Assembly: GCA_024278555.1 (NCBI GenBank)
Contig: JAJRSX010000203.1
Coordinates: 1-54,316, forward strand
DNA length: 54,316 nt
From: a bacterium
GTDB lineage: Bacteria > CG2-30-53-67 > CG2-30-70-394
Reading direction: 5' to 3'
This document shows, one piece after another, positions 1-54,316 of the stretch. How positions within the stretch are numbered: position 1 is the stretch's first letter; each line of letters begins with the position of its first letter. The position numbers and the translations under genes were made by a program. A model generated the notes under the pieces. It saw only the letters and a program-made list of their open reading frames with translations. It ran no database searches and had not been told where the DNA came from.

Positions 1-695
1 AAGTAGATGAGGCAGTTACGGCAGAAGACGACGTCGAAGGGGGCGTCGAAGCGGGGCAGGGGCCGCAGGAGGTTGATGCGCTGAAAGCGGACCATGCGCG
101 CGACCTCCGGGCGGACCCGGTAGCGGCTCATGTTTTTGCCCGTACCGCGCTGGAAGTGGCGATGGAGCAGCTCCCTGGGCACCCCCTTTACCTCCTCGGC
201 GGTATAGATGGCGCGCTTGGCGACCCCGAGGACCTCGGTGTTGATATCCGAGGCGAGGATCTGAGCCGACCACCCGGCGTGGTCGGCGAGGACGTCACGG
301 ACGACCACCGCGAGGGTGTACGGCTCGGCCCCCGTGGAACAGGCCGCGGACCAGATGCGCACCGCCCGGTCGTGACGCGCATCACCGAGGATCTGCGGGA
401 GATAGGTGGTCCGCAGCTCCTCGAAGTGGTGAATCTCCCGGAAGAAGCTGGTGAGGTTGGTGGTCACCAGGTTGAGGCAGACGGAGAGCTCCTCGTCATT
501 GCTGCCGCCGGTGAGATGGTCGGCGTACTGCTCGAAGGTGTCCAGACCGAGATCCCGCAACCTCTTGGCCAGGCGGGAGCGAAAGAGGGTCCGCTTGTTG
601 TCGCCGAAGCTCAGCCCCACCTCGTTCTCGATGTGGCGGCGAATCCGCTCGAAGGCGGCCGAGCTCAGCTCGGTGAGGTCTCCCACCTGGCTCAT
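1..695 (-). CDS. cheR: Chemotaxis protein methyltransferase CheR (3' part cut by window edge)
   Basis: CheR transfers methyl groups from S-adenosylmethionine to glutamates of chemoreceptors in the cytoplasm. About 231 residues are visible, running off the window at base 1. The N-terminal helical domain (to about residue 85) leads into the SAM-binding motif WSAACSTGAEPYTLA near residue 115-130. FCRNCLIYF, close to the edge, is the usual CheR CRNVxIYF motif. The ATG overlaps the cheA stop codon as ATGA, so the two are translationally coupled in a leftward operon cheY-STAS-cheA-cheR. The missing C-terminus is a window limit and does not indicate a broken gene. Confidence 0.95.
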   Translation of the reverse strand, partial: MSQVGDLTELSSAAFERIRRHIENEVGLSFGDNKRTLFRSRLAKRLRDLGLDTFEQYADHLTGGSNDEELSVCLNLVTTNLTSFFREIHHFEELRTTYLPQILGDARHDRAVRIWSAACSTGAEPYTLAVVVRDVLADHAGWSAQILASDINTEVLGVAKRAIYTAEEVKGVPRELLHRHFQRGTGKNMSRYRVRPEVARMVRFQRINLLRPLPRFDAPFDVVFCRNCLIY

Positions 696-3520
696 GCGAC
701 AACTCCCGCCGAGGCAGCCTGGCGCTGATCGTAGAGGCCGAGGAGGTCGAGGATGAGGGCGACGTTGCCCTCGGCGAGGATGGTGGCGCCGGAGATCCCC
801 GGGAGCTTGGTGAAGTTGTCCTCCAGGTTCTTGATCACCACCTGCTGCTGGCCGAGGAGGTCGTCGGCGAGCAGCGCCCGCCTGCCGGCGGAGTCCTCGA
901 CCACCAGGATGATCCCCTCCTCCGGGTCGGTGACCTGCGGCTCGTGGCCGAGCCACTCGTAGAGGCGGTAGAGGGGCAGGTACTCGTCGCGGAAGAAGAG
1001 GACCTCGCCCTGGCCGGAGACGTGCTGGATGTCGGCGTTGCGCGGCCGGATCGACTCGACGATGGCCAGCACCGGGACGATGTACGCCTGACCCGAGACC
1101 GCCACCACCATCCCCTCGATGATCGCCAGGGTGAGCGGCAGGCGGATGCGCAGCACCGACCCCTTGCCCTCCTGAGACTCCACGTCCACCGAACCACGCA
1201 GCTCATCGACGTTTCGCTTCACCACGTCCATGCCGACCCCGCGACCGGAGAGCGACGAGACCTGCTCGGCGGTAGAGAAGCCGGGCTGGAAGATGAGGCG
1301 GTAGACCTGCTCGTCGGTGAGCTCCTGGTCCCCGGTGACCAGTCCCTTGGCGATGGCCTTGGCGAGCACCTTGTCGCGCGGGATCCCGCGACCGTCGTCG
1401 ACCACCTCGATCACCACGCTGCCCCCTTCGTGGGCGGCCCTGAGCTCCAGAGTGCCCTTCGGCGACTTGCCCGCGGCCTGGCGCTCCTCCGGCGTCTCCA
1501 GGCCGTGGTCGAGGGAGTTGCGGATCAGGTGCTTGAGGGGGTCGCCGATCTTCTCGACCACCGTCTTGTCGAGCTCGGTCTCCTCGCCGGTAATGACGAA
1601 GTTGACCTCCTTGCCGAGCTCACGTGACGAGTCGCGGACGAAGCGGGCGAACTGTTTGAAGGTGGGACCGATGGGCATCATCCGTACCCCCATCACCTCG
1701 TCCTGGAGGTTGCGGGAGAGACGCTCCACCTCATAAAGCGCGGTCTGCAGCCGCTCCGCCTCCTCACCCTCCATCTCGGTGGCGAGCTTCAGGGCGTGCG
1801 ACTGGGCGATGACGATCTCTCCCACCGAGTTCATCATCGCGTCGAGCCGCTCGGTGTCGACACGGATGGCGGAGATCGCCCGGTTGACGGTCGGCTGGGT
1901 GCGCTGCGCCTTCTGCTCGGCGAGGGCCTCGCCCACCTTGGCCGGCGCCACCTTGCCCTTGTCGACGAGGATGGTGCCGATGGGCTTGTCGCTGCCGGCG
2001 AGCTGCTCGGACACCGCCTCGCCAACATCGGCGGGCGCCGCCGCCCCCTTCTCCACCAGGATCTTGCCGATCGGCTTGGCGGGCTCCACCGGCGGCGGTA
2101 CCGCCTCCGCCGAGGCGGTCGGTCGTGCACCGGCGAGGAAGCGGCGGATCGCCGCCACGTGGTCGCCCACCGGCAGCTTGTTGAGGGTGCTTGCGTCCGG
2201 CATCGCGTGCTTCTCAAGGAAAGCGGCGATGTTGTCGTTGAGGCCGCGGGCCAGGTCGATGGAGGTGAGGAGCAGACCGATCGAGTCGGTGTCGAGGAGG
2301 AGCTCGCCGTTGCGCGCCCGGTCGAGCAGGTTCTCGGTCTCGTGGGCGAGCTTGCCGAGGACCTCCAGCTCCAGAAACCCCGCCGACCCCTTCATCGAGT
2401 GGAAGGTGCGGAAGAGGGCATGGATGGTCTCCATGTCCGTGGGATCCTCCTCGAGGGCGAGGATCTTCTCCTCGATCTCGGCGAGCGCCTCGGTGGACTC
2501 CTCGTGAAACTCGTGGAGGATCTCGATGTCGTCCTCGGCCAACTCCGCCACCGCCTCCAGACCGGTGGCCTCGGCCCCCTCGGCGAGGGCGCCGGTGAGC
2601 GGCGGCGCGGTGGGCGTATCCGCCGCCGCCACCGGCGCCGCCTCCGACGGCGCGGGCGCGACAGAGGCGGGTTCCTCCTGAACCCGCTCTGTCGCCGACC
2701 GCACCGGATCCGCTTGGCCGTCCTTGGCTGCGGGGGCTCCGGTGTCGGACGAAGGGGCACCCGCCGCCGGGTCAGGGACCTCTTCGACACGAATGTCGCC
2801 GTCGTTGCGACAAAAGAGAAAGACCTCCTCCACGTCCTCTTTCGACGCGGTGGTGGTGAGGGTGACGTCCCACGCGAGGTAGAACTTCAGCGGGTCGATC
2901 TCGCCGATCTCGGGAACCCGACCCGTATCGCAGCAGACCTCCTCCAGGTCGCCGAGGGTGGCGAGCTCGTCGAGGAGCAACATCGGGTTGGTCCCCTGGA
3001 AGAAGATGTCGTCGTTGAGGGCGAGGTGGATGCGGTAGGTGCTCACCTCCGGAGTCGCCGCCTCCGGGGCCTCGCTGGTCGCCGGCGCGGCGACCGACTC
3101 GGCGGACTCAACGGGCTCGGTGGCCGTTGTCGTGGCCCCCGCGGCCACCTGCTGAAGACGGTCACACAGGGGGGTGAGATGTTCGGAGTGGTCGCTGTCG
3201 CTCCCCTCGGTCGCCTCGTCCACCATCCGGCGCAGACAGTCGAGGGAATCGAGCAGGGTGTTCACCACCCGGGCGTCGATCGCCAGGAGACCGTCACGGA
3301 CCCGATCGAGGACCGACTCCATGGCGTGGGTGAGGGAGGCGATCTGCGGGAAGCCGAACATCGCCGCCGAGGACTTCATCGTGTGGGCGGCACGGAAGAT
3401 GCGATTGATCAGCTCCGTATCGTGGGCCTGCTCCTCAAGGTCTACGAGATCGACCTCCAGAGAGGCCGTGAGATCCTGGGCCTCGGCAATAAAGACGTCC
3501 CGATACTCGTCGCCGGCCAT
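692..3520 (-). CDS. cheA: Chemotaxis histidine kinase CheA with two Hpt domains and two short ILVxKG repeats
   Basis: CheA autophosphorylates on an Hpt histidine and passes phosphate to CheY. This 942-residue protein is longer than the usual 650-700. The first Hpt (about 1-110) has its histidine at residue 46 in AAHTMKSSAAMFGF, and the second (about 330-440) at residue 374 in FHSMKGSAGF. A proline/alanine-rich linker follows, then two near-identical units PIGKILVEKG and PIGTILVDKG (about 490-550). Next come the dimerisation helix, a kinase domain with N-box HLIRNSLDHG (Asn668), DDGRGIP and GRGVGMDVV, and a C-terminal CheW-like domain. The start ATG shares one base with the STAS stop (TAATG) and the stop overlaps cheR. 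Two Hpt histidines suggest phosphotransfer to more than one receiver, and several receivers lie nearby. Confidence 0.96.
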   Translation of the reverse strand: MAGDEYRDVFIAEAQDLTASLEVDLVDLEEQAHDTELINRIFRAAHTMKSSAAMFGFPQIASLTHAMESVLDRVRDGLLAIDARVVNTLLDSLDCLRRMVDEATEGSDSDHSEHLTPLCDRLQQVAAGATTTATEPVESAESVAAPATSEAPEAATPEVSTYRIHLALNDDIFFQGTNPMLLLDELATLGDLEEVCCDTGRVPEIGEIDPLKFYLAWDVTLTTTASKEDVEEVFLFCRNDGDIRVEEVPDPAAGAPSSDTGAPAAKDGQADPVRSATERVQEEPASVAPAPSEAAPVAAADTPTAPPLTGALAEGAEATGLEAVAELAEDDIEILHEFHEESTEALAEIEEKILALEEDPTDMETIHALFRTFHSMKGSAGFLELEVLGKLAHETENLLDRARNGELLLDTDSIGLLLTSIDLARGLNDNIAAFLEKHAMPDASTLNKLPVGDHVAAIRRFLAGARPTASAEAVPPPVEPAKPIGKILVEKGAAAPADVGEAVSEQLAGSDKPIGTILVDKGKVAPAKVGEALAEQKAQRTQPTVNRAISAIRVDTERLDAMMNSVGEIVIAQSHALKLATEMEGEEAERLQTALYEVERLSRNLQDEVMGVRMMPIGPTFKQFARFVRDSSRELGKEVNFVITGEETELDKTVVEKIGDPLKHLIRNSLDHGLETPEERQAAGKSPKGTLELRAAHEGGSVVIEVVDDGRGIPRDKVLAKAIAKGLVTGDQELTDEQVYRLIFQPGFSTAEQVSSLSGRGVGMDVVKRNVDELRGSVDVESQEGKGSVLRIRLPLTLAIIEGMVVAVSGQAYIVPVLAIVESIRPRNADIQHVSGQGEVLFFRDEYLPLYRLYEWLGHEPQVTDPEEGIILVVEDSAGRRALLADDLLGQQQVVIKNLEDNFTKLPGISGATILAEGNVALILDLLGLYDQRQAASAGVVA

Positions 3521-3807
3521 TAGCTGTTCTCCTCCAAGAGATCCCCCAGGCCGCTGAGGGCGAGGGCGTCACGCAACACGGTGCTCGGACGGCGGATGGC
3601 AAAGGGGCGCTCCGCCGCCCGCGCCATCGCCCGGGTGGAGACCAGGAGCTGGAGACCGGCGGCATCCGCCGACTCGACCCGATCCCCGAAAAAGATCAGG
3701 TCGCCGCCATCCCCGGTCACCGCCTGGAGGTCACGGCAGAACCCCTCCGCACGCTCCACCGTCAGATCACGCGGTAGGTTGAGGGTGCCCTGTTTGGTCC
3801 GCTTCAT
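3520..3807 (-). CDS. STAS-domain protein
   Basis: This 95-residue protein consists of one STAS domain (anti-sigma-factor-antagonist/SpoIIAA fold). The core motif VESADAAGLQLLVS (about 45-58) places SAD-AAG where family members carry the phosphorylatable Ser/Thr. Such single-domain proteins often sit beside large CheA-type kinases and act as phosphorylatable partner switches or scaffolds. That role is inference here. It lies between cheY and cheA, and its stop overlaps the cheA start by one base, so it should be co-expressed with the kinase. Confidence 0.85.
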   Translation of the reverse strand: MKRTKQGTLNLPRDLTVERAEGFCRDLQAVTGDGGDLIFFGDRVESADAAGLQLLVSTRAMARAAERPFAIRRPSTVLRDALALSGLGDLLEENS

Positions 3808-3835
3808 CGAATCCCTCCTGGTAGCCGCGGCGCCC

Positions 3836-4201
3836 CTATCGACCGAGGACCTTTTGGATCACCGACAGGAGCTGGCGCGGCTCGAACGGCTTGACGATCC
3901 AGCCGGTGGCGCCGGCCGCTCGCCCCTGCTGTTTCTGCCCCTCCGCCGACTCGGTGGTCACCGTGAGGATCGGCGTGAACCGGTAGCTGGAGAGCTGACG
4001 CAACGCCCTGATCAGCTCGAAGCCGTCCATCTCGGGCATGTTGATGTCGGTGAGAACGACGTTGAACTTTCCCTGCCGCGCCTTGGCCAGGCCGTCCTTG
4101 CCGTCGACCGCGGTGGTCACCTCGAAGCCCGCGTCCACGAGGGTACGCTCGAGCATCAGGCGGATGGAGGGGGAATCATCGACTGCCAGGATCGACGCCA
4201 T
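3836..4201 (-). CDS. cheY: CheY-type single-domain response regulator
   Basis: This 121-residue receiver domain has no output domain. Acidic-pocket residues are Asp8/Asp9, the phosphoacceptor is Asp52 (LTDINMPEMDG), the switch threonine lies in TVTTES and the conserved lysine is Lys104 (IVKPF). It is the first gene of the leftward operon, 28 bp before the STAS gene, and is the likely CheA target. A GAGG Shine-Dalgarno core lies just upstream of the ATG. About 280 bp of leader with no recognisable gene separates it from the next upstream ORF. Confidence 0.95.
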   Translation of the reverse strand: MASILAVDDSPSIRLMLERTLVDAGFEVTTAVDGKDGLAKARQGKFNVVLTDINMPEMDGFELIRALRQLSSYRFTPILTVTTESAEGQKQQGRAAGATGWIVKPFEPRQLLSVIQKVLGR

Positions 4202-4482
4202 GATTGAATCGCCTCACAAATAGAGAGTGGGTCCGAGCAACGGACCAGCCGCCACTGGCCGACCCGGGGAATGGTGCATTGTTTATCGACCCACTTCGGC
4301 GATCCTTGAGGCGCTCCCGCGACGCGCGGTGCCACCCGTTTATGCCCCCGGACATGGGGTCCTGGCGCCTGTCGGACGGACACCCGCCGACAGCGGCCCG
4401 GATAGGGGGGCTTTCACACCTTCGGGACCGGGTGAGGAGGGCGCCTCCCCTCGCCATCCAACGGTGGCGGGAAGTCGTGCGC

Positions 4483-4827
4483 TCAGCCGGCTGGGGCCAC
4501 TTCGCGCACCGGGAAGGCGTACCCTTCGCGGAGGTGGCGCACGAGCCCCTGGTACGGATCGATCTCCACCGGATCCCCGTCACCGAAGTAGGGGCGCAGA
4601 TCGACCTCGGTGGCGAAACACGGCGGGCCGGTGGCAAGCCGCGGCGGCGCGTCCGGGGCGACCCATGCCACCACCCCGGCGCCTACCACCTCGTCCCGAC
4701 CCGGAAACTCGGCTGCGAAGACGACGGTGTCGCGTTCGCCCTCGCGCCCCCCCTGACCGATCCGCGCTCGCCCGACGATCCGCGCCTCCATCGGCCAAGG
4801 ATGGTGGCCCGCCGCCATGGAGGTCAA
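4483..4827 (-). CDS. Hypothetical protein between the divergent chemotaxis arms
   Basis: This is a 114-residue frame, or 102 residues if it starts at the internal ATG at 4791 (MEARIVGRAR). The product is acidic with short beta-like stretches (VGAGVVAWVAPDAP, CFATEVDLRPYF). These recall the C-terminal half of a PilZ domain, but I see no RxxxR or DxSxxG motif. It reads leftward, upstream of cheY, and fills most of the gap between the two arms. I do not recognise a family. It could be a real small signalling protein or a chance frame in high-GC DNA. Confidence 0.4.
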   Translation of the reverse strand: MTSMAAGHHPWPMEARIVGRARIGQGGREGERDTVVFAAEFPGRDEVVGAGVVAWVAPDAPPRLATGPPCFATEVDLRPYFGDGDPVEIDPYQGLVRHLREGYAFPVREVAPAG

Positions 4828-4898
4828 CCGCCGGTCAAGCAGCGGCCGGGAGACGCCGAAACCGTATGCACCCCTCCCGACCTAAGGACGCCCATCCC

Positions 4899-5777
4899 AT
4901 GGACGCAGCCCTGGACCAGCTCCCCCTCGCCCTGCGCGCGGAGATCGACGAGATCCCCACCCTGCCGGCGGTGGTCTCCGCCTGCCTCGACGAGCTTCAT
5001 GACCCAAACTCGAACGCCCAGCGGGTCGCCGACCTGATGCTCGCCGATGTGGGGCTCACCGCGCGCGCCCTGCGGCTGGTGAACTCCTCCATCTTCGCGC
5101 TCTCACGCGAGGTCACCTCCCTGTCGCACGCCATCGCCCTGCTCGGCTCGGCGCGGCTGGAGGAGATCATCCTCTCGGTCACCCTGCCGCAGCTCTTCGG
5201 CAAGGGGCCGTCCGGCCCCCTGGTCAAGCGGATCTGGGAGCACAGCTTCGCCACCGCCTTCATGGCCCGGGAGATCGCCGTCCGTGCCGGATGGCCGCGC
5301 CCCGCCGATGCCTACGTCGCCGGCCTCATGCATGACATGGGTCTGATGGTGGCGGCCCGCTGCCTCCCGGCACCGATCCACGACTTCCTCAAGAACGCCG
5401 GCCACGACCCGGCGTGGAACCTGGCGGCCGAGCACGACGCGCTCGGCGCCGACCACACCGAGATCGGACTCGCCCTCGCCGACCACTGGGGTTTCCCCGA
5501 GGTCGTCCGCGAGTCGATCCACCACCACCACGCCCCCGCCGACCACGGTAACGCAGTGGCGATCATCCACGTCGCCGACCGGTGCGCCGAGAGCGGCGGT
5601 CTCGCAATCCGCAAGATCGATCCGGAGGTTGTGGAGGAGCTCGACCTGACCACCTGTTGCCACGAGGTCTTCCCCTCGTCGCTCTCCATCCCCGACGACC
5701 TCGACCTCCTCGCCGGCTCCGCCGACTGGGCGAGCCAGGTCCGCGCCCTCGTACGGGAGCTCGTCCCCAACGGTTGA
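4899..5777 (+). CDS. HDOD-domain signalling protein
   Basis: HDOD proteins are catalytically silent relatives of HD hydrolases, found beside chemotaxis and c-di-GMP genes. Their biochemical role is generally unknown. From the chosen ATG, preceded by AAGGA, the protein has 292 residues and starts MDAALDQLPL. The diagnostic N-terminal features are IPTLPAV and the alpha-helical LMLADVGLTARALRLVNS, and HDMGLMVAARCL marks the degenerate HD core. The frame is open further upstream, but that part is proline/arginine-rich and looks non-coding. It heads the rightward arm, 42 bp before a cheY. Confidence 0.88.
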   Translation: MDAALDQLPLALRAEIDEIPTLPAVVSACLDELHDPNSNAQRVADLMLADVGLTARALRLVNSSIFALSREVTSLSHAIALLGSARLEEIILSVTLPQLFGKGPSGPLVKRIWEHSFATAFMAREIAVRAGWPRPADAYVAGLMHDMGLMVAARCLPAPIHDFLKNAGHDPAWNLAAEHDALGADHTEIGLALADHWGFPEVVRESIHHHHAPADHGNAVAIIHVADRCAESGGLAIRKIDPEVVEELDLTTCCHEVFPSSLSIPDDLDLLAGSADWASQVRALVRELVPNG

Positions 5778-5819
5778 GCCCCCCGATCTCCAACCCTTCA
5801 CCCCACGAAAGGAAACGCC

Positions 5820-6194
5820 ATGTCCATCAACGTCCTCATCGTCGACGACTCCTCCACCATGCGGAAGATCGTCCAGCGCAACCTCAAGCAGACCGGCCTC
5901 GACCTCGGCGAGATCTTCCAGGCCGGCGACGGTCAGGAGGGGCTCGCGGTCCTCAACGAGCAGACCGTGAACCTCGTCCTCTCCGACTGGAACATGCCGA
6001 ACATGGACGGCCTCGGCATGGTCCAGGCGATCCGCGCCAACGAGGCGTGGAACCACATCCAGATCATCATGATCACCACCGAGGGGGGAGAGGCGAAGGT
6101 CCAGGAGGCGGTCGCCGCCGGCGCCAACGGCTATGTAAAGAAGCCGTTCACCGCCGACGACCTGGAAGCGGAGCTCGCCTCGGCCGCGGCCTGA
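5820..6194 (+). CDS. cheY: CheY-type single-domain response regulator, second copy
   Basis: This 124-residue receiver has Asp9/Asp10, phosphoacceptor Asp56 (LSDWNMPNMDG), switch Thr in MITTEGG and Lys108 (VKKPF). It resembles canonical flagellar-motor CheY more closely than the leftward copy: the NMPNMDG and TEGGEAKV signatures are typical of CheY. GAAAGGAAA precedes the ATG. The next gene encodes a CheX-like phosphatase, giving an apparent on/off pair. Confidence 0.95.
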   Translation: MSINVLIVDDSSTMRKIVQRNLKQTGLDLGEIFQAGDGQEGLAVLNEQTVNLVLSDWNMPNMDGLGMVQAIRANEAWNHIQIIMITTEGGEAKVQEAVAAGANGYVKKPFTADDLEAELASAAA

Positions 6195-6233
6195 ACCATG
6201 ACCACCGATCACCCACGCGCCCGAGGAGGCCCT

Positions 6234-6710
6234 ATGCCCACCGTCACGTCGCACGATATCTACGAAGCCGTGCAGGGAATCTTCCAGTCGATGCTCGGCG
6301 TCAACCCGCAGCTGGTGTCGCTGGAACAGGAGGATGAAGCGCTCCACAACCAGGGGATCGCCGCGATCGTCGGCTACGCCGGGGAGAGCGACGGATCGGT
6401 GATCTTCACCTGCTCCCTGGAGCTGGGCACAATCCTGGCAGGGCTGATGCTGATGGAAGAGGAGGTCGACCCCGAGAGCGAGGACGTCGACGACGCGGTG
6501 GGCGAGATCGGCAACATGATCGCCGGCCAGCTCAAGAACCTCGTCTGCGAGGGCGGCGACGAGGTCCAGCTCTCCATCCCGGTGATCGTTCGCGACGGCA
6601 ACTATCGCCTCTCGGTCCCCAGCTCCTACGACCGGTGGCGACTCACCTGTTTCCACATCGACGGCGCCCCCTTCTACGTGGAGATGGTCTCCAGTGAGCC
6701 CCTCGAATGA
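6234..6710 (+). CDS. cheX: CheX-type CheY-P phosphatase
   Basis: CheX/CheC proteins dephosphorylate CheY-P using an E-x2-N pair. This 158-residue protein carries that signature as DDAVGEIGNMIAGQLK, with Glu91 and Asn94, inside the alpha/beta CheC-like fold. The start used is preceded by GAGGAGG. An ATG 36 bp further upstream is in frame but lacks such a site. It follows the second cheY by 39 bp, consistent with co-transcription and signal termination. Confidence 0.88.
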   Translation: MPTVTSHDIYEAVQGIFQSMLGVNPQLVSLEQEDEALHNQGIAAIVGYAGESDGSVIFTCSLELGTILAGLMLMEEEVDPESEDVDDAVGEIGNMIAGQLKNLVCEGGDEVQLSIPVIVRDGNYRLSVPSSYDRWRLTCFHIDGAPFYVEMVSSEPLE

Positions 6711-6754
6711 GACGGCCGCCTCGATGATGGGGCGGCACGGCCCGACCTGCGGCG

Positions 6755-8095
6755 ATGAGTAAGGCGCTACACACCTTCACGGAGAACCTCCTGACCCAGG
6801 TGGGGAGCGCCCTCTCGGAGCTCCTTGGCCACCCCATCGCCTTCAAGCGGGGGCAGATCTCCGCCTTTGAAGAGTCCTCCTTTACCCCCTTCGGCGAGGA
6901 GTTTATCGCCTGCCTCACCGCCGCCGTCACCGAGCCGCACGAGGGGACCATCTACGTCGGCTTCGACCTCCCGCGGGTGGTCATCCTCGGGGCGCTGCTG
7001 GAGATGGTGCCGCCCGACGGCATCGCAGATCGCCTCGCCGAGCCGGAGTTCAACGAGGACAACGCCGACGCCTTCGAAGAGGTGGGCAACATCCTCGTGG
7101 GCAAGCTCGACGAGGCGATCCGCAATGACCTCGGCGCCGCCAAGATTCACACCAAGAAGGGCGAGACCATCAGCGGCCCCCCGGCCGAGGTCTACGGCCG
7201 GATCCACACCCAAGGCGATTACTACTGTCTCGACGCCACCATCGAGATCGAGGGACAGGAGAGCGGTCCGCTCTGCTTCCTCTTCCACCCGTCACTGGTG
7301 GAAGACGGGTTCAAGGCCGACCCGGAGATCACCAAGTGGCGCATCGCCACCCAATTCGCAAGCGGTGAGGAGGCGGCAACGAGCGACGGGGTAGAGCGGG
7401 CCGTCGCCGGCGAGGGCGATGATCCCGAGAGCGGCGGCGATATCGCCACGGCGGTTGACGGCGACAAAGAGAGCACCACGAACGGCAAGATCGCCACCGC
7501 GGTCGGCACCGCAGACGACACGGGTGAGGGTGGCCACATCGCCACCGCCGCAGACCGGGGCGACGGCGAGTCCGCGGCCGCGGGGGGCCACACCGGCGAC
7601 GGCTCCGGAGCCGGAATCGGCAACGACGCCTCCGGCCCGCCGGCCGGCCACACCGGACCGGCCGCCGCACGGCGGCCCCGCGCCGCCACCCTCGGCGGCG
7701 GCGCTCCCCCCTCTGGCGATGACCGGCCGGTCCTCCTGGTCGTGGACGACGACATCACCACCCGCTCCATCCTCCGTACCTGGCTCGACGGCGGCGACTT
7801 TCTCGTCTATGAGGCGGTGAGCTGGCGCGAGGCGTCACTCTTCCTGCGCCGCTACCGGATCGACGCGGTCATCCTCGACCTCTACCTCCACGACCTCAAC
7901 GGCATCGAGGCGTGCCGTCGGCTGCACCTCCACCCGGCGACACGCGACGTGCCGGTGATCCTCTGCGCCAGCCACCCGAGCCGCGAGGCGGTGGTCCAGG
8001 GGCTCAAGGCGGGGGCGACGGACTTCCTCATCAAGCCGTTCGACCGCCAGCGGCTGATGGAAAAGCTCGACGCGGTGGCCCTGGCGCCCGCCTAG
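6755..8095 (+). CDS. CheC/CheX-like domain fused to a receiver domain through a repeat linker
   Basis: The protein has 446 residues. Residues 1-205 form a CheC/CheX-like domain with EEVGNILVGKLDEAI, comparable to the E-x2-N phosphatase helix. Residues about 215-320 are a glycine/alanine/threonine-rich linker with three IATA units (DIATAVDG, KIATAVGT, HIATAADR). Residues about 325-445 are a receiver domain with DDD in LVVDDD, phosphoacceptor Asp in VILDLYLHDLNG and Lys in LIKPF. A phosphatase-like domain tethered to its own possible substrate domain suggests a self-limiting switch or a phosphate sink; this is inference. It is the last gene of the rightward chemotaxis arm. Confidence 0.8.
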   Translation: MSKALHTFTENLLTQVGSALSELLGHPIAFKRGQISAFEESSFTPFGEEFIACLTAAVTEPHEGTIYVGFDLPRVVILGALLEMVPPDGIADRLAEPEFNEDNADAFEEVGNILVGKLDEAIRNDLGAAKIHTKKGETISGPPAEVYGRIHTQGDYYCLDATIEIEGQESGPLCFLFHPSLVEDGFKADPEITKWRIATQFASGEEAATSDGVERAVAGEGDDPESGGDIATAVDGDKESTTNGKIATAVGTADDTGEGGHIATAADRGDGESAAAGGHTGDGSGAGIGNDASGPPAGHTGPAAARRPRAATLGGGAPPSGDDRPVLLVVDDDITTRSILRTWLDGGDFLVYEAVSWREASLFLRRYRIDAVILDLYLHDLNGIEACRRLHLHPATRDVPVILCASHPSREAVVQGLKAGATDFLIKPFDRQRLMEKLDAVALAPA

Positions 8096-8242
8096 CCTCA
8101 CGCGCCCCTTCGGGTGCCCGCAGGGGCCTCACGGAGCACCCGTGGGGCCACCCGGATCCCCCCGTAATCACGGGGAAAAAGCCTCCTCGGCCCCCTTTTC
8201 GAGAGCAGGACGAGGGGCGCCTTCGGCATCCCGGAGTCAGGT

Positions 8243-8263
8243 TTTTCCACAGGTCTATCCACA
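8243..8263 (+). promoter_or_regulatory. Two DnaA-box-like sites upstream of nrdJ
   Basis: TTTTCCACA (8243-8251) fits the relaxed DnaA consensus TTWTNCACA, and CTATCCACA (8255-8263) differs from TTATCCACA at one base. They are direct repeats 12 bp apart, both followed by GG, and lie about 60 bp upstream of the promoter. DnaA controls nrdAB in E. coli; extending that to this class II gene is inference. Confidence 0.5.
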
Positions 8264-8320
8264 GGCCATAAGAATCGCAACCCATTGTTTTTATTGCATT
8301 GTTTGTTATTTTGTCCACGC

Positions 8321-8350
8321 TTGACCGGGCGACAAAGGAGGGGCTATAAG
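8321..8350 (+). promoter_or_regulatory. Sigma70-like promoter of nrdJ
   Basis: TTGACC (-35) and TATAAG (-10) are separated by 18 bp. Together with the A/T-rich DNA just upstream they give a good housekeeping promoter about 135 bp before the nrdJ ATG. Confidence 0.6.
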
Positions 8351-8486
8351 GGTCACTCCTCGTCGCGTTTTCCCCTCCCCTGCGGCCTTCACCGCACCCC
8401 ACGCTACCCTTGGAAGAGAAGCGGGACTGGCACTCGATACTTGATAGTCATAGTCATCTTTCAATCCACCCGTCGGAGCACCGCCC

Positions 8487-11400
8487 ATGGCCACCCAATC
8501 CACCTCCCCCGCCCCCCGCACCACCCGCAATGGTCTGACGATCCCACGCCGCTTCACCAAGGCGGGGGAGGATGTCTTCGCGAGTGTCGAGTGGGTGCGG
8601 CGGGACTCGAAGATCACCAGCACCGACGGCTCGGTGGTCTTCGAGATGAGCGGCTGTGAGGTCCCCGCCTCGTGGTCGCAGATGGCCACGGACATCGTCG
8701 TCTCCAAGTACTTCCGCAAGGCGGGGGTGCCGCAACACGACGACGACGGCAGGCCGATCCTCGACGACGACGGCCAGCCGGTAACCGGCCCGGAGCGCTC
8801 GGTGCGCCAGGTGGTCCGGCGGCTGGTGGGGTGCTGGCGCCACTGGGGGCAGGGCCACGGCTACTTCGCCTCCGAGGAGGACGGCGAGACCTTCGAGGCG
8901 GAGCTCGCCTACATGCTCCTCCACCAGATGGCCTCCCCCAACTCGCCCCAGTGGTTCAACACCGGCCTCAACTGGGCCTATGGCCTCACCGGCCCGGCCC
9001 AGGGCCACTACTACGTCAACCCGGAGACGGGCGAGGTGGAGGAGGGGAAGGACGCCTACACCCACCCGCAGCCCCACGCCTGCTTCATCCAGTCGGTGAA
9101 TGACGACCTCGTCAACGAGGGCGGGATCATGGACCTGTGGCAGCGGGAGGCGCGGCTGTTCAAGTTCGGCTCGGGCACCGGCACCAACTTCTCCAACCTG
9201 CGCGGCGAGGGGGAGCCCCTCTCCGGCGGTGGCAAGTCGTCGGGGCTCATGTCCTTCTTGAAGATCGGCGACCGCGCCGCCGGCGCCATCAAGTCGGGTG
9301 GCACCACCCGGCGGGCGGCGAAGATGGTCTGCCTCGACCTCGACCACCCGGACATCGAGACGTTCATCGACTGGAAGGTGGAAGAGGAGCGGAAGGTGGC
9401 GGCGCTCATCGCCGCCGGTTACGACGCCGACTTCAACGGCGACGCCTACGCCACCGTCTCCGGGCAGAACGCCAACAACTCGGTGCGCGTCCCCAACGCC
9501 TTCATGGAGGCGGTGGAGAGAGACGCCACCTGGGACCTCCACTGGCGCACCGACGGACGCACCTGCAAGACGGTGAAGGCGCGCGAGCTATGGGAGCGGA
9601 TCGCCAAGGCGGCGTGGGGGTGTGCCGACCCCGGCATCCAGTTCGACACCATCATCAACGACTGGCACACCTGCCCCGCCGCCGGCCCGATCCGCGCCTC
9701 GAACCCGTGCTCCGAGTACATGTTCATCGACAACACGGCGTGCAACCTGGCGAGCCTCAACCTGGTGAAGTTCGAGGACGGCAAGGGCAACTTCGACATC
9801 GACGGCTACCGCCACGCGATCCGGTTGTGGACGGTGGTCCTGGAGATCTCGGTCCTCATGGCGCAGTTCCCGAGCGCCGAGATCGCCCGCCTCTCCTACC
9901 TCTACCGCACCCTCGGGCTCGGCTACGCCAACCTCGGCTCGCTCCTCATGCGCCGTGGTCTGCCGTACGACTCCGCCGAGGGCCGCGCGGTGGCGGCGGC
10001 GATGACCGCCATCATGACCGGCGAGGCGTACGCCACCTCCGCGGAGATGGCCGAGGTCCTCGGACCCTTCCCGGGTTACGAGGCGAACCGCGAGGCCATG
10101 GCGCGGGTGATTCGCAACCACCGTGCAGCCGCCTACGACGACCGTGACGCCTACGAGGGGCTCTCCACCCTCCCCCAGGGGCTCGACCAGCGCCGCTGCC
10201 CCGACGACCTCCTCGCCGCCACCCACGCCGCGTGGGACCGTGCGGTGGCCCTCGGCGAAGCCCACGGCTTCCGCAACGCCCAGGTCTCGGCCATCGCCCC
10301 CACCGGCACCATCGGCCTGTTGATGGATTGCGACACCACCGGCATCGAACCCGACTACGCCCTGGTGAAGTTCAAGAAGCTCGCCGGCGGCGGCTACCTG
10401 AAGATCGCCAACCAGTCGATCCCCGCGGCGCTTCAGACCCTCGGCTACCAGAACGAGGAGATTCACAACATCCTCACCTACGCCCTCGGCACCAACCACC
10501 TCTCCGGCGCCCCGCACATCAACTGCGAGGCGCTCATCCGCCGCGGCCTCGATGAGGTGGATTGCAGGCACATCGAGCAGGCGCTGCCGTCGTCCTTCGA
10601 CCTCTCCGGCGCGGTCAACGGGCGGATCCTCGGCGAGGAGGCCTTTGTCCGCCTCGGCCTCGACCCCGCCCTTGCCGACGACCCGGAGTTCAACCTCCTT
10701 GCCGCCCTCGGCTTCACCCCGGAGCAGGTACAGGAGGCGAGCGACATCATCTGCGGCCATCACACCCTGGAGGGGGCACCGCACCTGAAGGCGGACCACC
10801 TGCCGGTCTTCGATTGCGCCTCCCGCTGTGGTCGAGAGGGGACCCGCTCCATCACCCCCACGGGACATATCCGCATGCTCGGCGCGGCCCAGCCCTTCGT
10901 CTCCGGCGCCATCAGCAAGACCATCAACATGCCCCACGAGACCTCCGTGGAGGAGATCGAGCAGGCGTACCACCTGGCATGGACCCTGGGGCTGAAGGCG
11001 GTCGCCATCTACCGTGACGGCTGCAAGCTCTCCCAACCCCTGAGCAGCGCCGGCGCCGCCGGCCACGAAACGGAGACGTCGGCCGAGGCCGAGATCCCCC
11101 ACGTGCGCAGCCCGCGCGAGGCGCGCACCCTGTCGCGCGAGGGCAAGGCCGGCTTCACCACCCCCACCCGCTGGAAGCTGCCGGCAAAGCGCAAGGGGTG
11201 GACCCAGGAGGCGAGCGTCGGCGACAACAAGATCTACGTACGCACCGGTGAATACGACGACGGCACCCTCGGAGAGATCTTCATCGACCTCGCCAAGGAC
11301 GGCGCCGCCTTCCGCTCCCTGATGAACTGCTTCGCCATCGCCATCTCCAAGGGGCTCCAGTACGGCGTCCCCCTGGAGGAGTTCGTCGACACCTTCACCT

Positions 11401-11819
11401 TCACCCGCTTCAACCCGAGCGGCATGGTGGAGGGCCACCCGAACATCAAGATGGCCACCTCGATGATCGACTATGTCTTCCGCGTCCTCGGGCTCGAATA
11501 TCTCGGGCGCACCGACTTCGTCCAGGTACCGCCGGAGAAGGTGGAACAGACCACCGATGCCGGCGCCGATCGCCTCTCCCCGAACGACGAGAGCACACCG
11601 CGGACCGCCAAAACGACATCGGCGAAGCTCACCGTACGCAACGTTCCCAGCCCCAAGGCGGTCACCGCGGGCAGCGCCCAGGCCTCCGCCGATCCGCAGA
11701 TGCAGCAGCTCGCCACCCTCGGCGACGCCCCCTTCTGCGAAAACTGCGGCCACATCACGGTGCGCAACGGCGCCTGCTACAAGTGCCTCAACTGCGGCAC
11801 CTCCATGGGGTGCAGCTGA
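8487..11819 (+). CDS. nrdJ: Vitamin B12-dependent (class II) ribonucleoside-diphosphate reductase
   Basis: This enzyme makes deoxyribonucleotides using adenosylcobalamin as radical source and works with or without oxygen. At 1110 residues it has the length of the large NrdJ form. NPCSEYMF and ACNLASLNL mark the active-site region, FGSGTGTNFSNLR and GGTTRRAAKM the substrate-binding region, and APTGTIGLLMDCDTTGIEP the barrel core. The C-terminus is a zinc-ribbon tail (CENCGH...CYKCLNCG) ending GTSMGCS, typical of class II enzymes with a redox-active tail. It stands alone, with a convergent hairpin and recO downstream. No class I or III reductase is visible in the window. Confidence 0.97.
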   Translation: MATQSTSPAPRTTRNGLTIPRRFTKAGEDVFASVEWVRRDSKITSTDGSVVFEMSGCEVPASWSQMATDIVVSKYFRKAGVPQHDDDGRPILDDDGQPVTGPERSVRQVVRRLVGCWRHWGQGHGYFASEEDGETFEAELAYMLLHQMASPNSPQWFNTGLNWAYGLTGPAQGHYYVNPETGEVEEGKDAYTHPQPHACFIQSVNDDLVNEGGIMDLWQREARLFKFGSGTGTNFSNLRGEGEPLSGGGKSSGLMSFLKIGDRAAGAIKSGGTTRRAAKMVCLDLDHPDIETFIDWKVEEERKVAALIAAGYDADFNGDAYATVSGQNANNSVRVPNAFMEAVERDATWDLHWRTDGRTCKTVKARELWERIAKAAWGCADPGIQFDTIINDWHTCPAAGPIRASNPCSEYMFIDNTACNLASLNLVKFEDGKGNFDIDGYRHAIRLWTVVLEISVLMAQFPSAEIARLSYLYRTLGLGYANLGSLLMRRGLPYDSAEGRAVAAAMTAIMTGEAYATSAEMAEVLGPFPGYEANREAMARVIRNHRAAAYDDRDAYEGLSTLPQGLDQRRCPDDLLAATHAAWDRAVALGEAHGFRNAQVSAIAPTGTIGLLMDCDTTGIEPDYALVKFKKLAGGGYLKIANQSIPAALQTLGYQNEEIHNILTYALGTNHLSGAPHINCEALIRRGLDEVDCRHIEQALPSSFDLSGAVNGRILGEEAFVRLGLDPALADDPEFNLLAALGFTPEQVQEASDIICGHHTLEGAPHLKADHLPVFDCASRCGREGTRSITPTGHIRMLGAAQPFVSGAISKTINMPHETSVEEIEQAYHLAWTLGLKAVAIYRDGCKLSQPLSSAGAAGHETETSAEAEIPHVRSPREARTLSREGKAGFTTPTRWKLPAKRKGWTQEASVGDNKIYVRTGEYDDGTLGEIFIDLAKDGAAFRSLMNCFAIAISKGLQYGVPLEEFVDTFTFTRFNPSGMVEGHPNIKMATSMIDYVFRVLGLEYLGRTDFVQVPPEKVEQTTDAGADRLSPNDESTPRTAKTTSAKLTVRNVPSPKAVTAGSAQASADPQMQQLATLGDAPFCENCGHITVRNGACYKCLNCGTSMGCS

Positions 11820-12023
11820 GGGGGCGCGGTGCGTGCACGGGAGCAGGGGACCTGCCTGTTTCCCTGACCATGCCCATCGTCGCCCCAACCGACGGTAACC
11901 GGGCACGAGCCGGCACCCGCCGCCGCAACAGGCCCGCGGGGCCTGTTGCGGCCACAGGCCGCGGATCGCGAGCAGGGGCTCGCTCCCGCCTCCCCACCCC
12001 GCAGCCATGTGCCCCCTCACCGG
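11820..12023. repeat. REP-like palindromic DNA and strong hairpin between nrdJ and recO
   Basis: A perfect 13-bp stem with a 3-base loop lies at 11923-11951 (CCGCAACAGGCCC pairing with GGGCCTGTTGCGG). Further on, GATCGCGAGCAGGGGCTCGC (11964-11983) is like the right end of Pseudomonas-type REP elements. Because the flanking genes converge, it may also act as a bidirectional terminator, although no T-run follows. Confidence 0.55.
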
Positions 12024-12755
12024 CTACAAGACATCCAAAAACGCCACACTCTTCAGCCGCCGCCGGCTCTGCCCCTCGACTCGGCCAGTCAACCAGCGGA
12101 TCGCCCGCCCCTCCTGTTCCCCGGTAAGGACCACCCGCCCGTCCACCCCCTCCGCGGCGATCCGCGTCAGGGCCAGGAGCAGCCCCACGGGAAAGGGGCT
12201 GCCACGCTCCCCGGCGCAGCGGCCGCACCAGAGGGCGTGGCCCTCGCCCGCCAGCTCGCGGATCTCCTCTGTCCACGGCCGGCCACAGTGCTCGCACCGC
12301 CCCCCGCCGCCCCACAGGCCGGTCGCCGCCAGCGCAGCGACGAGGTACGCCACCAGGCCACGCCGCGCCGCGCCCCCTTCGAGGGCGACAAGGCCGCCAC
12401 ACAGGGCGTCGAAGAGGGCCGGCTCGGGCGACCCCTCGTGGGCCAGGTGGTCGGCCACCTCCGCCATCACCTCCAGGGAGGCGAAGGCGTCGAGATCGCC
12501 CTGGAGCCCCTGGTGGTCCGTCACCAGGCTCACCTCGCGCAGGGTGCCGAGGGAGGCATTGGGGCCGCGGTGGTAGGTCACCTCCAGCCGGTTGCCCACC
12601 ATCAGCCTTGGCGCCAAGGCGCCGCGCGGCGACCGGGCGCCGCGGGCAAGGAGGCCGAGACGCCCGCGCTCCCGCGACAGGGTGTGGACCACCCGATCAC
12701 GGTCCCGGTACGGGTAGAGCCGTAGCACCACCACCTGATCCCGAAACAACGCCAC
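12024..12755 (-). CDS. recO: DNA repair protein RecO
   Basis: RecO loads RecA onto SSB-coated DNA in the RecFOR pathway. The 243-residue protein has the N-terminal OB-fold (VVVLRLYPYRDRDRVVHTLS...GLLARGARSPRG), the helical middle and a CEHCGRP...LWCGRCAG zinc-binding site near residues 155-185, all normal for the family. It is convergent with nrdJ. The usual gammaproteobacterial neighbours (era, rnc, pdxJ) are absent on both sides, and the upstream DNA is repeat-rich. Confidence 0.93.
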   Translation of the reverse strand: MALFRDQVVVLRLYPYRDRDRVVHTLSRERGRLGLLARGARSPRGALAPRLMVGNRLEVTYHRGPNASLGTLREVSLVTDHQGLQGDLDAFASLEVMAEVADHLAHEGSPEPALFDALCGGLVALEGGAARRGLVAYLVAALAATGLWGGGGRCEHCGRPWTEEIRELAGEGHALWCGRCAGERGSPFPVGLLLALTRIAAEGVDGRVVLTGEQEGRAIRWLTGRVEGQSRRRLKSVAFLDVL

Positions 12756-13271
12756 ACCCGCCTCCTTTCCCCCAGGGTGACGAAGCCGGCGAGAGACCGA
12801 AAGGTGGCGGCACGTTCAAGCACGACCTCTCACCCATCTTCGACCGAAAAATGGGCAACCCCTCCAAGGAGAGATGCACTACAGAGACGCAAAGGGCACG
12901 GAGAACCGCAAGGATCGTCAAACAGGGACGACAACCGCAGACGCTGCAAACACCATGCTGTTTTCTGATGTAGTCCGCTGTGCCCTCTGTGTCGCTGTGG
13001 TGGAATCGCCTTCACGGCCGGCACCGTGACCACCCAGTGATTCCTTCGATCCTGAGGGGAGGATCCCCTTCCCCCTCAGTCCGTGCCCTCTTCAAACCGC
13101 CCCTCTCCACTCATCAGCCAAGGGGATGGGCGTATATCCATAAGGGCGATAAGTTGTATTTTAGTCATTAGATATGTTTGCCTTTCCCCCTGCAGAGCCG
13201 CCACCGAGGGGACGGAGCAGCCGAATAGCCGCAGACGCCGCCGCCCACAACCCATCCCAGGGAGGAGGACC
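12756..13271. repeat. Repeat-rich intergenic region between recO and the cytochrome gene
   Basis: No credible gene is seen. 12879-13030 holds a shortened copy of the dispersed palindrome described at 14400-14780. Its left arm is CTACAGAGACGCAAAGGGCA, its right arm reads GCCCTCTGTGTCGCTGTGGT, and GTTTTCTGATG-type sequence lies in the loop. DNA up to about 13110 still resembles the tail of the 14.4 kb copy. 13110-13200 is A/T-richer and may carry the cytochrome promoter, although I could not assign -35 and -10 boxes. Confidence 0.6.
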
Positions 13272-13958
13272 ATGACCGGACGCATCACCCTCTGGGCGTC
13301 GCTCCTCCTCCTCCCCGCCCTGGGCCGGGCGGACACCTGCACCACCTGCCACGCCCTCATCCCGCAGACGGCGGTGTGGGAGCACTCCTTCACCGACTGG
13401 CAGGAGTCCCTCCACGCCCAGGTCGACGTGGACTGCGTCTCCTGCCACGGCGGCGACGGCGACGCCGCCGTGGCAGGAGACGCCCACCACGGGATGACCC
13501 CGGTGGGCGGCGGCAAGAGCGCCGAGAGCCGCCTCCTTGCCGCCAAGGTCTGCGGTAGCTGCCACACCGACAAATACCGCGCCTTCGCCCGCTCCGCCCA
13601 CTTCCGCCGCCTGGTGGAGGGAGAGACGGCCGCCTACTGCCACACCTGCCACACCTCGGTCGGCTCCCGGGTCCTCACCCAGGAAACCGTCGCCGCCACT
13701 TGCCGCGGCTGCCACCCGACAAGAGGCGAGAGGTCGGTGGCGGCCCGCGCCGAGCGGGTCCTCAACAGCCTCACCCGCATGCGCCTCGCGGTCACCTTCC
13801 GCTCCCCCTCCGCCCCCCTGAACAGCGCCCAGTGGGAGACCCTCCACCACAGCGCCACCGAGGCGATGGCCCAGTGGCACGCCTTCGACCTGGACGCCGT
13901 CGAGAGGGCCCTCGCCCAAGGCCGCCCCCTCCTCAGCGCCGCCGACGGCGACCGGTGA
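13272..13958 (+). CDS. Periplasmic pentahaem c-type cytochrome
   Basis: The 228-residue precursor has a signal peptide (MTGRITLWASLLLLPALGRA, cleaved near residue 20). Five CxxCH haem-attachment sites follow at residues 23-27, 55-59, 94-98, 123-127 and 144-148. The last 80 residues are haem-free and probably helical. The start chosen has GGAGGAGG eight bases upstream; the frame is open further left but there it is repeat DNA. Such small multihaem proteins shuttle electrons in the periplasm to anaerobic or sulfur/nitrogen reductases. No partner oxidoreductase is adjacent, so the pathway cannot be named. The gene stands alone between repeat blocks. Confidence 0.85.
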   Translation: MTGRITLWASLLLLPALGRADTCTTCHALIPQTAVWEHSFTDWQESLHAQVDVDCVSCHGGDGDAAVAGDAHHGMTPVGGGKSAESRLLAAKVCGSCHTDKYRAFARSAHFRRLVEGETAAYCHTCHTSVGSRVLTQETVAATCRGCHPTRGERSVAARAERVLNSLTRMRLAVTFRSPSAPLNSAQWETLHHSATEAMAQWHAFDLDAVERALAQGRPLLSAADGDR

Positions 13959-14400
13959 CCCGAGCGCCCGCGCCCAATGCCCTCTTCCGTCGCGGAACCA
14001 GGGTCGATCTCACCGGCAGATGGTTCCGCCTCCGACGGTGATGGTCTTCACCCGCAGCGTGAAGGTCGAGGACACCGGCGTCGTGGGGGCGTGGCTCCAG
14101 GGCGACTCACCTGGAAGGGGACAAGACCACGAAGGGCACCAAAGGTCACGAAGGGGGAGAGCCCCGGAGGTCGGTGTCGCCGGTGGTGGGCCGGGCGATT
14201 GTGCCGAGTGGGGCTTTCAACGCAAAGACGCCAGGGCGCAAAGGGGGGGGATCTATGGGGGGGGAGGGGTCGACCGTGGTGGGCCGGGGGGCTCGTGAGG
14301 AGTGGGATTCTTCACGCAGAGGCGCGGAGAGGCGGGAGACGCAGAGGGGAGATCTGGCCAAGGGTCAGGCGTCACCGGTGGTAAGCCGGGGCACCGAAGG
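13959..14400. repeat. Array of different short purine-rich repeat cassettes
   Basis: Four related but distinct low-complexity cassettes follow one another about every 95 bp: CACGAAGG...CACGAAGG (from 14132), CGCAAAGACGCC...CGCAAAGG (from 14220), CGCAGAGGCGCGGAG (from 14314) and CACAGAGACCCAGAGGGCAC (from 14411). The first three are separated by a shared spacer, GTCGCCGGTGGTGGGCCGG at 14174, GTCGACCGTGGTGGGCCGG at 14268 and GTCACCGGTGGTAAGCCGG at 14369. No gene is supported here, and ORFs reading through it are artefacts of the repeats. Confidence 0.65.
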
Positions 14401-14780
14401 CCGGAGCCCACCACAGAGACCCAGAGGGCACAGAGAACTCCATCAGAAAACAACACGATTTTGCGCCGTCCTCTTGCACGGCAACCCCGTGGCGCTCCGT
14501 TGCGAGGCCCAGGAGGAGGAACGCACCTCTCCTTTGCAGTTCTCCGTGCCCTCTGTGTCTCTGTGGTGAAATCGCCTTCCAGGCTCGCGCCGTGATCACC
14601 TGGTGAGTCCCTCGACCCTGTTGGCGGTCTCCCCTCCCCCTGAAATCTTGCCCTCTTTCCAATTGCCCATCGCCAGTCATGAGCTAGGGGCAATCGGCAT
14701 TTCTTGAGATGACGGCGTCGGTCGGCTGAAGCCGACCCTACGGTCTGGCAACCCCATCTTGTTTCCGCTGATCCTCTTCG
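14400..14780 (+). repeat. Dispersed palindromic repeat element, uninterrupted copy
   Basis: Two arms in inverted orientation, CACAGAGACCCAGAGGGCAC (14406) and GTGCCCTCTGTGTCTCTGTG (14549), enclose about 110 bp of unique loop sequence. Then come about 130 bp of flank, a 33-bp palindrome around GTCGGCTGAAGCCGAC (14711-14743) and the end TTTCCGCTGATCCTC (14764-14778). The same sequence, inverted, surrounds the prophage at 26454-26732 and 50106-50215 at roughly 90% identity by eye. The target site GTTGC at 14499-14503 corresponds to the prophage insertion point. Confidence 0.8.
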
Positions 14781-14895
14781 TGGTCTTATCCGGGGGAGGG
14801 GGTTTTGTCCGGAGGGCAGCAGATGGAGCCGACGATGATGGCCACCCGCCCCGGTTTCCCGCCATCCCCCTTCCCCCTATACTCCGCCCCCGCCG

Positions 14896-14973
<78 letters not shown>

Positions 14974-15009
14974 CCACCGCGGACTCTCCACGGTCGCGGG
15001 AACGCCGCA

Positions 15010-15086
<77 letters not shown>

Positions 15087-15130
15087 CCGGTGGGCTGATC
15101 CTGTCGTTCCGCCCCCGCTACACTCCCCCC

Positions 15131-16456
15131 ATGGCGGAGATCACGGTCATCGGCGGCGGCCTGGCCGGGTGCGAGGCCGCGTATCAGGCGGCACGGCTCG
15201 GATGCACGGTACGCCTCTTCGAGCAGCGGCCGGTACGCTCTACCGCGGCCCACCGCACCGGCGACCTCGCCGAGTTGGTGTGCTCGAACTCGCTCCGCTC
15301 CGACCGGCCGGAGAGTCCGGTGGGGGCGCTGAAGGCGGAGCTGCGCATCGGCGCCTCGCTGATTCTCGCCGCCGCGGACGCGGCGCGGGTCCCCGCCGGG
15401 CAGGCCCTGGCGGTCGATCGGGCGCGGATGTCGGCGGAGGTGGAGGCGCGGCTCCGGGCGACCGGCACCGTCGAGGTGGTCCGCCGGGAGGTCACCACGC
15501 TGCCCGCGACGGGGATCGTGGTGGTCGCCACCGGGCCGCTCACCTCGACGCCGCTGGCCGGGGCGATCCAGGCCCTTACCGGCGCCGAACGCCTCTACTT
15601 CTACGATGCCATCGCCCCGATCATCGCCGCCGACTCGATCGACCCGCGCCGCTGCTTCACCGCCGATCGGTACGGCAAGGGCGGCGGCGACTACCTCAAC
15701 TGCGGCCTGGAGGCGGCGGAGTACCGTCGCTTCTACGAGGCGTTGATGGCGGCGGAGCGGGTCCCCCTCGCCCCCTTCGAGACCCCCCACTACTTCGAGG
15801 GGTGTCTGCCGATCGAGGTCCTCGCCGAGCGCGGCGTCGACACCCTCCGTTTCGGGCCGATGAAGCCGGTGGGGCTGGTCGACCCGCACACCGGCCACCA
15901 GCCGTACGCGGCGGTCCAGCTCCGCGCCGAGAACCGGGCGCGCTCCGCCTACAACCTCGTGGGGTTCCAGACGAAGCTCACCTACCCGGCCCAGGAGGCG
16001 GTCTTCCGCCTGATCCCCGGGCTGGCGGAGGCGGAGTTCCTGCGCCTCGGCTCGATCCACCGCAACACCTACCTCGACTCACCCCGCTGCCTCACCCCGG
16101 AGCAGGAGGCGCAAAGCCGTCCCGGCCTCTTCTTCGCCGGCCAGATGACCGGCGTCGAGGGGTACGTGGAGTCGACCTGCTCCGGCTGGCTCGCGGGCCT
16201 CGCCGCCGGCCGCCGCGCCCTCGGCCTGGGGTCGCTCCGGCCGCCGCGCGAGTCGTCCATGGGGGCGATGCTCGCCCACACCACCGGGCCGGCGCGCGCC
16301 GACTTCCAGCCGTCGAACATCCACCGCGGCCTCTACCCGCCGCTGGCGGATCCGCCGCGCAAACGGCGCGAGCGGCGCACCGCCTACTGCACCCGCGCCA
16401 TCGACGCCTTCCGCGCCTGGCACGACGAGCTCCTTGCCACGCCTGCCCATGGATGA
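15131..16456 (+). CDS. trmFO: tRNA (uracil-54-C5)-methyltransferase TrmFO, folate/FAD dependent
   Basis: TrmFO makes m5U54 in the T-loop using methylenetetrahydrofolate and FADH2. The 441-residue protein has the dinucleotide-binding start VIGGGLAGCEAAYQAARLG, the family motif ELVCSNSLRSD, NCGLEAAEY, FEGCLPIEVLAERG, RFGPMKPVGL and FAGQMTGVEGYVES, all at the usual spacing. Length is normal. It starts 44 bp after tRNA-Arg and leads an apparent operon. Most gammaproteobacteria use SAM-dependent TrmA instead, so this gene is a taxonomic clue or an acquired trait. Confidence 0.97.
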   Translation: MAEITVIGGGLAGCEAAYQAARLGCTVRLFEQRPVRSTAAHRTGDLAELVCSNSLRSDRPESPVGALKAELRIGASLILAAADAARVPAGQALAVDRARMSAEVEARLRATGTVEVVRREVTTLPATGIVVVATGPLTSTPLAGAIQALTGAERLYFYDAIAPIIAADSIDPRRCFTADRYGKGGGDYLNCGLEAAEYRRFYEALMAAERVPLAPFETPHYFEGCLPIEVLAERGVDTLRFGPMKPVGLVDPHTGHQPYAAVQLRAENRARSAYNLVGFQTKLTYPAQEAVFRLIPGLAEAEFLRLGSIHRNTYLDSPRCLTPEQEAQSRPGLFFAGQMTGVEGYVESTCSGWLAGLAAGRRALGLGSLRPPRESSMGAMLAHTTGPARADFQPSNIHRGLYPPLADPPRKRRERRTAYCTRAIDAFRAWHDELLATPAHG

Positions 16457-16634
16457 GCTACCCGCGGTCCGCTGCCCCTACTGCGGCGAAGAGGTCGAGG
16501 TCGCCGTCGACCCCTCCACCGGCTCGCACGACACCATCGAGGACTGCGCCGTCTGCTGCCGCCCCATGGAGCTCTCGGTCGTGGTCGACCGAGACGGCGC
16601 GGTCACCATGAAGGCCCACCGCGATGACGACTGA
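16449..16634 (+). CDS. CPXCG-motif cysteine-rich protein
   Basis: This 61-residue protein has VRCPYCGEEVEV and CAVCCRPMEL, the paired C-x2-C sites of the small CPXCG family, which probably bind zinc. The ATG at 16449 overlaps the end of trmFO by 8 bp, so translation is coupled; a TTG at 16434 is the alternative. Its function is unknown. Confidence 0.82.
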   Translation: MDELPAVRCPYCGEEVEVAVDPSTGSHDTIEDCAVCCRPMELSVVVDRDGAVTMKAHRDDD

Positions 16635-16890
16635 CCCTCCCCCCGACTACCGCCCGATCTCCTGTGGCCTCTACTCGCGGCTGGAGGTGGCGATCCTCCA
16701 CCGCACCCCGATCGAGTGCGCGTGGCGCGACGCCGGCGGCCGCCGTCACCGGGGCCGTCTCCTGCCGCTGGATCTTCGCACCCGCGAGCACGCCGAGTAC
16801 CTCATCGCCGAGACCCCCGAGGGAGAGGTGGAGATCCGCCTCGATCGGCTACGGCTCCACGGCCTGCCGTTCAACGGGTGCACGGGCTAA
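16624..16890 (+). CDS. rof: Rho-binding antiterminator, Rof family
   Basis: Rof (YaeO) binds Rho and inhibits Rho-dependent termination. The 88-residue protein matches the family pattern: DYRPISCGLYSRLEVAILHR at residues 8-27, a short Sm-like beta barrel, and EYLIAETPEGEVEIRLDRLR. It overlaps the preceding gene by 11 bp within the trmFO operon. Assignment is by motif and length, not by alignment. Confidence 0.82.
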   Translation: MTTDPPPDYRPISCGLYSRLEVAILHRTPIECAWRDAGGRRHRGRLLPLDLRTREHAEYLIAETPEGEVEIRLDRLRLHGLPFNGCTG

Positions 16891-16899
16891 TCTGCGCCA

Positions 16900-17256
16900 A
16901 TGTCCACCGAGATCGTCGTCGTCCGCCAACCCATCGAGCCACTTGAGCTACGCCGCCACCTCGGCTGCCCCTTCCCCGACATGGTCAAATACGTGGTGGA
17001 TGTAACACAGGGCATCCTGGCGCTTGGAGGTGAGATGCACGCAGATGCGGAGAAACTCCTCCTCGACCATGGTTCCCACAAGGAGGCCCTCTGGGGCGGT
17101 AATGTCTACCCTGACGAGGAACCTGACCGCCGCATCGAGCACACCTCGCTGATCAACATCCGACCTGCCGACGGCAACCGCGCGATTGAGATCACCGACC
17201 TCGACCTCCGGGCGCAGATCGAAGCCGTCGTCCGCCGCCTCCTCCCCATCGTCTGA
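16900..17256 (+). CDS. DUF5674 family protein
   Basis: The 118-residue protein matches the DUF5674 pattern: DMVKYVVDVTQGILALGGEM, HADAEKLLLDHGS, EALWGGNVYPDE and SLINIRPADGNRA. No biochemical function is known to me. It is 9 bp downstream of rof, in the same operon. Confidence 0.8.
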   Translation: MSTEIVVVRQPIEPLELRRHLGCPFPDMVKYVVDVTQGILALGGEMHADAEKLLLDHGSHKEALWGGNVYPDEEPDRRIEHTSLINIRPADGNRAIEITDLDLRAQIEAVVRRLLPIV

Positions 17257-17263
17257 GGACCCC

Positions 17264-17602
17264 ATGGCCGTCTTCCACCCCGACCTCACCCAAGAGAAAT
17301 GGAACGAGGCCGATCGCGCCTACCAGGTCCTGTCGATCTTCGCCGAGCTCAACCGCTGCCGCGGTCGCTTCGAGCGGGATGATCTCGTCAACGCCCGCCA
17401 CAGCCTCGACCGGGTCCTCGAGCTCATCGACCTCACCGTGGAGGACCCGCGGTGGACCGGCGGCCACCGCCACGAGCTCCTCCGCTTCCGCGAGGCAGTC
17501 GGCGCCCTCTACGTGGGCTCGGATGAGATCCGCACCACCCCGGCGGAGCTGATGCGCGTCCTGCGCACCTTTCACCCGGCCAGCTCCACCGTCCCGGTCT
17601 AG
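17264..17602 (+). CDS. Hypothetical protein, last gene of the trmFO operon
   Basis: This 112-residue, mostly helical protein starts MAVFHPDLTQEKWNEADRAY, 7 bp after the DUF5674 stop. It has no transmembrane segment and no motif that I recognise. Tight spacing and good codon structure support a real gene. Confidence 0.7.
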   Translation: MAVFHPDLTQEKWNEADRAYQVLSIFAELNRCRGRFERDDLVNARHSLDRVLELIDLTVEDPRWTGGHRHELLRFREAVGALYVGSDEIRTTPAELMRVLRTFHPASSTVPV

Positions 17603-17661
17603 GAGCCGGTCAGGCCTTGGCCCGCCTCTCCCCGCGATGATCGTCAACGTCTGACCCTGGG

Positions 17662-18633
17662 TCACTCCGCCGCCACCGCCTCGACCCCCACCTCCCCCTC
17701 CGATTGCCACACGGTATCGCTGCGGCTCCACACGGCGGCGACCAGGGAGCCGATGAGGCAGTGGGTGAGGGACGAAATTGCCGACGGGATGGCCACCAGC
17801 GGGGAGGCGAAGTTCTGCCGGGCGAGGACCACCCCGAGCCCCGAGTTCTGCATCCCCACCTCGATGGAGATGGTGCGTGCCCCGACCGGGTCACTGCCCG
17901 ACAGGCGGGTGACCAGGTAGCCAAGGCCGAAGCCGCCGGCGTGGAGGCAGAAGACGGCGCCGAAGAGGGGCGCGGCGGCCGACAGGATCGTCTCTCTGCC
18001 GGCGCCGATGATCGAGGCGACGATGAGGGTGATCATGACCACCGCCGCCAGGGGGGCCACCGGCAGGAGCCGCCCGGTGAGGCGCGGCACGAAGCGGTTG
18101 AGCAGCACCCCGGCGACCACCGGCAGAATCACCACCTGGACCGTGGAGAGGAAGAGGCCGAGGGCGTTCACCTCGACCCGGTTGCCCACCAACCAGGTGG
18201 TCAGCGCCGGAGTCATGAGCGCCGCCATGAGGGTGGAGCAGGTGGTCATGGTGACCGACAGGGCGACGTTCGCCCGTGCCAGAAAGGTGATCACGTTCGA
18301 GGCGGTGCCGCCGGGGCAGCAGGAGACCAGGACCAGCCCCACGGCGAAGGGGGTGGGGAGGTGGAAGAGGTAGCCGAGCGACCACCCCAAAGCCGGCATC
18401 ATCGTGTACTGGAGGAGGACCCCAAGGACCACCTGGCGCGGGTAGCGGGCAACGCCGCGGAAGTCCTCGACCCGCAGGGTGAGCCCCATCCCGAGCATGA
18501 TCACCCCCAGCCCAACCGTGATCAGCCCGCCGCGGAACCAGGTAAAGAGCGGCGGGTAGGCGAGGGCCAGGAGGGAGGCGACAAGGACCCACGCGGGGAA
18601 GGCGGCGGTCAGACGGGCGAGGAGCAGGCGCAT
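17662..18633 (-). CDS. Bile acid:sodium symporter (BASS) family transporter
   Basis: The protein has 323 residues and nine or ten hydrophobic helices, in the inner membrane. Family signatures include LGVIMLGMGLTL near residue 45, VGLVLVSCCPGGTASNVITF near 100-120 (the conserved CPGGxxSN) and EVGMQNSGLG near 260 (the ExGxQN sodium-site motif). The organic anion substrate cannot be predicted. The start MRLLLARLTAAFP is the first plausible one; the frame further upstream is antisense to the next gene. Confidence 0.9.
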   Translation of the reverse strand: MRLLLARLTAAFPAWVLVASLLALAYPPLFTWFRGGLITVGLGVIMLGMGLTLRVEDFRGVARYPRQVVLGVLLQYTMMPALGWSLGYLFHLPTPFAVGLVLVSCCPGGTASNVITFLARANVALSVTMTTCSTLMAALMTPALTTWLVGNRVEVNALGLFLSTVQVVILPVVAGVLLNRFVPRLTGRLLPVAPLAAVVMITLIVASIIGAGRETILSAAAPLFGAVFCLHAGGFGLGYLVTRLSGSDPVGARTISIEVGMQNSGLGVVLARQNFASPLVAIPSAISSLTHCLIGSLVAAVWSRSDTVWQSEGEVGVEAVAAE

Positions 18634-18717
18634 GGCCGCGCATGATCGACCCCCCGGCGAGACGCGACAACCGGGTCTGCCGTTGCCACCGCCGCCGCCG
18701 CGCGGCCATAAAGGGCG

Positions 18718-19371
18718 ATGGCCATCCGCATCCTCGCCGTCGGCCCCGCCCCCTTCGACGGGGTGGAGCGGGTGACACCCGCGGAGCTGGCGCGCCTGTC
18801 GGCGACCGACATCGCCGAATTCACCCACCTCCTGGTGGCCGGCGGCGACGGCGCCGTACGCCGCGCCTGCCAGGCGCTCTACCGCGCCGGGGTGATCCTG
18901 CCGGTAATCCTCTACCCGACCGGGACGTCGAACATCCTCCATACCCTCCTGCGCCTGGGCGACGCCGGAGAGATTGTTGCCCGCCTGCGCGCCGGCGCCC
19001 CCGTGGCGCAGGTGGCCCAGCCAAGCCATACCCTCGGCGGTGAGCTCTTCCTCTTCTCCGCCGGCGACCTGCTGGATCGGTGGTACATGGCCCTCGCCGA
19101 GGGGCTGCGGATCGGGTGGCTGGACGGCAGCCGGTGGCGTTACGCCCTCCCGGCACCGCTGCTGATTCCGGCCCTCGCCACCCTCCCCCTCTACGCGCTG
19201 CCGGGCCACTTCCTCTACTACCGCGTCGGCCCGATCAACGTAGCCATCGGCTGCGGCGGGGAGGTGCGCTGCCGCCGCATCCAACTCGACGGCGACCTGG
19301 TAGAGCCGGCAGCGACACGGGCGCGAATCGAACCGGCAGCCACCGTTCCCATCCTGCGGCTCACCCGGTAG
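18718..19371 (+). CDS. Short diacylglycerol/sphingosine-kinase-like protein
   Basis: The 217-residue protein carries the lipid-kinase catalytic core: LLVAGGDGAVRRA (GGDGT/A nucleotide motif, about residue 41) and YPTGTSNILHTLL (PxGTxNxLA motif, about residue 65). Family members have about 300 residues. Here the N-terminal strand region and the C-terminal beta-sandwich look reduced, so activity is uncertain. It diverges from the BASS gene. Its stop codon TAG lies in the first GGTAGGAG of the downstream REP element, so its last codons may have been replaced by the repeat. Confidence 0.72.
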   Translation: MAIRILAVGPAPFDGVERVTPAELARLSATDIAEFTHLLVAGGDGAVRRACQALYRAGVILPVILYPTGTSNILHTLLRLGDAGEIVARLRAGAPVAQVAQPSHTLGGELFLFSAGDLLDRWYMALAEGLRIGWLDGSRWRYALPAPLLIPALATLPLYALPGHFLYYRVGPINVAIGCGGEVRCRRIQLDGDLVEPAATRARIEPAATVPILRLTR

Positions 19372-19578
19372 GAGGGGGCCATGCCCCCGACCCCGGCCCG
19401 CACGGCCGGCCGCCACCGCAGGCGCCGGATCGCGGGTACAACCCGCTCCTACCCGCCCCCGCCCCGCCGCACCGCCGAACCGGCGGTGGACCGGTAGGAG
19501 GGGGCCATGCCCCCGATCCGCGCCGCAGGCGCGGCGGGCCGCTCGCGGCCCGGGTCGCGGGCATGGCCCGCTCCTACC
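19365..19578. repeat. Two tandem REP elements between convergent genes
   Basis: Copy 1 (about 19365-19453) begins GGTAGGAGGGGGCCATGCCC and ends CCCGCTCCTACC. Copy 2 (about 19491-19578) has the same ends, GGTAGGAGGGGGCCATGCCC and GGGCATGGCCCGCTCCTACC, and is a long imperfect palindrome. This is the GTAGGAGCGGGC-type REP well known in gammaproteobacteria. The outer ends supply the TAG stop codons of both flanking genes. Confidence 0.8.
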
Positions 19579-21427
19579 TCAAAAACCGGCTGAACCCACG
19601 GGTAACCGCCACCAACTCCTTGGCGCGCGGGGCGAGGACCGCACGCCGGTCTTTCACCGGCTTGTAGTCCAGGCCGAGGACCTCGGCGCGGGCGCTCCCG
19701 TAGCTCTCCATGGAGAAGACCAGGGTCGCCTCGTCGTCGATCACCGCACACTCGGCCCAGCCGCAGCTCACCACATAATCGGGGCGATCGCCGGCGAAGA
19801 TCGGTGCGCCGTTGCTGTAGTCCCCCGGCGGGTTGGCGTAGCCGAGGGTCTGCATCACCGTGGGCACGAAGTCGAGGTGGCTGGTGAGGTGGTCCACCTC
19901 CCGATGGCCCACCCCAGGCAGGTGGAGAATGAAGGGGACGTGGACCTGCTCCGGGGTGAAGGCGGAGGTGTGGCCGAAGTAGCCGTGCTCGCGGAACTCC
20001 TCGCCGTGGTCGCCGGTGAAGACGACGATCGTGTCCTTGAGCCAGCCGCCCGCACGCAGCCCCTCGATCAGCTCACCGGCGAGGGCGTCGTTGAAGGCCA
20101 GCGCGTTCATGTAGTCGCGCTTCGCCGCCGCCACCTCCTGCTCGCCGGCCATCAGGTAGTTGGTCTCCTCCCCCTCGCCGAAGCGGGCGAACTCGGGCGG
20201 GTAGACGCGGCCGTGGGGGGCGTCGAGAAACATGAAGCCGAAGAAGGGGCGCTTTGGGTCATCGCGCTCCGCGAGCCAGGCGAGCATCCGCCTGACCTGC
20301 TCCGGGTCGCGGGTGACGCCGGTGGTGCCGGGGAGCTCGTCTTCGATCGCGTCGGCGAGGTGGACGAAGGCGGACTTGCGAAACTCCGGGTAGGTGAGGC
20401 GGGTGGAGGAGAGGATCTTGAAGTCGTAGCCGAGGCCCTGGAGCTCATCGAGGAGCACCGGGCTGCGGCGCTCGCCGAGGAAGGCGTGCCAGTCGTAGCT
20501 GTACAGGCCGTACAGGAGCGAGAAGACCCCGAAGCGGGTGGCGTTGCCGCCGCTGTAGTGGTTTTTCAGGACCACCGACTCGCGGGCAAAGAGGCTCAGG
20601 TTCGGCGTCACCCGCTGGTTCAGCATGTCGGACCGCCAGCAGTCCAATAGCACAATGAGGAGGTTCGGCGTCGCGCTCCCCTCCCTGCGCACCAGGGGGT
20701 GGAGCGGGTAGCGGAGGGTGGCGGCGCGGGCGACCCGGGTGAGCCCCTCCTCGCGGTTCACCCGAAAGCCGAAGGTGCGCTGGACGAACCGCTTCACGGT
20801 GAGCGGCTGGTAGAGGGGGTAGAGCTTCGCGAAGCGGGTGATGTCGGCGCGGTTGAAGAGGTCGGCGTAGGCAAAGACCCCCTTGTCCGCGACCACGCAG
20901 ACAGCGATCGCGAGGACGATCCAGGCGGGCCGCACCCCGAGGAGGCGGCCCGCCGAGGCGGCCCGGGCCAGACAGCGGCGGGCGAGCCACACCTCCGCCG
21001 CCATGAGGGCGACCGCGACCAGGGCGAAGGTCGCCACCGTCCACCCCCCGAGGTCCACCGAGTCCCACGCCCCCGGGGTGGTGAGGACATTGAGGACCAT
21101 GCCGTTGAAGTGGTAGCGAAAGATCCGGTAGAGCCCCGCGTCCACCACCGTGGCGGCGTGGAAGAGGAGAAGCAGCAGCGCGGCGATGCCCAGCAGGAGC
21201 CGGCGTCCCGGGACCACGACCACCAGAATCGCGAGCAGCAGCCAGATGACGGCGTAGAGCATCGCCGTGTTGGAGACCAGGGCGGCGGCGGCGAAGGTCC
21301 AGCCGAGGGGGCCGCTGATCCCCGGCGTCGTTGCCGGATAGAGGCAGCCGAACAACAGGCTCAGAAGCAGGTTCACCGCCAGGAAGGCGGTGACCGCGCG
21401 GAGGGCGGTGCGGCGGGTCGAGTGCAC
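19574..21427 (-). CDS. lapC: Inner-membrane sulfatase-fold protein of the LapC/PbgA (YejM) family
   Basis: In E. coli LapC (PbgA, YejM) monitors lipopolysaccharide and controls LpxC turnover through LapB. The 617-residue protein has five N-terminal membrane helices (to about residue 200), then a periplasmic sulfatase-like domain with NLLIVLLDCWRSDMLN (about 265), YSGGNATRFGVFSLLYGL, FLDAPHGRVYPP and VFTGDHGEEFREHGYFGH (about 480). Length is close to the 586 residues of YejM. It is monocistronic, ends inside a REP element, and supports a gammaproteobacterial-type envelope. Confidence 0.88.
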   Translation of the reverse strand: MHSTRRTALRAVTAFLAVNLLLSLLFGCLYPATTPGISGPLGWTFAAAALVSNTAMLYAVIWLLLAILVVVVPGRRLLLGIAALLLLLFHAATVVDAGLYRIFRYHFNGMVLNVLTTPGAWDSVDLGGWTVATFALVAVALMAAEVWLARRCLARAASAGRLLGVRPAWIVLAIAVCVVADKGVFAYADLFNRADITRFAKLYPLYQPLTVKRFVQRTFGFRVNREEGLTRVARAATLRYPLHPLVRREGSATPNLLIVLLDCWRSDMLNQRVTPNLSLFARESVVLKNHYSGGNATRFGVFSLLYGLYSYDWHAFLGERRSPVLLDELQGLGYDFKILSSTRLTYPEFRKSAFVHLADAIEDELPGTTGVTRDPEQVRRMLAWLAERDDPKRPFFGFMFLDAPHGRVYPPEFARFGEGEETNYLMAGEQEVAAAKRDYMNALAFNDALAGELIEGLRAGGWLKDTIVVFTGDHGEEFREHGYFGHTSAFTPEQVHVPFILHLPGVGHREVDHLTSHLDFVPTVMQTLGYANPPGDYSNGAPIFAGDRPDYVVSCGWAECAVIDDEATLVFSMESYGSARAEVLGLDYKPVKDRRAVLAPRAKELVAVTRGFSRFLR

Positions 21428-21475
21428 CCCCCACCTTCCCTCCCCAACCTCCGCCCCATCAAGGGGAGCGGCTCG

Positions 21476-23641
21476 TCACCCCGCCGCCGACACCCGTCGC
21501 AACACGGCGATCAGCTCGTCGCGGCGGATCGGCTTGGCGAGGTGACCGTCCATGCCGGCGACGAGAGAGGCCTGACGGTCCTGCTCCATGGCGTTGGCGG
21601 TGAGGGCGACGATGGGGAGGCGGCCGCCCCGCTCGACCTCGGCGACGCGGATCGCGCGGCTGGCGTCGAGGCCGTCCATCTCCGGCATCTGCACATCCAT
21701 GAGACAGAGGTCGAAGCCTCCCTGGGCGGCCGCGGCCACCGCCTCCACGCCGTTTTCCACGAGCTGAACGGTGCAACCGAGCCGCTCCAGGAGCCGTTGA
21801 ACCACCCGCTGGTTCACCCGGTTGTCCTCCGCCACCAGGATGTGGAGACCGGCGGGAATCGACTCGCCCGCGTCGTCTCCAACCACCGGCGCCTCCACCT
21901 CCCCGTGCGCCGGCGCCAGGACCACGGTCACCCAGAAGGTCGACCCCTCCCCCACGACGCTCTCCACCCCGATCCGCCCACCCATCCGCTCCGCGAGCCG
22001 CCAGCAGATGGTGAGGCCCAGCCCGGTGCCACCGAAGCGGCGGGTGGTGGAGGCGTCCGCCTGGGTGAAGGGGTCGAAGATCATCGCCTGGCGCGACGGC
22101 TCGATGCCGCAGCCGGTGTCGCGCACCGCCAGGCGGACCACCTGGCGGCCGTCCCGCCACTCCAGGGGGTGGACGGCGAGGGTGACCGCGCCGGCGTCGG
22201 TGAACTTGAGGGCGTTGGAGGTGAAGTTGGTGAGGATCTGGCGCAACCGGGTGGGATCGCCGCGCAGGGGCGGGAGGTTGGGGTCGACCTCGACCCGCAA
22301 GGCCACCCCGCGCTCCTTTGCGGTACGGGCGAAGAGGGCGGCCACCTCCTCCACCACCGCCGCCAGGGAGAGGTCGATCTCCTCCAACTCCAGCTTGCCC
22401 GCCTCGATCTTGGAGAAGTCGAGGATGTCGTTGAGGAGGGTGAGCAGCGACTCGCCGCTGTGTACCAACAGCGTCGCGTACTCGCGCTGCTCCGCGTCGA
22501 GGTCGGTGGTGAGCAGGAGCTGCCCCATGCCGAGGACACCGTTCATCGGGGTGCGGATCTCATGGCTCATCGCCGCGAGGAAGCCGGACTTGGCGCGGCT
22601 CGCCTCCTCGGCGGCGAGGCGCTCGCTGCGCGCCGCCTCCAAAGCCCGGGTCCGCGCCTCGAGCTGGCGGGCGTAGTCGGCGAGGCTCTCCTCGCGCCGC
22701 TTCTGCTCGCTGATATCGCGCAGGATCCCGGTGAACAGCTTGCGGTCTCCGAGATCGACCTCGGAGACCGTGATGTAAAAGGGGAAGGTAGTAGAGTCCT
22801 TGCGCCGGCCGGTGAGCTCGACACCGTGGCCCACCACCCGCGACAGCCCGGTGCGCAGGTAGTGCGCCACCTTCCCGGCGTGGCCGTCGCCGCCCTCGCT
22901 GCCGGAGAGGAGGCCGACGTCCTGGCCGAGGAGCTCCGCCTCGGTGTAGCCGAACATCTCGGCCGCCGCCGGGTTTGCCGACTCGATCCTCCCCCTCTCA
23001 TCGAGGGTGATGATCGCGTCCACCGCCGTCTCGACGATCGCCCTGAGGCGCGCCTCGCTCTCCCGCAGCCGCTGCTCCGCCTCCACCCGGTCGGTGACGT
23101 CCCGCGCCACTCCGACAATCCCCACCACCTCACCGCCCCGGACCACCGGCCGCTCGCGGACCTCCAGGGTGACCGAGTGGCCCTGCTTGTGGCGGATCTC
23201 CACCCGGTACGGCTCTCCTGCCTCGCCGGTGGCGAGGGTGCGCTCGGTGCGCGCCACCACCTCCTTGTTGCACGGGTGGTCGGTGAGGTAGGTGGTGTAG
23301 TGGCACTGCCACTCCGCCACGGTGTAGCCGGTGATCCGCTCCACCGCCGGGGAGAGGTAGTCGAAGACCCCCTCACGGTCGTGGCGATAGACAAAGTCGC
23401 CGGTCGCCTCCAGGAGGATCCTGCGCTCCTCCGCCAGGGTGGAGAGCCGCTTGAGAGAGGTCGTGAGGAGGTCCCACGGCCCCGCCTGCGTCCCCGGCGC
23501 GAGCGCTCCGGCGAGCTCGAGGAGCCCCCGCCCCTCGACGGCGAAGTCCGCCTCGATGCCGAGGCGGTCCAGCGGATGGACCCCCTCCCCCTCCAGACTC
23601 CCCGAGCCGGGATCCTCCGGCTGTGGCGACCGCTCTTCCAT
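21476..23641 (-). CDS. Hybrid sensor histidine kinase with two PAS domains and a receiver
   Basis: The protein has 721 residues from the ATG at 23641 (MEERSPQPED). A PAS domain starts near residue 78 (LEATGDFVYRHD) and a second near 205 (AIVETAVDAIITLDERGRIE), followed by a coiled coil. HisKA carries SHEIRTPMNG, and HATPase has N-box FTSNALKF, DTGCGIEP and GGTGLGL. A C-terminal receiver has phosphoacceptor Asp in CLMDVQMPEMDG and Lys in LAKPI. No membrane helix is visible, so it is probably cytoplasmic. The absence of a DNA-binding partner nearby suggests phosphorelay to an unlinked Hpt protein. Confidence 0.92.
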   Translation of the reverse strand: MEERSPQPEDPGSGSLEGEGVHPLDRLGIEADFAVEGRGLLELAGALAPGTQAGPWDLLTTSLKRLSTLAEERRILLEATGDFVYRHDREGVFDYLSPAVERITGYTVAEWQCHYTTYLTDHPCNKEVVARTERTLATGEAGEPYRVEIRHKQGHSVTLEVRERPVVRGGEVVGIVGVARDVTDRVEAEQRLRESEARLRAIVETAVDAIITLDERGRIESANPAAAEMFGYTEAELLGQDVGLLSGSEGGDGHAGKVAHYLRTGLSRVVGHGVELTGRRKDSTTFPFYITVSEVDLGDRKLFTGILRDISEQKRREESLADYARQLEARTRALEAARSERLAAEEASRAKSGFLAAMSHEIRTPMNGVLGMGQLLLTTDLDAEQREYATLLVHSGESLLTLLNDILDFSKIEAGKLELEEIDLSLAAVVEEVAALFARTAKERGVALRVEVDPNLPPLRGDPTRLRQILTNFTSNALKFTDAGAVTLAVHPLEWRDGRQVVRLAVRDTGCGIEPSRQAMIFDPFTQADASTTRRFGGTGLGLTICWRLAERMGGRIGVESVVGEGSTFWVTVVLAPAHGEVEAPVVGDDAGESIPAGLHILVAEDNRVNQRVVQRLLERLGCTVQLVENGVEAVAAAAQGGFDLCLMDVQMPEMDGLDASRAIRVAEVERGGRLPIVALTANAMEQDRQASLVAGMDGHLAKPIRRDELIAVLRRVSAAG

Positions 23642-24008
23642 GCCCCTTAGCGATCGGCACAATCGCCCCCGTGGGTGAGTCGCGCCGAAGGCGGTAGCGG
23701 GAGCCCGTCGACGAGACGATCCCGGTGACCCGGTGGGGGGTGCAGCCACACCCACTGCCAGGACATGCACGGCGTTGGCGCCCTACCCCGCCCCCTCCTC
23801 CTTCCCCGCACGCCCTTCGACAGCGACACGTAAATGGTCCATCACCATCCATCGCCACCTGCCTAAAACCACCGAGAACCATCACCATGCGCCACCGCGA
23901 AACCGCACAGAGACCGCGTCCCGGCCGCGATCCACGGTACGCCGCGACAGATCAAGAAAGCCCCACCCGAAGCCGACAAGAGGGTGACCAAGCGCTCCGT
24001 CCGATCCC
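23642..24008. other. Divergent intergenic region
   Basis: 367 bp between the sensor kinase and the pentapeptide channel, presumably with promoters for both. ACCATCACCAT-type short direct repeats occur around 23840-23890. I see no gene, RNA or clear promoter boxes. Confidence 0.5.
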
Positions 24009-24968
24009 ATGGCCGTCCTTCCTCAAACCAACACCGAGCCGACCTCCGACACCGGGGCTCCGGTCGACGAGCTGCGTGGCGCCGACCTCTCCTTCCGAGA
24101 CATGAGCAACAGCACCCTCGCTGCGCGTGACCTCACCGGCGCCAACCTCTTCAACACCAAGCTCGTCGGCGCCGATCTCCGCAACGCCCGCCTCGACGAC
24201 GCCGATCTCACTGGCGCCGACCTCACCGGAGCCGACCTCACCGGCGCCTCTCTCACCCGCGCGGGGCTCGGCAAGGCGTGCCTCGCGGATGCCCACCTCT
24301 TCGAGGCGTCGATGACCGAGGCGACCCTCACCCTCGCCGACCTCTCCTCCGCCGATCTGCGCTGCGCCCAGCTCGGCGGCGCGCGCATGCGCGACGCCAA
24401 CCTCACCGGCGCCGATCTCACCTACGCCGATCTCCACGGCGCCGAGCTCAGCCTCTGCAAGGTGGCCGGCGCCCACTTCGACAACGCCGACCTGCGCCAT
24501 GCGCGCCTGCGCAGCCTCGCCGACTTCGACAAGGCGAGCTGGTTCGGCTGCGACATCCGCGACATCAACTTCGCCGGCGGCTACCTCCTGCGCCGCTTCA
24601 TCATCGACCAGAACTACCTCAAAGAGTTCCAGCACCAGAGCCGCTATCACGGCTGGGTCTACGCGCTCTGGTCGCTCACCAGCGACTGCGGCCGCTCCGC
24701 CACCCGCTGGTTGGTCTGCGTCCTGCTCCAGGTGCTCCTGTTCGCCTGCCTCTATCAGTGGGTGGCGCTGGACCTCGGCGACCACCCGACCCGGCTGTCC
24801 ACCCTCTACTTCAGCGTCGTCACCCTCACCACCCTCGGCTTCGGCGACGTCGTCCCCGCCTCCACCACCGCCCAGATCATCACCATGACGGAGGTCATCA
24901 CCGGTTACATGATGCTCGGCGGCCTCCTCTCCATCTTCAGCACCAAGATGTCCCGCCGCGGAGAGTAA
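24009..24968 (+). CDS. Pentapeptide-repeat protein fused to a two-helix potassium-channel-like domain
   Basis: Of 319 residues, about 20-165 form a right-handed pentapeptide beta-helix (repeats such as ADLTG, ADLTGAS, ANLTGADLTYADLHGAEL). After a linker come membrane helix 1 (WLVCVLLQVLLFACLYQWVA), a pore loop with TLGFGDVVP (Thr275 onward) matching the potassium selectivity filter TxGYGD/TxGFGD, and helix 2 (about 290-312). It is probably an inner-membrane cation channel with a cytoplasmic beta-helix, assembling as a tetramer. The next gene, an HDOD protein, follows after 5 bp, suggesting a functional pair. Confidence 0.85.
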   Translation: MAVLPQTNTEPTSDTGAPVDELRGADLSFRDMSNSTLAARDLTGANLFNTKLVGADLRNARLDDADLTGADLTGADLTGASLTRAGLGKACLADAHLFEASMTEATLTLADLSSADLRCAQLGGARMRDANLTGADLTYADLHGAELSLCKVAGAHFDNADLRHARLRSLADFDKASWFGCDIRDINFAGGYLLRRFIIDQNYLKEFQHQSRYHGWVYALWSLTSDCGRSATRWLVCVLLQVLLFACLYQWVALDLGDHPTRLSTLYFSVVTLTTLGFGDVVPASTTAQIITMTEVITGYMMLGGLLSIFSTKMSRRGE

Positions 24969-24973
24969 ACGCC

Positions 24974-25807
24974 ATGTTGAGCATTTTTCGAAAGAAGCAC
25001 GACCGGAAGAAGGAGCTCGAAACCCTCTTCTCCGCCTACGAGCTCCCCACCTTTCCAGCACCGCTGATGAAGGCCCTCCGCCTCCTCCGCGACCCGGCCA
25101 CGCCGCTCAACCAGATCAGCAAAGCCATCTCCGTGGACCCCGGTCTGCACGTCAAGATTCTCACCACGGTAAACTCCGCCGCCTTTGCCCTGCATGCCGA
25201 GGTGCGCACCCTGGAGCACGCAGTGAGCCTCCTCGGACGAGCACGGATCGAGGCGGTCCTCCTCAGCGTCGCCACCCGACAGACGCTGCCCAACTCCCCG
25301 CTGATCAACGAGGCGGACTTCTGGGCCACCGCCGCCCGCCGTGGGGCGGTCGCCCGCCATCTCGCCCAGCGCCTCCACCCGGCGACCGCGGAAGAGGCAT
25401 TTACCGCCGGCCTCCTGCAGGACCTTGCCGTGCCGGTCCTCGCCGCGGCGAGGGCGGACAAGTACGGCGCGGTCATCAGCGCCATGCACACAGACAAGCG
25501 ATCGCTGCCGGAGGTGGAACGGGAGCACTTCAACTTCTCCCACACGGAGGTGGGCGCCTACGTGGCCGAGCGATGGGACCTACCGCCCTACCTGGTGGAG
25601 GCGATCGCCAACCACCACGGCGAGAGCGCCATCGGCGAGGCGGTCACCCTGGTGGCGCCGATCACCGGCAACAACCGGGACGAAGACGCCGCCTACCTCC
25701 TGGGCGTCTACCAGGGCCGCCTCGGGATCTCCACCGAGGAGGCGGAAGGCCTGTTGGCCACCGCCCTCGCCGACGCCGACGCCCTCGCAGCCTCATTCAC
25801 AAATTAG
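24974..25807 (+). CDS. HDOD-domain signalling protein, second copy
   Basis: The 277-residue HDOD protein has the N-terminal YELPTFPAPLMKALRLL, SVDPGLHVKILTTVNSAAFAL, the degenerate HD core LLQDLAVPVLAAA and FNFSHTEVGAYVAERWDLP. It starts 5 bp after the channel gene. Its stop overlaps the end of the convergent ATPase subunit D gene by 11 bp. It belongs to the same family as the HDOD gene at 4.9 kb but is not a recent duplicate. Confidence 0.87.
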   Translation: MLSIFRKKHDRKKELETLFSAYELPTFPAPLMKALRLLRDPATPLNQISKAISVDPGLHVKILTTVNSAAFALHAEVRTLEHAVSLLGRARIEAVLLSVATRQTLPNSPLINEADFWATAARRGAVARHLAQRLHPATAEEAFTAGLLQDLAVPVLAAARADKYGAVISAMHTDKRSLPEVEREHFNFSHTEVGAYVAERWDLPPYLVEAIANHHGESAIGEAVTLVAPITGNNRDEDAAYLLGVYQGRLGISTEEAEGLLATALADADALAASFTN

Positions 25808-26402
25808 GGCGCTGCCGCCGGACCGCCTCGCGCACCCGCACCGCCTCCTCGCGCTCGCCCTCCTCCAGGGCGTCGGCCAGTACCCGCAGCTCCGTCGCCA
25901 CCTCCGGCAGGAGGACCTCCTCCAGGGCGCGGGCGCGGCGGGCGGTCCGCTCATACACCGCCTTGAGACGGGTGAGGTTGCCGGCGGCGCCGCCGAGGGC
26001 GACGAGCAGCGGCAACAGCGCCGCCCACGCCTCACCGCAGGCGCGCAGCTCCCGGGTGGCCTCAGGCACGGGGGGTGGCGGCGCCGCGGCCCAGCGGGCC
26101 TCCTGAAGGGCGACCCCGAGGCGCGACCGCGCCGCGACGGTCACCTCCCCCGGTGTCTCCCCCACCGGCCGGAGGAGCGGCGCCTCGATTCCGTGGCGCG
26201 CCACCGCCGCCCGCTGGGTGGCCACCGCCCGCGCCCACACCGCCTCGAACCGCTCCCGCAGGGCGTCGTGGGCGGCGAGCTCCCGCACCCCCTCGGCGGC
26301 GAGTGCCAGGCGCATCTCGTCGAGGAAGCGATACCCCTCCCGGAGGGCGCTCTCCTCCGCCCTCAGGTCGAGGTAGGCGGTGCGGGTGCGGGGACGGGAC
26401 AT
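25797..26402 (-). CDS. atpD (V-type): V/A-type ATP synthase subunit D, separated from its operon
   Basis: Subunit D is the central rotor stalk of V/A-type ATPases. The 201-residue protein shows the long N- and C-terminal helices expected (LDLRAEESALREGYRFLDEM; NLTRLKAVYERTARRARALE and VLLPEVATELRVL), with a hydrophobic middle. Subunits B and A lie 24 kb upstream on the same strand, beyond the prophage, in the usual A-B-D order. The ATG follows a repeat-like GCGAGCGAAGCGAG and C-run with no Shine-Dalgarno sequence, so expression may be impaired or driven from within the repeat. Confidence 0.87.
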   Translation of the reverse strand: MSRPRTRTAYLDLRAEESALREGYRFLDEMRLALAAEGVRELAAHDALRERFEAVWARAVATQRAAVARHGIEAPLLRPVGETPGEVTVAARSRLGVALQEARWAAAPPPPVPEATRELRACGEAWAALLPLLVALGGAAGNLTRLKAVYERTARRARALEEVLLPEVATELRVLADALEEGEREEAVRVREAVRRQRPNL

Positions 26403-26732
26403 GGGGGGGGCTCGCTTCGCTCGCGCGGGGGTAGCGAACAGCTTTCAACTCTCAGAGGATCAGCGGAAACAAGATGGGGTTACCAGACCGTAGGGTCGGC
26501 TTCAGCCGACCGACGCCGTCATCTCAAGAAATGCCGATTGCTCCTAGCTCATGACCGACGATGGGCAATCGGAAAGAGGGCAAGATTCCGGGGGGAGGGG
26601 ATACCACCAACAGGGTCGAGGGAGTCACGAGGTGATCACGGTGCGAGCCTGGAGGGCGATTTCACCACAGAGACACAGAGGGCACGGAGAACTGCAAAGG
26701 AGAGGTGCGTTCCTCCTCTTGGGCCTCGCGAC
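26403..26732 (-). repeat. Dispersed palindromic repeat, prophage-interrupted copy, left half
   Basis: 26454-26732 is the reverse complement of 14500-14780, about 90% identical by eye. It includes the GAGGATCAGCGGAAA end, the palindrome GTCGGCTTCAGCCGAC (26499-26514) and the CACAGAGACACAGAGGGCAC arm (26667). The match stops exactly at the prophage edge and resumes at 50106. No gene is seen here. Confidence 0.85.
26728..26732 (+). repeat. Target-site duplication GCGAC, left copy
   Basis: GCGAC immediately precedes the prophage TG terminus and recurs immediately after its CA terminus. The empty repeat has GCAAC once at this place. Confidence 0.85.
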
Positions 26733-26785
26733 TGTAAGCGGCCAAGAAGTTTGCGAAGTTTGGACGGAAAGTTTGCGACAGGGTG
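26733..26785. other. Prophage terminus at the tail-gene end, with transposase-binding-like repeats
   Basis: The first 53 bp hold TTTGCGAAG (26752) and AAGTTTGCGAC (26770), two copies of a TTTGCGA motif about 18 bp apart. Repeated short sites inside the ends are usual for Mu-family transposase binding. gpD stops 57 bp from the edge, so almost nothing follows the tail genes. Confidence 0.6.
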
Positions 26786-26789
26786 GGGA

Positions 26790-27782
26790 TCAGGGTCGGG
26801 CATCGGCGGCGAGGGTGGTGGTGTAGCCAGAGGAGGTGATTTTGTGGGTGGCGGTGCGGGTCGTCCAGGGGCCGTCGAGACCGTCGCGGAACCCTGTGAG
26901 ATTGAGCGGGGTCTCGGCGAGGATCGTGGGGTCGCCCGGCAAAGTCAGTTCCAGCTCGCCGGCGCCGCGGGTGAGCTGGTCCAGTTTGGACCGTGCGGCC
27001 GCGAGGGCCTGGGCTGCGTCAGGATAGAGGTGGGTGAGCCGGTAAATGGGCTCGCCTTTACCGGCGGTTTTAGAGCGAGTCAACGCCGCTTGAAGATCCC
27101 GCCACTGGGCGATGACCTGCCGGAACTTGCCGCGCTTGGTGAGGGTGCCACGCCATGAGGTGACGTCCGCGGGCCGCAGCGTCACCGGCGCGATGGTCTG
27201 CCCCGAGACACTCCCCGACCGCCCCCTAGGGGTGAAGATGAGGTGCCCACCCGCTGGTTTGGCGACTGCCCCATATTGGGTCCCGAGGCGGGTGAGCAGG
27301 TTCATGTCGGACTCGTCGACCTGGTCGAGATGGGGAATCGGCACGCCGTCGTAGTCGATCGCCACGGATGGCTGATATCCATGTTCGGCGGCGATGCTGC
27401 GCACCAGGTCGCCAAGGGTGGTTTGGTGCCAGGCGCGGGTCTTTTGGGTCTGGAGGGTGGTGAAGTGGAGCGAGGGGTCAAAGGCGGCGGCGCGGGCACG
27501 GATCGTGAGGGCGGCGGGCGGCCCCTCGATCTCCAGCTCGTCGACGACATAGATGCCCATCTGTTGGAGCTTACCCGCATATCCGATCGAGACCTCCAGC
27601 TCGGCCCCGGTACGGGGGAGCGCAATGCCGCCCCCGGTCTCGCGCCGGCGGTCGTCGATGCGGATGGTGAGCCGATCGTTTTGCCGCCCCGCCTCGTCCA
27701 CCACCGTCAGGGACAGCAGATGCGTGCGGATCACCTCGGTGATGACCTGGGCGTCGGCGACGATGCGGAAGGCGGGGGGCAT
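26790..27782 (-). CDS. D: Phage late-control / tail protein D (P2 gpD family)
   Basis: The 330-residue protein starts MPPAFRIVADAQ. GpD-family proteins form the hub that joins the baseplate spike to the tail tube. Visible features are an N-terminal barrel (DRLTIRIDDRR, ELEVSIGYAG), VDESDMNLLTRLGTQYGAVAKPAGG, a hallmark of the P2 gpD/Mu gp44 fold, and HKITSSGYTTTLAAD at the end. It is the last gene of the late operon. The frame is open further upstream, but only antisense to gpX. Confidence 0.9.
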   Translation of the reverse strand: MPPAFRIVADAQVITEVIRTHLLSLTVVDEAGRQNDRLTIRIDDRRRETGGGIALPRTGAELEVSIGYAGKLQQMGIYVVDELEIEGPPAALTIRARAAAFDPSLHFTTLQTQKTRAWHQTTLGDLVRSIAAEHGYQPSVAIDYDGVPIPHLDQVDESDMNLLTRLGTQYGAVAKPAGGHLIFTPRGRSGSVSGQTIAPVTLRPADVTSWRGTLTKRGKFRQVIAQWRDLQAALTRSKTAGKGEPIYRLTHLYPDAAQALAAARSKLDQLTRGAGELELTLPGDPTILAETPLNLTGFRDGLDGPWTTRTATHKITSSGYTTTLAADARP

Positions 27783-27786
27783 GGCG

Positions 27787-27996
27787 TCAGTCCCACAGGT
27801 GTACCACGCAGGTGGTGTCCGCCGTGTCCGGTAGATCCGGCAGCTCGATGAGTAACCCCGCGGGTAGCTCCGGACCGAGCTCCGCGAGGTGGGGGTTGGA
27901 GTCGAGGACATCCACGATGGCCGACTCGTGTCCGTAGTGGCGCCAGCAGATGCGGTCGAGCACATCCCCCGCGAGGGTGCGGTAGTGGACGCTCAC
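27787..27996 (-). CDS. X: Phage tail protein X (LysM-like)
   Basis: The 69-residue protein with GTG start begins VSVHYRTLAGDVLDRICWRHYG and has the LysM-like NPHLAELGPELPAGLLIELP of the P2 gpX family. The GTG overlaps the gpU stop (GTGA), giving translational coupling. Confidence 0.85.
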   Translation of the reverse strand: MSVHYRTLAGDVLDRICWRHYGHESAIVDVLDSNPHLAELGPELPAGLLIELPDLPDTADTTCVVHLWD

Positions 27997-28400
27997 GCCC
28001 CGTCCTCCCCGTAGTAGGCGAGGGCGAGACGGAAGGCGACCTTGCGTGGCGCCCCACCGGGCAGGTGCGCGGATTGGGTCTCCTCGATGCGCTCGATGAC
28101 CCACCGGCCGAGCACCGTGCCCTTTCGCGCGTCGGCTGAGGCGACCAGCATCAGGGGGGCACCCTTCCCCGCCTCGGTGCGCATGGTATCGAGCTGACCG
28201 AGGCCACCTCGATAGTGGGGGTAAATGATGCCATCTAGCTCGACAGTCTGGTTACCAGGGCCAACGTATTGGCGGGCCGGCTCCCGTCCGATCCGGTCTT
28301 GGGCCGGCCACCGGTACTCGTTTACCCGGCGCAGCGTCTGGTAGGCGGCGGTGTCGACAGAGAAGCGGTAACCACCGAGGGCGAGCATCACCTCAGCCAT
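27993..28400 (-). CDS. U: Phage tail protein U (P2 gpU family)
   Basis: The 135-residue protein has MLALGGYRFSVDTAAYQTL and YRWPAQDRIGREPARQYVGP, then GKGAPLMLVASADARKGTVLGRWVIERI, a clear gpU pattern. GpU is the tail terminator in P2-like phages. It overlaps the tape-measure gene by 8 bp. Confidence 0.9.
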   Translation of the reverse strand: MAEVMLALGGYRFSVDTAAYQTLRRVNEYRWPAQDRIGREPARQYVGPGNQTVELDGIIYPHYRGGLGQLDTMRTEAGKGAPLMLVASADARKGTVLGRWVIERIEETQSAHLPGGAPRKVAFRLALAYYGEDGA

Positions 28401-30762
28401 CGCCGAGCCCCTCGTGTTGGCGGGCCATCAGGCGGGCGACTTCCTCCGCCAAGGCGTGCACGTCCTGCCCGGGGCGTGCGGTGATGTGGAAGGTGTTGGT
28501 CTGGTGGTAGGTGATGGTGTGTCCCGCGGGGGCGGGCTCCGGAGGGCGGGGCGGCGCGGCAGAGGGCGACGCTCCGGCCGCGAGATCGGAGGGGACTTGC
28601 GCCACCGGCGTCGCCGGCCGTACCACGGGAGGGGGCACCGCCACCGGCGCCGCCGGCCGTACCCGTGGGGTGGCCGGCGGCGGCGGGACCGGCGCGGCCG
28701 GTGGGAGTGCAGCCTGACCGGGGAGTGGGGCCGTGGCGATGACGGCGCCGAGGGTGGCGGCGGCCGCGGTTTGCTGGAAACGGTGGGTCACGGTTTTGCC
28801 ACCACCGCCACCGAACCACTTCGCCACCGCCGCAAACGGCGCGGAGATCTTCTCCCACATGCCCCCGACCCAGCCGGCAAACTTCGCCCATACCGCCTTG
28901 ATCGGCTCCCAGATGCGCAACAGGAATCCCTTCACCTTGGACCAGTTGGCGATGATCAGCCCGGCCCCGAGGGCGATCACGGCGATCGCCGCGCCGATCG
29001 GGTTGGCGGCGATCGCCACTCCCAGCATACGCAGGCCGGCGACCACAGCCGGGATGGCGCCGCGCGCCAGCCCCAGCAAGGTCCCGCCGAAGGACTTGAG
29101 CCCGCCGCCGATGGCCAGGGCGCGGGTCCGCACCGCGGTGATCAAGGCCACCGCATTGAAGCCGCTCATCCGTTCGGTCGTCCAAGTAATCATCCGCCCT
29201 ACACCTGCCGCGGTGTTCCCGGCCATGGTCCACGCATCGGAGAACAGCGTCCCGACGTACTTGCTCACCATGGCGGCGGCGGTGAATCCGGCAAACCCCA
29301 GGGTCGCGCCTCCCAGCACCATGCCGAGGGCGGGGACCTTTGCCACGGCGATTCCCACCCACCGGGCGACCGCAGCGATGGGGGTGAGGACGGCGTTCAG
29401 GGCTGGCACCAAGGTGCCGGCGAGGAGGTTACCGACGATCTTCAGATTTTGGCCGAGCGTTCGGAGCCGGCCTCCGGTGGAGGCCAGAAAGTCCTGATAG
29501 GCGGTGTCCACCACGCCACGGGAGCCGTCGGCCACCGCCCGATAGCCCTCCGTCAACCCCGCCATATTGCCCAGCAGCAGGGCCACGGCGCTGCCCTCGT
29601 CGCCGAACGCCTTTTGCAGGGCGGCGGCACGAGCATCCACGTCGGTGCCATAGGCGGCGTCGAGGGCCTCTTTCAGATGGCCGAGGGTGCCCACCAGGTC
29701 CATCTCCCCGGCGGCGTTGCGCTCGATGGTGAAGCCGAACTGCTGCGACGCCCGACCCAACTGGCGCAGGACGGCGTTGAAGGCGGTGCCGGCGCGGCCG
29801 CCCATCAGACCGGCGGTGTTGAAGCTGCCCAAGGTGGCGGCGGTCTGTTCGAGCGAGACCTTGTACTTGATCGCCGCCGCCGCCCCCTCCTTGAACGACT
29901 CGCCGAGCTGGCCAAAGTCGCGAATCTGGAACTTGAATTGGGTCTTGGTGAGGACGTCGCCGATACGCGCCAGCTTGTCGGTGGCGGTGCCGGCGATCGC
30001 CGCCCCCAGGTTATTGAAGACCACCCCCACCACTTCGCCTACCTGGGCGGCCGAGCCCTGGGTGACGGTGGCCACCTTGTGGACAATCTCGGTGCCGAGG
30101 CGTGCGGTGGCTGCATCCAGGCCGGCGGAGTCCAGGGCGTACTCAATATTGAGCACCTCGACCTCCGAGGCGAGCGAATCGCGGGCGAAGTCGAGGGCGT
30201 GGCGGCGGGAGGCTTTTAGCGCCGCGGCGGTATCCTTGGCATTGATCACCGTGCGGAGACGCACCTGCGCATCCTGCACCTCGATGGCGCCGCCGAAGAT
30301 GCGGCTCGCCGCGTAGGCCGCCCCGAGGGTGCCGATCGCCTTGGCGTGCAGCTCGCTACGGACCTGGGCGTTGCGCTCGCGGGTCGCCACCCGCGCCAGC
30401 GATGCCTCGGCGCGGGTGGCGGAGCGCTCCAGCCGGCGATGCTGGCGCACCACGTCGCCAATGGAGACCCCGTAGGCCCGGGCCGCCTGCTTGGCGTCCC
30501 GGTAGCGACGCTCCACCTCCGCAATCCCCGCGTTCAGGCGGGAGGACGAGCGGCCGAGGGTGGCCTGTTTCGCCTTGAGCCCCTCCAGGGTTGACCTATA
30601 CTTGATGACGTCGGCGGCCAGGGTGGCGCCGAGGCGGTGGCGCTTGGCCGTCTCCCCGATCTTGACGATCCGCTGTTCGGTGGAGCGGAACGCCTTCCCC
30701 AGGGTCTCGGAGACCGCGCCGCCGATGACGATCGAGAGTGCGAGGGACTTACCGAAGGGCAT
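28393..30762 (-). CDS. T: Tail tape-measure protein (P2 gpT family)
   Basis: The 789-residue protein sets tail length. It has an N-terminal coiled coil (residues 20-160), a TP901-like core with FNTAGLMGGRAGTAFNAVLRQLGRA, hydrophobic helices between about 440 and 640, and a proline/alanine-rich tail before HTITYHQTNTFHITARPGQD. The length is normal, and no frameshift or stop interrupts it. Confidence 0.92.
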   Translation of the reverse strand: MPFGKSLALSIVIGGAVSETLGKAFRSTEQRIVKIGETAKRHRLGATLAADVIKYRSTLEGLKAKQATLGRSSSRLNAGIAEVERRYRDAKQAARAYGVSIGDVVRQHRRLERSATRAEASLARVATRERNAQVRSELHAKAIGTLGAAYAASRIFGGAIEVQDAQVRLRTVINAKDTAAALKASRRHALDFARDSLASEVEVLNIEYALDSAGLDAATARLGTEIVHKVATVTQGSAAQVGEVVGVVFNNLGAAIAGTATDKLARIGDVLTKTQFKFQIRDFGQLGESFKEGAAAAIKYKVSLEQTAATLGSFNTAGLMGGRAGTAFNAVLRQLGRASQQFGFTIERNAAGEMDLVGTLGHLKEALDAAYGTDVDARAAALQKAFGDEGSAVALLLGNMAGLTEGYRAVADGSRGVVDTAYQDFLASTGGRLRTLGQNLKIVGNLLAGTLVPALNAVLTPIAAVARWVGIAVAKVPALGMVLGGATLGFAGFTAAAMVSKYVGTLFSDAWTMAGNTAAGVGRMITWTTERMSGFNAVALITAVRTRALAIGGGLKSFGGTLLGLARGAIPAVVAGLRMLGVAIAANPIGAAIAVIALGAGLIIANWSKVKGFLLRIWEPIKAVWAKFAGWVGGMWEKISAPFAAVAKWFGGGGGKTVTHRFQQTAAAATLGAVIATAPLPGQAALPPAAPVPPPPATPRVRPAAPVAVPPPVVRPATPVAQVPSDLAAGASPSAAPPRPPEPAPAGHTITYHQTNTFHITARPGQDVHALAEEVARLMARQHEGLGDG

Positions 30763-30982
30763 GATGGCTCAGACGGCGATCGCGGTGGTGCTCGGCTCGT
30801 TGGCGGCCGTGTGGGTGGTGTTGCTCGACCCCGCCGTGGCCGACGGTCTCTCCCAGGTCCAAACATGTCTCGCCGGCCTGTTCCTCGGCGCGCTGTGTAC
30901 CCTCATCATGCGACCGGTCGCCGGCCTTCTGGTTGCGCTCGGGGCAGGGCTGAGATCCATTGCATCAGCTCCTCGCCGGTGA
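30761..30982 (+). CDS. Doubtful antisense ORF with two hydrophobic segments
   Basis: A 73-residue frame starts MMAQTAIAVVLGS, with two membrane-like segments and a basic tail. It starts across the tape-measure start and runs antisense into E'. A small holin or antiholin would look like this, but all neighbours read leftward and no Shine-Dalgarno sequence is visible. Chance is the more likely explanation. Confidence 0.15.
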   Translation: MMAQTAIAVVLGSLAAVWVVLLDPAVADGLSQVQTCLAGLFLGALCTLIMRPVAGLLVALGAGLRSIASAPRR

Positions 30983-31312
30983 GCTCCAGCAGCTCGGTCA
31001 GCCCCCACCCGGTGTGCTGAGCGAGGAGGATGCAGGCGCGTCGGGCGTCCTCGGCCCGGAGGACAAAAAAGAGGCGTACACCTTCTGGAGGCGCAGGTAG
31101 TCCACCAGGTCGAGGGCCTCGATCACCGCCGGCGCCACCTCCGCCAGGTTGGCGAACAGGGTGACCTCTTGCGCGGCCGACGATGCGGAACCCTTTTCGG
31201 CGGCGAGCATGTCCCGCACCTTGGGGCGACGCAGGGTGATGTGGTCGGTCGCCACCCCCTCCACCGTCACCGGGTAGGTCAGCTTCACGGTCGTGTCATC
31301 GATATTCCTCAC
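30906..31312 (-). CDS. E': Tail assembly chaperone, extended form E+E' made by -1 frameshift
   Basis: Translation starts as gpE, slips by -1 on TTTTTTG at 31070-31064 after Leu83, and continues 52 residues in the -1 frame (VLRAEDARRACILLAQ, then WGLTELLELTGEELMQWISA), giving 135 residues. P2 makes 91 and 142 residue products at the same heptamer in the same place. The extended form is thought to cap the tape-measure protein during assembly, and the T gene is next. The join is predicted from sequence only. Confidence 0.8.
30998..31312 (-). CDS. E: Phage tail assembly chaperone gpE
   Basis: The 104-residue protein starts MRNIDDTTVKLTYPVTVEGV. The strand-rich N-terminus with ITLRRPKVRDMLAAEK and the helical LVDYLRLQKVYASFL fit the P2 gpE/Mu gp41 tail chaperone family. 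The ATG overlaps the previous stop (ATGA). The last 21 residues after the slippery site are low-complexity, as expected of the non-shifted form. Confidence 0.85.
   Translation of the reverse strand: MRNIDDTTVKLTYPVTVEGVATDHITLRRPKVRDMLAAEKGSASSAAQEVTLFANLAEVAPAVIEALDLVDYLRLQKVYASFLSSGPRTPDAPASSSLSTPGGG
31064..31070 (-). promoter_or_regulatory. Programmed -1 ribosomal frameshift heptamer TTTTTTG
   Basis: In the zero frame the codons are TCT TTT TTG, giving the X-XXY-YYZ pattern T-TTT-TTG. It is the heptamer established for the P2 FETUD operon, at the equivalent position. Confidence 0.75.
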
Positions 31313-31530
31313 GCGGTCGCCCCCTTCTTGGCCGGCGCCGCGCCCTTGGCCGGGGTGGTGGCGGGCTTCGCCGCCGTTACCGGCTCGATGAAGCCGCCGG
31401 CGCGGAGGTAGCGTGCCTGCCGGTCGGTCATCTCCACCACCTCCCCCGCCGCGAACGAGCGGTGGTCATGAATCAGGGGCGTGCAGACGGTGTATCGCCG
31501 GGTCGCCGGCGCTTTCTTGGGGGTGGCCAT
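31309..31530 (-). CDS. Small phage protein between tail tube and gpE
   Basis: The 73-residue basic protein has a compact core YTVCTPLIHDHRSFAAGEVV...RQARYLRAGGFIEPV followed by a lysine/alanine/proline tail. The core resembles small phage proteins of the DUF7210 type; the role is unknown. Its stop overlaps the gpE start. Confidence 0.7.
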   Translation of the reverse strand: MATPKKAPATRRYTVCTPLIHDHRSFAAGEVVEMTDRQARYLRAGGFIEPVTAAKPATTPAKGAAPAKKGATA

Positions 31531-31581
31531 GGACTTGATCTCCAGAGGGGGGGGTGGGAGGTCGATGGGGTGAGCGGGGGC

Positions 31582-32085
31582 TCAGATGCCCAACGCGGCG
31601 CGGGTAGAGGCGAGGCGGTCGACGCCGTCGATCATGCGGACCATGTTCTCCACGTCGATCTCGTGGACCACGCGGCCGCCGTGGGTCAGCTTGTAGTAGC
31701 GCACCGCCACCGTCCCCTTCAGCTTCGCCAGGTCGCCCGCCTTCCACGTGCCGGGGTCCAGCTCGGTGAGGCTCCCGGAGAGGTTCACCACCACCGGGGT
31801 GACGGTGCCGTCCTCGCTCTCCACCGCGCCGCGGAAGGTGAGAGGCACGAGGTTCCCCGGCGCCAGGCCGAAGCGGGCGAGCACCTCGGCATCGAAGGCG
31901 GTGAGGGTGAAGGTCGCCTCCATTTCCTCCATCCCCATGTCGATCTTCACCGGGGCATCCATGCCGCCGGCGCGGTAGTCCTCGGTCTTCACCGTCAGCT
32001 TCGGGGGGGTCAGATCCTCCACCCGGCCGGCGTAGCCGTAGCCATCGACGGACAGGGTGAGGTTCTTCAACAGGTCGGTAATCAT
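31582..32085 (-). CDS. FII: Phage major tail tube protein
   Basis: The 167-residue protein starts MITDLLKNLTLSVDGYGYAG and contains KIDMGMEEMEATFTL and VRYYKLTHGGRVVHEIDVEN, a diagnostic P2 FII ending. It polymerises into the inner tube of the contractile tail, and the sheath gene is immediately upstream. Confidence 0.93.
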   Translation of the reverse strand: MITDLLKNLTLSVDGYGYAGRVEDLTPPKLTVKTEDYRAGGMDAPVKIDMGMEEMEATFTLTAFDAEVLARFGLAPGNLVPLTFRGAVESEDGTVTPVVVNLSGSLTELDPGTWKAGDLAKLKGTVAVRYYKLTHGGRVVHEIDVENMVRMIDGVDRLASTRAALGI

Positions 32086-32143
32086 GGTTACGGTCTCCTT
32101 GATGGCGGGTGGTCCCCGCCGGTACGGCTGGCGGTCACTCCCC

Positions 32144-33325
32144 TTACGCCGGGAGGATCTCCTCGATGTAGTCGTTCACCAGGTGCGACTGGAAGGTGAT
32201 GTGCTCGGCCGGGTACGGCGGGGTGAAATCGAAGTCGAAGTAGACCTGACCCGCCTGGATGGCGGCGGCGGTGTTCAGATCCGGGTCGGCGTAGGCGGTT
32301 CCCCCGAGGATGGCGCCCTGGGCCACCAGGTGGCGGAGGTAGCCGTTGACCCCCTCCAGCACGTCGGCGATGTAGGTCTTGGTGATGTTGCGATCCACAG
32401 CCCACAGATGCGCCCGCAGGAGCGACTCGTTGATCATGTCGGCGGTGCGCCGCACCGACAGGTACATCCACTTGGGATCGACGGCCGACGTGCCGCGGTT
32501 GCCCCAGAGGCGGAAGCCGTCCTTCTGGATGATCGTGGCAACGTCGTTCTCGTTGAGGACGTTGGCCCGCGCGGTGGCATCGCCGAGTGTGAAGTCGACC
32601 GGCCGGGTAGTGCCGGTGATACCGTAGATCGGGCGGTTCGAGGGGCTCCACCAGAAGCCACGCTCCGCGTCCGACTTGGCGATCACCCCGGCCACCCGCG
32701 CCGATGGCGGCTCGGTGACCTCGCTGCTGGTGGCGGTGTCCCACACCCGCACCCACGGATCCACCAGATAGACGCGGGGGTTGGCGATGACGGCCTTGTA
32801 GCCGATGCCCGCTATATCGTTGATGTTGAGCCCGTCGGCGATGATCACCGCCCGCAGCCGATCGGCGATCGACTGCATCTCGCCGACCACGGGCGCCGCG
32901 TTGGTGAAGCCCGGAGCGATGAGGATCTTGGGGGCGACCCCGAGCACGCTCTCGGCCGCCGCCAGGGCATGAACGCCGGTATAGGCGCCGATGGCGGCAT
33001 CAACCCCGCCGATCACGTTGGTCTGGGTGGCGGCGGCGTCCACCCCCTCGGCCACGCGGACCACCACCACCAGGGCGCCGGCCTGATCGAAGATACCGTC
33101 CAGGGCCGCCGGCAGGGTGCCGAGGCCGGTGCCCACGGTGTCGAGCTTTGCCGCCTCGACCCGCGAGCCGGCCACCAGGACCGGGGTATCCAGTGGAAAG
33201 GCGGTGGCATCGGCGTCCGGCGCGGTACCGACGATGCCGATGACCGATGAGCGGACGGTCTGGATCGGCCGGGGGCCGGCGTCGATCTCGAGGACTTCTA
33301 CGCCGTGGAGGAAAGAGGCGGGCAT
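32144..33325 (-). CDS. FI: Phage tail sheath protein
   Basis: The 393-residue protein matches the P2 FI family: FLHGVEVLEIDAGPRPI, RSSVIGIVGTAPDAD, the C-terminal DGFRLWGNRGTSAVDPKWMY and YFDFDFTPPYPAEHITFQSH. It proves a contractile (myovirus) tail. The length equals that of P2 FI (about 396). Confidence 0.95.
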   Translation of the reverse strand: MPASFLHGVEVLEIDAGPRPIQTVRSSVIGIVGTAPDADATAFPLDTPVLVAGSRVEAAKLDTVGTGLGTLPAALDGIFDQAGALVVVVRVAEGVDAAATQTNVIGGVDAAIGAYTGVHALAAAESVLGVAPKILIAPGFTNAAPVVGEMQSIADRLRAVIIADGLNINDIAGIGYKAVIANPRVYLVDPWVRVWDTATSSEVTEPPSARVAGVIAKSDAERGFWWSPSNRPIYGITGTTRPVDFTLGDATARANVLNENDVATIIQKDGFRLWGNRGTSAVDPKWMYLSVRRTADMINESLLRAHLWAVDRNITKTYIADVLEGVNGYLRHLVAQGAILGGTAYADPDLNTAAAIQAGQVYFDFDFTPPYPAEHITFQSHLVNDYIEEILPA

Positions 33326-33349
33326 GGGGTGGTCTCCTGAAGGTGCGGG

Positions 33350-34702
33350 TTAGAGCCAATAGGTCCGGAGAAACAGGCTATGGGGAGCGATGAGATCCTC
33401 CAGTGCCCCGGCGAGGTTATAGAGGCGCAGCCGGACGCTCCGATCGGAAAGGGTCTCCGTCGTGACGATGAGCGGCTGGGTACCCTTGGGAACGGCGATG
33501 ACCTCCCGGTCTGCATGGTGGGCGGAGAAGCTCACATCGAACACGCCGACCGGCTCGCCTGCCGCGCGGGCGATCGTCGTGATCCCGTTGGACGGGGATT
33601 GCAGGATGCCGGCGTAGGTCATGCTCCCCCATTCCACGGCCGCGGCATGGTCGAGTTGATCCCCGGTGACGCTTGCGTCCGCCAAATGGTCGGCACGAAC
33701 AACGACATTGCCTTGCCGCTCATAGTAGGCGCGGACATCCGTGATGGGGGTACCGTCCAGCACCGAGGCGTCCAGGAACACACCGTAATCGCTCCCCGCC
33801 GATACAATGGCCACCGGCGTCGCCGTGGCCACTCCCCCGCTACCCTGGATGAACTCGATCGCCCGTGCCGCGCCGATGGATGCCTCGATCACCCGCTTGG
33901 CGATCGCGCCTATGGTGAAGTAGTTCGGGGCGACATAGGTCGCCGGCCCATACGACACCGGTGACAACACCGGCACCATCCCGTCTACCTGCACCCGAGA
34001 CAGCTCCACCTTGGCGATCGTGGAGCCGTCCAGCACATCGGCATCCAGATACACCTGCGTCTCCCCACCCGAGAAGAGCGTGGCGGACACCTCGGCGGTC
34101 CGGACCCCGGACGCCTGGGTAATCCGCACCATCCGACGCAGCTGGATCTGGCCGGTCACATCCCCGGCGATCAATAGGCGGCTGGGCAGATCGGAGATGG
34201 CGGAGAGACCGCTCTCCATCCACTGCGGGTCCATGGCCCCCAGGGCGCCATCCACATACGACCGCGAGGCCAACACGATCGCCGGATCGATCTGGAGGGT
34301 GACGGTGGAGGCGTTGCTCACCTGGAGGATGACCCGCAGGTAGAGGTCGGAGGCGGCGCCCTCGGCGAGCTGCGGTTTATAGGTCCCGGGCACCGAGCCG
34401 ATGGCGATCAGGTTGCCGCCGGTGTCGAAGACCCCCACCTCGCGGGCCGTCCAGCCGCCCACCGCCTGGGGGATGATCGCCTCGATGACGATCCAGTTGG
34501 GGTTGGCTGGATCGGTGGTGATCTGGTTGATCGGCGCCCGATAAACCTCGTGGACCAGGGCCGTGGCCGACTCGGCCGGGTTGACCGGCACGCCGCCGCC
34601 ATCCCCCACCGCCACCTCGGTCAGGTCGACGGTGGTGCCCAGGGCCTGGGCGTTGGCCAGGGCGGCGGCGCCGGTGGTGGTGAGGAGGGTGTAGTAGGAC
34701 AC
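33350..34702 (-). CDS. H: Phage tail fibre protein (P2 gpH-like)
   Basis: The 450-residue protein with GTG start begins VSYYTLLTTTGAAALANAQA, the conserved N-terminal attachment domain of P2-type fibres. AVGGWTAREVGVFDTGGNLI is the other hallmark. The rest is beta-strand-rich and probably trimeric. The frame is open 25 codons further upstream without a start near a Shine-Dalgarno sequence. No chaperone gene follows directly; the 180-residue gene at 39.1 kb may serve. Confidence 0.82.
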   Translation of the reverse strand: MSYYTLLTTTGAAALANAQALGTTVDLTEVAVGDGGGVPVNPAESATALVHEVYRAPINQITTDPANPNWIVIEAIIPQAVGGWTAREVGVFDTGGNLIAIGSVPGTYKPQLAEGAASDLYLRVILQVSNASTVTLQIDPAIVLASRSYVDGALGAMDPQWMESGLSAISDLPSRLLIAGDVTGQIQLRRMVRITQASGVRTAEVSATLFSGGETQVYLDADVLDGSTIAKVELSRVQVDGMVPVLSPVSYGPATYVAPNYFTIGAIAKRVIEASIGAARAIEFIQGSGGVATATPVAIVSAGSDYGVFLDASVLDGTPITDVRAYYERQGNVVVRADHLADASVTGDQLDHAAAVEWGSMTYAGILQSPSNGITTIARAAGEPVGVFDVSFSAHHADREVIAVPKGTQPLIVTTETLSDRSVRLRLYNLAGALEDLIAPHSLFLRTYWL

Positions 34703-34792
34703 GGTGATGGGGTCGGGAGGAAAGCGCGGTCTTGCTTGTTCTGTTCTACGCCCGCGCTCCGGAGCCGTGAGACTCAAGGGGTTGGGTTTTCG

Positions 34793-35404
34793 CTACAGCG
34801 GCCACACCGTCACCTCCTGGACGCCGTAGGCGCCGAACGCATAGACCGGGGTGGCGCCGCTGACCTCGATGTCGGCCGGCGACGGCGGGTAGACGGTGAG
34901 CTCCCAGCCGGTCGACGCCGTGGCGGCGATCTGCGGGGTGTCGCCGTAGGCGGCGAGGACCACGTTGATCTGGAAATGGGAGCGGACGTTCTTGGTGGCC
35001 TCCACCATCCGCGTCAGCGAATCGAAGAGCGCCGTGTCGATGCCGCGCGCGCTCACATCAAGCTCGACGTCGAAGGTGTACGGCGCGCCGCCGGTATCGA
35101 ACCACTCGGCCACGCGGGCATCGAGACCGAGGGCGGCGAAGACCCCGATCAGCCCGCCCACCGTCCCCTTCCGGCGGTGGACGGCGAGCGACGCCGCCAC
35201 CACCGATCGCTGCTCGGTCTCGGACCACGCCGGGTCCCACTCATCGACGGAAAGCGCCCAGGCCAGCCAGGGCAGGACGGCGGCCGGGCACGCCGCCGGA
35301 TCCCACAGATCCCCCACCGGCACCGCCACCTCCCCCAGCCGGGCGGTGGCGTCTTCGAGCGCCCGTTCGGAGGCGGCGGCAGAGGGGGGCAGCAGCGACG
35401 CCAT
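34793..35404 (-). CDS. I: Phage tail / baseplate protein I
   Basis: The 203-residue P2 gpI family protein has LWDPAACPAAVLPWLAWALSVDEWDPAWSE, a very characteristic block, then VHRRKGTVGGLIGVFAALGL. It is a baseplate component upstream of the fibre gene. Confidence 0.92.
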   Translation of the reverse strand: MASLLPPSAAASERALEDATARLGEVAVPVGDLWDPAACPAAVLPWLAWALSVDEWDPAWSETEQRSVVAASLAVHRRKGTVGGLIGVFAALGLDARVAEWFDTGGAPYTFDVELDVSARGIDTALFDSLTRMVEATKNVRSHFQINVVLAAYGDTPQIAATASTGWELTVYPPSPADIEVSGATPVYAFGAYGVQEVTVWPL

Positions 35405-35407
35405 CGG

Positions 35408-36292
35408 CTACTCCGCCACCACGCCGGTGGTGAGGGTGATGGCGGTGGCGTAGGCCACCTCGGTGGGCTGGACCGTGAGATCGGCGACCGGTGAGGTCAG
35501 GGTCACCTTCTGCACGCCAGGCTGGTGGAGGGCCGCGTAGAGGCCGGAGAGGGGGATGTCGAACCCCATCTTGTGGTGGTCGTCGGCGTAGCGCTGCACG
35601 GCGGCCTGCGCCGCCGTGGCCACCACCGCCGGGTCGGGGCCTGGGTAGGTGTCGAGGGTGGCGGTGACGGTGTAGGGCAGGATGGTGGGCGCCTGCACGA
35701 TCACCTGATCGGTGAGCGGCCGCACATCCTCGGCGGTCAGGGCCGCGGCTACCGTGTCCAGGAGCGCTTGATCGGGGGTCCCGTCGCCGATCGTGGAGAG
35801 CACCGTCACCACCACCTCACCGGGGCTGGGCGAGGTGAGGGCGATGTCGGCCACGGTGGCGTCGGCGGAGAGGGCGTGAAAGAGATAGGCGCCGCCCGCG
35901 CCGGCGGTGGTCACCGCCTCCGGGGCGAGCTGGATGCGGGCCCGCAGCCGGGCGTCGGTCTCGTAGGTGGGCTCGACCGGCGGCACCGCGGTGGGGTCGC
36001 CGGGCTCGACCACCAGCCGCGCCACCCCGAAGAGCGCCCCGAGCTGATCCAGGTCGGCCCCTTGGGCGGAGGCGAGCATCACGGCGCGCGCCCCGTCGTT
36101 GACCCGCTGGCGGATCAGCACCTCGCGGTACGCCGCCACCTCCAAGATCGTGTAGGCGGGGTCGGACTCCACCAGGGCGGTGAACACCGGATTACGGGCC
36201 TGCAAATCGGCCAGCATGGCGGCGAAGATCGTCTCGAAATCGAGCGGTTCCACCACCGTCGGGGCGGGGAGCTGGGAGAGGTCGATGGCCAT
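35408..36292 (-). CDS. J: Baseplate assembly protein J
   Basis: The 294-residue protein shows the gpJ/gp47 pattern: VVEPLDFETIFAAMLADLQA, EVLIRQRVNDGARAVMLASA, GADLDQLGALFGV and the central EPTYETDARLRARIQLAPEA. It forms part of the baseplate wedge with W and I. Confidence 0.93.
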   Translation of the reverse strand: MAIDLSQLPAPTVVEPLDFETIFAAMLADLQARNPVFTALVESDPAYTILEVAAYREVLIRQRVNDGARAVMLASAQGADLDQLGALFGVARLVVEPGDPTAVPPVEPTYETDARLRARIQLAPEAVTTAGAGGAYLFHALSADATVADIALTSPSPGEVVVTVLSTIGDGTPDQALLDTVAAALTAEDVRPLTDQVIVQAPTILPYTVTATLDTYPGPDPAVVATAAQAAVQRYADDHHKMGFDIPLSGLYAALHQPGVQKVTLTSPVADLTVQPTEVAYATAITLTTGVVAE

Positions 36293-36331
36293 GGGGGGGT
36301 TATCTCGGCAGGCAGGGGCGATCCATCGGAG

Positions 36332-36667
36332 TCATACGACGATGCCGTCCAGGCGTACCGGCCGGCCGTCGGGGAGGTAGTTGCCCTCGATGGCCAGGGT
36401 GACGTGGCCCCCGTCGATGGCATCGGCGGCCACGGCGGTGAGCCGCAGGCGCGGCTCCCAGGTGGCCAGCGCCTCGGCGGTGGCGGCGGCCAGATCGAGC
36501 AGGGTGTTCTGGTTCAGGGGCGCGTCCACCAGGTCGAACAGCCGGCTGCCGTAGGCGCGGCGCATCACCCGCGAGCCCAGCGGCGTGGTCAGAATATCGC
36601 GCACCGACTGGCGCAGGTGATCGATGCCGGAGATCGGCTTGCCGGTGGCGGCGTTGGTGCCGATCAC
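36332..36667 (-). CDS. W: Baseplate wedge protein W (gp25-like)
   Basis: The 111-residue protein with HLRQSVRDILTTPLGSRVMR and YGSRLFDLVDAPLN matches the GPW/gp25 family. The start overlaps the stop of the preceding gene (ATGA). Confidence 0.93.
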   Translation of the reverse strand: MIGTNAATGKPISGIDHLRQSVRDILTTPLGSRVMRRAYGSRLFDLVDAPLNQNTLLDLAAATAEALATWEPRLRLTAVAADAIDGGHVTLAIEGNYLPDGRPVRLDGIVV

Positions 36668-36876
36668 AGGACCACCCCCGTGTGCTCACCGTCGGGGGCG
36701 CCGCTGGTCGTCTGCACCTGGGCGCTGCTGGTGATATGGGCCACCACCGCCGCGGCGATCGCCTCGGCATACCGGGTGATCCAGTCCGTCCCGTCCCGCT
36801 TCGGGTTCGGGGTGATCCCGCGGGCGGCCAGCTCAGCGAGGATCAGCCCCTTGAGGGTCGCACCGGAGAGGGCCAT
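36664..36876 (-). CDS. Small phage protein between V and W
   Basis: The 70-residue protein starts MALSGATLKGLILAELAARG. It overlaps V by one base (TGATG) and W by four. A short helical protein at this place is common in Mu/P2-type baseplate operons; I know no function for it. Confidence 0.7.
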   Translation of the reverse strand: MALSGATLKGLILAELAARGITPNPKRDGTDWITRYAEAIAAAVVAHITSSAQVQTTSGAPDGEHTGVVL

Positions 36877-37550
36877 CAGTAGCTCTCCTTCACGGTCGCC
36901 GAGTAGTCCGGGTGGGGCGCCCCGGTGAAGGCGCAGATGCACTGGCCGGTCACCGTGCCGGTGAGCGAGCCGCTGCCCCCGTCGATCTCCACCTGGTGGG
37001 CGGTGAGGGTCGCCTTGCCGCCGGCGGTGACGTCGCAGGTGGTCCCCACGTCCACCGTCGCGGCCTGGCCCACGGTGACGTCGGCGCTCCCGTCCACCGC
37101 CACCGTCGCCGCCCCGGTGGTGTGGACATGGGCCTCGCCGTCGATCTCCACCGCCACCTGCGCGCTCGGCCCGGCCACGGTGACGGTGAGGTGGTGGGCG
37201 GCCCGGTCGTACTCCACGGTGGTGCCGTCAGCGAAGGTGGTGCGGCGCACCGTCTCCACATCCGCCGGCGCCGGGGTGGCGCTCTGGTAGAGGGCCGGCA
37301 TCACCACCGCCTGGGCCAGCTCGCCCGAGGGGGCGAGGAGGACCACCTGCTCGCCGACCTCCGGCGCCCACCAGTCCACGTCGCCTCCGGCGCGGCGGGT
37401 GAGCCACGGGAGCCAGTCGGTGGTGAGGTCGCCCAGGTCGACGCGCAAGAGCGCGGGGGCATAGTCCGCCTCGGCCACCGTGCCGACGCGCACCACATTC
37501 GCCAGGCGCCGGGCCAGATTGGCCAGATCGATGGGGCTCACCACGCTCAT
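36876..37550 (-). CDS. V: Baseplate assembly protein V (tail spike)
   Basis: The 224-residue protein starts MSVVSPIDLANLARRLANVV, with an OB-fold N-terminus (GTVAEADYAPALLRVDLG, WWAPEVGEQVVLLAPSGE). A repetitive beta-helix follows (VDGSADVTVGQAATVDVGTT) and it ends CICAFTGAPHPDYSATVKES. This is the membrane-piercing spike of P2-like tails. The frame upstream of this ATG is antisense noise. Confidence 0.9.
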   Translation of the reverse strand: MSVVSPIDLANLARRLANVVRVGTVAEADYAPALLRVDLGDLTTDWLPWLTRRAGGDVDWWAPEVGEQVVLLAPSGELAQAVVMPALYQSATPAPADVETVRRTTFADGTTVEYDRAAHHLTVTVAGPSAQVAVEIDGEAHVHTTGAATVAVDGSADVTVGQAATVDVGTTCDVTAGGKATLTAHQVEIDGGSGSLTGTVTGQCICAFTGAPHPDYSATVKESY

Positions 37551-38095
37551 CCGGTTACCGCCGTATAGTCCGGCTCGTGGCCGGTGCCGATGTCCGGTGC
37601 CACCCCGGACCACACGGTGGAGGGGATCACCCCGGAGGCGTCCCACACCGAGGTGCCGAAGCGCACCTCCTGCGTCCAGGTGATCGCCCACAGGGCGAGC
37701 CCCGCCCCGTCGACCGGGCCGGAGTAGAGGTTCTCCAGCCGCTCCAGCCGCGCCGGCCCCACGCCGGCGAGCCCCCAGCGGGCCGAGGCGCCCAAGGTGA
37801 GGAGCACCGTCTCGGCGATCCCCACCGCATCCAGGGTGCGAGCGCTCCGGCCGCGGCCGTTGCGGGTGGCGATATAGACCCCGAGGCGGAGGGAGAGCGC
37901 CACCTCCTCGCTCCCCGGATCGTCACCGGGGGTCGCGCCGAGGAGCACCACGAAGCAGGCCGGCGCCACGAAGCTCGGTCGCGATGTCTCGGCGGCGTCG
38001 AACTGGCCGGCGTAGAGCTCGCAGGCGACCGGGGGCGGCAGGGCCGCCCCGAGGGCCGCCTCCACCGCGACCAGCAGCTCCGACGGCGTCGCCAT
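37547..38095 (-). CDS. Phage protein of the Mu gp37 type (DUF1834-like)
   Basis: The 182-residue protein starts MATPSELLVAVEAALGAALP and has FVAPACFVVLLGATPGDD, RLGVYIATRNGRGRSARTLD and LALWAITWTQEVRFG. The position next to a gp36-like gene and upstream of the tail operon fits the Mu gp37/DUF1834 neck or tail-completion family. Confidence 0.75.
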   Translation of the reverse strand: MATPSELLVAVEAALGAALPPPVACELYAGQFDAAETSRPSFVAPACFVVLLGATPGDDPGSEEVALSLRLGVYIATRNGRGRSARTLDAVGIAETVLLTLGASARWGLAGVGPARLERLENLYSGPVDGAGLALWAITWTQEVRFGTSVWDASGVIPSTVWSGVAPDIGTGHEPDYTAVTG

Positions 38096-38580
38096 TAGTA
38101 CGACCCTCCGAAGTCGTGGCGGTCGACGGAAAAGGCGGGCAGATCGTCACCCGCGGTCCCATCCCCCGTCTCCCCCAGCCCGACCCGGCCGGCAGCCACC
38201 CCCTTGAGGAAGGCCACCGCGTCTTCGTAGCGGGCGCGCACCGCCTCCGAGGCACCGTCGTCATAGAGGTGGTAGCGCGCCAGATCGCAGGCGATCCGCA
38301 GGAGCACCGCGGGTACCGGGTCCAGGGGCAGGGCGAGGCGGGTGACGAGGTAGCCGTCGATCTCCGCCGCCGCATCCGCGAGCGCCTGGCCGAGCACCGC
38401 GGCGGCCGCATCCGCCGCGGCGACCTCCTCGGGCGAATACGCCGAGCGGTCGCCGCCGGCGACGGTGAGCGACAGGAGCAGCCCGTCCACCCGCGCCGTC
38501 TCCGACCGGTTGGCCACCTGCGCCATCTCGGTGGCGGAGAAACGGTCCAGCAGATCCTGAGGGGCGGCGTAGAGGCTCAC
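38095..38580 (-). CDS. Phage protein of the Mu gp36 type (DUF1320)
   Basis: The 161-residue protein with GTG start begins VSLYAAPQDLLDRFSATEMA, with EIDGYLVTRLALPLDPVPAVLLRIACDLA, the DUF1320 signature of head-tail connector proteins. GGAGGAGG precedes the GTG, which overlaps the previous stop (GTGA). Confidence 0.88.
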   Translation of the reverse strand: MSLYAAPQDLLDRFSATEMAQVANRSETARVDGLLLSLTVAGGDRSAYSPEEVAAADAAAAVLGQALADAAAEIDGYLVTRLALPLDPVPAVLLRIACDLARYHLYDDGASEAVRARYEDAVAFLKGVAAGRVGLGETGDGTAGDDLPAFSVDRHDFGGSY

Positions 38581-39068
38581 TGGGCCTCCTCCCACAGGGC
38601 GTTCAGCAGCCGTTGCGGGCTCACTGCGGCGGCGTTGCCCACCGGCAGGGTGACCCCCGCCTGGTGCAGTAGATAGACCGCCAGCTCGGAACAGAACCAG
38701 CGGCGGCGCGCCTGAACCGGGTTGCGGCGCAGGCGAATCCCGACGAACCCCAGCAGGCCGATGATCAGCAGGGCCGGGTAGGCGAGCCAGTCGTAGCCGG
38801 CGCCTTCCACACGACAGGCCGCATCCTCCAGCGCGTCAAGATCGACATGGTCGATGGGGATAAAGATCACCCCCGGCAGCCCCTCCGGCACAAAGACCCC
38901 CCGGACCCCATGGAACGCCACCGCCTCCACCGCGAACCACCCCCCAGAGATGTCCTGGTTGCCTACCGCCACATGGACCACGTTGGGCGCCCCGTTTCGC
39001 CGGTGGGTTACGACGTCGATCGCCCGGCCGAGGAGGTGGCGCGGGCGGAAGAAGAGGAGACCGGTCAC
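38577..39068 (-). CDS. Phage-encoded permuted NlpC/P60-like (papain-fold) hydrolase
   Basis: The 163-residue protein has histidine first (NVVHVAVGNQ, about residue 32) and cysteine late (RRRWFCSELAVYLLHQAG, about residue 126). That is the order of the circularly permuted papain-like YiiX/YaeF group. A hydrophobic helix sits between them (YPALLIIGLLGFVGIRL). These enzymes cleave peptide or ester bonds, and in a phage one may trim the cell wall during entry or release. The active-site residues appear intact. Confidence 0.7.
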   Translation of the reverse strand: MTGLLFFRPRHLLGRAIDVVTHRRNGAPNVVHVAVGNQDISGGWFAVEAVAFHGVRGVFVPEGLPGVIFIPIDHVDLDALEDAACRVEGAGYDWLAYPALLIIGLLGFVGIRLRRNPVQARRRWFCSELAVYLLHQAGVTLPVGNAAAVSPQRLLNALWEEAQ

Positions 39069-39078
39069 GGCGACCCTC

Positions 39079-39621
39079 TCAGATCGCGTCGAGCTGGGTA
39101 ACGGCGTCGTCCGCCTCCGCGGCCACCGTCACCGCGTCGACATCCACGGCGATCGCCGCCTTCGCCCCCTGACGGAGCTGCTCGATGGCGGCGGCCAACG
39201 CGATCCACTGGGCGGCGGTCGCCAGAATGGTGTCGGCCGCCTGGGTCGGGGTGACGCCGGTGGCCGCTGACTCGGCGGCGATCAGCGGGTAGCCCGTCGT
39301 ATCGGCCGGGTACCCGGCCGCCTGGTAGGCGGCCGCCTGCTCCCGCTTCAGGGCGTAGACCGCCTCCTGGCCCGGGGTGGTGGTGATGTAGCGGGCGCGG
39401 GCCGCGCCGGCGGCACGATCCACCCGCGCCACCGCGTCTGCCTTCAGCGCGGGCAAGGGGTCGAAGGCGGCGATGGCGTCGAGGACCTCCTGCCGGCTCA
39501 CCCCGTCGGGGACGGTGACGTGGAGCACGCCTGCCTCCTGATCCAGCACGTAGCCGAGGGAGACAAGGTGCGCCTTGGTGGGGGCGGGGAGGTCGGGGAG
39601 GTCGAGGGGGTGGCGGTCCAT
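39079..39621 (-). CDS. Tail fibre assembly-like protein (DUF4376-like)
   Basis: The 180-residue protein has RYITTTPGQEAVYALKREQA, AAYQAAGYPADTTGYPLIAA and TGVTPTQAADTILATAAQW, a pattern of phage tail-assembly/DUF4376 proteins that cap fibres. Its ATG shares a base with the upstream stop (TAATG). Confidence 0.65.
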   Translation of the reverse strand: MDRHPLDLPDLPAPTKAHLVSLGYVLDQEAGVLHVTVPDGVSRQEVLDAIAAFDPLPALKADAVARVDRAAGAARARYITTTPGQEAVYALKREQAAAYQAAGYPADTTGYPLIAAESAATGVTPTQAADTILATAAQWIALAAAIEQLRQGAKAAIAVDVDAVTVAAEADDAVTQLDAI

Positions 39622-40181
39622 TAGGCGAGGTCCACGGCAAGCGAGAAGGAGGCGTAGCTCGCAGTGAGTGCTGCGAGGGGCGAGGTGGGTGTGTTGTAGG
39701 ACCCGTTGAAAAAGCTCGCCCCCACCACAGTCGGGGCACTCGCGGTGCCGACCACCCCGGGCAACGGTCCGGGGGAGTTACACCTCTGGAGGTTCTGGCC
39801 GGCCGTCACCTGGAGCCCCACATAGGCCTCGCACCCGACCGGGATCGACAGCCCCCCCACGACCACGGCGCCGTTGTAGCCTGCGGTGATCACCCCGACC
39901 CCGGCGCCGAGCAGGGCGCGGCTATCGGCATCCCACACCGCCACCCCCACGTTGGCCGCCGCGGAGGCCCCATTGTTCTGGGTGACGAAGCGCACCGCCG
40001 TGATCGTGCCGGGGTCGGCAAAGAGGAAGGGCTCGGCCCACCAGCCGACGGAGGGGATCGCGTCCACCGCCGCCAGGTCCGGCTCGCCGCAGGCGATCGA
40101 CCAGAAGGTGCCGGTGGCCGATCCCGGCCACACGGCCCGCGCCCCGCCGCCCCCTTGCTCGCTTCGCCACAGCCCGCTCAC
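39621..40181 (-). CDS. Hypothetical phage beta-rich protein
   Basis: The 186-residue protein with GTG start begins VSGLWRSEQGGGGARAVWPG. GGGAGG lies upstream and the start overlaps the previous stop (GTGA). Glycine/valine-rich strands (TAVRFVTQNNGASAAANVGV, GVITAGYNGAVVVGGLSIP) look like a jelly-roll adhesion or decoration domain. I do not recognise a family. Confidence 0.65.
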   Translation of the reverse strand: MSGLWRSEQGGGGARAVWPGSATGTFWSIACGEPDLAAVDAIPSVGWWAEPFLFADPGTITAVRFVTQNNGASAAANVGVAVWDADSRALLGAGVGVITAGYNGAVVVGGLSIPVGCEAYVGLQVTAGQNLQRCNSPGPLPGVVGTASAPTVVGASFFNGSYNTPTSPLAALTASYASFSLAVDLA

Positions 40182-40498
40182 GCCACCACCTCCCATGTGA
40201 CCGCGCCGCCGGTGGCGGTAAGCCGCACGGCGGTGGCCGGGCCGACCAGGGCGTCAAGGGTGGCGGTGGTGACGTTGCCGGCGGGCCACGGCAGCCACCG
40301 GCCGGCGCCCGCCTCGACCTCGCTGCGCGGCGACAGGGAGAGCTCCACCAGACCGGTCGCCCCGGCCGCCGGGAAGACCCCGACGGAGACGCCCACCGGG
40401 CGCGCCCCTTGAGGGATGATGAGGGGGCCATTGGTGGTCCCGTCCGGGACGGTCGCCTGGAACTCCCAGGCGCTGCCGTTGAAGATCATGGAGGGCAT
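40178..40498 (-). CDS. Hypothetical small phage protein
   Basis: The 106-residue beta-rich protein starts MPSMIFNGSAWEFQATVPDG and ends TATGGAVTWEVVA. It is coupled to the next gene by overlap and is probably a virion accessory protein. Function unknown. Confidence 0.62.
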   Translation of the reverse strand: MPSMIFNGSAWEFQATVPDGTTNGPLIIPQGARPVGVSVGVFPAAGATGLVELSLSPRSEVEAGAGRWLPWPAGNVTTATLDALVGPATAVRLTATGGAVTWEVVA

Positions 40499-40555
40499 GG
40501 GGGGCGCGCTATCGCTCGCGTAGAAAGTAGAAAGTAGAAACTAGAAAGGGGGTGG

Positions 40556-40762
40556 CTACGCGCCGTCGGTATCGGCGCCGGCCAGCTCCACCTCCTCGAC
40601 CACCAACATGGGCTCGCGCTTCAGGGCCGCGACCTGCTGCTCGTCGAGATCGGCCACGGCCACCTCGCAGGGTGTAGCCGGCCACGGGCGGCCGGCGCGC
40701 CGGAAGCCGTCGCGCTTCGCGGTGATGCGCAGGCCGGGCTGGGTCTTCTTCTTGGGGGGCAT
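40556..40762 (-). CDS. Small Mu-like phage protein (HI1506 type)
   Basis: The 68-residue protein starts MPPKKKTQPGLRITAKRDGF and has RRAGRPWPATPCEVAVADLD and ALKREPMLVVEEVEL. These match the small HI1506-related proteins that follow the capsid gene in FluMu-like phages. Confidence 0.75.
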   Translation of the reverse strand: MPPKKKTQPGLRITAKRDGFRRAGRPWPATPCEVAVADLDEQQVAALKREPMLVVEEVELAGADTDGA

Positions 40763-40793
40763 GGTGTCAGCTCCAATGAATCGAGGGGGCGAT

Positions 40794-40822
40794 GGGATCG
40801 GGGGCATGGCCCCCTCCTACCG
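40794..40822. repeat. Host-type REP half element inside the prophage
   Basis: Inverted, this reads CCGGTAGGAGGGGGCCATGC, then CCCCGATCCC, identical over more than 25 bp to the left end of the REPs at 19.37 and 19.49 kb. It lies 3 bp past the capsid stop codon, between the capsid and HI1506-like genes. Confidence 0.75.
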
Positions 40823-40824
40823 GG

Positions 40825-41703
40825 TTACGGCAGCCAGGGGACGACCAGGACCTCGACCGCGTCGCGGTTGATGTTGGTGGCGCCGTTGGCGTTGCGCTCG
40901 GCCTTCACCACCTCCAAGGCGGCGGCGCGGTTGGACGGCCCGACCACCAACAGGTCCGGGTTGACCCCGAGGGGCCTCCCCTCGTCGGACGAAAAGGCCA
41001 TCATCGCGGCGAGCGCGGAGGCGAAGTTGCCCCCGTCCAGGGCCGCCTGCGAGCCATACGCCTGCTGCCAGAAGCCGAAGCCGGTGTTGACCCGCGCGTC
41101 CACCCCGTAGCGGTACTCGTCGCGCATGAACACCGCCTCGTCATCCACCTTGGTCATCGCCTTCAGGGCGTAGTCGCGGCGGCGCTGGAGGATCAGGGGC
41201 TTCAGCGGCCGGCGGGTGTCGAGCAGGTACCACGGGTTGCCCCCGCCCGCCTGCATGTTGCTCACCGAGGCGCCGCCCACCGGGTGGTCGGTGTCGAAGA
41301 AGTACTGGCCGTCGTAGCACGGGGTGGCGAAGCCGGCGGCCAGCAGCCCGAAGACCAGCTCGTCCGGGTGGGTGGCGGCGGAGTAGCCCATCTCCCCGAA
41401 CAGCGGCGTGTAGACCCCGTAGGTGTCGTCCTCGATGTCGTCGCGCGGCACCGCCACGGTGGACTCGAACTTCTTGTTCTTGATGGCGTAATCGTGGCTC
41501 GCCATCGACTTGATCTGCCGATCCCCGAGCCACTCGCGCATGCGCGGGAACTGGCCGAGCCAGGCGTACTTCTCTTGCTTGGTCGTCGACGGCACCAGGG
41601 TGGCGATCCGCTGCCAGTTGGGGGTCACCCCCTGAAAGGCGCCGGCGAACGCCGCCTTGAAGCCGGTGAAGAGATCGGTGAGCGATGCCTGGTTGATGAT
41701 CAT
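40825..41703 (-). CDS. Mu-like major capsid protein gpT
   Basis: The 292-residue protein matches the Mu gpT family: ASLTDLFTGFKAAFAGAFQG, KYAWLGQFPRMREWLGDRQI, FESTVAVPRDDIEDDTYGVY, YFFDTDHPV and LLVVGPSNRAAALEVVKAER. The length is normal. It forms the icosahedral head with the decoration protein encoded just upstream. Confidence 0.93.
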   Translation of the reverse strand: MIINQASLTDLFTGFKAAFAGAFQGVTPNWQRIATLVPSTTKQEKYAWLGQFPRMREWLGDRQIKSMASHDYAIKNKKFESTVAVPRDDIEDDTYGVYTPLFGEMGYSAATHPDELVFGLLAAGFATPCYDGQYFFDTDHPVGGASVSNMQAGGGNPWYLLDTRRPLKPLILQRRRDYALKAMTKVDDEAVFMRDEYRYGVDARVNTGFGFWQQAYGSQAALDGGNFASALAAMMAFSSDEGRPLGVNPDLLVVGPSNRAAALEVVKAERNANGATNINRDAVEVLVVPWLP

Positions 41704-41718
41704 GGCTGGGGTCCGTCC

Positions 41719-41940
41719 TTACGAGGCGAAGTCGAAGGTGACACCGCCGCCGGCGGCGGCGAGCACCTGCTTCAGGGTGTCGGGGGTGAGCTTGTGGGCG
41801 TGGCGGACGGTGAGACCCCCACCCCCGGTGCACGCGGCGGCGATCTTCACCAGCCCGTCCGGCGCCAGGGTGGCGGCATCCACCACCACCGCGCCGCCGT
41901 CGGCGACGATCGCCGCGAGGGTTTCCGGAGTCGGGATCAC
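41719..41940 (-). CDS. Hypothetical small phage head-module protein
   Basis: The 73-residue protein with GTG start (VIPTPETLAAIVADGGAVVV) ends GGGVTFDFAS. It has good codon structure and lies in a 230-bp slot between decoration and capsid genes on the same strand. No family recognised. Confidence 0.55.
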   Translation of the reverse strand: MIPTPETLAAIVADGGAVVVDAATLAPDGLVKIAAACTGGGGLTVRHAHKLTPDTLKQVLAAAGGGVTFDFAS

Positions 41941-41948
41941 GGCGGTCC

Positions 41949-42344
41949 TTAGCCGATGCGGACCCAGACGCCTTCCGCGTCCACGTCGACGATGGTGCCG
42001 ACCGCCGAGGAGCCGGCGGAGGCCTCGGTGACCGACTGGTCGTCGACGATGTAGGCGGGGTCGCCGATGTTGGCGCGGGTGATGGCGCCGCCGTTGGCTA
42101 AGGGGAAGACCCCCTTGCGCACCGCCACGGAGATGTCCCCGTCGGCGCCGCCGCTGTTGTCGGCCGCCTCCTGGGCGACCCCGCGGCTGATCAGCCCGGC
42201 GGCGGCGGTGGCCGGGGCGGCGTTGCCGGCGGCATCGAGCACCACCAGGGCGCCGGCGTGGAAGACGGCCCCGGCGGCAACGGGATCGACGAAGTCGTCC
42301 CCGATACGCTCGGGGGTTGCACGGTCTTCGGTAAGAGCGGCCAT
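41949..42344 (-). CDS. Phage head decoration-like protein
   Basis: The 131-residue protein has PVAAGAVFHAGALVVLDAAG, KGVFPLANGGAITRANIGDP and VTEASAGSSAVGTIVDVD. This pattern of small beta-rich proteins occurs between the protease and capsid genes of Mu-like phages and probably reflects capsid cement proteins. Confidence 0.72.
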   Translation of the reverse strand: MAALTEDRATPERIGDDFVDPVAAGAVFHAGALVVLDAAGNAAPATAAAGLISRGVAQEAADNSGGADGDISVAVRKGVFPLANGGAITRANIGDPAYIVDDQSVTEASAGSSAVGTIVDVDAEGVWVRIG

Positions 42345-42383
42345 CAGAAATCCTCTTTTTGGGTGGGGGTGGGAGGGCGGGGG

Positions 42384-43421
42384 TTAAGCGGCGGCGAGGC
42401 CCGCCTTGTAGGTCTTGGAATCGAGCCCCATGGCGCGGCAGATGGCGGTCTGCTGGGCGTTCAGGCCATCGGCCCCCTCCCCCGTATCGGGGTCGGCGCC
42501 GCCGCTCTGGGAGCTCCGGAGCGCCGCGATGGGCTGGGCGGATTCGACGTAGCTGGTGAGCGCGGCGAGGTTGGTGGTGCCCAGCTCCCGTGCCCACCCC
42601 TCTTGGGCCGGCAGCAGGCGGCCGTCGGCCAACGCCGCGGCGACCAGGGTGTCGACCTCGCGGCCGGTGGACTCGGCGCGCAGGGCGGCGATCTCGGTGC
42701 GCAGCTCCTCCACGACCGTCACCGGCGCGTACTTCGCCGGGTCCGGGGTGGCGGTGGCCGCCTTGGCGGCGGCGACCGCGGCCTGGGCCGTGTCGATCTG
42801 GGTCCGCAGGGCGGCGATGGCCGCCACCGCGTCGTCGATGCCGGCGCCCTCGGTCAGGTCGAGGGCTTCCTTCAGTGCCTTGTCCACATCGTTCTCCAAA
42901 GGGGGTTGGGGGTCGTGCAGGGTTCGGCGGGCGGCGGCGCGCGCCACCACCTCGCTCATGCCGTCGATCGCCGGGGCGTTGGTGAGGCCGGCGTTGAGCA
43001 CGTCGAGGACCTCGCCGGACTCGGGCAGGTAGGAGAAGACCGCCGAGATGTAGCGGTACTCGGCCGCGTCGATGGCTGCGGTGGCCTTCGGCGTCCACTG
43101 CACGCCGGTGGCGAACAGCCCCTCGCCGTCGCGCCACTGAAGGCCGCTGAACCATCCGGCCGCCGGCGCCGGCTGGCCGTTCCATTCGGTGTTCAGGGTC
43201 TGGTGCTCATAGTCGATCACCCGCCGGTTGACCCGGCGAGCGCCGCGTTTGATCACCAAGGCGGCGATCTCGGCATCGAGCCGCCACGCCGCCGCGTCCC
43301 GCGGCCGGCCGTCCTCGGCCCGGAACTCCCCCGCGGGCAAGAGCTGCACCTCCGTCACCGGAGTGGCCCCCACCTCGAATGCACATGCCACCATGCCGAT
43401 GGCTTGCGACCGCGTTGTCAT
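42384..43421 (-). CDS. Mu-like gpI protease/scaffold protein
   Basis: The 345-residue protein has an N-terminal protease part (VTEVQLLPAGEFRAEDGRP, RRVIDYEHQTLNTEWNGQPA, AAEYRYISAVFSYLPESGEV, ALTNAPAIDGM-type block). A helical scaffold tail follows (about 190-345). As in Mu it matures the head and its C-terminal part acts as scaffold. Confidence 0.9.
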   Translation of the reverse strand: MTTRSQAIGMVACAFEVGATPVTEVQLLPAGEFRAEDGRPRDAAAWRLDAEIAALVIKRGARRVNRRVIDYEHQTLNTEWNGQPAPAAGWFSGLQWRDGEGLFATGVQWTPKATAAIDAAEYRYISAVFSYLPESGEVLDVLNAGLTNAPAIDGMSEVVARAAARRTLHDPQPPLENDVDKALKEALDLTEGAGIDDAVAAIAALRTQIDTAQAAVAAAKAATATPDPAKYAPVTVVEELRTEIAALRAESTGREVDTLVAAALADGRLLPAQEGWARELGTTNLAALTSYVESAQPIAALRSSQSGGADPDTGEGADGLNAQQTAICRAMGLDSKTYKAGLAAA

Positions 43422-43758
43422 GCCGCCACCGTAGGGAGGTGGAGGCAGGCGGTGGGATTCAAGAAGTTGGGTTTATCGAGGGGGCAAGGGCGTTCTTTTT
43501 CCAGCCCGATCATGGGGGCGGACCGCATCGCCATACCTCTGTTAGTGCCCCCACACGCCCCCTCACCCACCTCGCGGACCCCAACCGCCCCCAATCCGTC
43601 CGACCCCCAGCACGGAACATGCCCTCAGACTTGGTTGAATCCTTTAACCCGGACCGGAACACCCCTCCCTATACCCAACCCTACCCTCGCCCCCTCCGGT
43701 CGATTCTAGGGCCTTACAGTGCGTCGGCCCTCTCCCCCCGTCGCGGGGAGGAGGGGGA
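43422..43758. other. Intergenic region in the prophage head module
   Basis: 337 bp between gpG and gpI, with no gene. 43540-43700 is strikingly G-poor and C-rich on the plus strand. A hairpin around CTCTCCCCCCGTCGCGGGGA (43730-43749) follows the gpG stop and resembles the host-type hairpin at 45.67 kb. A Mor-dependent late promoter could lie here, but I could not identify its elements. Confidence 0.5.
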
Positions 43759-44289
43759 TCACTTTTCCAGGGCGCGGGCGAGGTGGTCGGCGAGGATGGC
43801 GAGGATCTCCTCGCGGTCGGGCGCCGACGCCCCGAGGAAGGGGCGGGCCGGGACCGTCGAACCGGGGTGGCGGACCGAGGCCACCGGGTGGCGCCCGCCG
43901 GGCCAGGCCAGCGCCTTGGCCCGCTTCGGGCGGATGGTGTGGGCGGCCGTCAGGCCGCCGAGCTGGTGGATGGCGCCGTACAGCACGTTGGTGCCCACCT
44001 CCACCGCGCCGGCGGTGGCGAGCCAGGTGATGGAGTCGCGCAGGCGGCCGGACTCGGTGAGGGTCTTGGGGTTCTTCTTCACCGCCTTGCGCGCCGCGCT
44101 CACCGGCTTCCACTTCTGCTCATCGGGGCCGCGCTGGTCGCGGAAGCGCCCCTCGGTGGACCGCCGCAGGTGCTCGCCGATGTCCTGGTAGGCGGGGGTG
44201 AGGTCGTGGGCGGCGAGGGAGAGGCGCTTGAGGGCGTCGCGGATCGCCCGTTCTTGGTGGGCGTCGAGGCTGATGGTGAGGGTGGCCAT
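43759..44289 (-). CDS. Mu-like virion morphogenesis protein gpG
   Basis: The 176-residue protein has LRRSTEGRFRDQRGPDEQKW, LTESGRLRDSITWLATAGAV, VGTNVLYGAIHQLGG and PARPFLGASAPDREEILAIL, all hallmarks of the Mu gpG/phage tail-completion family. Confidence 0.92.
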   Translation of the reverse strand: MATLTISLDAHQERAIRDALKRLSLAAHDLTPAYQDIGEHLRRSTEGRFRDQRGPDEQKWKPVSAARKAVKKNPKTLTESGRLRDSITWLATAGAVEVGTNVLYGAIHQLGGLTAAHTIRPKRAKALAWPGGRHPVASVRHPGSTVPARPFLGASAPDREEILAILADHLARALEK

Positions 44290-44384
44290 TTGCTAGAGTC
44301 CGTTCACGGTGTCGAGGTGAGGGCCGTGCCCCACCGACCCTCGGCATTTGCCCACCCTTGCCGCGGGGGGTGAGGCCCCATTTC

Positions 44385-45629
44385 CTACTCTCTTCCATAG
44401 AGGAGTAGTCCGCGCCGGGCATTTTGGGCGGTATTGAGCTTGGAGGTGGGGATCCACGTCCACGCCTCCAGGAGTCCACGGGTGGCCTGGGCGACGAGCA
44501 GCATCCCTCGGGTCTTGTCGAGATCAAGCAACTTGATGAAGCGCTGGCGGAGCACCACCTTGCCGGTGCCCTTGTGGCGCTCGAAGGTCTGCCACACCTC
44601 GTAGGGGTCGGTGAGGGTCTCTTCCAGGAAGGGGAGGTAGGGGGTGCGGTCCAGCGGCAGGTGGGCGGCGAGGGTCTCGGCGTTGACCAGGGTGGTGTAA
44701 CTCCACCCCTTCGCCTCAAGGGTGAAGGTTCGCTCCTCGCCGCCGAGCTGCTCGCGCAGGCGGGCCGCCGTCTCCGTCTGGGTGGCGGCGGGCCGGATCG
44801 CCTTGGCCTTGGGCTTGTCCAGGGGGATGCGCTCGGGCCGGTGGTGGCTCTGCCGGCTCCCGGGGGTGAGCGGCTCCCAGGCGGCGGCGCCCTGGTGCTG
44901 CCACGCACCCATGGCACGCTCGGAGAGCGGCCGCCCCCAGGCCGCCTCGCCGACGTTGTAGGCCCAGCCGGGGTCGATGCCGTTGGGGATGGTGTGGGTC
45001 CGGCCGGTCTGCCGGTCCTTCCAGCGATAGGTGCCGTCGTCCGGGGCGGTGTCGGGTCCCTGCTTGCCGCTGTTCTTGAGCTGGCGCTCGGAGCGGGCGA
45101 AGGTTCGGCATCGGCACCCCCAGCCGTTCGGGGTCCCGTGGGTCTTCCACCACGGGTCGTCCGCCTTCAGCACCAGGCCGTCCCAGGCGAGGTGCAGCGG
45201 CCGGGGGCGGACCGAGTCGCCGTGGCGGTATTCCCAGTAGGGGTTGCGCTCCAAAAAGGCCGGGTCGGTCATCTGCCGGTAGCGGCCGGCCGCATACGCG
45301 GTGCGCAGGTTGGTCTCGTAGATGGTGCGGGTGCGCCAGGCGCGACCCTTCTTGGAACCCTCCCCGGTCCAGCCGGTCCAGCCCCGGCGGGCGACGGTGG
45401 CCTCGAAGTCGTCGCGGAACTGTTCCAGGGTGGTGCCGTCCGCGATCGCCCCGTCCACCGCCTGGCGGAGGTCGGCCAGGAGATCCTCCTGCATGGCGCC
45501 GGCGACCACGAAGGCGCGGGCGTGCATCCCCTCCCAGAGGTCGGTCCACCGCTCGGTAGGGAGATCGACCTTCTGGCGGAAGAAGGTGATGGCCTCGGGG
45601 AAGGGGAGAGCGCGGTGGTCTACGGCCAT
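44385..45629 (-). CDS. Mu-like minor head protein gpF with C-terminal PBECR-type nuclease domain
   Basis: The 414-residue protein is bipartite. Residues 1-230 are the gpF/SPP1-gp7 head morphogenesis domain (ALPFPEAITFFRQKVDLPTE, RTIYETNLRTAYAAGRYRQM, GCRCR). After a linker, residues about 300-414 resemble the PBECR2 phage Barnase/EndoU-like domain (SYTTLVNAETLAAHLPLDRT, PYEVWQTFERHKGTGKVVLR, RFIKLLDLD, WTWIPTSKLNTAQNARRGLL). Such domains ride in the capsid as candidate injected RNases. The tail domain is complete here. Confidence 0.85.
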   Translation of the reverse strand: MAVDHRALPFPEAITFFRQKVDLPTERWTDLWEGMHARAFVVAGAMQEDLLADLRQAVDGAIADGTTLEQFRDDFEATVARRGWTGWTGEGSKKGRAWRTRTIYETNLRTAYAAGRYRQMTDPAFLERNPYWEYRHGDSVRPRPLHLAWDGLVLKADDPWWKTHGTPNGWGCRCRTFARSERQLKNSGKQGPDTAPDDGTYRWKDRQTGRTHTIPNGIDPGWAYNVGEAAWGRPLSERAMGAWQHQGAAAWEPLTPGSRQSHHRPERIPLDKPKAKAIRPAATQTETAARLREQLGGEERTFTLEAKGWSYTTLVNAETLAAHLPLDRTPYLPFLEETLTDPYEVWQTFERHKGTGKVVLRQRFIKLLDLDKTRGMLLVAQATRGLLEAWTWIPTSKLNTAQNARRGLLLYGRE

Positions 45630-45928
45630 GGGCTCGCCGTGTTGGTGGCAGGGGGCGGATCCGCCCCCTCATCCAGGCCCTCTCCCACGAGGGGAGAGGG
45701 CGCTTCTTCCCGGAGCGCCGCCGCGAGCAGCCCGGCATAGACGGCGGCCTTCTCGGCGTCGCGCGCCGCTGCCGCGCCGCCCTCCTTGTAGTTGAGCCGG
45801 CAGAGGTATTTGAGGTTGTTGCCCAGGAGGAAGCCGCGGTACTGCTCGTCGGTGAGCTTGGCGCGCAGGATGTCGAGGGTCTCGATACCGCCGGCGTCGT
45901 AGTAGGCGGCGTTGGGGTCGTGGCTCAT
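45620..45928 (-). CDS. DUF3310 protein with repeat-derived C-terminus
   Basis: The 102-residue protein carries the DUF3310 core YYDAGGIETLDILRAKLTDE, GFLLGNNLKYLCRLNYKEG and DAEKAAVYAGLL. The last 30 residues (PSPLVGEGLDEGADPPPA...) are encoded by a host-type GCCCTCTCCCacgaGGGGAGAGGGC hairpin (45670-45694) and look acquired. It overlaps the gpF start by 10 bp and the portal stop by 4. Confidence 0.75.
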   Translation of the reverse strand: MSHDPNAAYYDAGGIETLDILRAKLTDEQYRGFLLGNNLKYLCRLNYKEGGAAAARDAEKAAVYAGLLAAALREEAPSPLVGEGLDEGADPPPATNTASPWP

Positions 45929-47535
45929 CGGCCCTCCCCCACCTCGAAACGGCCCGCGAGGTCGGCGGCGGTGAAGGCTTGTTGCAAGGTGGCGGCGAGG
46001 TCGGAGACCCCCATCTCCGGGTAGAGGGCGAGCAGCCCGTCGCGGAGCTCGTCCATCGACCGGGCGGTGGCGACCAGGCGGCGGACCGGGGCGAGGAGCC
46101 CATCCATGGCGCTCGCGGCCGCCTCGTCCAATTGGTCGGCGTAGTGGTCGGCGGTGTCGGGGTCGGGATCCCCGGCCCGGAGGGCGGCGCAGTGGGGGCA
46201 GGCTCCCCGGAGGGCCGGATTCATCCGGCCCACGGCGTCCGGCGGGTGGAAACCCGCCCTACGGAGCGCGGCCTGGCCGAACGGCAGTGCCGGCCGCAGC
46301 ACCTCCTCGTCCTCCTGGGGCCTCGGGATGCGGAGCTTGTCGTGGGCGTAGTCGAGGGGGATCTCCATCCCCACCTCCACCAGCTTGGGAATGGCGTCGG
46401 CGTAGAGCTTGAGGTCCTCGGGCTCGCGGGTGTCGAAGCGGAAACGGGGGCCGCGGCCGGGATCGAGGCCGGGCAGGTTAAGGGTGGCCAGGGGCCACAC
46501 CAGGTCGCGGGTGAGGGTGGAGGCGAGTTGCAGGGCGTCGGCCACCAGGAGGTCGTGGCGCACCTCGTTGTGGACGGTACCCAGGGCGTTGGTGCTGGTC
46601 TTGCCGTCGGCCTGGCTGGTGAGCGTGCCGCCGAGGATGGCCTTCGACTGGGTGCGCTCACACCAGTCGATCATCGCCTGGAAGGGGTCGGAGCGGTCGG
46701 CCGCCGCCTCCTTGAAGTCGACCATCATCCCCTCGGGGATGATGCCGGCGGCGTTGTGGCCGAGGTTGACCACGGCGCGGAGCAGGGTGGCCTTTTCCTT
46801 GTCCGAGCTGCCCGGCGGGTAGGTCCCCAGCCGCAGGGGCAGGCCGTAGATCTCCAGGAACTCGGCCAGGTCGCGGACGCTGTAGTTCTTGAACAGGTAG
46901 GGCCAGGCGAGCACCCGGTGGAGGCCGGCGCGGCCCAGGTAGCCACTTTTCGCCTTGTGGATGTGGGTGATCCAGGAGAACGGCCGCAGCGCCTCGGTCT
47001 CCTGGCCCTTCCTGCGCAGGAGCAGCCGGTCGTGGTTTTCCTTGGCGACGGTGAACCAGCGCGGCGGCCGGTGGGTGATGTCCGACGGCACCCACTCGTT
47101 ACCGTCACGACCCCAGGTGATCTCCAGGCAGGAGAACCCCTTGCCGATGGCGTCGGCCATGTCCAGGAGGGTGTCTTCGAAGTTGGACAGGTCGCGGAGC
47201 ACGTCCCCCACCCACTCGGCCGCCGTCTCCTCGGTGGCGGTGGCGCCCCTGGGGGCCACCACCTCCCAGTCCAGCCCGAGGAGTGCCCGGCGGCGTTTGG
47301 ACAGCTCGGCGTAGATGTGGCCGTCCCTCTCCTCCATGTCGTCGAAGAGGTCGCATTGGGCGGTGAGGTCGCCGCGCTCGGCGTCGGTGAGGATGGAGGC
47401 GAGCTTGGCGGGGGTCAGCCCGCGGGCCGGGTGGTCGGCGAACTCCTTGTGGAGGTGGCCGAGCTTCGCGGTCTGGGCGGCTTGCAGGTCGCCGCTCTTC
47501 ACGGGGTGGCCGCGGTGGTCGAGGATCGTTGCCAT
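45925..47535 (-). CDS. Mu-like portal protein (gp29 / DUF935 family)
   Basis: The 536-residue portal forms the head vertex through which DNA passes. Its motifs include ARGLTPAKLASILTDAERGD, ERDGHIYAELSKRRRALLGL, DMADAIGKGFSCLEITWGRD and TQSKAILGGTLTSQADGKTS. The ATG at 47535 follows AGGAG, and an ATG 3 bp upstream is equivalent. Near residue 425-442 the frame reads through a host-type palindrome (46211-46263) as RRAGFHPPDAVGRMNPALRG, an in-frame insertion that leaves the rest intact. Confidence 0.92.
   Translation of the reverse strand: MATILDHRGHPVKSGDLQAAQTAKLGHLHKEFADHPARGLTPAKLASILTDAERGDLTAQCDLFDDMEERDGHIYAELSKRRRALLGLDWEVVAPRGATATEETAAEWVGDVLRDLSNFEDTLLDMADAIGKGFSCLEITWGRDGNEWVPSDITHRPPRWFTVAKENHDRLLLRRKGQETEALRPFSWITHIHKAKSGYLGRAGLHRVLAWPYLFKNYSVRDLAEFLEIYGLPLRLGTYPPGSSDKEKATLLRAVVNLGHNAAGIIPEGMMVDFKEAAADRSDPFQAMIDWCERTQSKAILGGTLTSQADGKTSTNALGTVHNEVRHDLLVADALQLASTLTRDLVWPLATLNLPGLDPGRGPRFRFDTREPEDLKLYADAIPKLVEVGMEIPLDYAHDKLRIPRPQEDEEVLRPALPFGQAALRRAGFHPPDAVGRMNPALRGACPHCAALRAGDPDPDTADHYADQLDEAAASAMDGLLAPVRRLVATARSMDELRDGLLALYPEMGVSDLAATLQQAFTAADLAGRFEVGEGR
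46211..46263. repeat. Host-type palindromic repeat read in frame inside the portal gene
   Basis: It contains GGCCGGATTCATCCGGCC and GGCGGGTGGAAACCCGCCC followed by TACGG. The 46232-46263 part (ACGGCGTC + GGCGGGTGGAAACCCGCC + CTACGG) has the same layout as the palindromes at 14711-14743 and 26493-26525 (ACGGCGTC + GTCGGCTGAAGCCGAC + CTACGG). Confidence 0.7.
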
Positions 47536-47762
47536 CATTTCTCCTGGGCGGTGTCCCCGGTGACGACGTGACCCCGGAAGAGGAGCGGCGGGCACCAGTG
47601 GAAACAGGGGTCCACCGGCACAAACGAGCGCAGCTCGCCGGAGGGCGCGAGCCACAGGAAGTGGGGGAACCAGCCGTAGTGGGAGCGCCGCACCACCAGG
47701 TAGCCGCCGAGGCGGAACCAGCGGGAGAGCGCCCAGAGCAGGCAGTTGGAGCGGGTCACCAT
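47535..47762 (-). CDS. Small aromatic-rich phage protein between terminase and portal
   Basis: The 75-residue protein, rich in Trp, Phe and Leu, starts MVTRSNCLLWALSRWFRLGG and contains PHFLWLAPSGELRSFVPVDP. The start overlaps the terminase stop and the stop overlaps the portal start. Small proteins of this look occur at this point in Mu-like phages; function unknown. Confidence 0.68.
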   Translation of the reverse strand: MVTRSNCLLWALSRWFRLGGYLVVRRSHYGWFPHFLWLAPSGELRSFVPVDPCFHWCPPLLFRGHVVTGDTAQEK

Positions 47763-47945
47763 GCGCCGACCTCCTGGGGCAGGAGATCGTCGACGTCGTC
47801 GTCAACGTCGGCCGAGCGGTCCCAGATGGAACCCTTGTCCGGGGCGGCGGTGTACTCGATGGGGGCGGGCCGCATCTCGGAGACGGCGTACTCGGCCATG
47901 GCCAGGGCGACCAACGCCGCGCCGTGCTCGCCCGGCTCACCGAGC
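47756..47945 (-). pseudogene. Terminase large subunit (gp28-like), C-terminal remnant
   Basis: Only about 55 residues make sense: GEHGAALVALAMAEYAVSEM, then RPAPIEYTAAPDKGSIWDRS and an acidic tail ending LLPQEVGAW. The first block resembles the HGDAxxALALAxYA motif of the nuclease domain at the end of Mu-like terminases, and the gene sits just before the portal as expected. Upstream of it the frame becomes antisense to the gp16-like remnant, so the first 400 or more residues are deleted. Confidence 0.65.
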
Positions 47946-48187
47946 GTGGCGCCCGCTTCGCCCCCAAGGACGCCCCGCAGATGGTCGCGAGCGACGAGCG
48001 GTGGCCGATGATGCACAAGGTCGAAGCGCTGCTGGCCGAGGCCCACCGGCCGTGGGCCTACGCCCACGCCGTGGCGAAGCACATGTTCAACCGCCCCCGG
48101 GTCGACCACCTCACCCCGCGCGACCTCCACAAGCTCATCGCCGCCCTCATGGCCGACGCCCGCCGCCACGGCCGGAGGGTGCAATGA
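47924..48187 (+). pseudogene. gp16-like (DUF1018) regulatory protein, C-terminal remnant
   Basis: The 87 residues include WPMMHKVEALLAEAHRPWAY, AHAVAKHMFNRPRVDHLTPR and DLHKLIAALMADARRHGR, the C-terminal half of Mu gp16-type proteins. Family members have roughly 140-190 residues, and the N-terminal half is missing. A GTG at 47924 might still start translation. The stop overlaps the next start (ATGA). Confidence 0.7.
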
Positions 48188-48684
48188 GCGGCCCGACCCA
48201 GGCGCAGGAGGTCCCCATCGAGGCGTCCGTGATCCCGCCCGTCGTGCCGGTGGAGATCACCGGCTGGGACGCCGCCGGCCCGCCCCCCACCACCTGTCCG
48301 CGCTGCCACACCTCCGGCCTCCTGCGCTGGGAGCGCCTCGACGACATCGGCCCCTACGCCCTCGCCGCCCGCTGCCTGTGCGGCCACCTCTCCTACCACC
48401 AAGCGGTCGTTCGGGTCGTCCGCCGATCGCCGGACGAAGAGCGAGCCATCGCCAGAAACCGGCGTCTCATCCCCATCGAGCGCTGCGACCTCTGCGGCAC
48501 CGACCGGGCCCGGATCCACGGCCTCTGTGCCCGCTGCGCCTCCCGCGAGCTCAAGCGCGGCACCAAGGACGCCGCCTACACCCCGTGGTACCAGCTCCCC
48601 GCAGCAGACCGCACCGAGACCGAGCGCGCCGCCCGCCTGATCCTCGGTACTCGAAATCACCGGCACCCCGAACCCCGAGGCTAA
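48184..48684 (+). CDS. Phage early-region zinc-finger-like protein
   Basis: The 166-residue protein has two cysteine clusters, CPRCHTSG...CLCGH (about 39-62) and CDLCGTDRARIHGLCARC (about 101-118), probably binding one or two zinc ions. I recognise no family. It lies between a gp16-like remnant and mor, so it belongs to the early operon and may bind nucleic acid. Confidence 0.68.
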   Translation: MSGPTQAQEVPIEASVIPPVVPVEITGWDAAGPPPTTCPRCHTSGLLRWERLDDIGPYALAARCLCGHLSYHQAVVRVVRRSPDEERAIARNRRLIPIERCDLCGTDRARIHGLCARCASRELKRGTKDAAYTPWYQLPAADRTETERAARLILGTRNHRHPEPRG

Positions 48685-48689
48685 CCCCC

Positions 48690-49124
48690 ATGGCCGAACA
48701 ACCTGACCTCCCCCTGGGCGCCATGGAATGCGACGTCGACGCCCTGCTCGCCCGCCTCGACGACCTCGACGCGGTGGCGCCGGCCGATGCGTGGCCGCAG
48801 ACCCTGGCGGACCTCTTCGACATCCTCACCGACCACTACACCCGCCGCCGCGATCACCCCGAGGCGGACGCCCGGCGCGAGGCCGAGGAGATCGTCATCC
48901 TCCTCGCCCACTGGCTCGGCGGCCGTCCGGTGTATCTGCCCCGCGACGACTCCCTCCGCCGCGCCCTGCGCGACGCGGACATCTACCGCGACTTCGGCCG
49001 GCGCTCCGCCGCCGAGCTCGCCCAGGCCCACCGCCTCACCCCCATGCAGATCTATCACATCATCCAGCGCCAACGGCGGCTCCATCAGGGACGAGTGCAG
49101 CGGGAGCTGTTTCCTGAGGAGTAG
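48690..49124 (+). CDS. mor: Mor-family transcription activator of phage middle/late genes
   Basis: In Mu, Mor activates the middle promoter and so turns on C and the late genes. This 144-residue protein matches the Mor/C family in its C-terminal half: AEEIVILLAHWLGGRPVYLP, DSLRRALRDADIYRDFGRRS and AAELAQAHRLTPMQIYHIIQ, the last being the helix-turn-helix. The ATG is preceded by an unusual C-run rather than a Shine-Dalgarno sequence. Because the early promoter and repressor are deleted, its control is unclear. Confidence 0.87.
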   Translation: MAEQPDLPLGAMECDVDALLARLDDLDAVAPADAWPQTLADLFDILTDHYTRRRDHPEADARREAEEIVILLAHWLGGRPVYLPRDDSLRRALRDADIYRDFGRRSAAELAQAHRLTPMQIYHIIQRQRRLHQGRVQRELFPEE

Positions 49125-49132
49125 CCGTAGCC

Positions 49133-49381
49133 ATGGCCCTCAACCTCTGGCTGGATAAGCTCCGCAAACAAATGCAGGCCGCCCACGACCGGGCGGAGGC
49201 GCGATACTACTACTTTCCGGACCTGAAGGATCGCGCCGCCCTCGGCAAGTGGCTGAAGAAGTCCGCGGCCCAGCACGAGCGCGAATCGCAAAGGCATCTC
49301 GATCGACTGTCTGAACTAAGAAGAGACATCTCTGACCTCGATTCCCTGATCTACTGGGAACGGCAGAGTAAGCGTCGGTGA
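49133..49381 (+). CDS. Hypothetical phage protein, coiled coil
   Basis: The 82-residue basic protein starts MALNLWLDKLRKQMQAAHDR. Its C-terminal half is a probable coiled coil (HERESQRHLDRLSELRRDIS). It follows mor by 8 bp and is the last recognisable gene before the prophage end. Confidence 0.6.
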   Translation: MALNLWLDKLRKQMQAAHDRAEARYYYFPDLKDRAALGKWLKKSAAQHERESQRHLDRLSELRRDISDLDSLIYWERQSKRR

Positions 49382-49687
49382 CGCTCCCTCCCCCGTGCCG
49401 GGGTCGGCGCCGCCGCTTTGGGGCGCTCGAAACCCGCATGGAGTCCCGGCTCCCAGCCGTGTCCATCGACAGCAGAACAGACCTGACATGTTGCAAATCT
49501 CGACGCACGCTACACATACCGAACCATTGCAGTCCTCCCCAAAATAGAAGGCCGCACGTCTACGTTGCGCCATGATTGAGCCGGAGGCGAGGCGGCCCCG
49601 TCGGAGAAGGAGGAGATTTGCTCCCTTGCCGCCACCGGCCATAGTGCTCGTGCCCTGGCTGAGCTGTACGGGTGTCATGCAACTGTA

Positions 49688-49796
49688 GCAGCGTACTTTT
49701 CTCCATTGGGGTTGTCGGCCTTTCGCCGCCGGTGCAGTTGCCGTTAAATCAGTGGGTTAGCGAGAAAAGTACGCTCCACCTAGAAAAGTACGCTGC
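49688..49796. repeat. AGAAAAGTACGCT repeats, one inverted and two direct
   Basis: GCAGCGTACTTTTCT (49688-49702) is the exact inverse of AGAAAAGTACGCTGC (49782-49796). A third copy, GAGAAAAGTACGCT, is at 49762-49775. Clustered sites of this kind suit repressor operators or transposase-binding sites (phage or IS21-like ends). The binding protein is unknown. Confidence 0.65.
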
Positions 49797-50079
49797 CGTA
49801 CCATTCGCCCGCCCAAAATCAGCCCCCTCCGAGTCCCCCCTCAATCCATGTGACAGCTAGTTTTTTTCTGTTTGCATAAGGGTTTGAACGCCGGTCACGG
49901 GCAATCTTGCAATAATATGCAAAGCCCCTCCGAAGCCCCTCCGAAGCCCATACCCCCCCAAATCACCGCTGCGTTCGTTGCGACACTCCCCCACGCCCCC
50001 GTCGAGCTCCCCACCCCCTAACCCCTTGCCCCTCAACACCTTTCCCACCAAATCCCACCATCCCCCACCCCATCCCGCC

Positions 50080-50105
50080 CTTCGCATCCATCCTGACCCC
50101 CCACA
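50080..50105 (-). other. Prophage terminus at the early-gene end
   Basis: Read inward on the minus strand it starts TGTGGGGGGTCAGGATGGAT and then GCGAAG, matching the other end at 18 of 26 positions with TGT and TGCGAAG in register. Confidence 0.8.
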
Positions 50106-50110
50106 GCGAC
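50106..50110 (+). repeat. Target-site duplication GCGAC, right copy
   Basis: It is identical to 26728-26732 and continues as GGAGCGCCACGG, exactly where the empty repeat at 14.5 kb continues after its GCAAC (read on the minus strand). Confidence 0.85.
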
Positions 50111-50488
50111 GGAGCGCCACGGGGTTGCCGTGCACGAGGACGGCGCAAAATCGTGTTGTTTTCTGATGGAGTTCTCTGTGCCCTCTGTGTCTCTGTGGTG
50201 AAAAATCCCTTCCGGGAGCCCTCCACCTCCCGGCCGAGGCGTGGAGCGACGCCGTACTTGGCCTGCATCGCTATTTCCGCTGATCCTCTCAGCGGTGGAG
50301 ACTCGGCCGCGGCGACGCGCCGCGGGGCCGTCAGGTTACGGTAGGAACCGGCTCCCGCCGGCGATCCGCGCCGCGAGGCGCGGCAGGCCCTCTGGGCCTG
50401 GTTCGCGAGCGGGAGCTCGCTCCTACCCTTTCTGTGGGGCGTGTTGGCTTTCATCGACATGTCATTCGGCCCGAAGGGCCGTCCTTCC
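50106..50488. repeat. Right half of the interrupted palindromic repeat, then a REP element
   Basis: 50106-50200 continues the repeat of 26454-26732: GTTGTTTTCTGATGGAGTT, then the GTGCCCTCTGTGTCTCTGTG arm. TTTCCGCTGATCCTCTCAG (50273-50291) is the inverse of the outer end at 26453-26471, so the pre-phage element had inverted ends. 50340-50436 is a REP-type palindrome (GGTAGGAACCGGCTCC...GGAGCTCGCTCCTACC). 50486-50515 is a TAGGGA-type short repeat in which the subunit B gene ends. Confidence 0.75.
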
Positions 50489-51898
50489 CTATTTCCCTAC
50501 CTCCCTATCTCCGCCCACGTGGGCCGCAATCTGCTCCCCGCTCAACCGGTGCAGCTCCTCCCGCGGCAGGAGCCGCAGGGCGGCCCAGCCGGCGGTCATC
50601 GACTCGGCGAGGGTGCGCGGCCCCTCCTGGGCGACGACCTCGCGCTCGAAATGGTCGCCGAAGCGGAGGTAGGCGCGGTCGACCTCCGAGACCCCCTCCT
50701 CCCCCACCACCGAGGCGAGGACCCGCGCCTGCACCGCGCGGGCGTAGGAGGCGTAGAGCTGGGTGGCGAGGGCCGGGTGGTCCGGGTGGGTGAAGCTGTC
50801 GCCGGTGCCGTCCTTCATCAGCCGCGAGAGCGACGGCAGCACCTTCACCGGCGGGTAGAGGCCACGGCGGGCGAGGTCGCGATCCAGGACGATCTGCCCC
50901 TCGGTGATGTAGCCGGTGAGGTCGGGGATCGGGTGGCTCATGTCGTCGCCGGGCATGGTGAGGATCGGGAGCTGGGTGATCGAGCCGGCCACCCCGCGGA
51001 TCCGGCCGGCGCGCTCGTAGAGGGAGGCGAGATCAGAGTAGAGGTAGCCCGGGTACCCCTTGCGCGCCGGGATCTCCCCGTGGCCGGCGGAGACCTCGCG
51101 CAGGGCCTCGCAGTAGTTGGTCATGTCGGTGAGGATCACCAGGACGTGGCGGTGCTCGGTGAAGGCGAGGTACTCGGCGGCGGTCAGCGCCACCCGCGGC
51201 GCCAGGAGCCGCTGCGCCGGCGGGTCGGAGGCGAGGTTGAGGAAGAGGGTGGTGCGCGCCGCCCCGCCGCTCGCCTCCATCGCCCGCCGGAACCGCTCGG
51301 CGGTGGCGTGGGGGATGCCGATCCCGGCGAAGCAGACGGCGAACCCCTCCCCCTCCCGGTCGTCCCCCGCCGCCGGCAGGCGGGCGTGGCGAAGGAGGTC
51401 GATGGCGATCCGATCGTGGGGCAGGCCGCCGCCGGAGAAGATCGGCAGCTTCTGGCCGCGCACCAGGGAGTCGAGGAGGTCGATGGCAGTGATCCCGGTC
51501 TCGATGAACTCCGACGGCGCCACCCGCGCCACCGGCTTGATCGCCAGGCCGTCCACCCGCCGCGCCTCGACCGCCGCCACCGGCGGGCCGCCGTCGATCG
51601 GCTTCCCCACCCCGTTGAAGGTGCGGCCGACCATCCCCGGCCCCACCGCCAGCTTCAGGGGCTCGCCCATGAGCCTGACCCGGGTGGTCGCCAGGGCGAG
51701 GTTGGTGGTGGACTCCAGGAGCTCGACCACGATCCGCTCCTCGTCCACCGCCGCCACCCGCCCCAGGCGCGTCCGGCCATCGTCGCCCACCACCTCCACC
51801 GCCTCGTTGTAGCCCGCCGCGGCGGTCCGCCGGAGAAAGAGGAGCGGCCCGTCGATCCGCGCCAGGCCACCGGAGAGGACCACCGGCAGCCGGCTCAC
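50489..51898 (-). CDS. atpB (V-type): V/A-type ATP synthase subunit B (non-catalytic)
   Basis: The 469-residue protein alternates with A in the V1 hexamer and lacks a P-loop, as usual. Family blocks are GPGMVGRTFNGVGKPIDGGP, FIETGITAIDLLDSLVRGQK, LNLASDPPAQRLLAPRVALT, TDMTNYCEALREVSA, GSITQLPILTMPGDDMSHPI and LYPPVKVLPSLSRLMKDGTG. The GTG start overlaps the subunit A stop (GTGA). The last residues, GDREVGK, and the stop lie in a TAGGGA-type repeat, so the native end may have been altered when the repeat arrived. Confidence 0.95.
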   Translation of the reverse strand: MSRLPVVLSGGLARIDGPLLFLRRTAAAGYNEAVEVVGDDGRTRLGRVAAVDEERIVVELLESTTNLALATTRVRLMGEPLKLAVGPGMVGRTFNGVGKPIDGGPPVAAVEARRVDGLAIKPVARVAPSEFIETGITAIDLLDSLVRGQKLPIFSGGGLPHDRIAIDLLRHARLPAAGDDREGEGFAVCFAGIGIPHATAERFRRAMEASGGAARTTLFLNLASDPPAQRLLAPRVALTAAEYLAFTEHRHVLVILTDMTNYCEALREVSAGHGEIPARKGYPGYLYSDLASLYERAGRIRGVAGSITQLPILTMPGDDMSHPIPDLTGYITEGQIVLDRDLARRGLYPPVKVLPSLSRLMKDGTGDSFTHPDHPALATQLYASYARAVQARVLASVVGEEGVSEVDRAYLRFGDHFEREVVAQEGPRTLAESMTAGWAALRLLPREELHRLSGEQIAAHVGGDREVGK

Positions 51899-53658
51899 CG
51901 TCCCCCCTCCCCGCCGCCGCCGTGGCCCGCCGGACAGCCGAGGCGGGTGAAGTCCTGCTCCACCGCCTCTTCGAGGGTCGCAAAGGCCGCCTCCCCAACC
52001 ACCTCCTCGCCCATGCGCAGGAGACGGCGGTAGCTCTCCAGCGCCGTGATCGTCTCCGGCTCCACCCCGCACTCGAGGGCCTCCTCCGCCAGGTCGAGGA
52101 AGCGCGCCACCACCCGCACCATGGCCGCCTGGCGCGCGGGCGGACAGCGGCCGTCCACCGGCGAGAAGGCGGACTGGCGCAGGAGGGCCTCGTTCACCAG
52201 CCGCGCCTCCACGAGAATCAGCCGCTGGGCCGGCGGCAGCGCCTCGGCGCCGAGGATCCGCGCCATCCGCGCCAGCCGCCGCTCCTCCTCCAGGAGGGTG
52301 AGCATCCGGGTGCGCACCTGCTCCCAGTGGGGCTGGCCGTGGGCCTGCCACCACGGGGCGAGCCGCTCCGCCTCCTCGCTGTACGAGGTGAGCGGGTGGA
52401 TCGCCGGGTAGAAGCGGGCGTGGGCGCGCTCCGTATCCAGGACCCACACGGCACGCACGTAGCGGCGGGTGTGGACCACCACCGGCTCCTCCATGTCGCC
52501 CGACGGCGGGCTCACCGCGCCCAGCAGGGTGACCGACCCCTCGGTGCCGGCCAGGGTCCGCACCCGGGCGGCGCGCTCGTAGAAGTCGGCGAGACGGCTG
52601 GAGAGGTAGGCGGGGTAGCCCGCCTCGCCGGGCAGCTCCCCGAGGCGGCCGGAGACCTCGCGCAGGGCCTCGGCCCAGCGGGAGGTCGAGTCGGCCATCA
52701 CCGCCACGGAGAGCCCCATGTCGCGGAAGTACTCGGCGACGGTGACCCCGGTGTAGATGGAGGCCTCGCGCGCCGCCACCGGCATGTTCGAGGTGTTGGC
52801 GATGATCACCGACCGCTCCATCAGCGGCCTGCCGCTCTGCGGATCCTCCAGCTCCGGCAGCTCCGCCAGCAACCCGGCGAGCTCGTTGCCCCGCTCGCCG
52901 CACCCGACATAGACGATCACGTCCGCGTCGCACCCCTTGGCGAGGGATTCGAGCATCACCGTCTTGCCGGTGCCGAAACCGCCGGGGATCGCCGCCGAGG
53001 CGCCGCGCGCCACCGGCAGGAAGGTGTCGATGATCCGCTGGCCGGTGATCAAAGGCGCGTCCGCGACCAGGCGCGCCGCCACCGGCCGCGGCTCCCGCAC
53101 CGGCCATGGGTGGGCGAGGGAGACCTCGACCTCGTCGCCGGCATCGGCCCGCACGGTGCAGACGGTCGCGTCATCCTGGTACGCCCTGGCCGCCGCCACC
53201 CGCACCACCTCCCCGGCCACCCGCGGCGGCGCCAGGGCGGGCACGGTGCGGCCGCCGACCGCCACCTCCCCGAAGGGGTGGCCGGCGACGAGGCGCTCCC
53301 CCGGCCGCACCGTGGGGGTGAAGGCGAGGGGGGGGGTGGCGCCGGCCGGGGCGCCCGGCCGCACAAAGGGGTCGTCGCCGAGGTGGAGCGGCCGCAGGAG
53401 GCCGTCGAAGGTCCCCCCCAACAGCCCCGGCGACAGGCGCACGGCCAGGGGCGCGCCGCTCCCCTCCACGGTCGCCCCGGGCGCCAGGCCGGTGGTCTCC
53501 TCGTACACCTGCACGACGATCTCCCCCGCCTCCAGACGGACCACCTCGCCGAGGAGGCCGAGATCGCCGACCCGCACCGCCTCGCGCATGGCAAAGGGGG
53601 CCTCGGGCCGCGCCCGCACCACCGGCCCCCCCACCCAGGTGACCCGCGCGGTGCTCAC
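51895..53658 (-). CDS. atpA (V-type): V/A-type ATP synthase subunit A (catalytic)
   Basis: The 587-residue catalytic subunit has the non-homologous insert region (about 110-190), the P-loop GGFGTGKTV (about 225), GCGERGNELAGLLAELPELE, NTSNMPVAAREASIYTGVT, MADSTSRWAEALREVSGRLG and SPPSGDMEEPVV. The GTG start (VSTARVTWVGGPVV) gives the usual N-terminus. The frame stays open further upstream into repeat DNA, which would add an unconserved leader. It couples to B by overlap. Confidence 0.95.
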   Translation of the reverse strand: MSTARVTWVGGPVVRARPEAPFAMREAVRVGDLGLLGEVVRLEAGEIVVQVYEETTGLAPGATVEGSGAPLAVRLSPGLLGGTFDGLLRPLHLGDDPFVRPGAPAGATPPLAFTPTVRPGERLVAGHPFGEVAVGGRTVPALAPPRVAGEVVRVAAARAYQDDATVCTVRADAGDEVEVSLAHPWPVREPRPVAARLVADAPLITGQRIIDTFLPVARGASAAIPGGFGTGKTVMLESLAKGCDADVIVYVGCGERGNELAGLLAELPELEDPQSGRPLMERSVIIANTSNMPVAAREASIYTGVTVAEYFRDMGLSVAVMADSTSRWAEALREVSGRLGELPGEAGYPAYLSSRLADFYERAARVRTLAGTEGSVTLLGAVSPPSGDMEEPVVVHTRRYVRAVWVLDTERAHARFYPAIHPLTSYSEEAERLAPWWQAHGQPHWEQVRTRMLTLLEEERRLARMARILGAEALPPAQRLILVEARLVNEALLRQSAFSPVDGRCPPARQAAMVRVVARFLDLAEEALECGVEPETITALESYRRLLRMGEEVVGEAAFATLEEAVEQDFTRLGCPAGHGGGGEGGR

Positions 53659-53872
53659 CCGCCCTCCGCGCCGGTGAGGATCGGCGAAAACAACCACCAC
53701 GGAGAAATCTGATGTCTCGGTGTCATCGGCTGAACAGAGACCCGAAAGCACAACGATCTTGATACGCGAAAACATTCAACATGGGTGCTCTTCCAACAGG
53801 GTGTTCCACGTGGTTTCCCCCCCGTATCCTCGTGCTCCAGCGGGGTGCGGGATGGCGGAACGCTCAAGGCCA
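53659..53872. repeat. Repeat-like spacer between ATPase subunits E and A
   Basis: 214 bp with no gene. GAGGATCGGCGAAAACAACC (53676-53695) echoes the GAGGATCAGCGGAAAC outer end of the palindromic repeat. The rest is lower in GC than both genes. E-A spacing in such operons is normally short, so a repeat insertion is likely here too. Confidence 0.5.
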
Positions 53873-54316
53873 TTATTCCCGATCCTCGGCAAAGGTGAGG
53901 GCGAGGAGGCGGCCGCCGATCCGATCGCCGTCCGCCAGCAGCGCGGCCGCGGTGGCGTCCACCGTCGCCCCGGCGGCGATGACCCGCACCCCCGCCACGA
54001 TCCGCGCCTCGGCGACAAAGCGCGGCGCCGCCACCACCCGGTGCAGGCCCGCCGCCACCTCGGCCCACTCCGCCGTCTCCCAGCCCACCGGATGGACCAC
54101 CTCCCAGCCACCCGCGGCCAGCCGCGCCGCCGCCGTCTCCGCCGCCCACGCCAGCCACCGGAGGCGGCTCTCCTCCTCCCCCCACCGCGCCGCCAGGGCG
54201 GCGGCCAGGGCCGCCCGGCCGGCCTCCACCACCGCCTGCTGCACCCCCCGTGCCCGCCTCCGCGCCACCGCCGCCACCGCCGCCTCGGCGCACGCCCGCC
54301 GCGCCGCCGCCCGCCT
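53873..54316 (-). CDS. atpE (V-type): V/A-type ATP synthase subunit E-like protein (5' part outside window)
   Basis: About 147 C-terminal residues are visible: an alanine/arginine-rich helix (VARRRARGVQQAVVEAGRAA) and a mixed domain ending ARIVAGVRVIAAGATVDATA, ALLADGDRIGGRLL. This fits the peripheral-stalk subunit E, whose C-terminal domain carries a GvxVxxxDGxVxVDxTL pattern. It sits directly upstream of A on the same strand with no C or F subunit between. The identity is a moderately confident reading of a fast-evolving family. Confidence 0.65.
   Translation of the reverse strand, partial: RRAAARRACAEAAVAAVARRRARGVQQAVVEAGRAALAAALAARWGEEESRLRWLAWAAETAAARLAAGGWEVVHPVGWETAEWAEVAAGLHRVVAAPRFVAEARIVAGVRVIAAGATVDATAAALLADGDRIGGRLLALTFAEDRE

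Follow-up and report, generated by a model that had tools for sequence, protein, structure and literature searches.

A Mu-type transposable prophage with base-exact ends, Mu-like head genes and P2-like tail genes, probably disabled by one internal deletion

Results

The 54,316-nucleotide stretch of DNA analysed here (the window) contains the remnant of a Mu-type transposable phage, 23,373 bp long (26733-50105), whose ends are exact to the base; it is not a small complete phage. We consider it probable that the element is a transposable prophage with a Mu-like head and a P2-like tail, BcepMu-like in the sense of that gene content and not by alignment with BcepMu itself, which was disabled by one internal deletion. 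BcepMu is complete, at about 37 kb, and differs from the element in this respect.

Ends of the element and the empty site

The features that define the boundaries and the host locus are as follows.

25797-26402, minus strand: host V-type ATPase subunit D, downstream of the insertion (PF01813, 1.5e-17)
26613-26732, minus strand: host dispersed repeat, half left of the insertion
26728-26732, no strand: target-site duplication copy 1, GCGAC (sequence; confirmed by empty repeat copies)
26733-26782, plus strand: phage right end, TGTAAG... (sequence)
50046-50105, minus strand: phage left end, TGTGGG... read inward (18/26 match to the right end)
50106-50110, no strand: target-site duplication copy 2, GCGAC (sequence; empty repeat copies)
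50106-50215, minus strand: host dispersed repeat, half right of the insertion
50489-51928, minus strand: host V-type ATPase subunit B, upstream of the insertion (PF00006; 84% to a same-genus genome)
14409-14618, plus strand: uninterrupted copy of the same repeat, a paralogous empty site

The initial annotation had described a 5-bp duplication, TG...CA ends and an 18/26 terminal match, and all three were found: TGTAAG begins at 26733 and CCCACA finishes at 50105 (first bases TG, last bases CA), GCGAC stands on either side, and the terminal 26 nt are identical at 18 positions in inverted orientation. With the placement of the ends fixed, an end match of 18/26 was attained in 0.015% of composition shuffles. 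When nearby end placements were enumerated, 60 of 60,000 carried a 5-bp duplication, which is about the number given by chance; TG/CA ends occurred in only two of these 60, and the 26733/50105 pair was the best, with 18 end matches as against 14 or fewer. At the right end AAGTTTGCGA is present twice (26747 and 26769, 22 bp apart), and the two copies are candidate transposase-binding sites. The end of the gpD gene had also been placed 57 bp from the edge, and it does lie there, at 26790.

Just outside both phage ends is a longer inverted repeat, CACAGAGACACAGAGGGCAC (26666/50178), with the phage between its arms. We rejected it as the true outer edge of the element, because near-identical sequence (at most one mismatch) occurs at 44 sites in the 3.06-Mb assembly, which makes it a host repeat; a reversed control pattern had none. 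The dispersed repeat has arms of ~37 bp, of which CACAGAGACACAGAGGGCAC is the core, and a variable middle, and is possibly MITE- or REP-like; it was also seen at 12940-13052 and on contigs C14, C16, C25, C66, C124, C174, C207 and others.

These other copies of the struck repeat served as the empty site, so that the boundary could be proved without a sister strain. We joined 110 and 120 bp of flank through one GCGAC copy and aligned this query to the repeat copies; it crossed the junction without a gap both on contig C124 (225 bp, 96.0%) and at the window copy 14409-14618 (210 bp, 96.2%), and repeat copies on C174 (92.4%) and C207 (89.6%) likewise cross the junction. At the junction the copies on C124 and at 14409-14618 read GTGGCGCTCC-GTTGC-GAGGCCC, and the interrupted site in the window reads GTGGCGCTCC-GTCGC-[phage]-GTCGC-GAGGCCC. 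These alignments rule out a chance pairing of the termini and support the initial reading of a Mu-family insertion with base-exact ends; examined for boundaries other than those proposed, the paralogous copies of the target repeat agree with the proposed ones.

The matching locus lacks the insertion in the one same-genus genome compared (G001), where the V-ATPase B (84%) and D (65%) genes are separated by 118 bp that contain no phage and no repeat. Given empty sites that bear the repeat and a genome with neither repeat nor phage, the repeat arrived first and the phage second. The insertion puts ~24 kb between atpB and atpD, with both host genes and the phage late genes on the minus strand; in the V-type ATPase B/D region (25797-26402, 50489-53775) the repeat was the first to separate the two genes, and the phage the second. 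The host subunit D is 201 aa long and aligns with its G001 counterpart over 230 columns.

Late gene block

Most of the element is a block of minus-strand late genes running from the portal to gpD.

47535-47762, minus strand: small open frame between portal and terminase remnant
45925-47535, minus strand: portal, Mu gp29 (PF06074, 6e-112; 52% identical to the H71 portal)
45620-45928, minus strand: small protein with DUF3310 domain (PF11753, 5e-13)
44385-45629, minus strand: Mu gpF-like minor head protein (phrog_220, 5e-95)
43759-44289, minus strand: Mu gpG-like virion morphogenesis protein (PF05069, 2e-32)
42384-43421, minus strand: Mu gpI-like head protease/scaffold (PF10123, 6e-100)
41949-42344, minus strand: virion structural protein, head module (phrog_1731, 2e-42)
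40825-41703, minus strand: major head protein, Mu gpT (PF10124, 1e-124)
38577-40807, minus strand: series of small late genes, most without assigned function
38095-38595, minus strand: Mu gp36-like head-tail adaptor (PF07030, 1e-33)
37547-38095, minus strand: Mu gp37-like protein (PF08873, 4e-07)
36876-37550, minus strand: baseplate spike V, open frame to 37691, start inferred (PF04717, 4e-17; phrog_9992, 7e-49)
36332-36667, minus strand: baseplate wedge W, gp25-like (phrog_43, 2e-39; PF04965, 1.5e-16)
35408-36292, minus strand: baseplate wedge J (phrog_4226, 5e-75; phrog_6, 1e-70)
34793-35404, minus strand: tail/baseplate protein I (phrog_48, 5e-64)
33350-34777, minus strand: tail fibre H (PF12571, 1e-58)
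32144-33325, minus strand: tail sheath FI (phrog_23, 2e-121; PF04984, PF17482)
31582-32085, minus strand: tail tube FII, P2-type (PF04985, 8e-59)
30998-31312, minus strand: tail assembly chaperone E (PF10109, 3e-20)
28393-30762, minus strand: tail tape measure protein (phrog_28, 4e-70)
27993-28400, minus strand: P2 gpU-like tail protein (PF06995, 1e-34)
26790-27965, minus strand: gpD-like tail protein/baseplate hub (phrog_52, 6e-114; PF05954, 2.5e-11)

The head module is Mu-like (gp29 portal, DUF3310 protein, gpF, gpG, gpI, structural protein, gpT, gp36, gp37) and the tail module P2-like (V, W, J, I, H, FI, FII, E, tape measure, U, D). The true start of the portal gene is not at 48018, which is the limit of a longer open frame. 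The closest tail relatives that we found are two short viral contigs, L183 (IMGVR_UViG_3300002308_000009) and L184, whose sheaths are 63-67% identical and which do not cover the ends; in the scan of viral contigs the Mor query gave no useful relative and the gpD query three short contigs.

We noticed no broken gene in the portal-to-gpD block, where the chosen open frames give 92% coverage, and with an intact mor gene this is what would be expected of a complete, functional and compact satellite, gene-transfer agent or tailocin-like device kept for its particles. That interpretation is nevertheless extremely improbable, given that terminase and gemA genes truncated at the junction described below point to loss and not design, that profile searches of the element's proteins recognised no lysis gene, that head genes would be of no use to a tailocin, and that there is no sign of conservation (a Mu portal was found in 0/7 nearest genomes).

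Left-end region and the probable deletion junction

Between the portal and the left end the strand changes, and two gene remnants meet.

47756-47925, minus strand: large-terminase remnant, last ~55 codons, HG...PIEYTAAP...WD...GAW (alignment to nine TerL C-termini)
47909-47925, no strand: deletion junction, terL 3' part (minus) fused to gemA 3' part (plus)
47909-48187, plus strand: gemA remnant, 3' half (phrog_286 profile 54-148/186, 4e-12; PF06252, 5e-06; alignment)
48184-48684, plus strand: Cys-rich, zinc-ribbon-like protein between gemA and mor, a weak domain assignment (CxxC motifs; no significant family in the profile search)
48690-49124, plus strand: Mor/C-type middle/late transcription activator (PF08765, 1.6e-21; phrog_532, 1.7e-32)
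49133-49381, plus strand: small open frame
49382-50105, no strand: apparently non-coding left-terminal stretch with three AGCGTACTTTTC copies

The match between the remnant and the nine phage TerL C-termini begins only at the conserved HG of RHGD, and tblastn matches to it (39-56%) lie directly upstream of the portal in many relatives. On the plus strand, the GemA homology starts mid-gene (QRRAVLARL), so that gemA is present as its 3' half only, whereas mor is intact. The two homologies meet at 47909-47925, where ~15 bp are compatible with both genes; a short direct repeat may therefore have guided the deletion. The same ~15 bp could also be a microhomology at which a draft assembly of 211 contigs collapsed or wrongly joined the interior of an intact prophage, and a chimeric junction of this kind would count against a true deletion. 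We consider such an artefact very unlikely; had the missing segment been assembled apart, another contig with a recognisable terL or Mu transposase would be expected, and none was found with PF09299 and the H71 transposase as queries for the transposase and the H71 protein as query for terL.

The three AGCGTACTTTTC copies, one direct and two inverted, are at 49690 (plus), 49764 (minus) and 49783 (minus), and this region (49690-49794) has no match elsewhere. They are possibly regulator or transposase sites, or the remnant of an insertion; as an IS or MITE the left-terminal 0.7 kb was rejected, with no second copy in the genome and no match in plasmids or phages. Forty bp near the left end (49383-49422) are 90% identical to 42472-42511, which lies within the prophage's own head protease gene.

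Divergent layout and the size of the presumed missing segment

The phage most useful for comparison was Pseudomonas phage H71 (MH719190), which we take to be a transposable phage of the B3 type. As in the element, its left end carries Mor, a hypothetical protein and GemA, encoded on the other strand from the late genes; it also has the same head gene order (portal 52%, major capsid protein 59%) and TG at both ends read inward. After mor, the hypothetical gene and gemA, H71 continues with B, A, repressor, holin, endolysin, terminase and portal, and so keeps the whole region that the element lacks; its terL is annotated as hypothetical, and we recognised it by position and alignment. H71 has no match to the P2-like tail proteins of the element. 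The B3 target duplication is 6 bp (PMC8705779), as against 5 bp here.

The distance from mor to the portal is ~1.2 kb in the element, in contrast to 15-17 kb in relatives with the divergent layout. In four such prophages (those behind L049, L061, L079 and L096) mor and the portal are on opposite strands, with mor 15-17 kb upstream of the portal start, and the divergent-layout relatives hold transposase, repressor, lysis and terminase genes in between. In H71 the two junction points are 14,976 bp apart. Transposable phages are typically 36-39 kb (PMC8705779); at 23,373 bp the element is below this range, and with the H71 interval restored it would be within it (23,373 + 14,976 = 38,349 bp, or 38.3 kb). 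Size, content, orientation and junction are thus all accounted for by one deletion in a phage of divergent layout, such as B3/H71-type phages have, with an early operon carrying mor by the left end (here ~980 bp from it).

Several observations weigh against this reading. We found no intact close relative, nor an intact relative that had both the divergent layout and a P2-like tail, and the lost content is drawn from distant phages (for H71, portal 52%, mor/gemA only 34-37%); in addition, mor is ~980 bp from the end as compared with 125 bp in H71. Many relatives identified by their portal have the Mu layout, with gemA and mor on the portal strand, and for an ancestor of that kind both an inversion and a deletion would be required. 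If gemA and terL held the breakpoints of the inversion, gemA 3' would likewise be joined to terL 3', and the remaining early region would then have been lost. We nonetheless regard this route as decidedly unlikely, as it involves two events and, after the second, mor must be the known gene nearest the end, whereas the divergent layout needs one event and is known in H71 and four other prophages.

Other systems share parts of the arrangement. Mu has the head genes gpF, G, I, T, gp29, gp36 and gp37 and a 5-bp duplication, and the Mor/C-family activator of the element is 40% identical to Mu C; unlike the element, Mu is complete and has its early genes in the late direction and a Mu-type tail. Burkholderia phage KS10 is Mu-related with a genome partly inverted relative to Mu (PMC2628397), and like the element it has mor on the strand opposite to portal and terL; in contrast to the element, it is without TG...CA ends or insertion-site direct repeats, and its early genes interrupt the head module.

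Missing functions and the order of events

The element contains neither transposase A nor MuB, and is therefore a defective remnant of a Mu-type phage and not a working member. Elsewhere in the assembly we found no MuA-type transposase with either PF09299 or the H71 transposase as query; in a control PF09299 detected a Mannheimia transposable phage and missed the H71 transposase, so the two queries are complementary, not exhaustive. Judged from its gene content, the element would most likely be unable to transpose, package or lyse alone. The initial annotation had taken the 23,373 bp for a complete phage footprint; this stands for the two ends, which are both present, and fails for the middle, from which transposase, MuB, repressor, lysis genes, terS, most of terL and the 5' half of gemA are gone. 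An unusually small complete phage is accordingly not supported.

The deletion could also have preceded the insertion, in which case a non-autonomous, mini-Mu-like derivative would have transposed in its 23.4-kb form with the transposase of a helper phage acting in trans. This would need only intact ends and a clean target duplication, both of which are present. We think it quite unlikely, as the right-end sequence is single-copy in this genome, the assembly has only one Mu portal, a Mu-type transposase was not found with either query, and the same facts are explained by a deletion after insertion. It is quite unlikely, too, that the element is a natural 23-kb mini-Mu, that is, a helper-mobilised, phage-derived satellite made up of ends, late activator and structural genes without transposase or working terminase.

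Discussion

In the history that we favour, the ancestor would have been a Mu-type phage with a Mu-like head, a P2-like contractile tail and a divergent early operon in the H71-type layout. It would have transposed into a dispersed palindromic repeat between atpB and atpD, duplicating 5 bp; afterwards, a single deletion of ~15 kb would have joined mid-gemA to the 3' end of terL, taking with it transposase, MuB, repressor, lysis genes, terS, most of terL and half of gemA. What was left, both ends, apparently intact late genes and mor, would be a defective prophage.

Intact ends and a target duplication do not by themselves demonstrate a whole phage, and an internal deletion can make a transposable phage resemble a complete small element. 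In a bacterial lineage that has been sparsely sampled, the element provides a transposable prophage whose boundary is known to the base.
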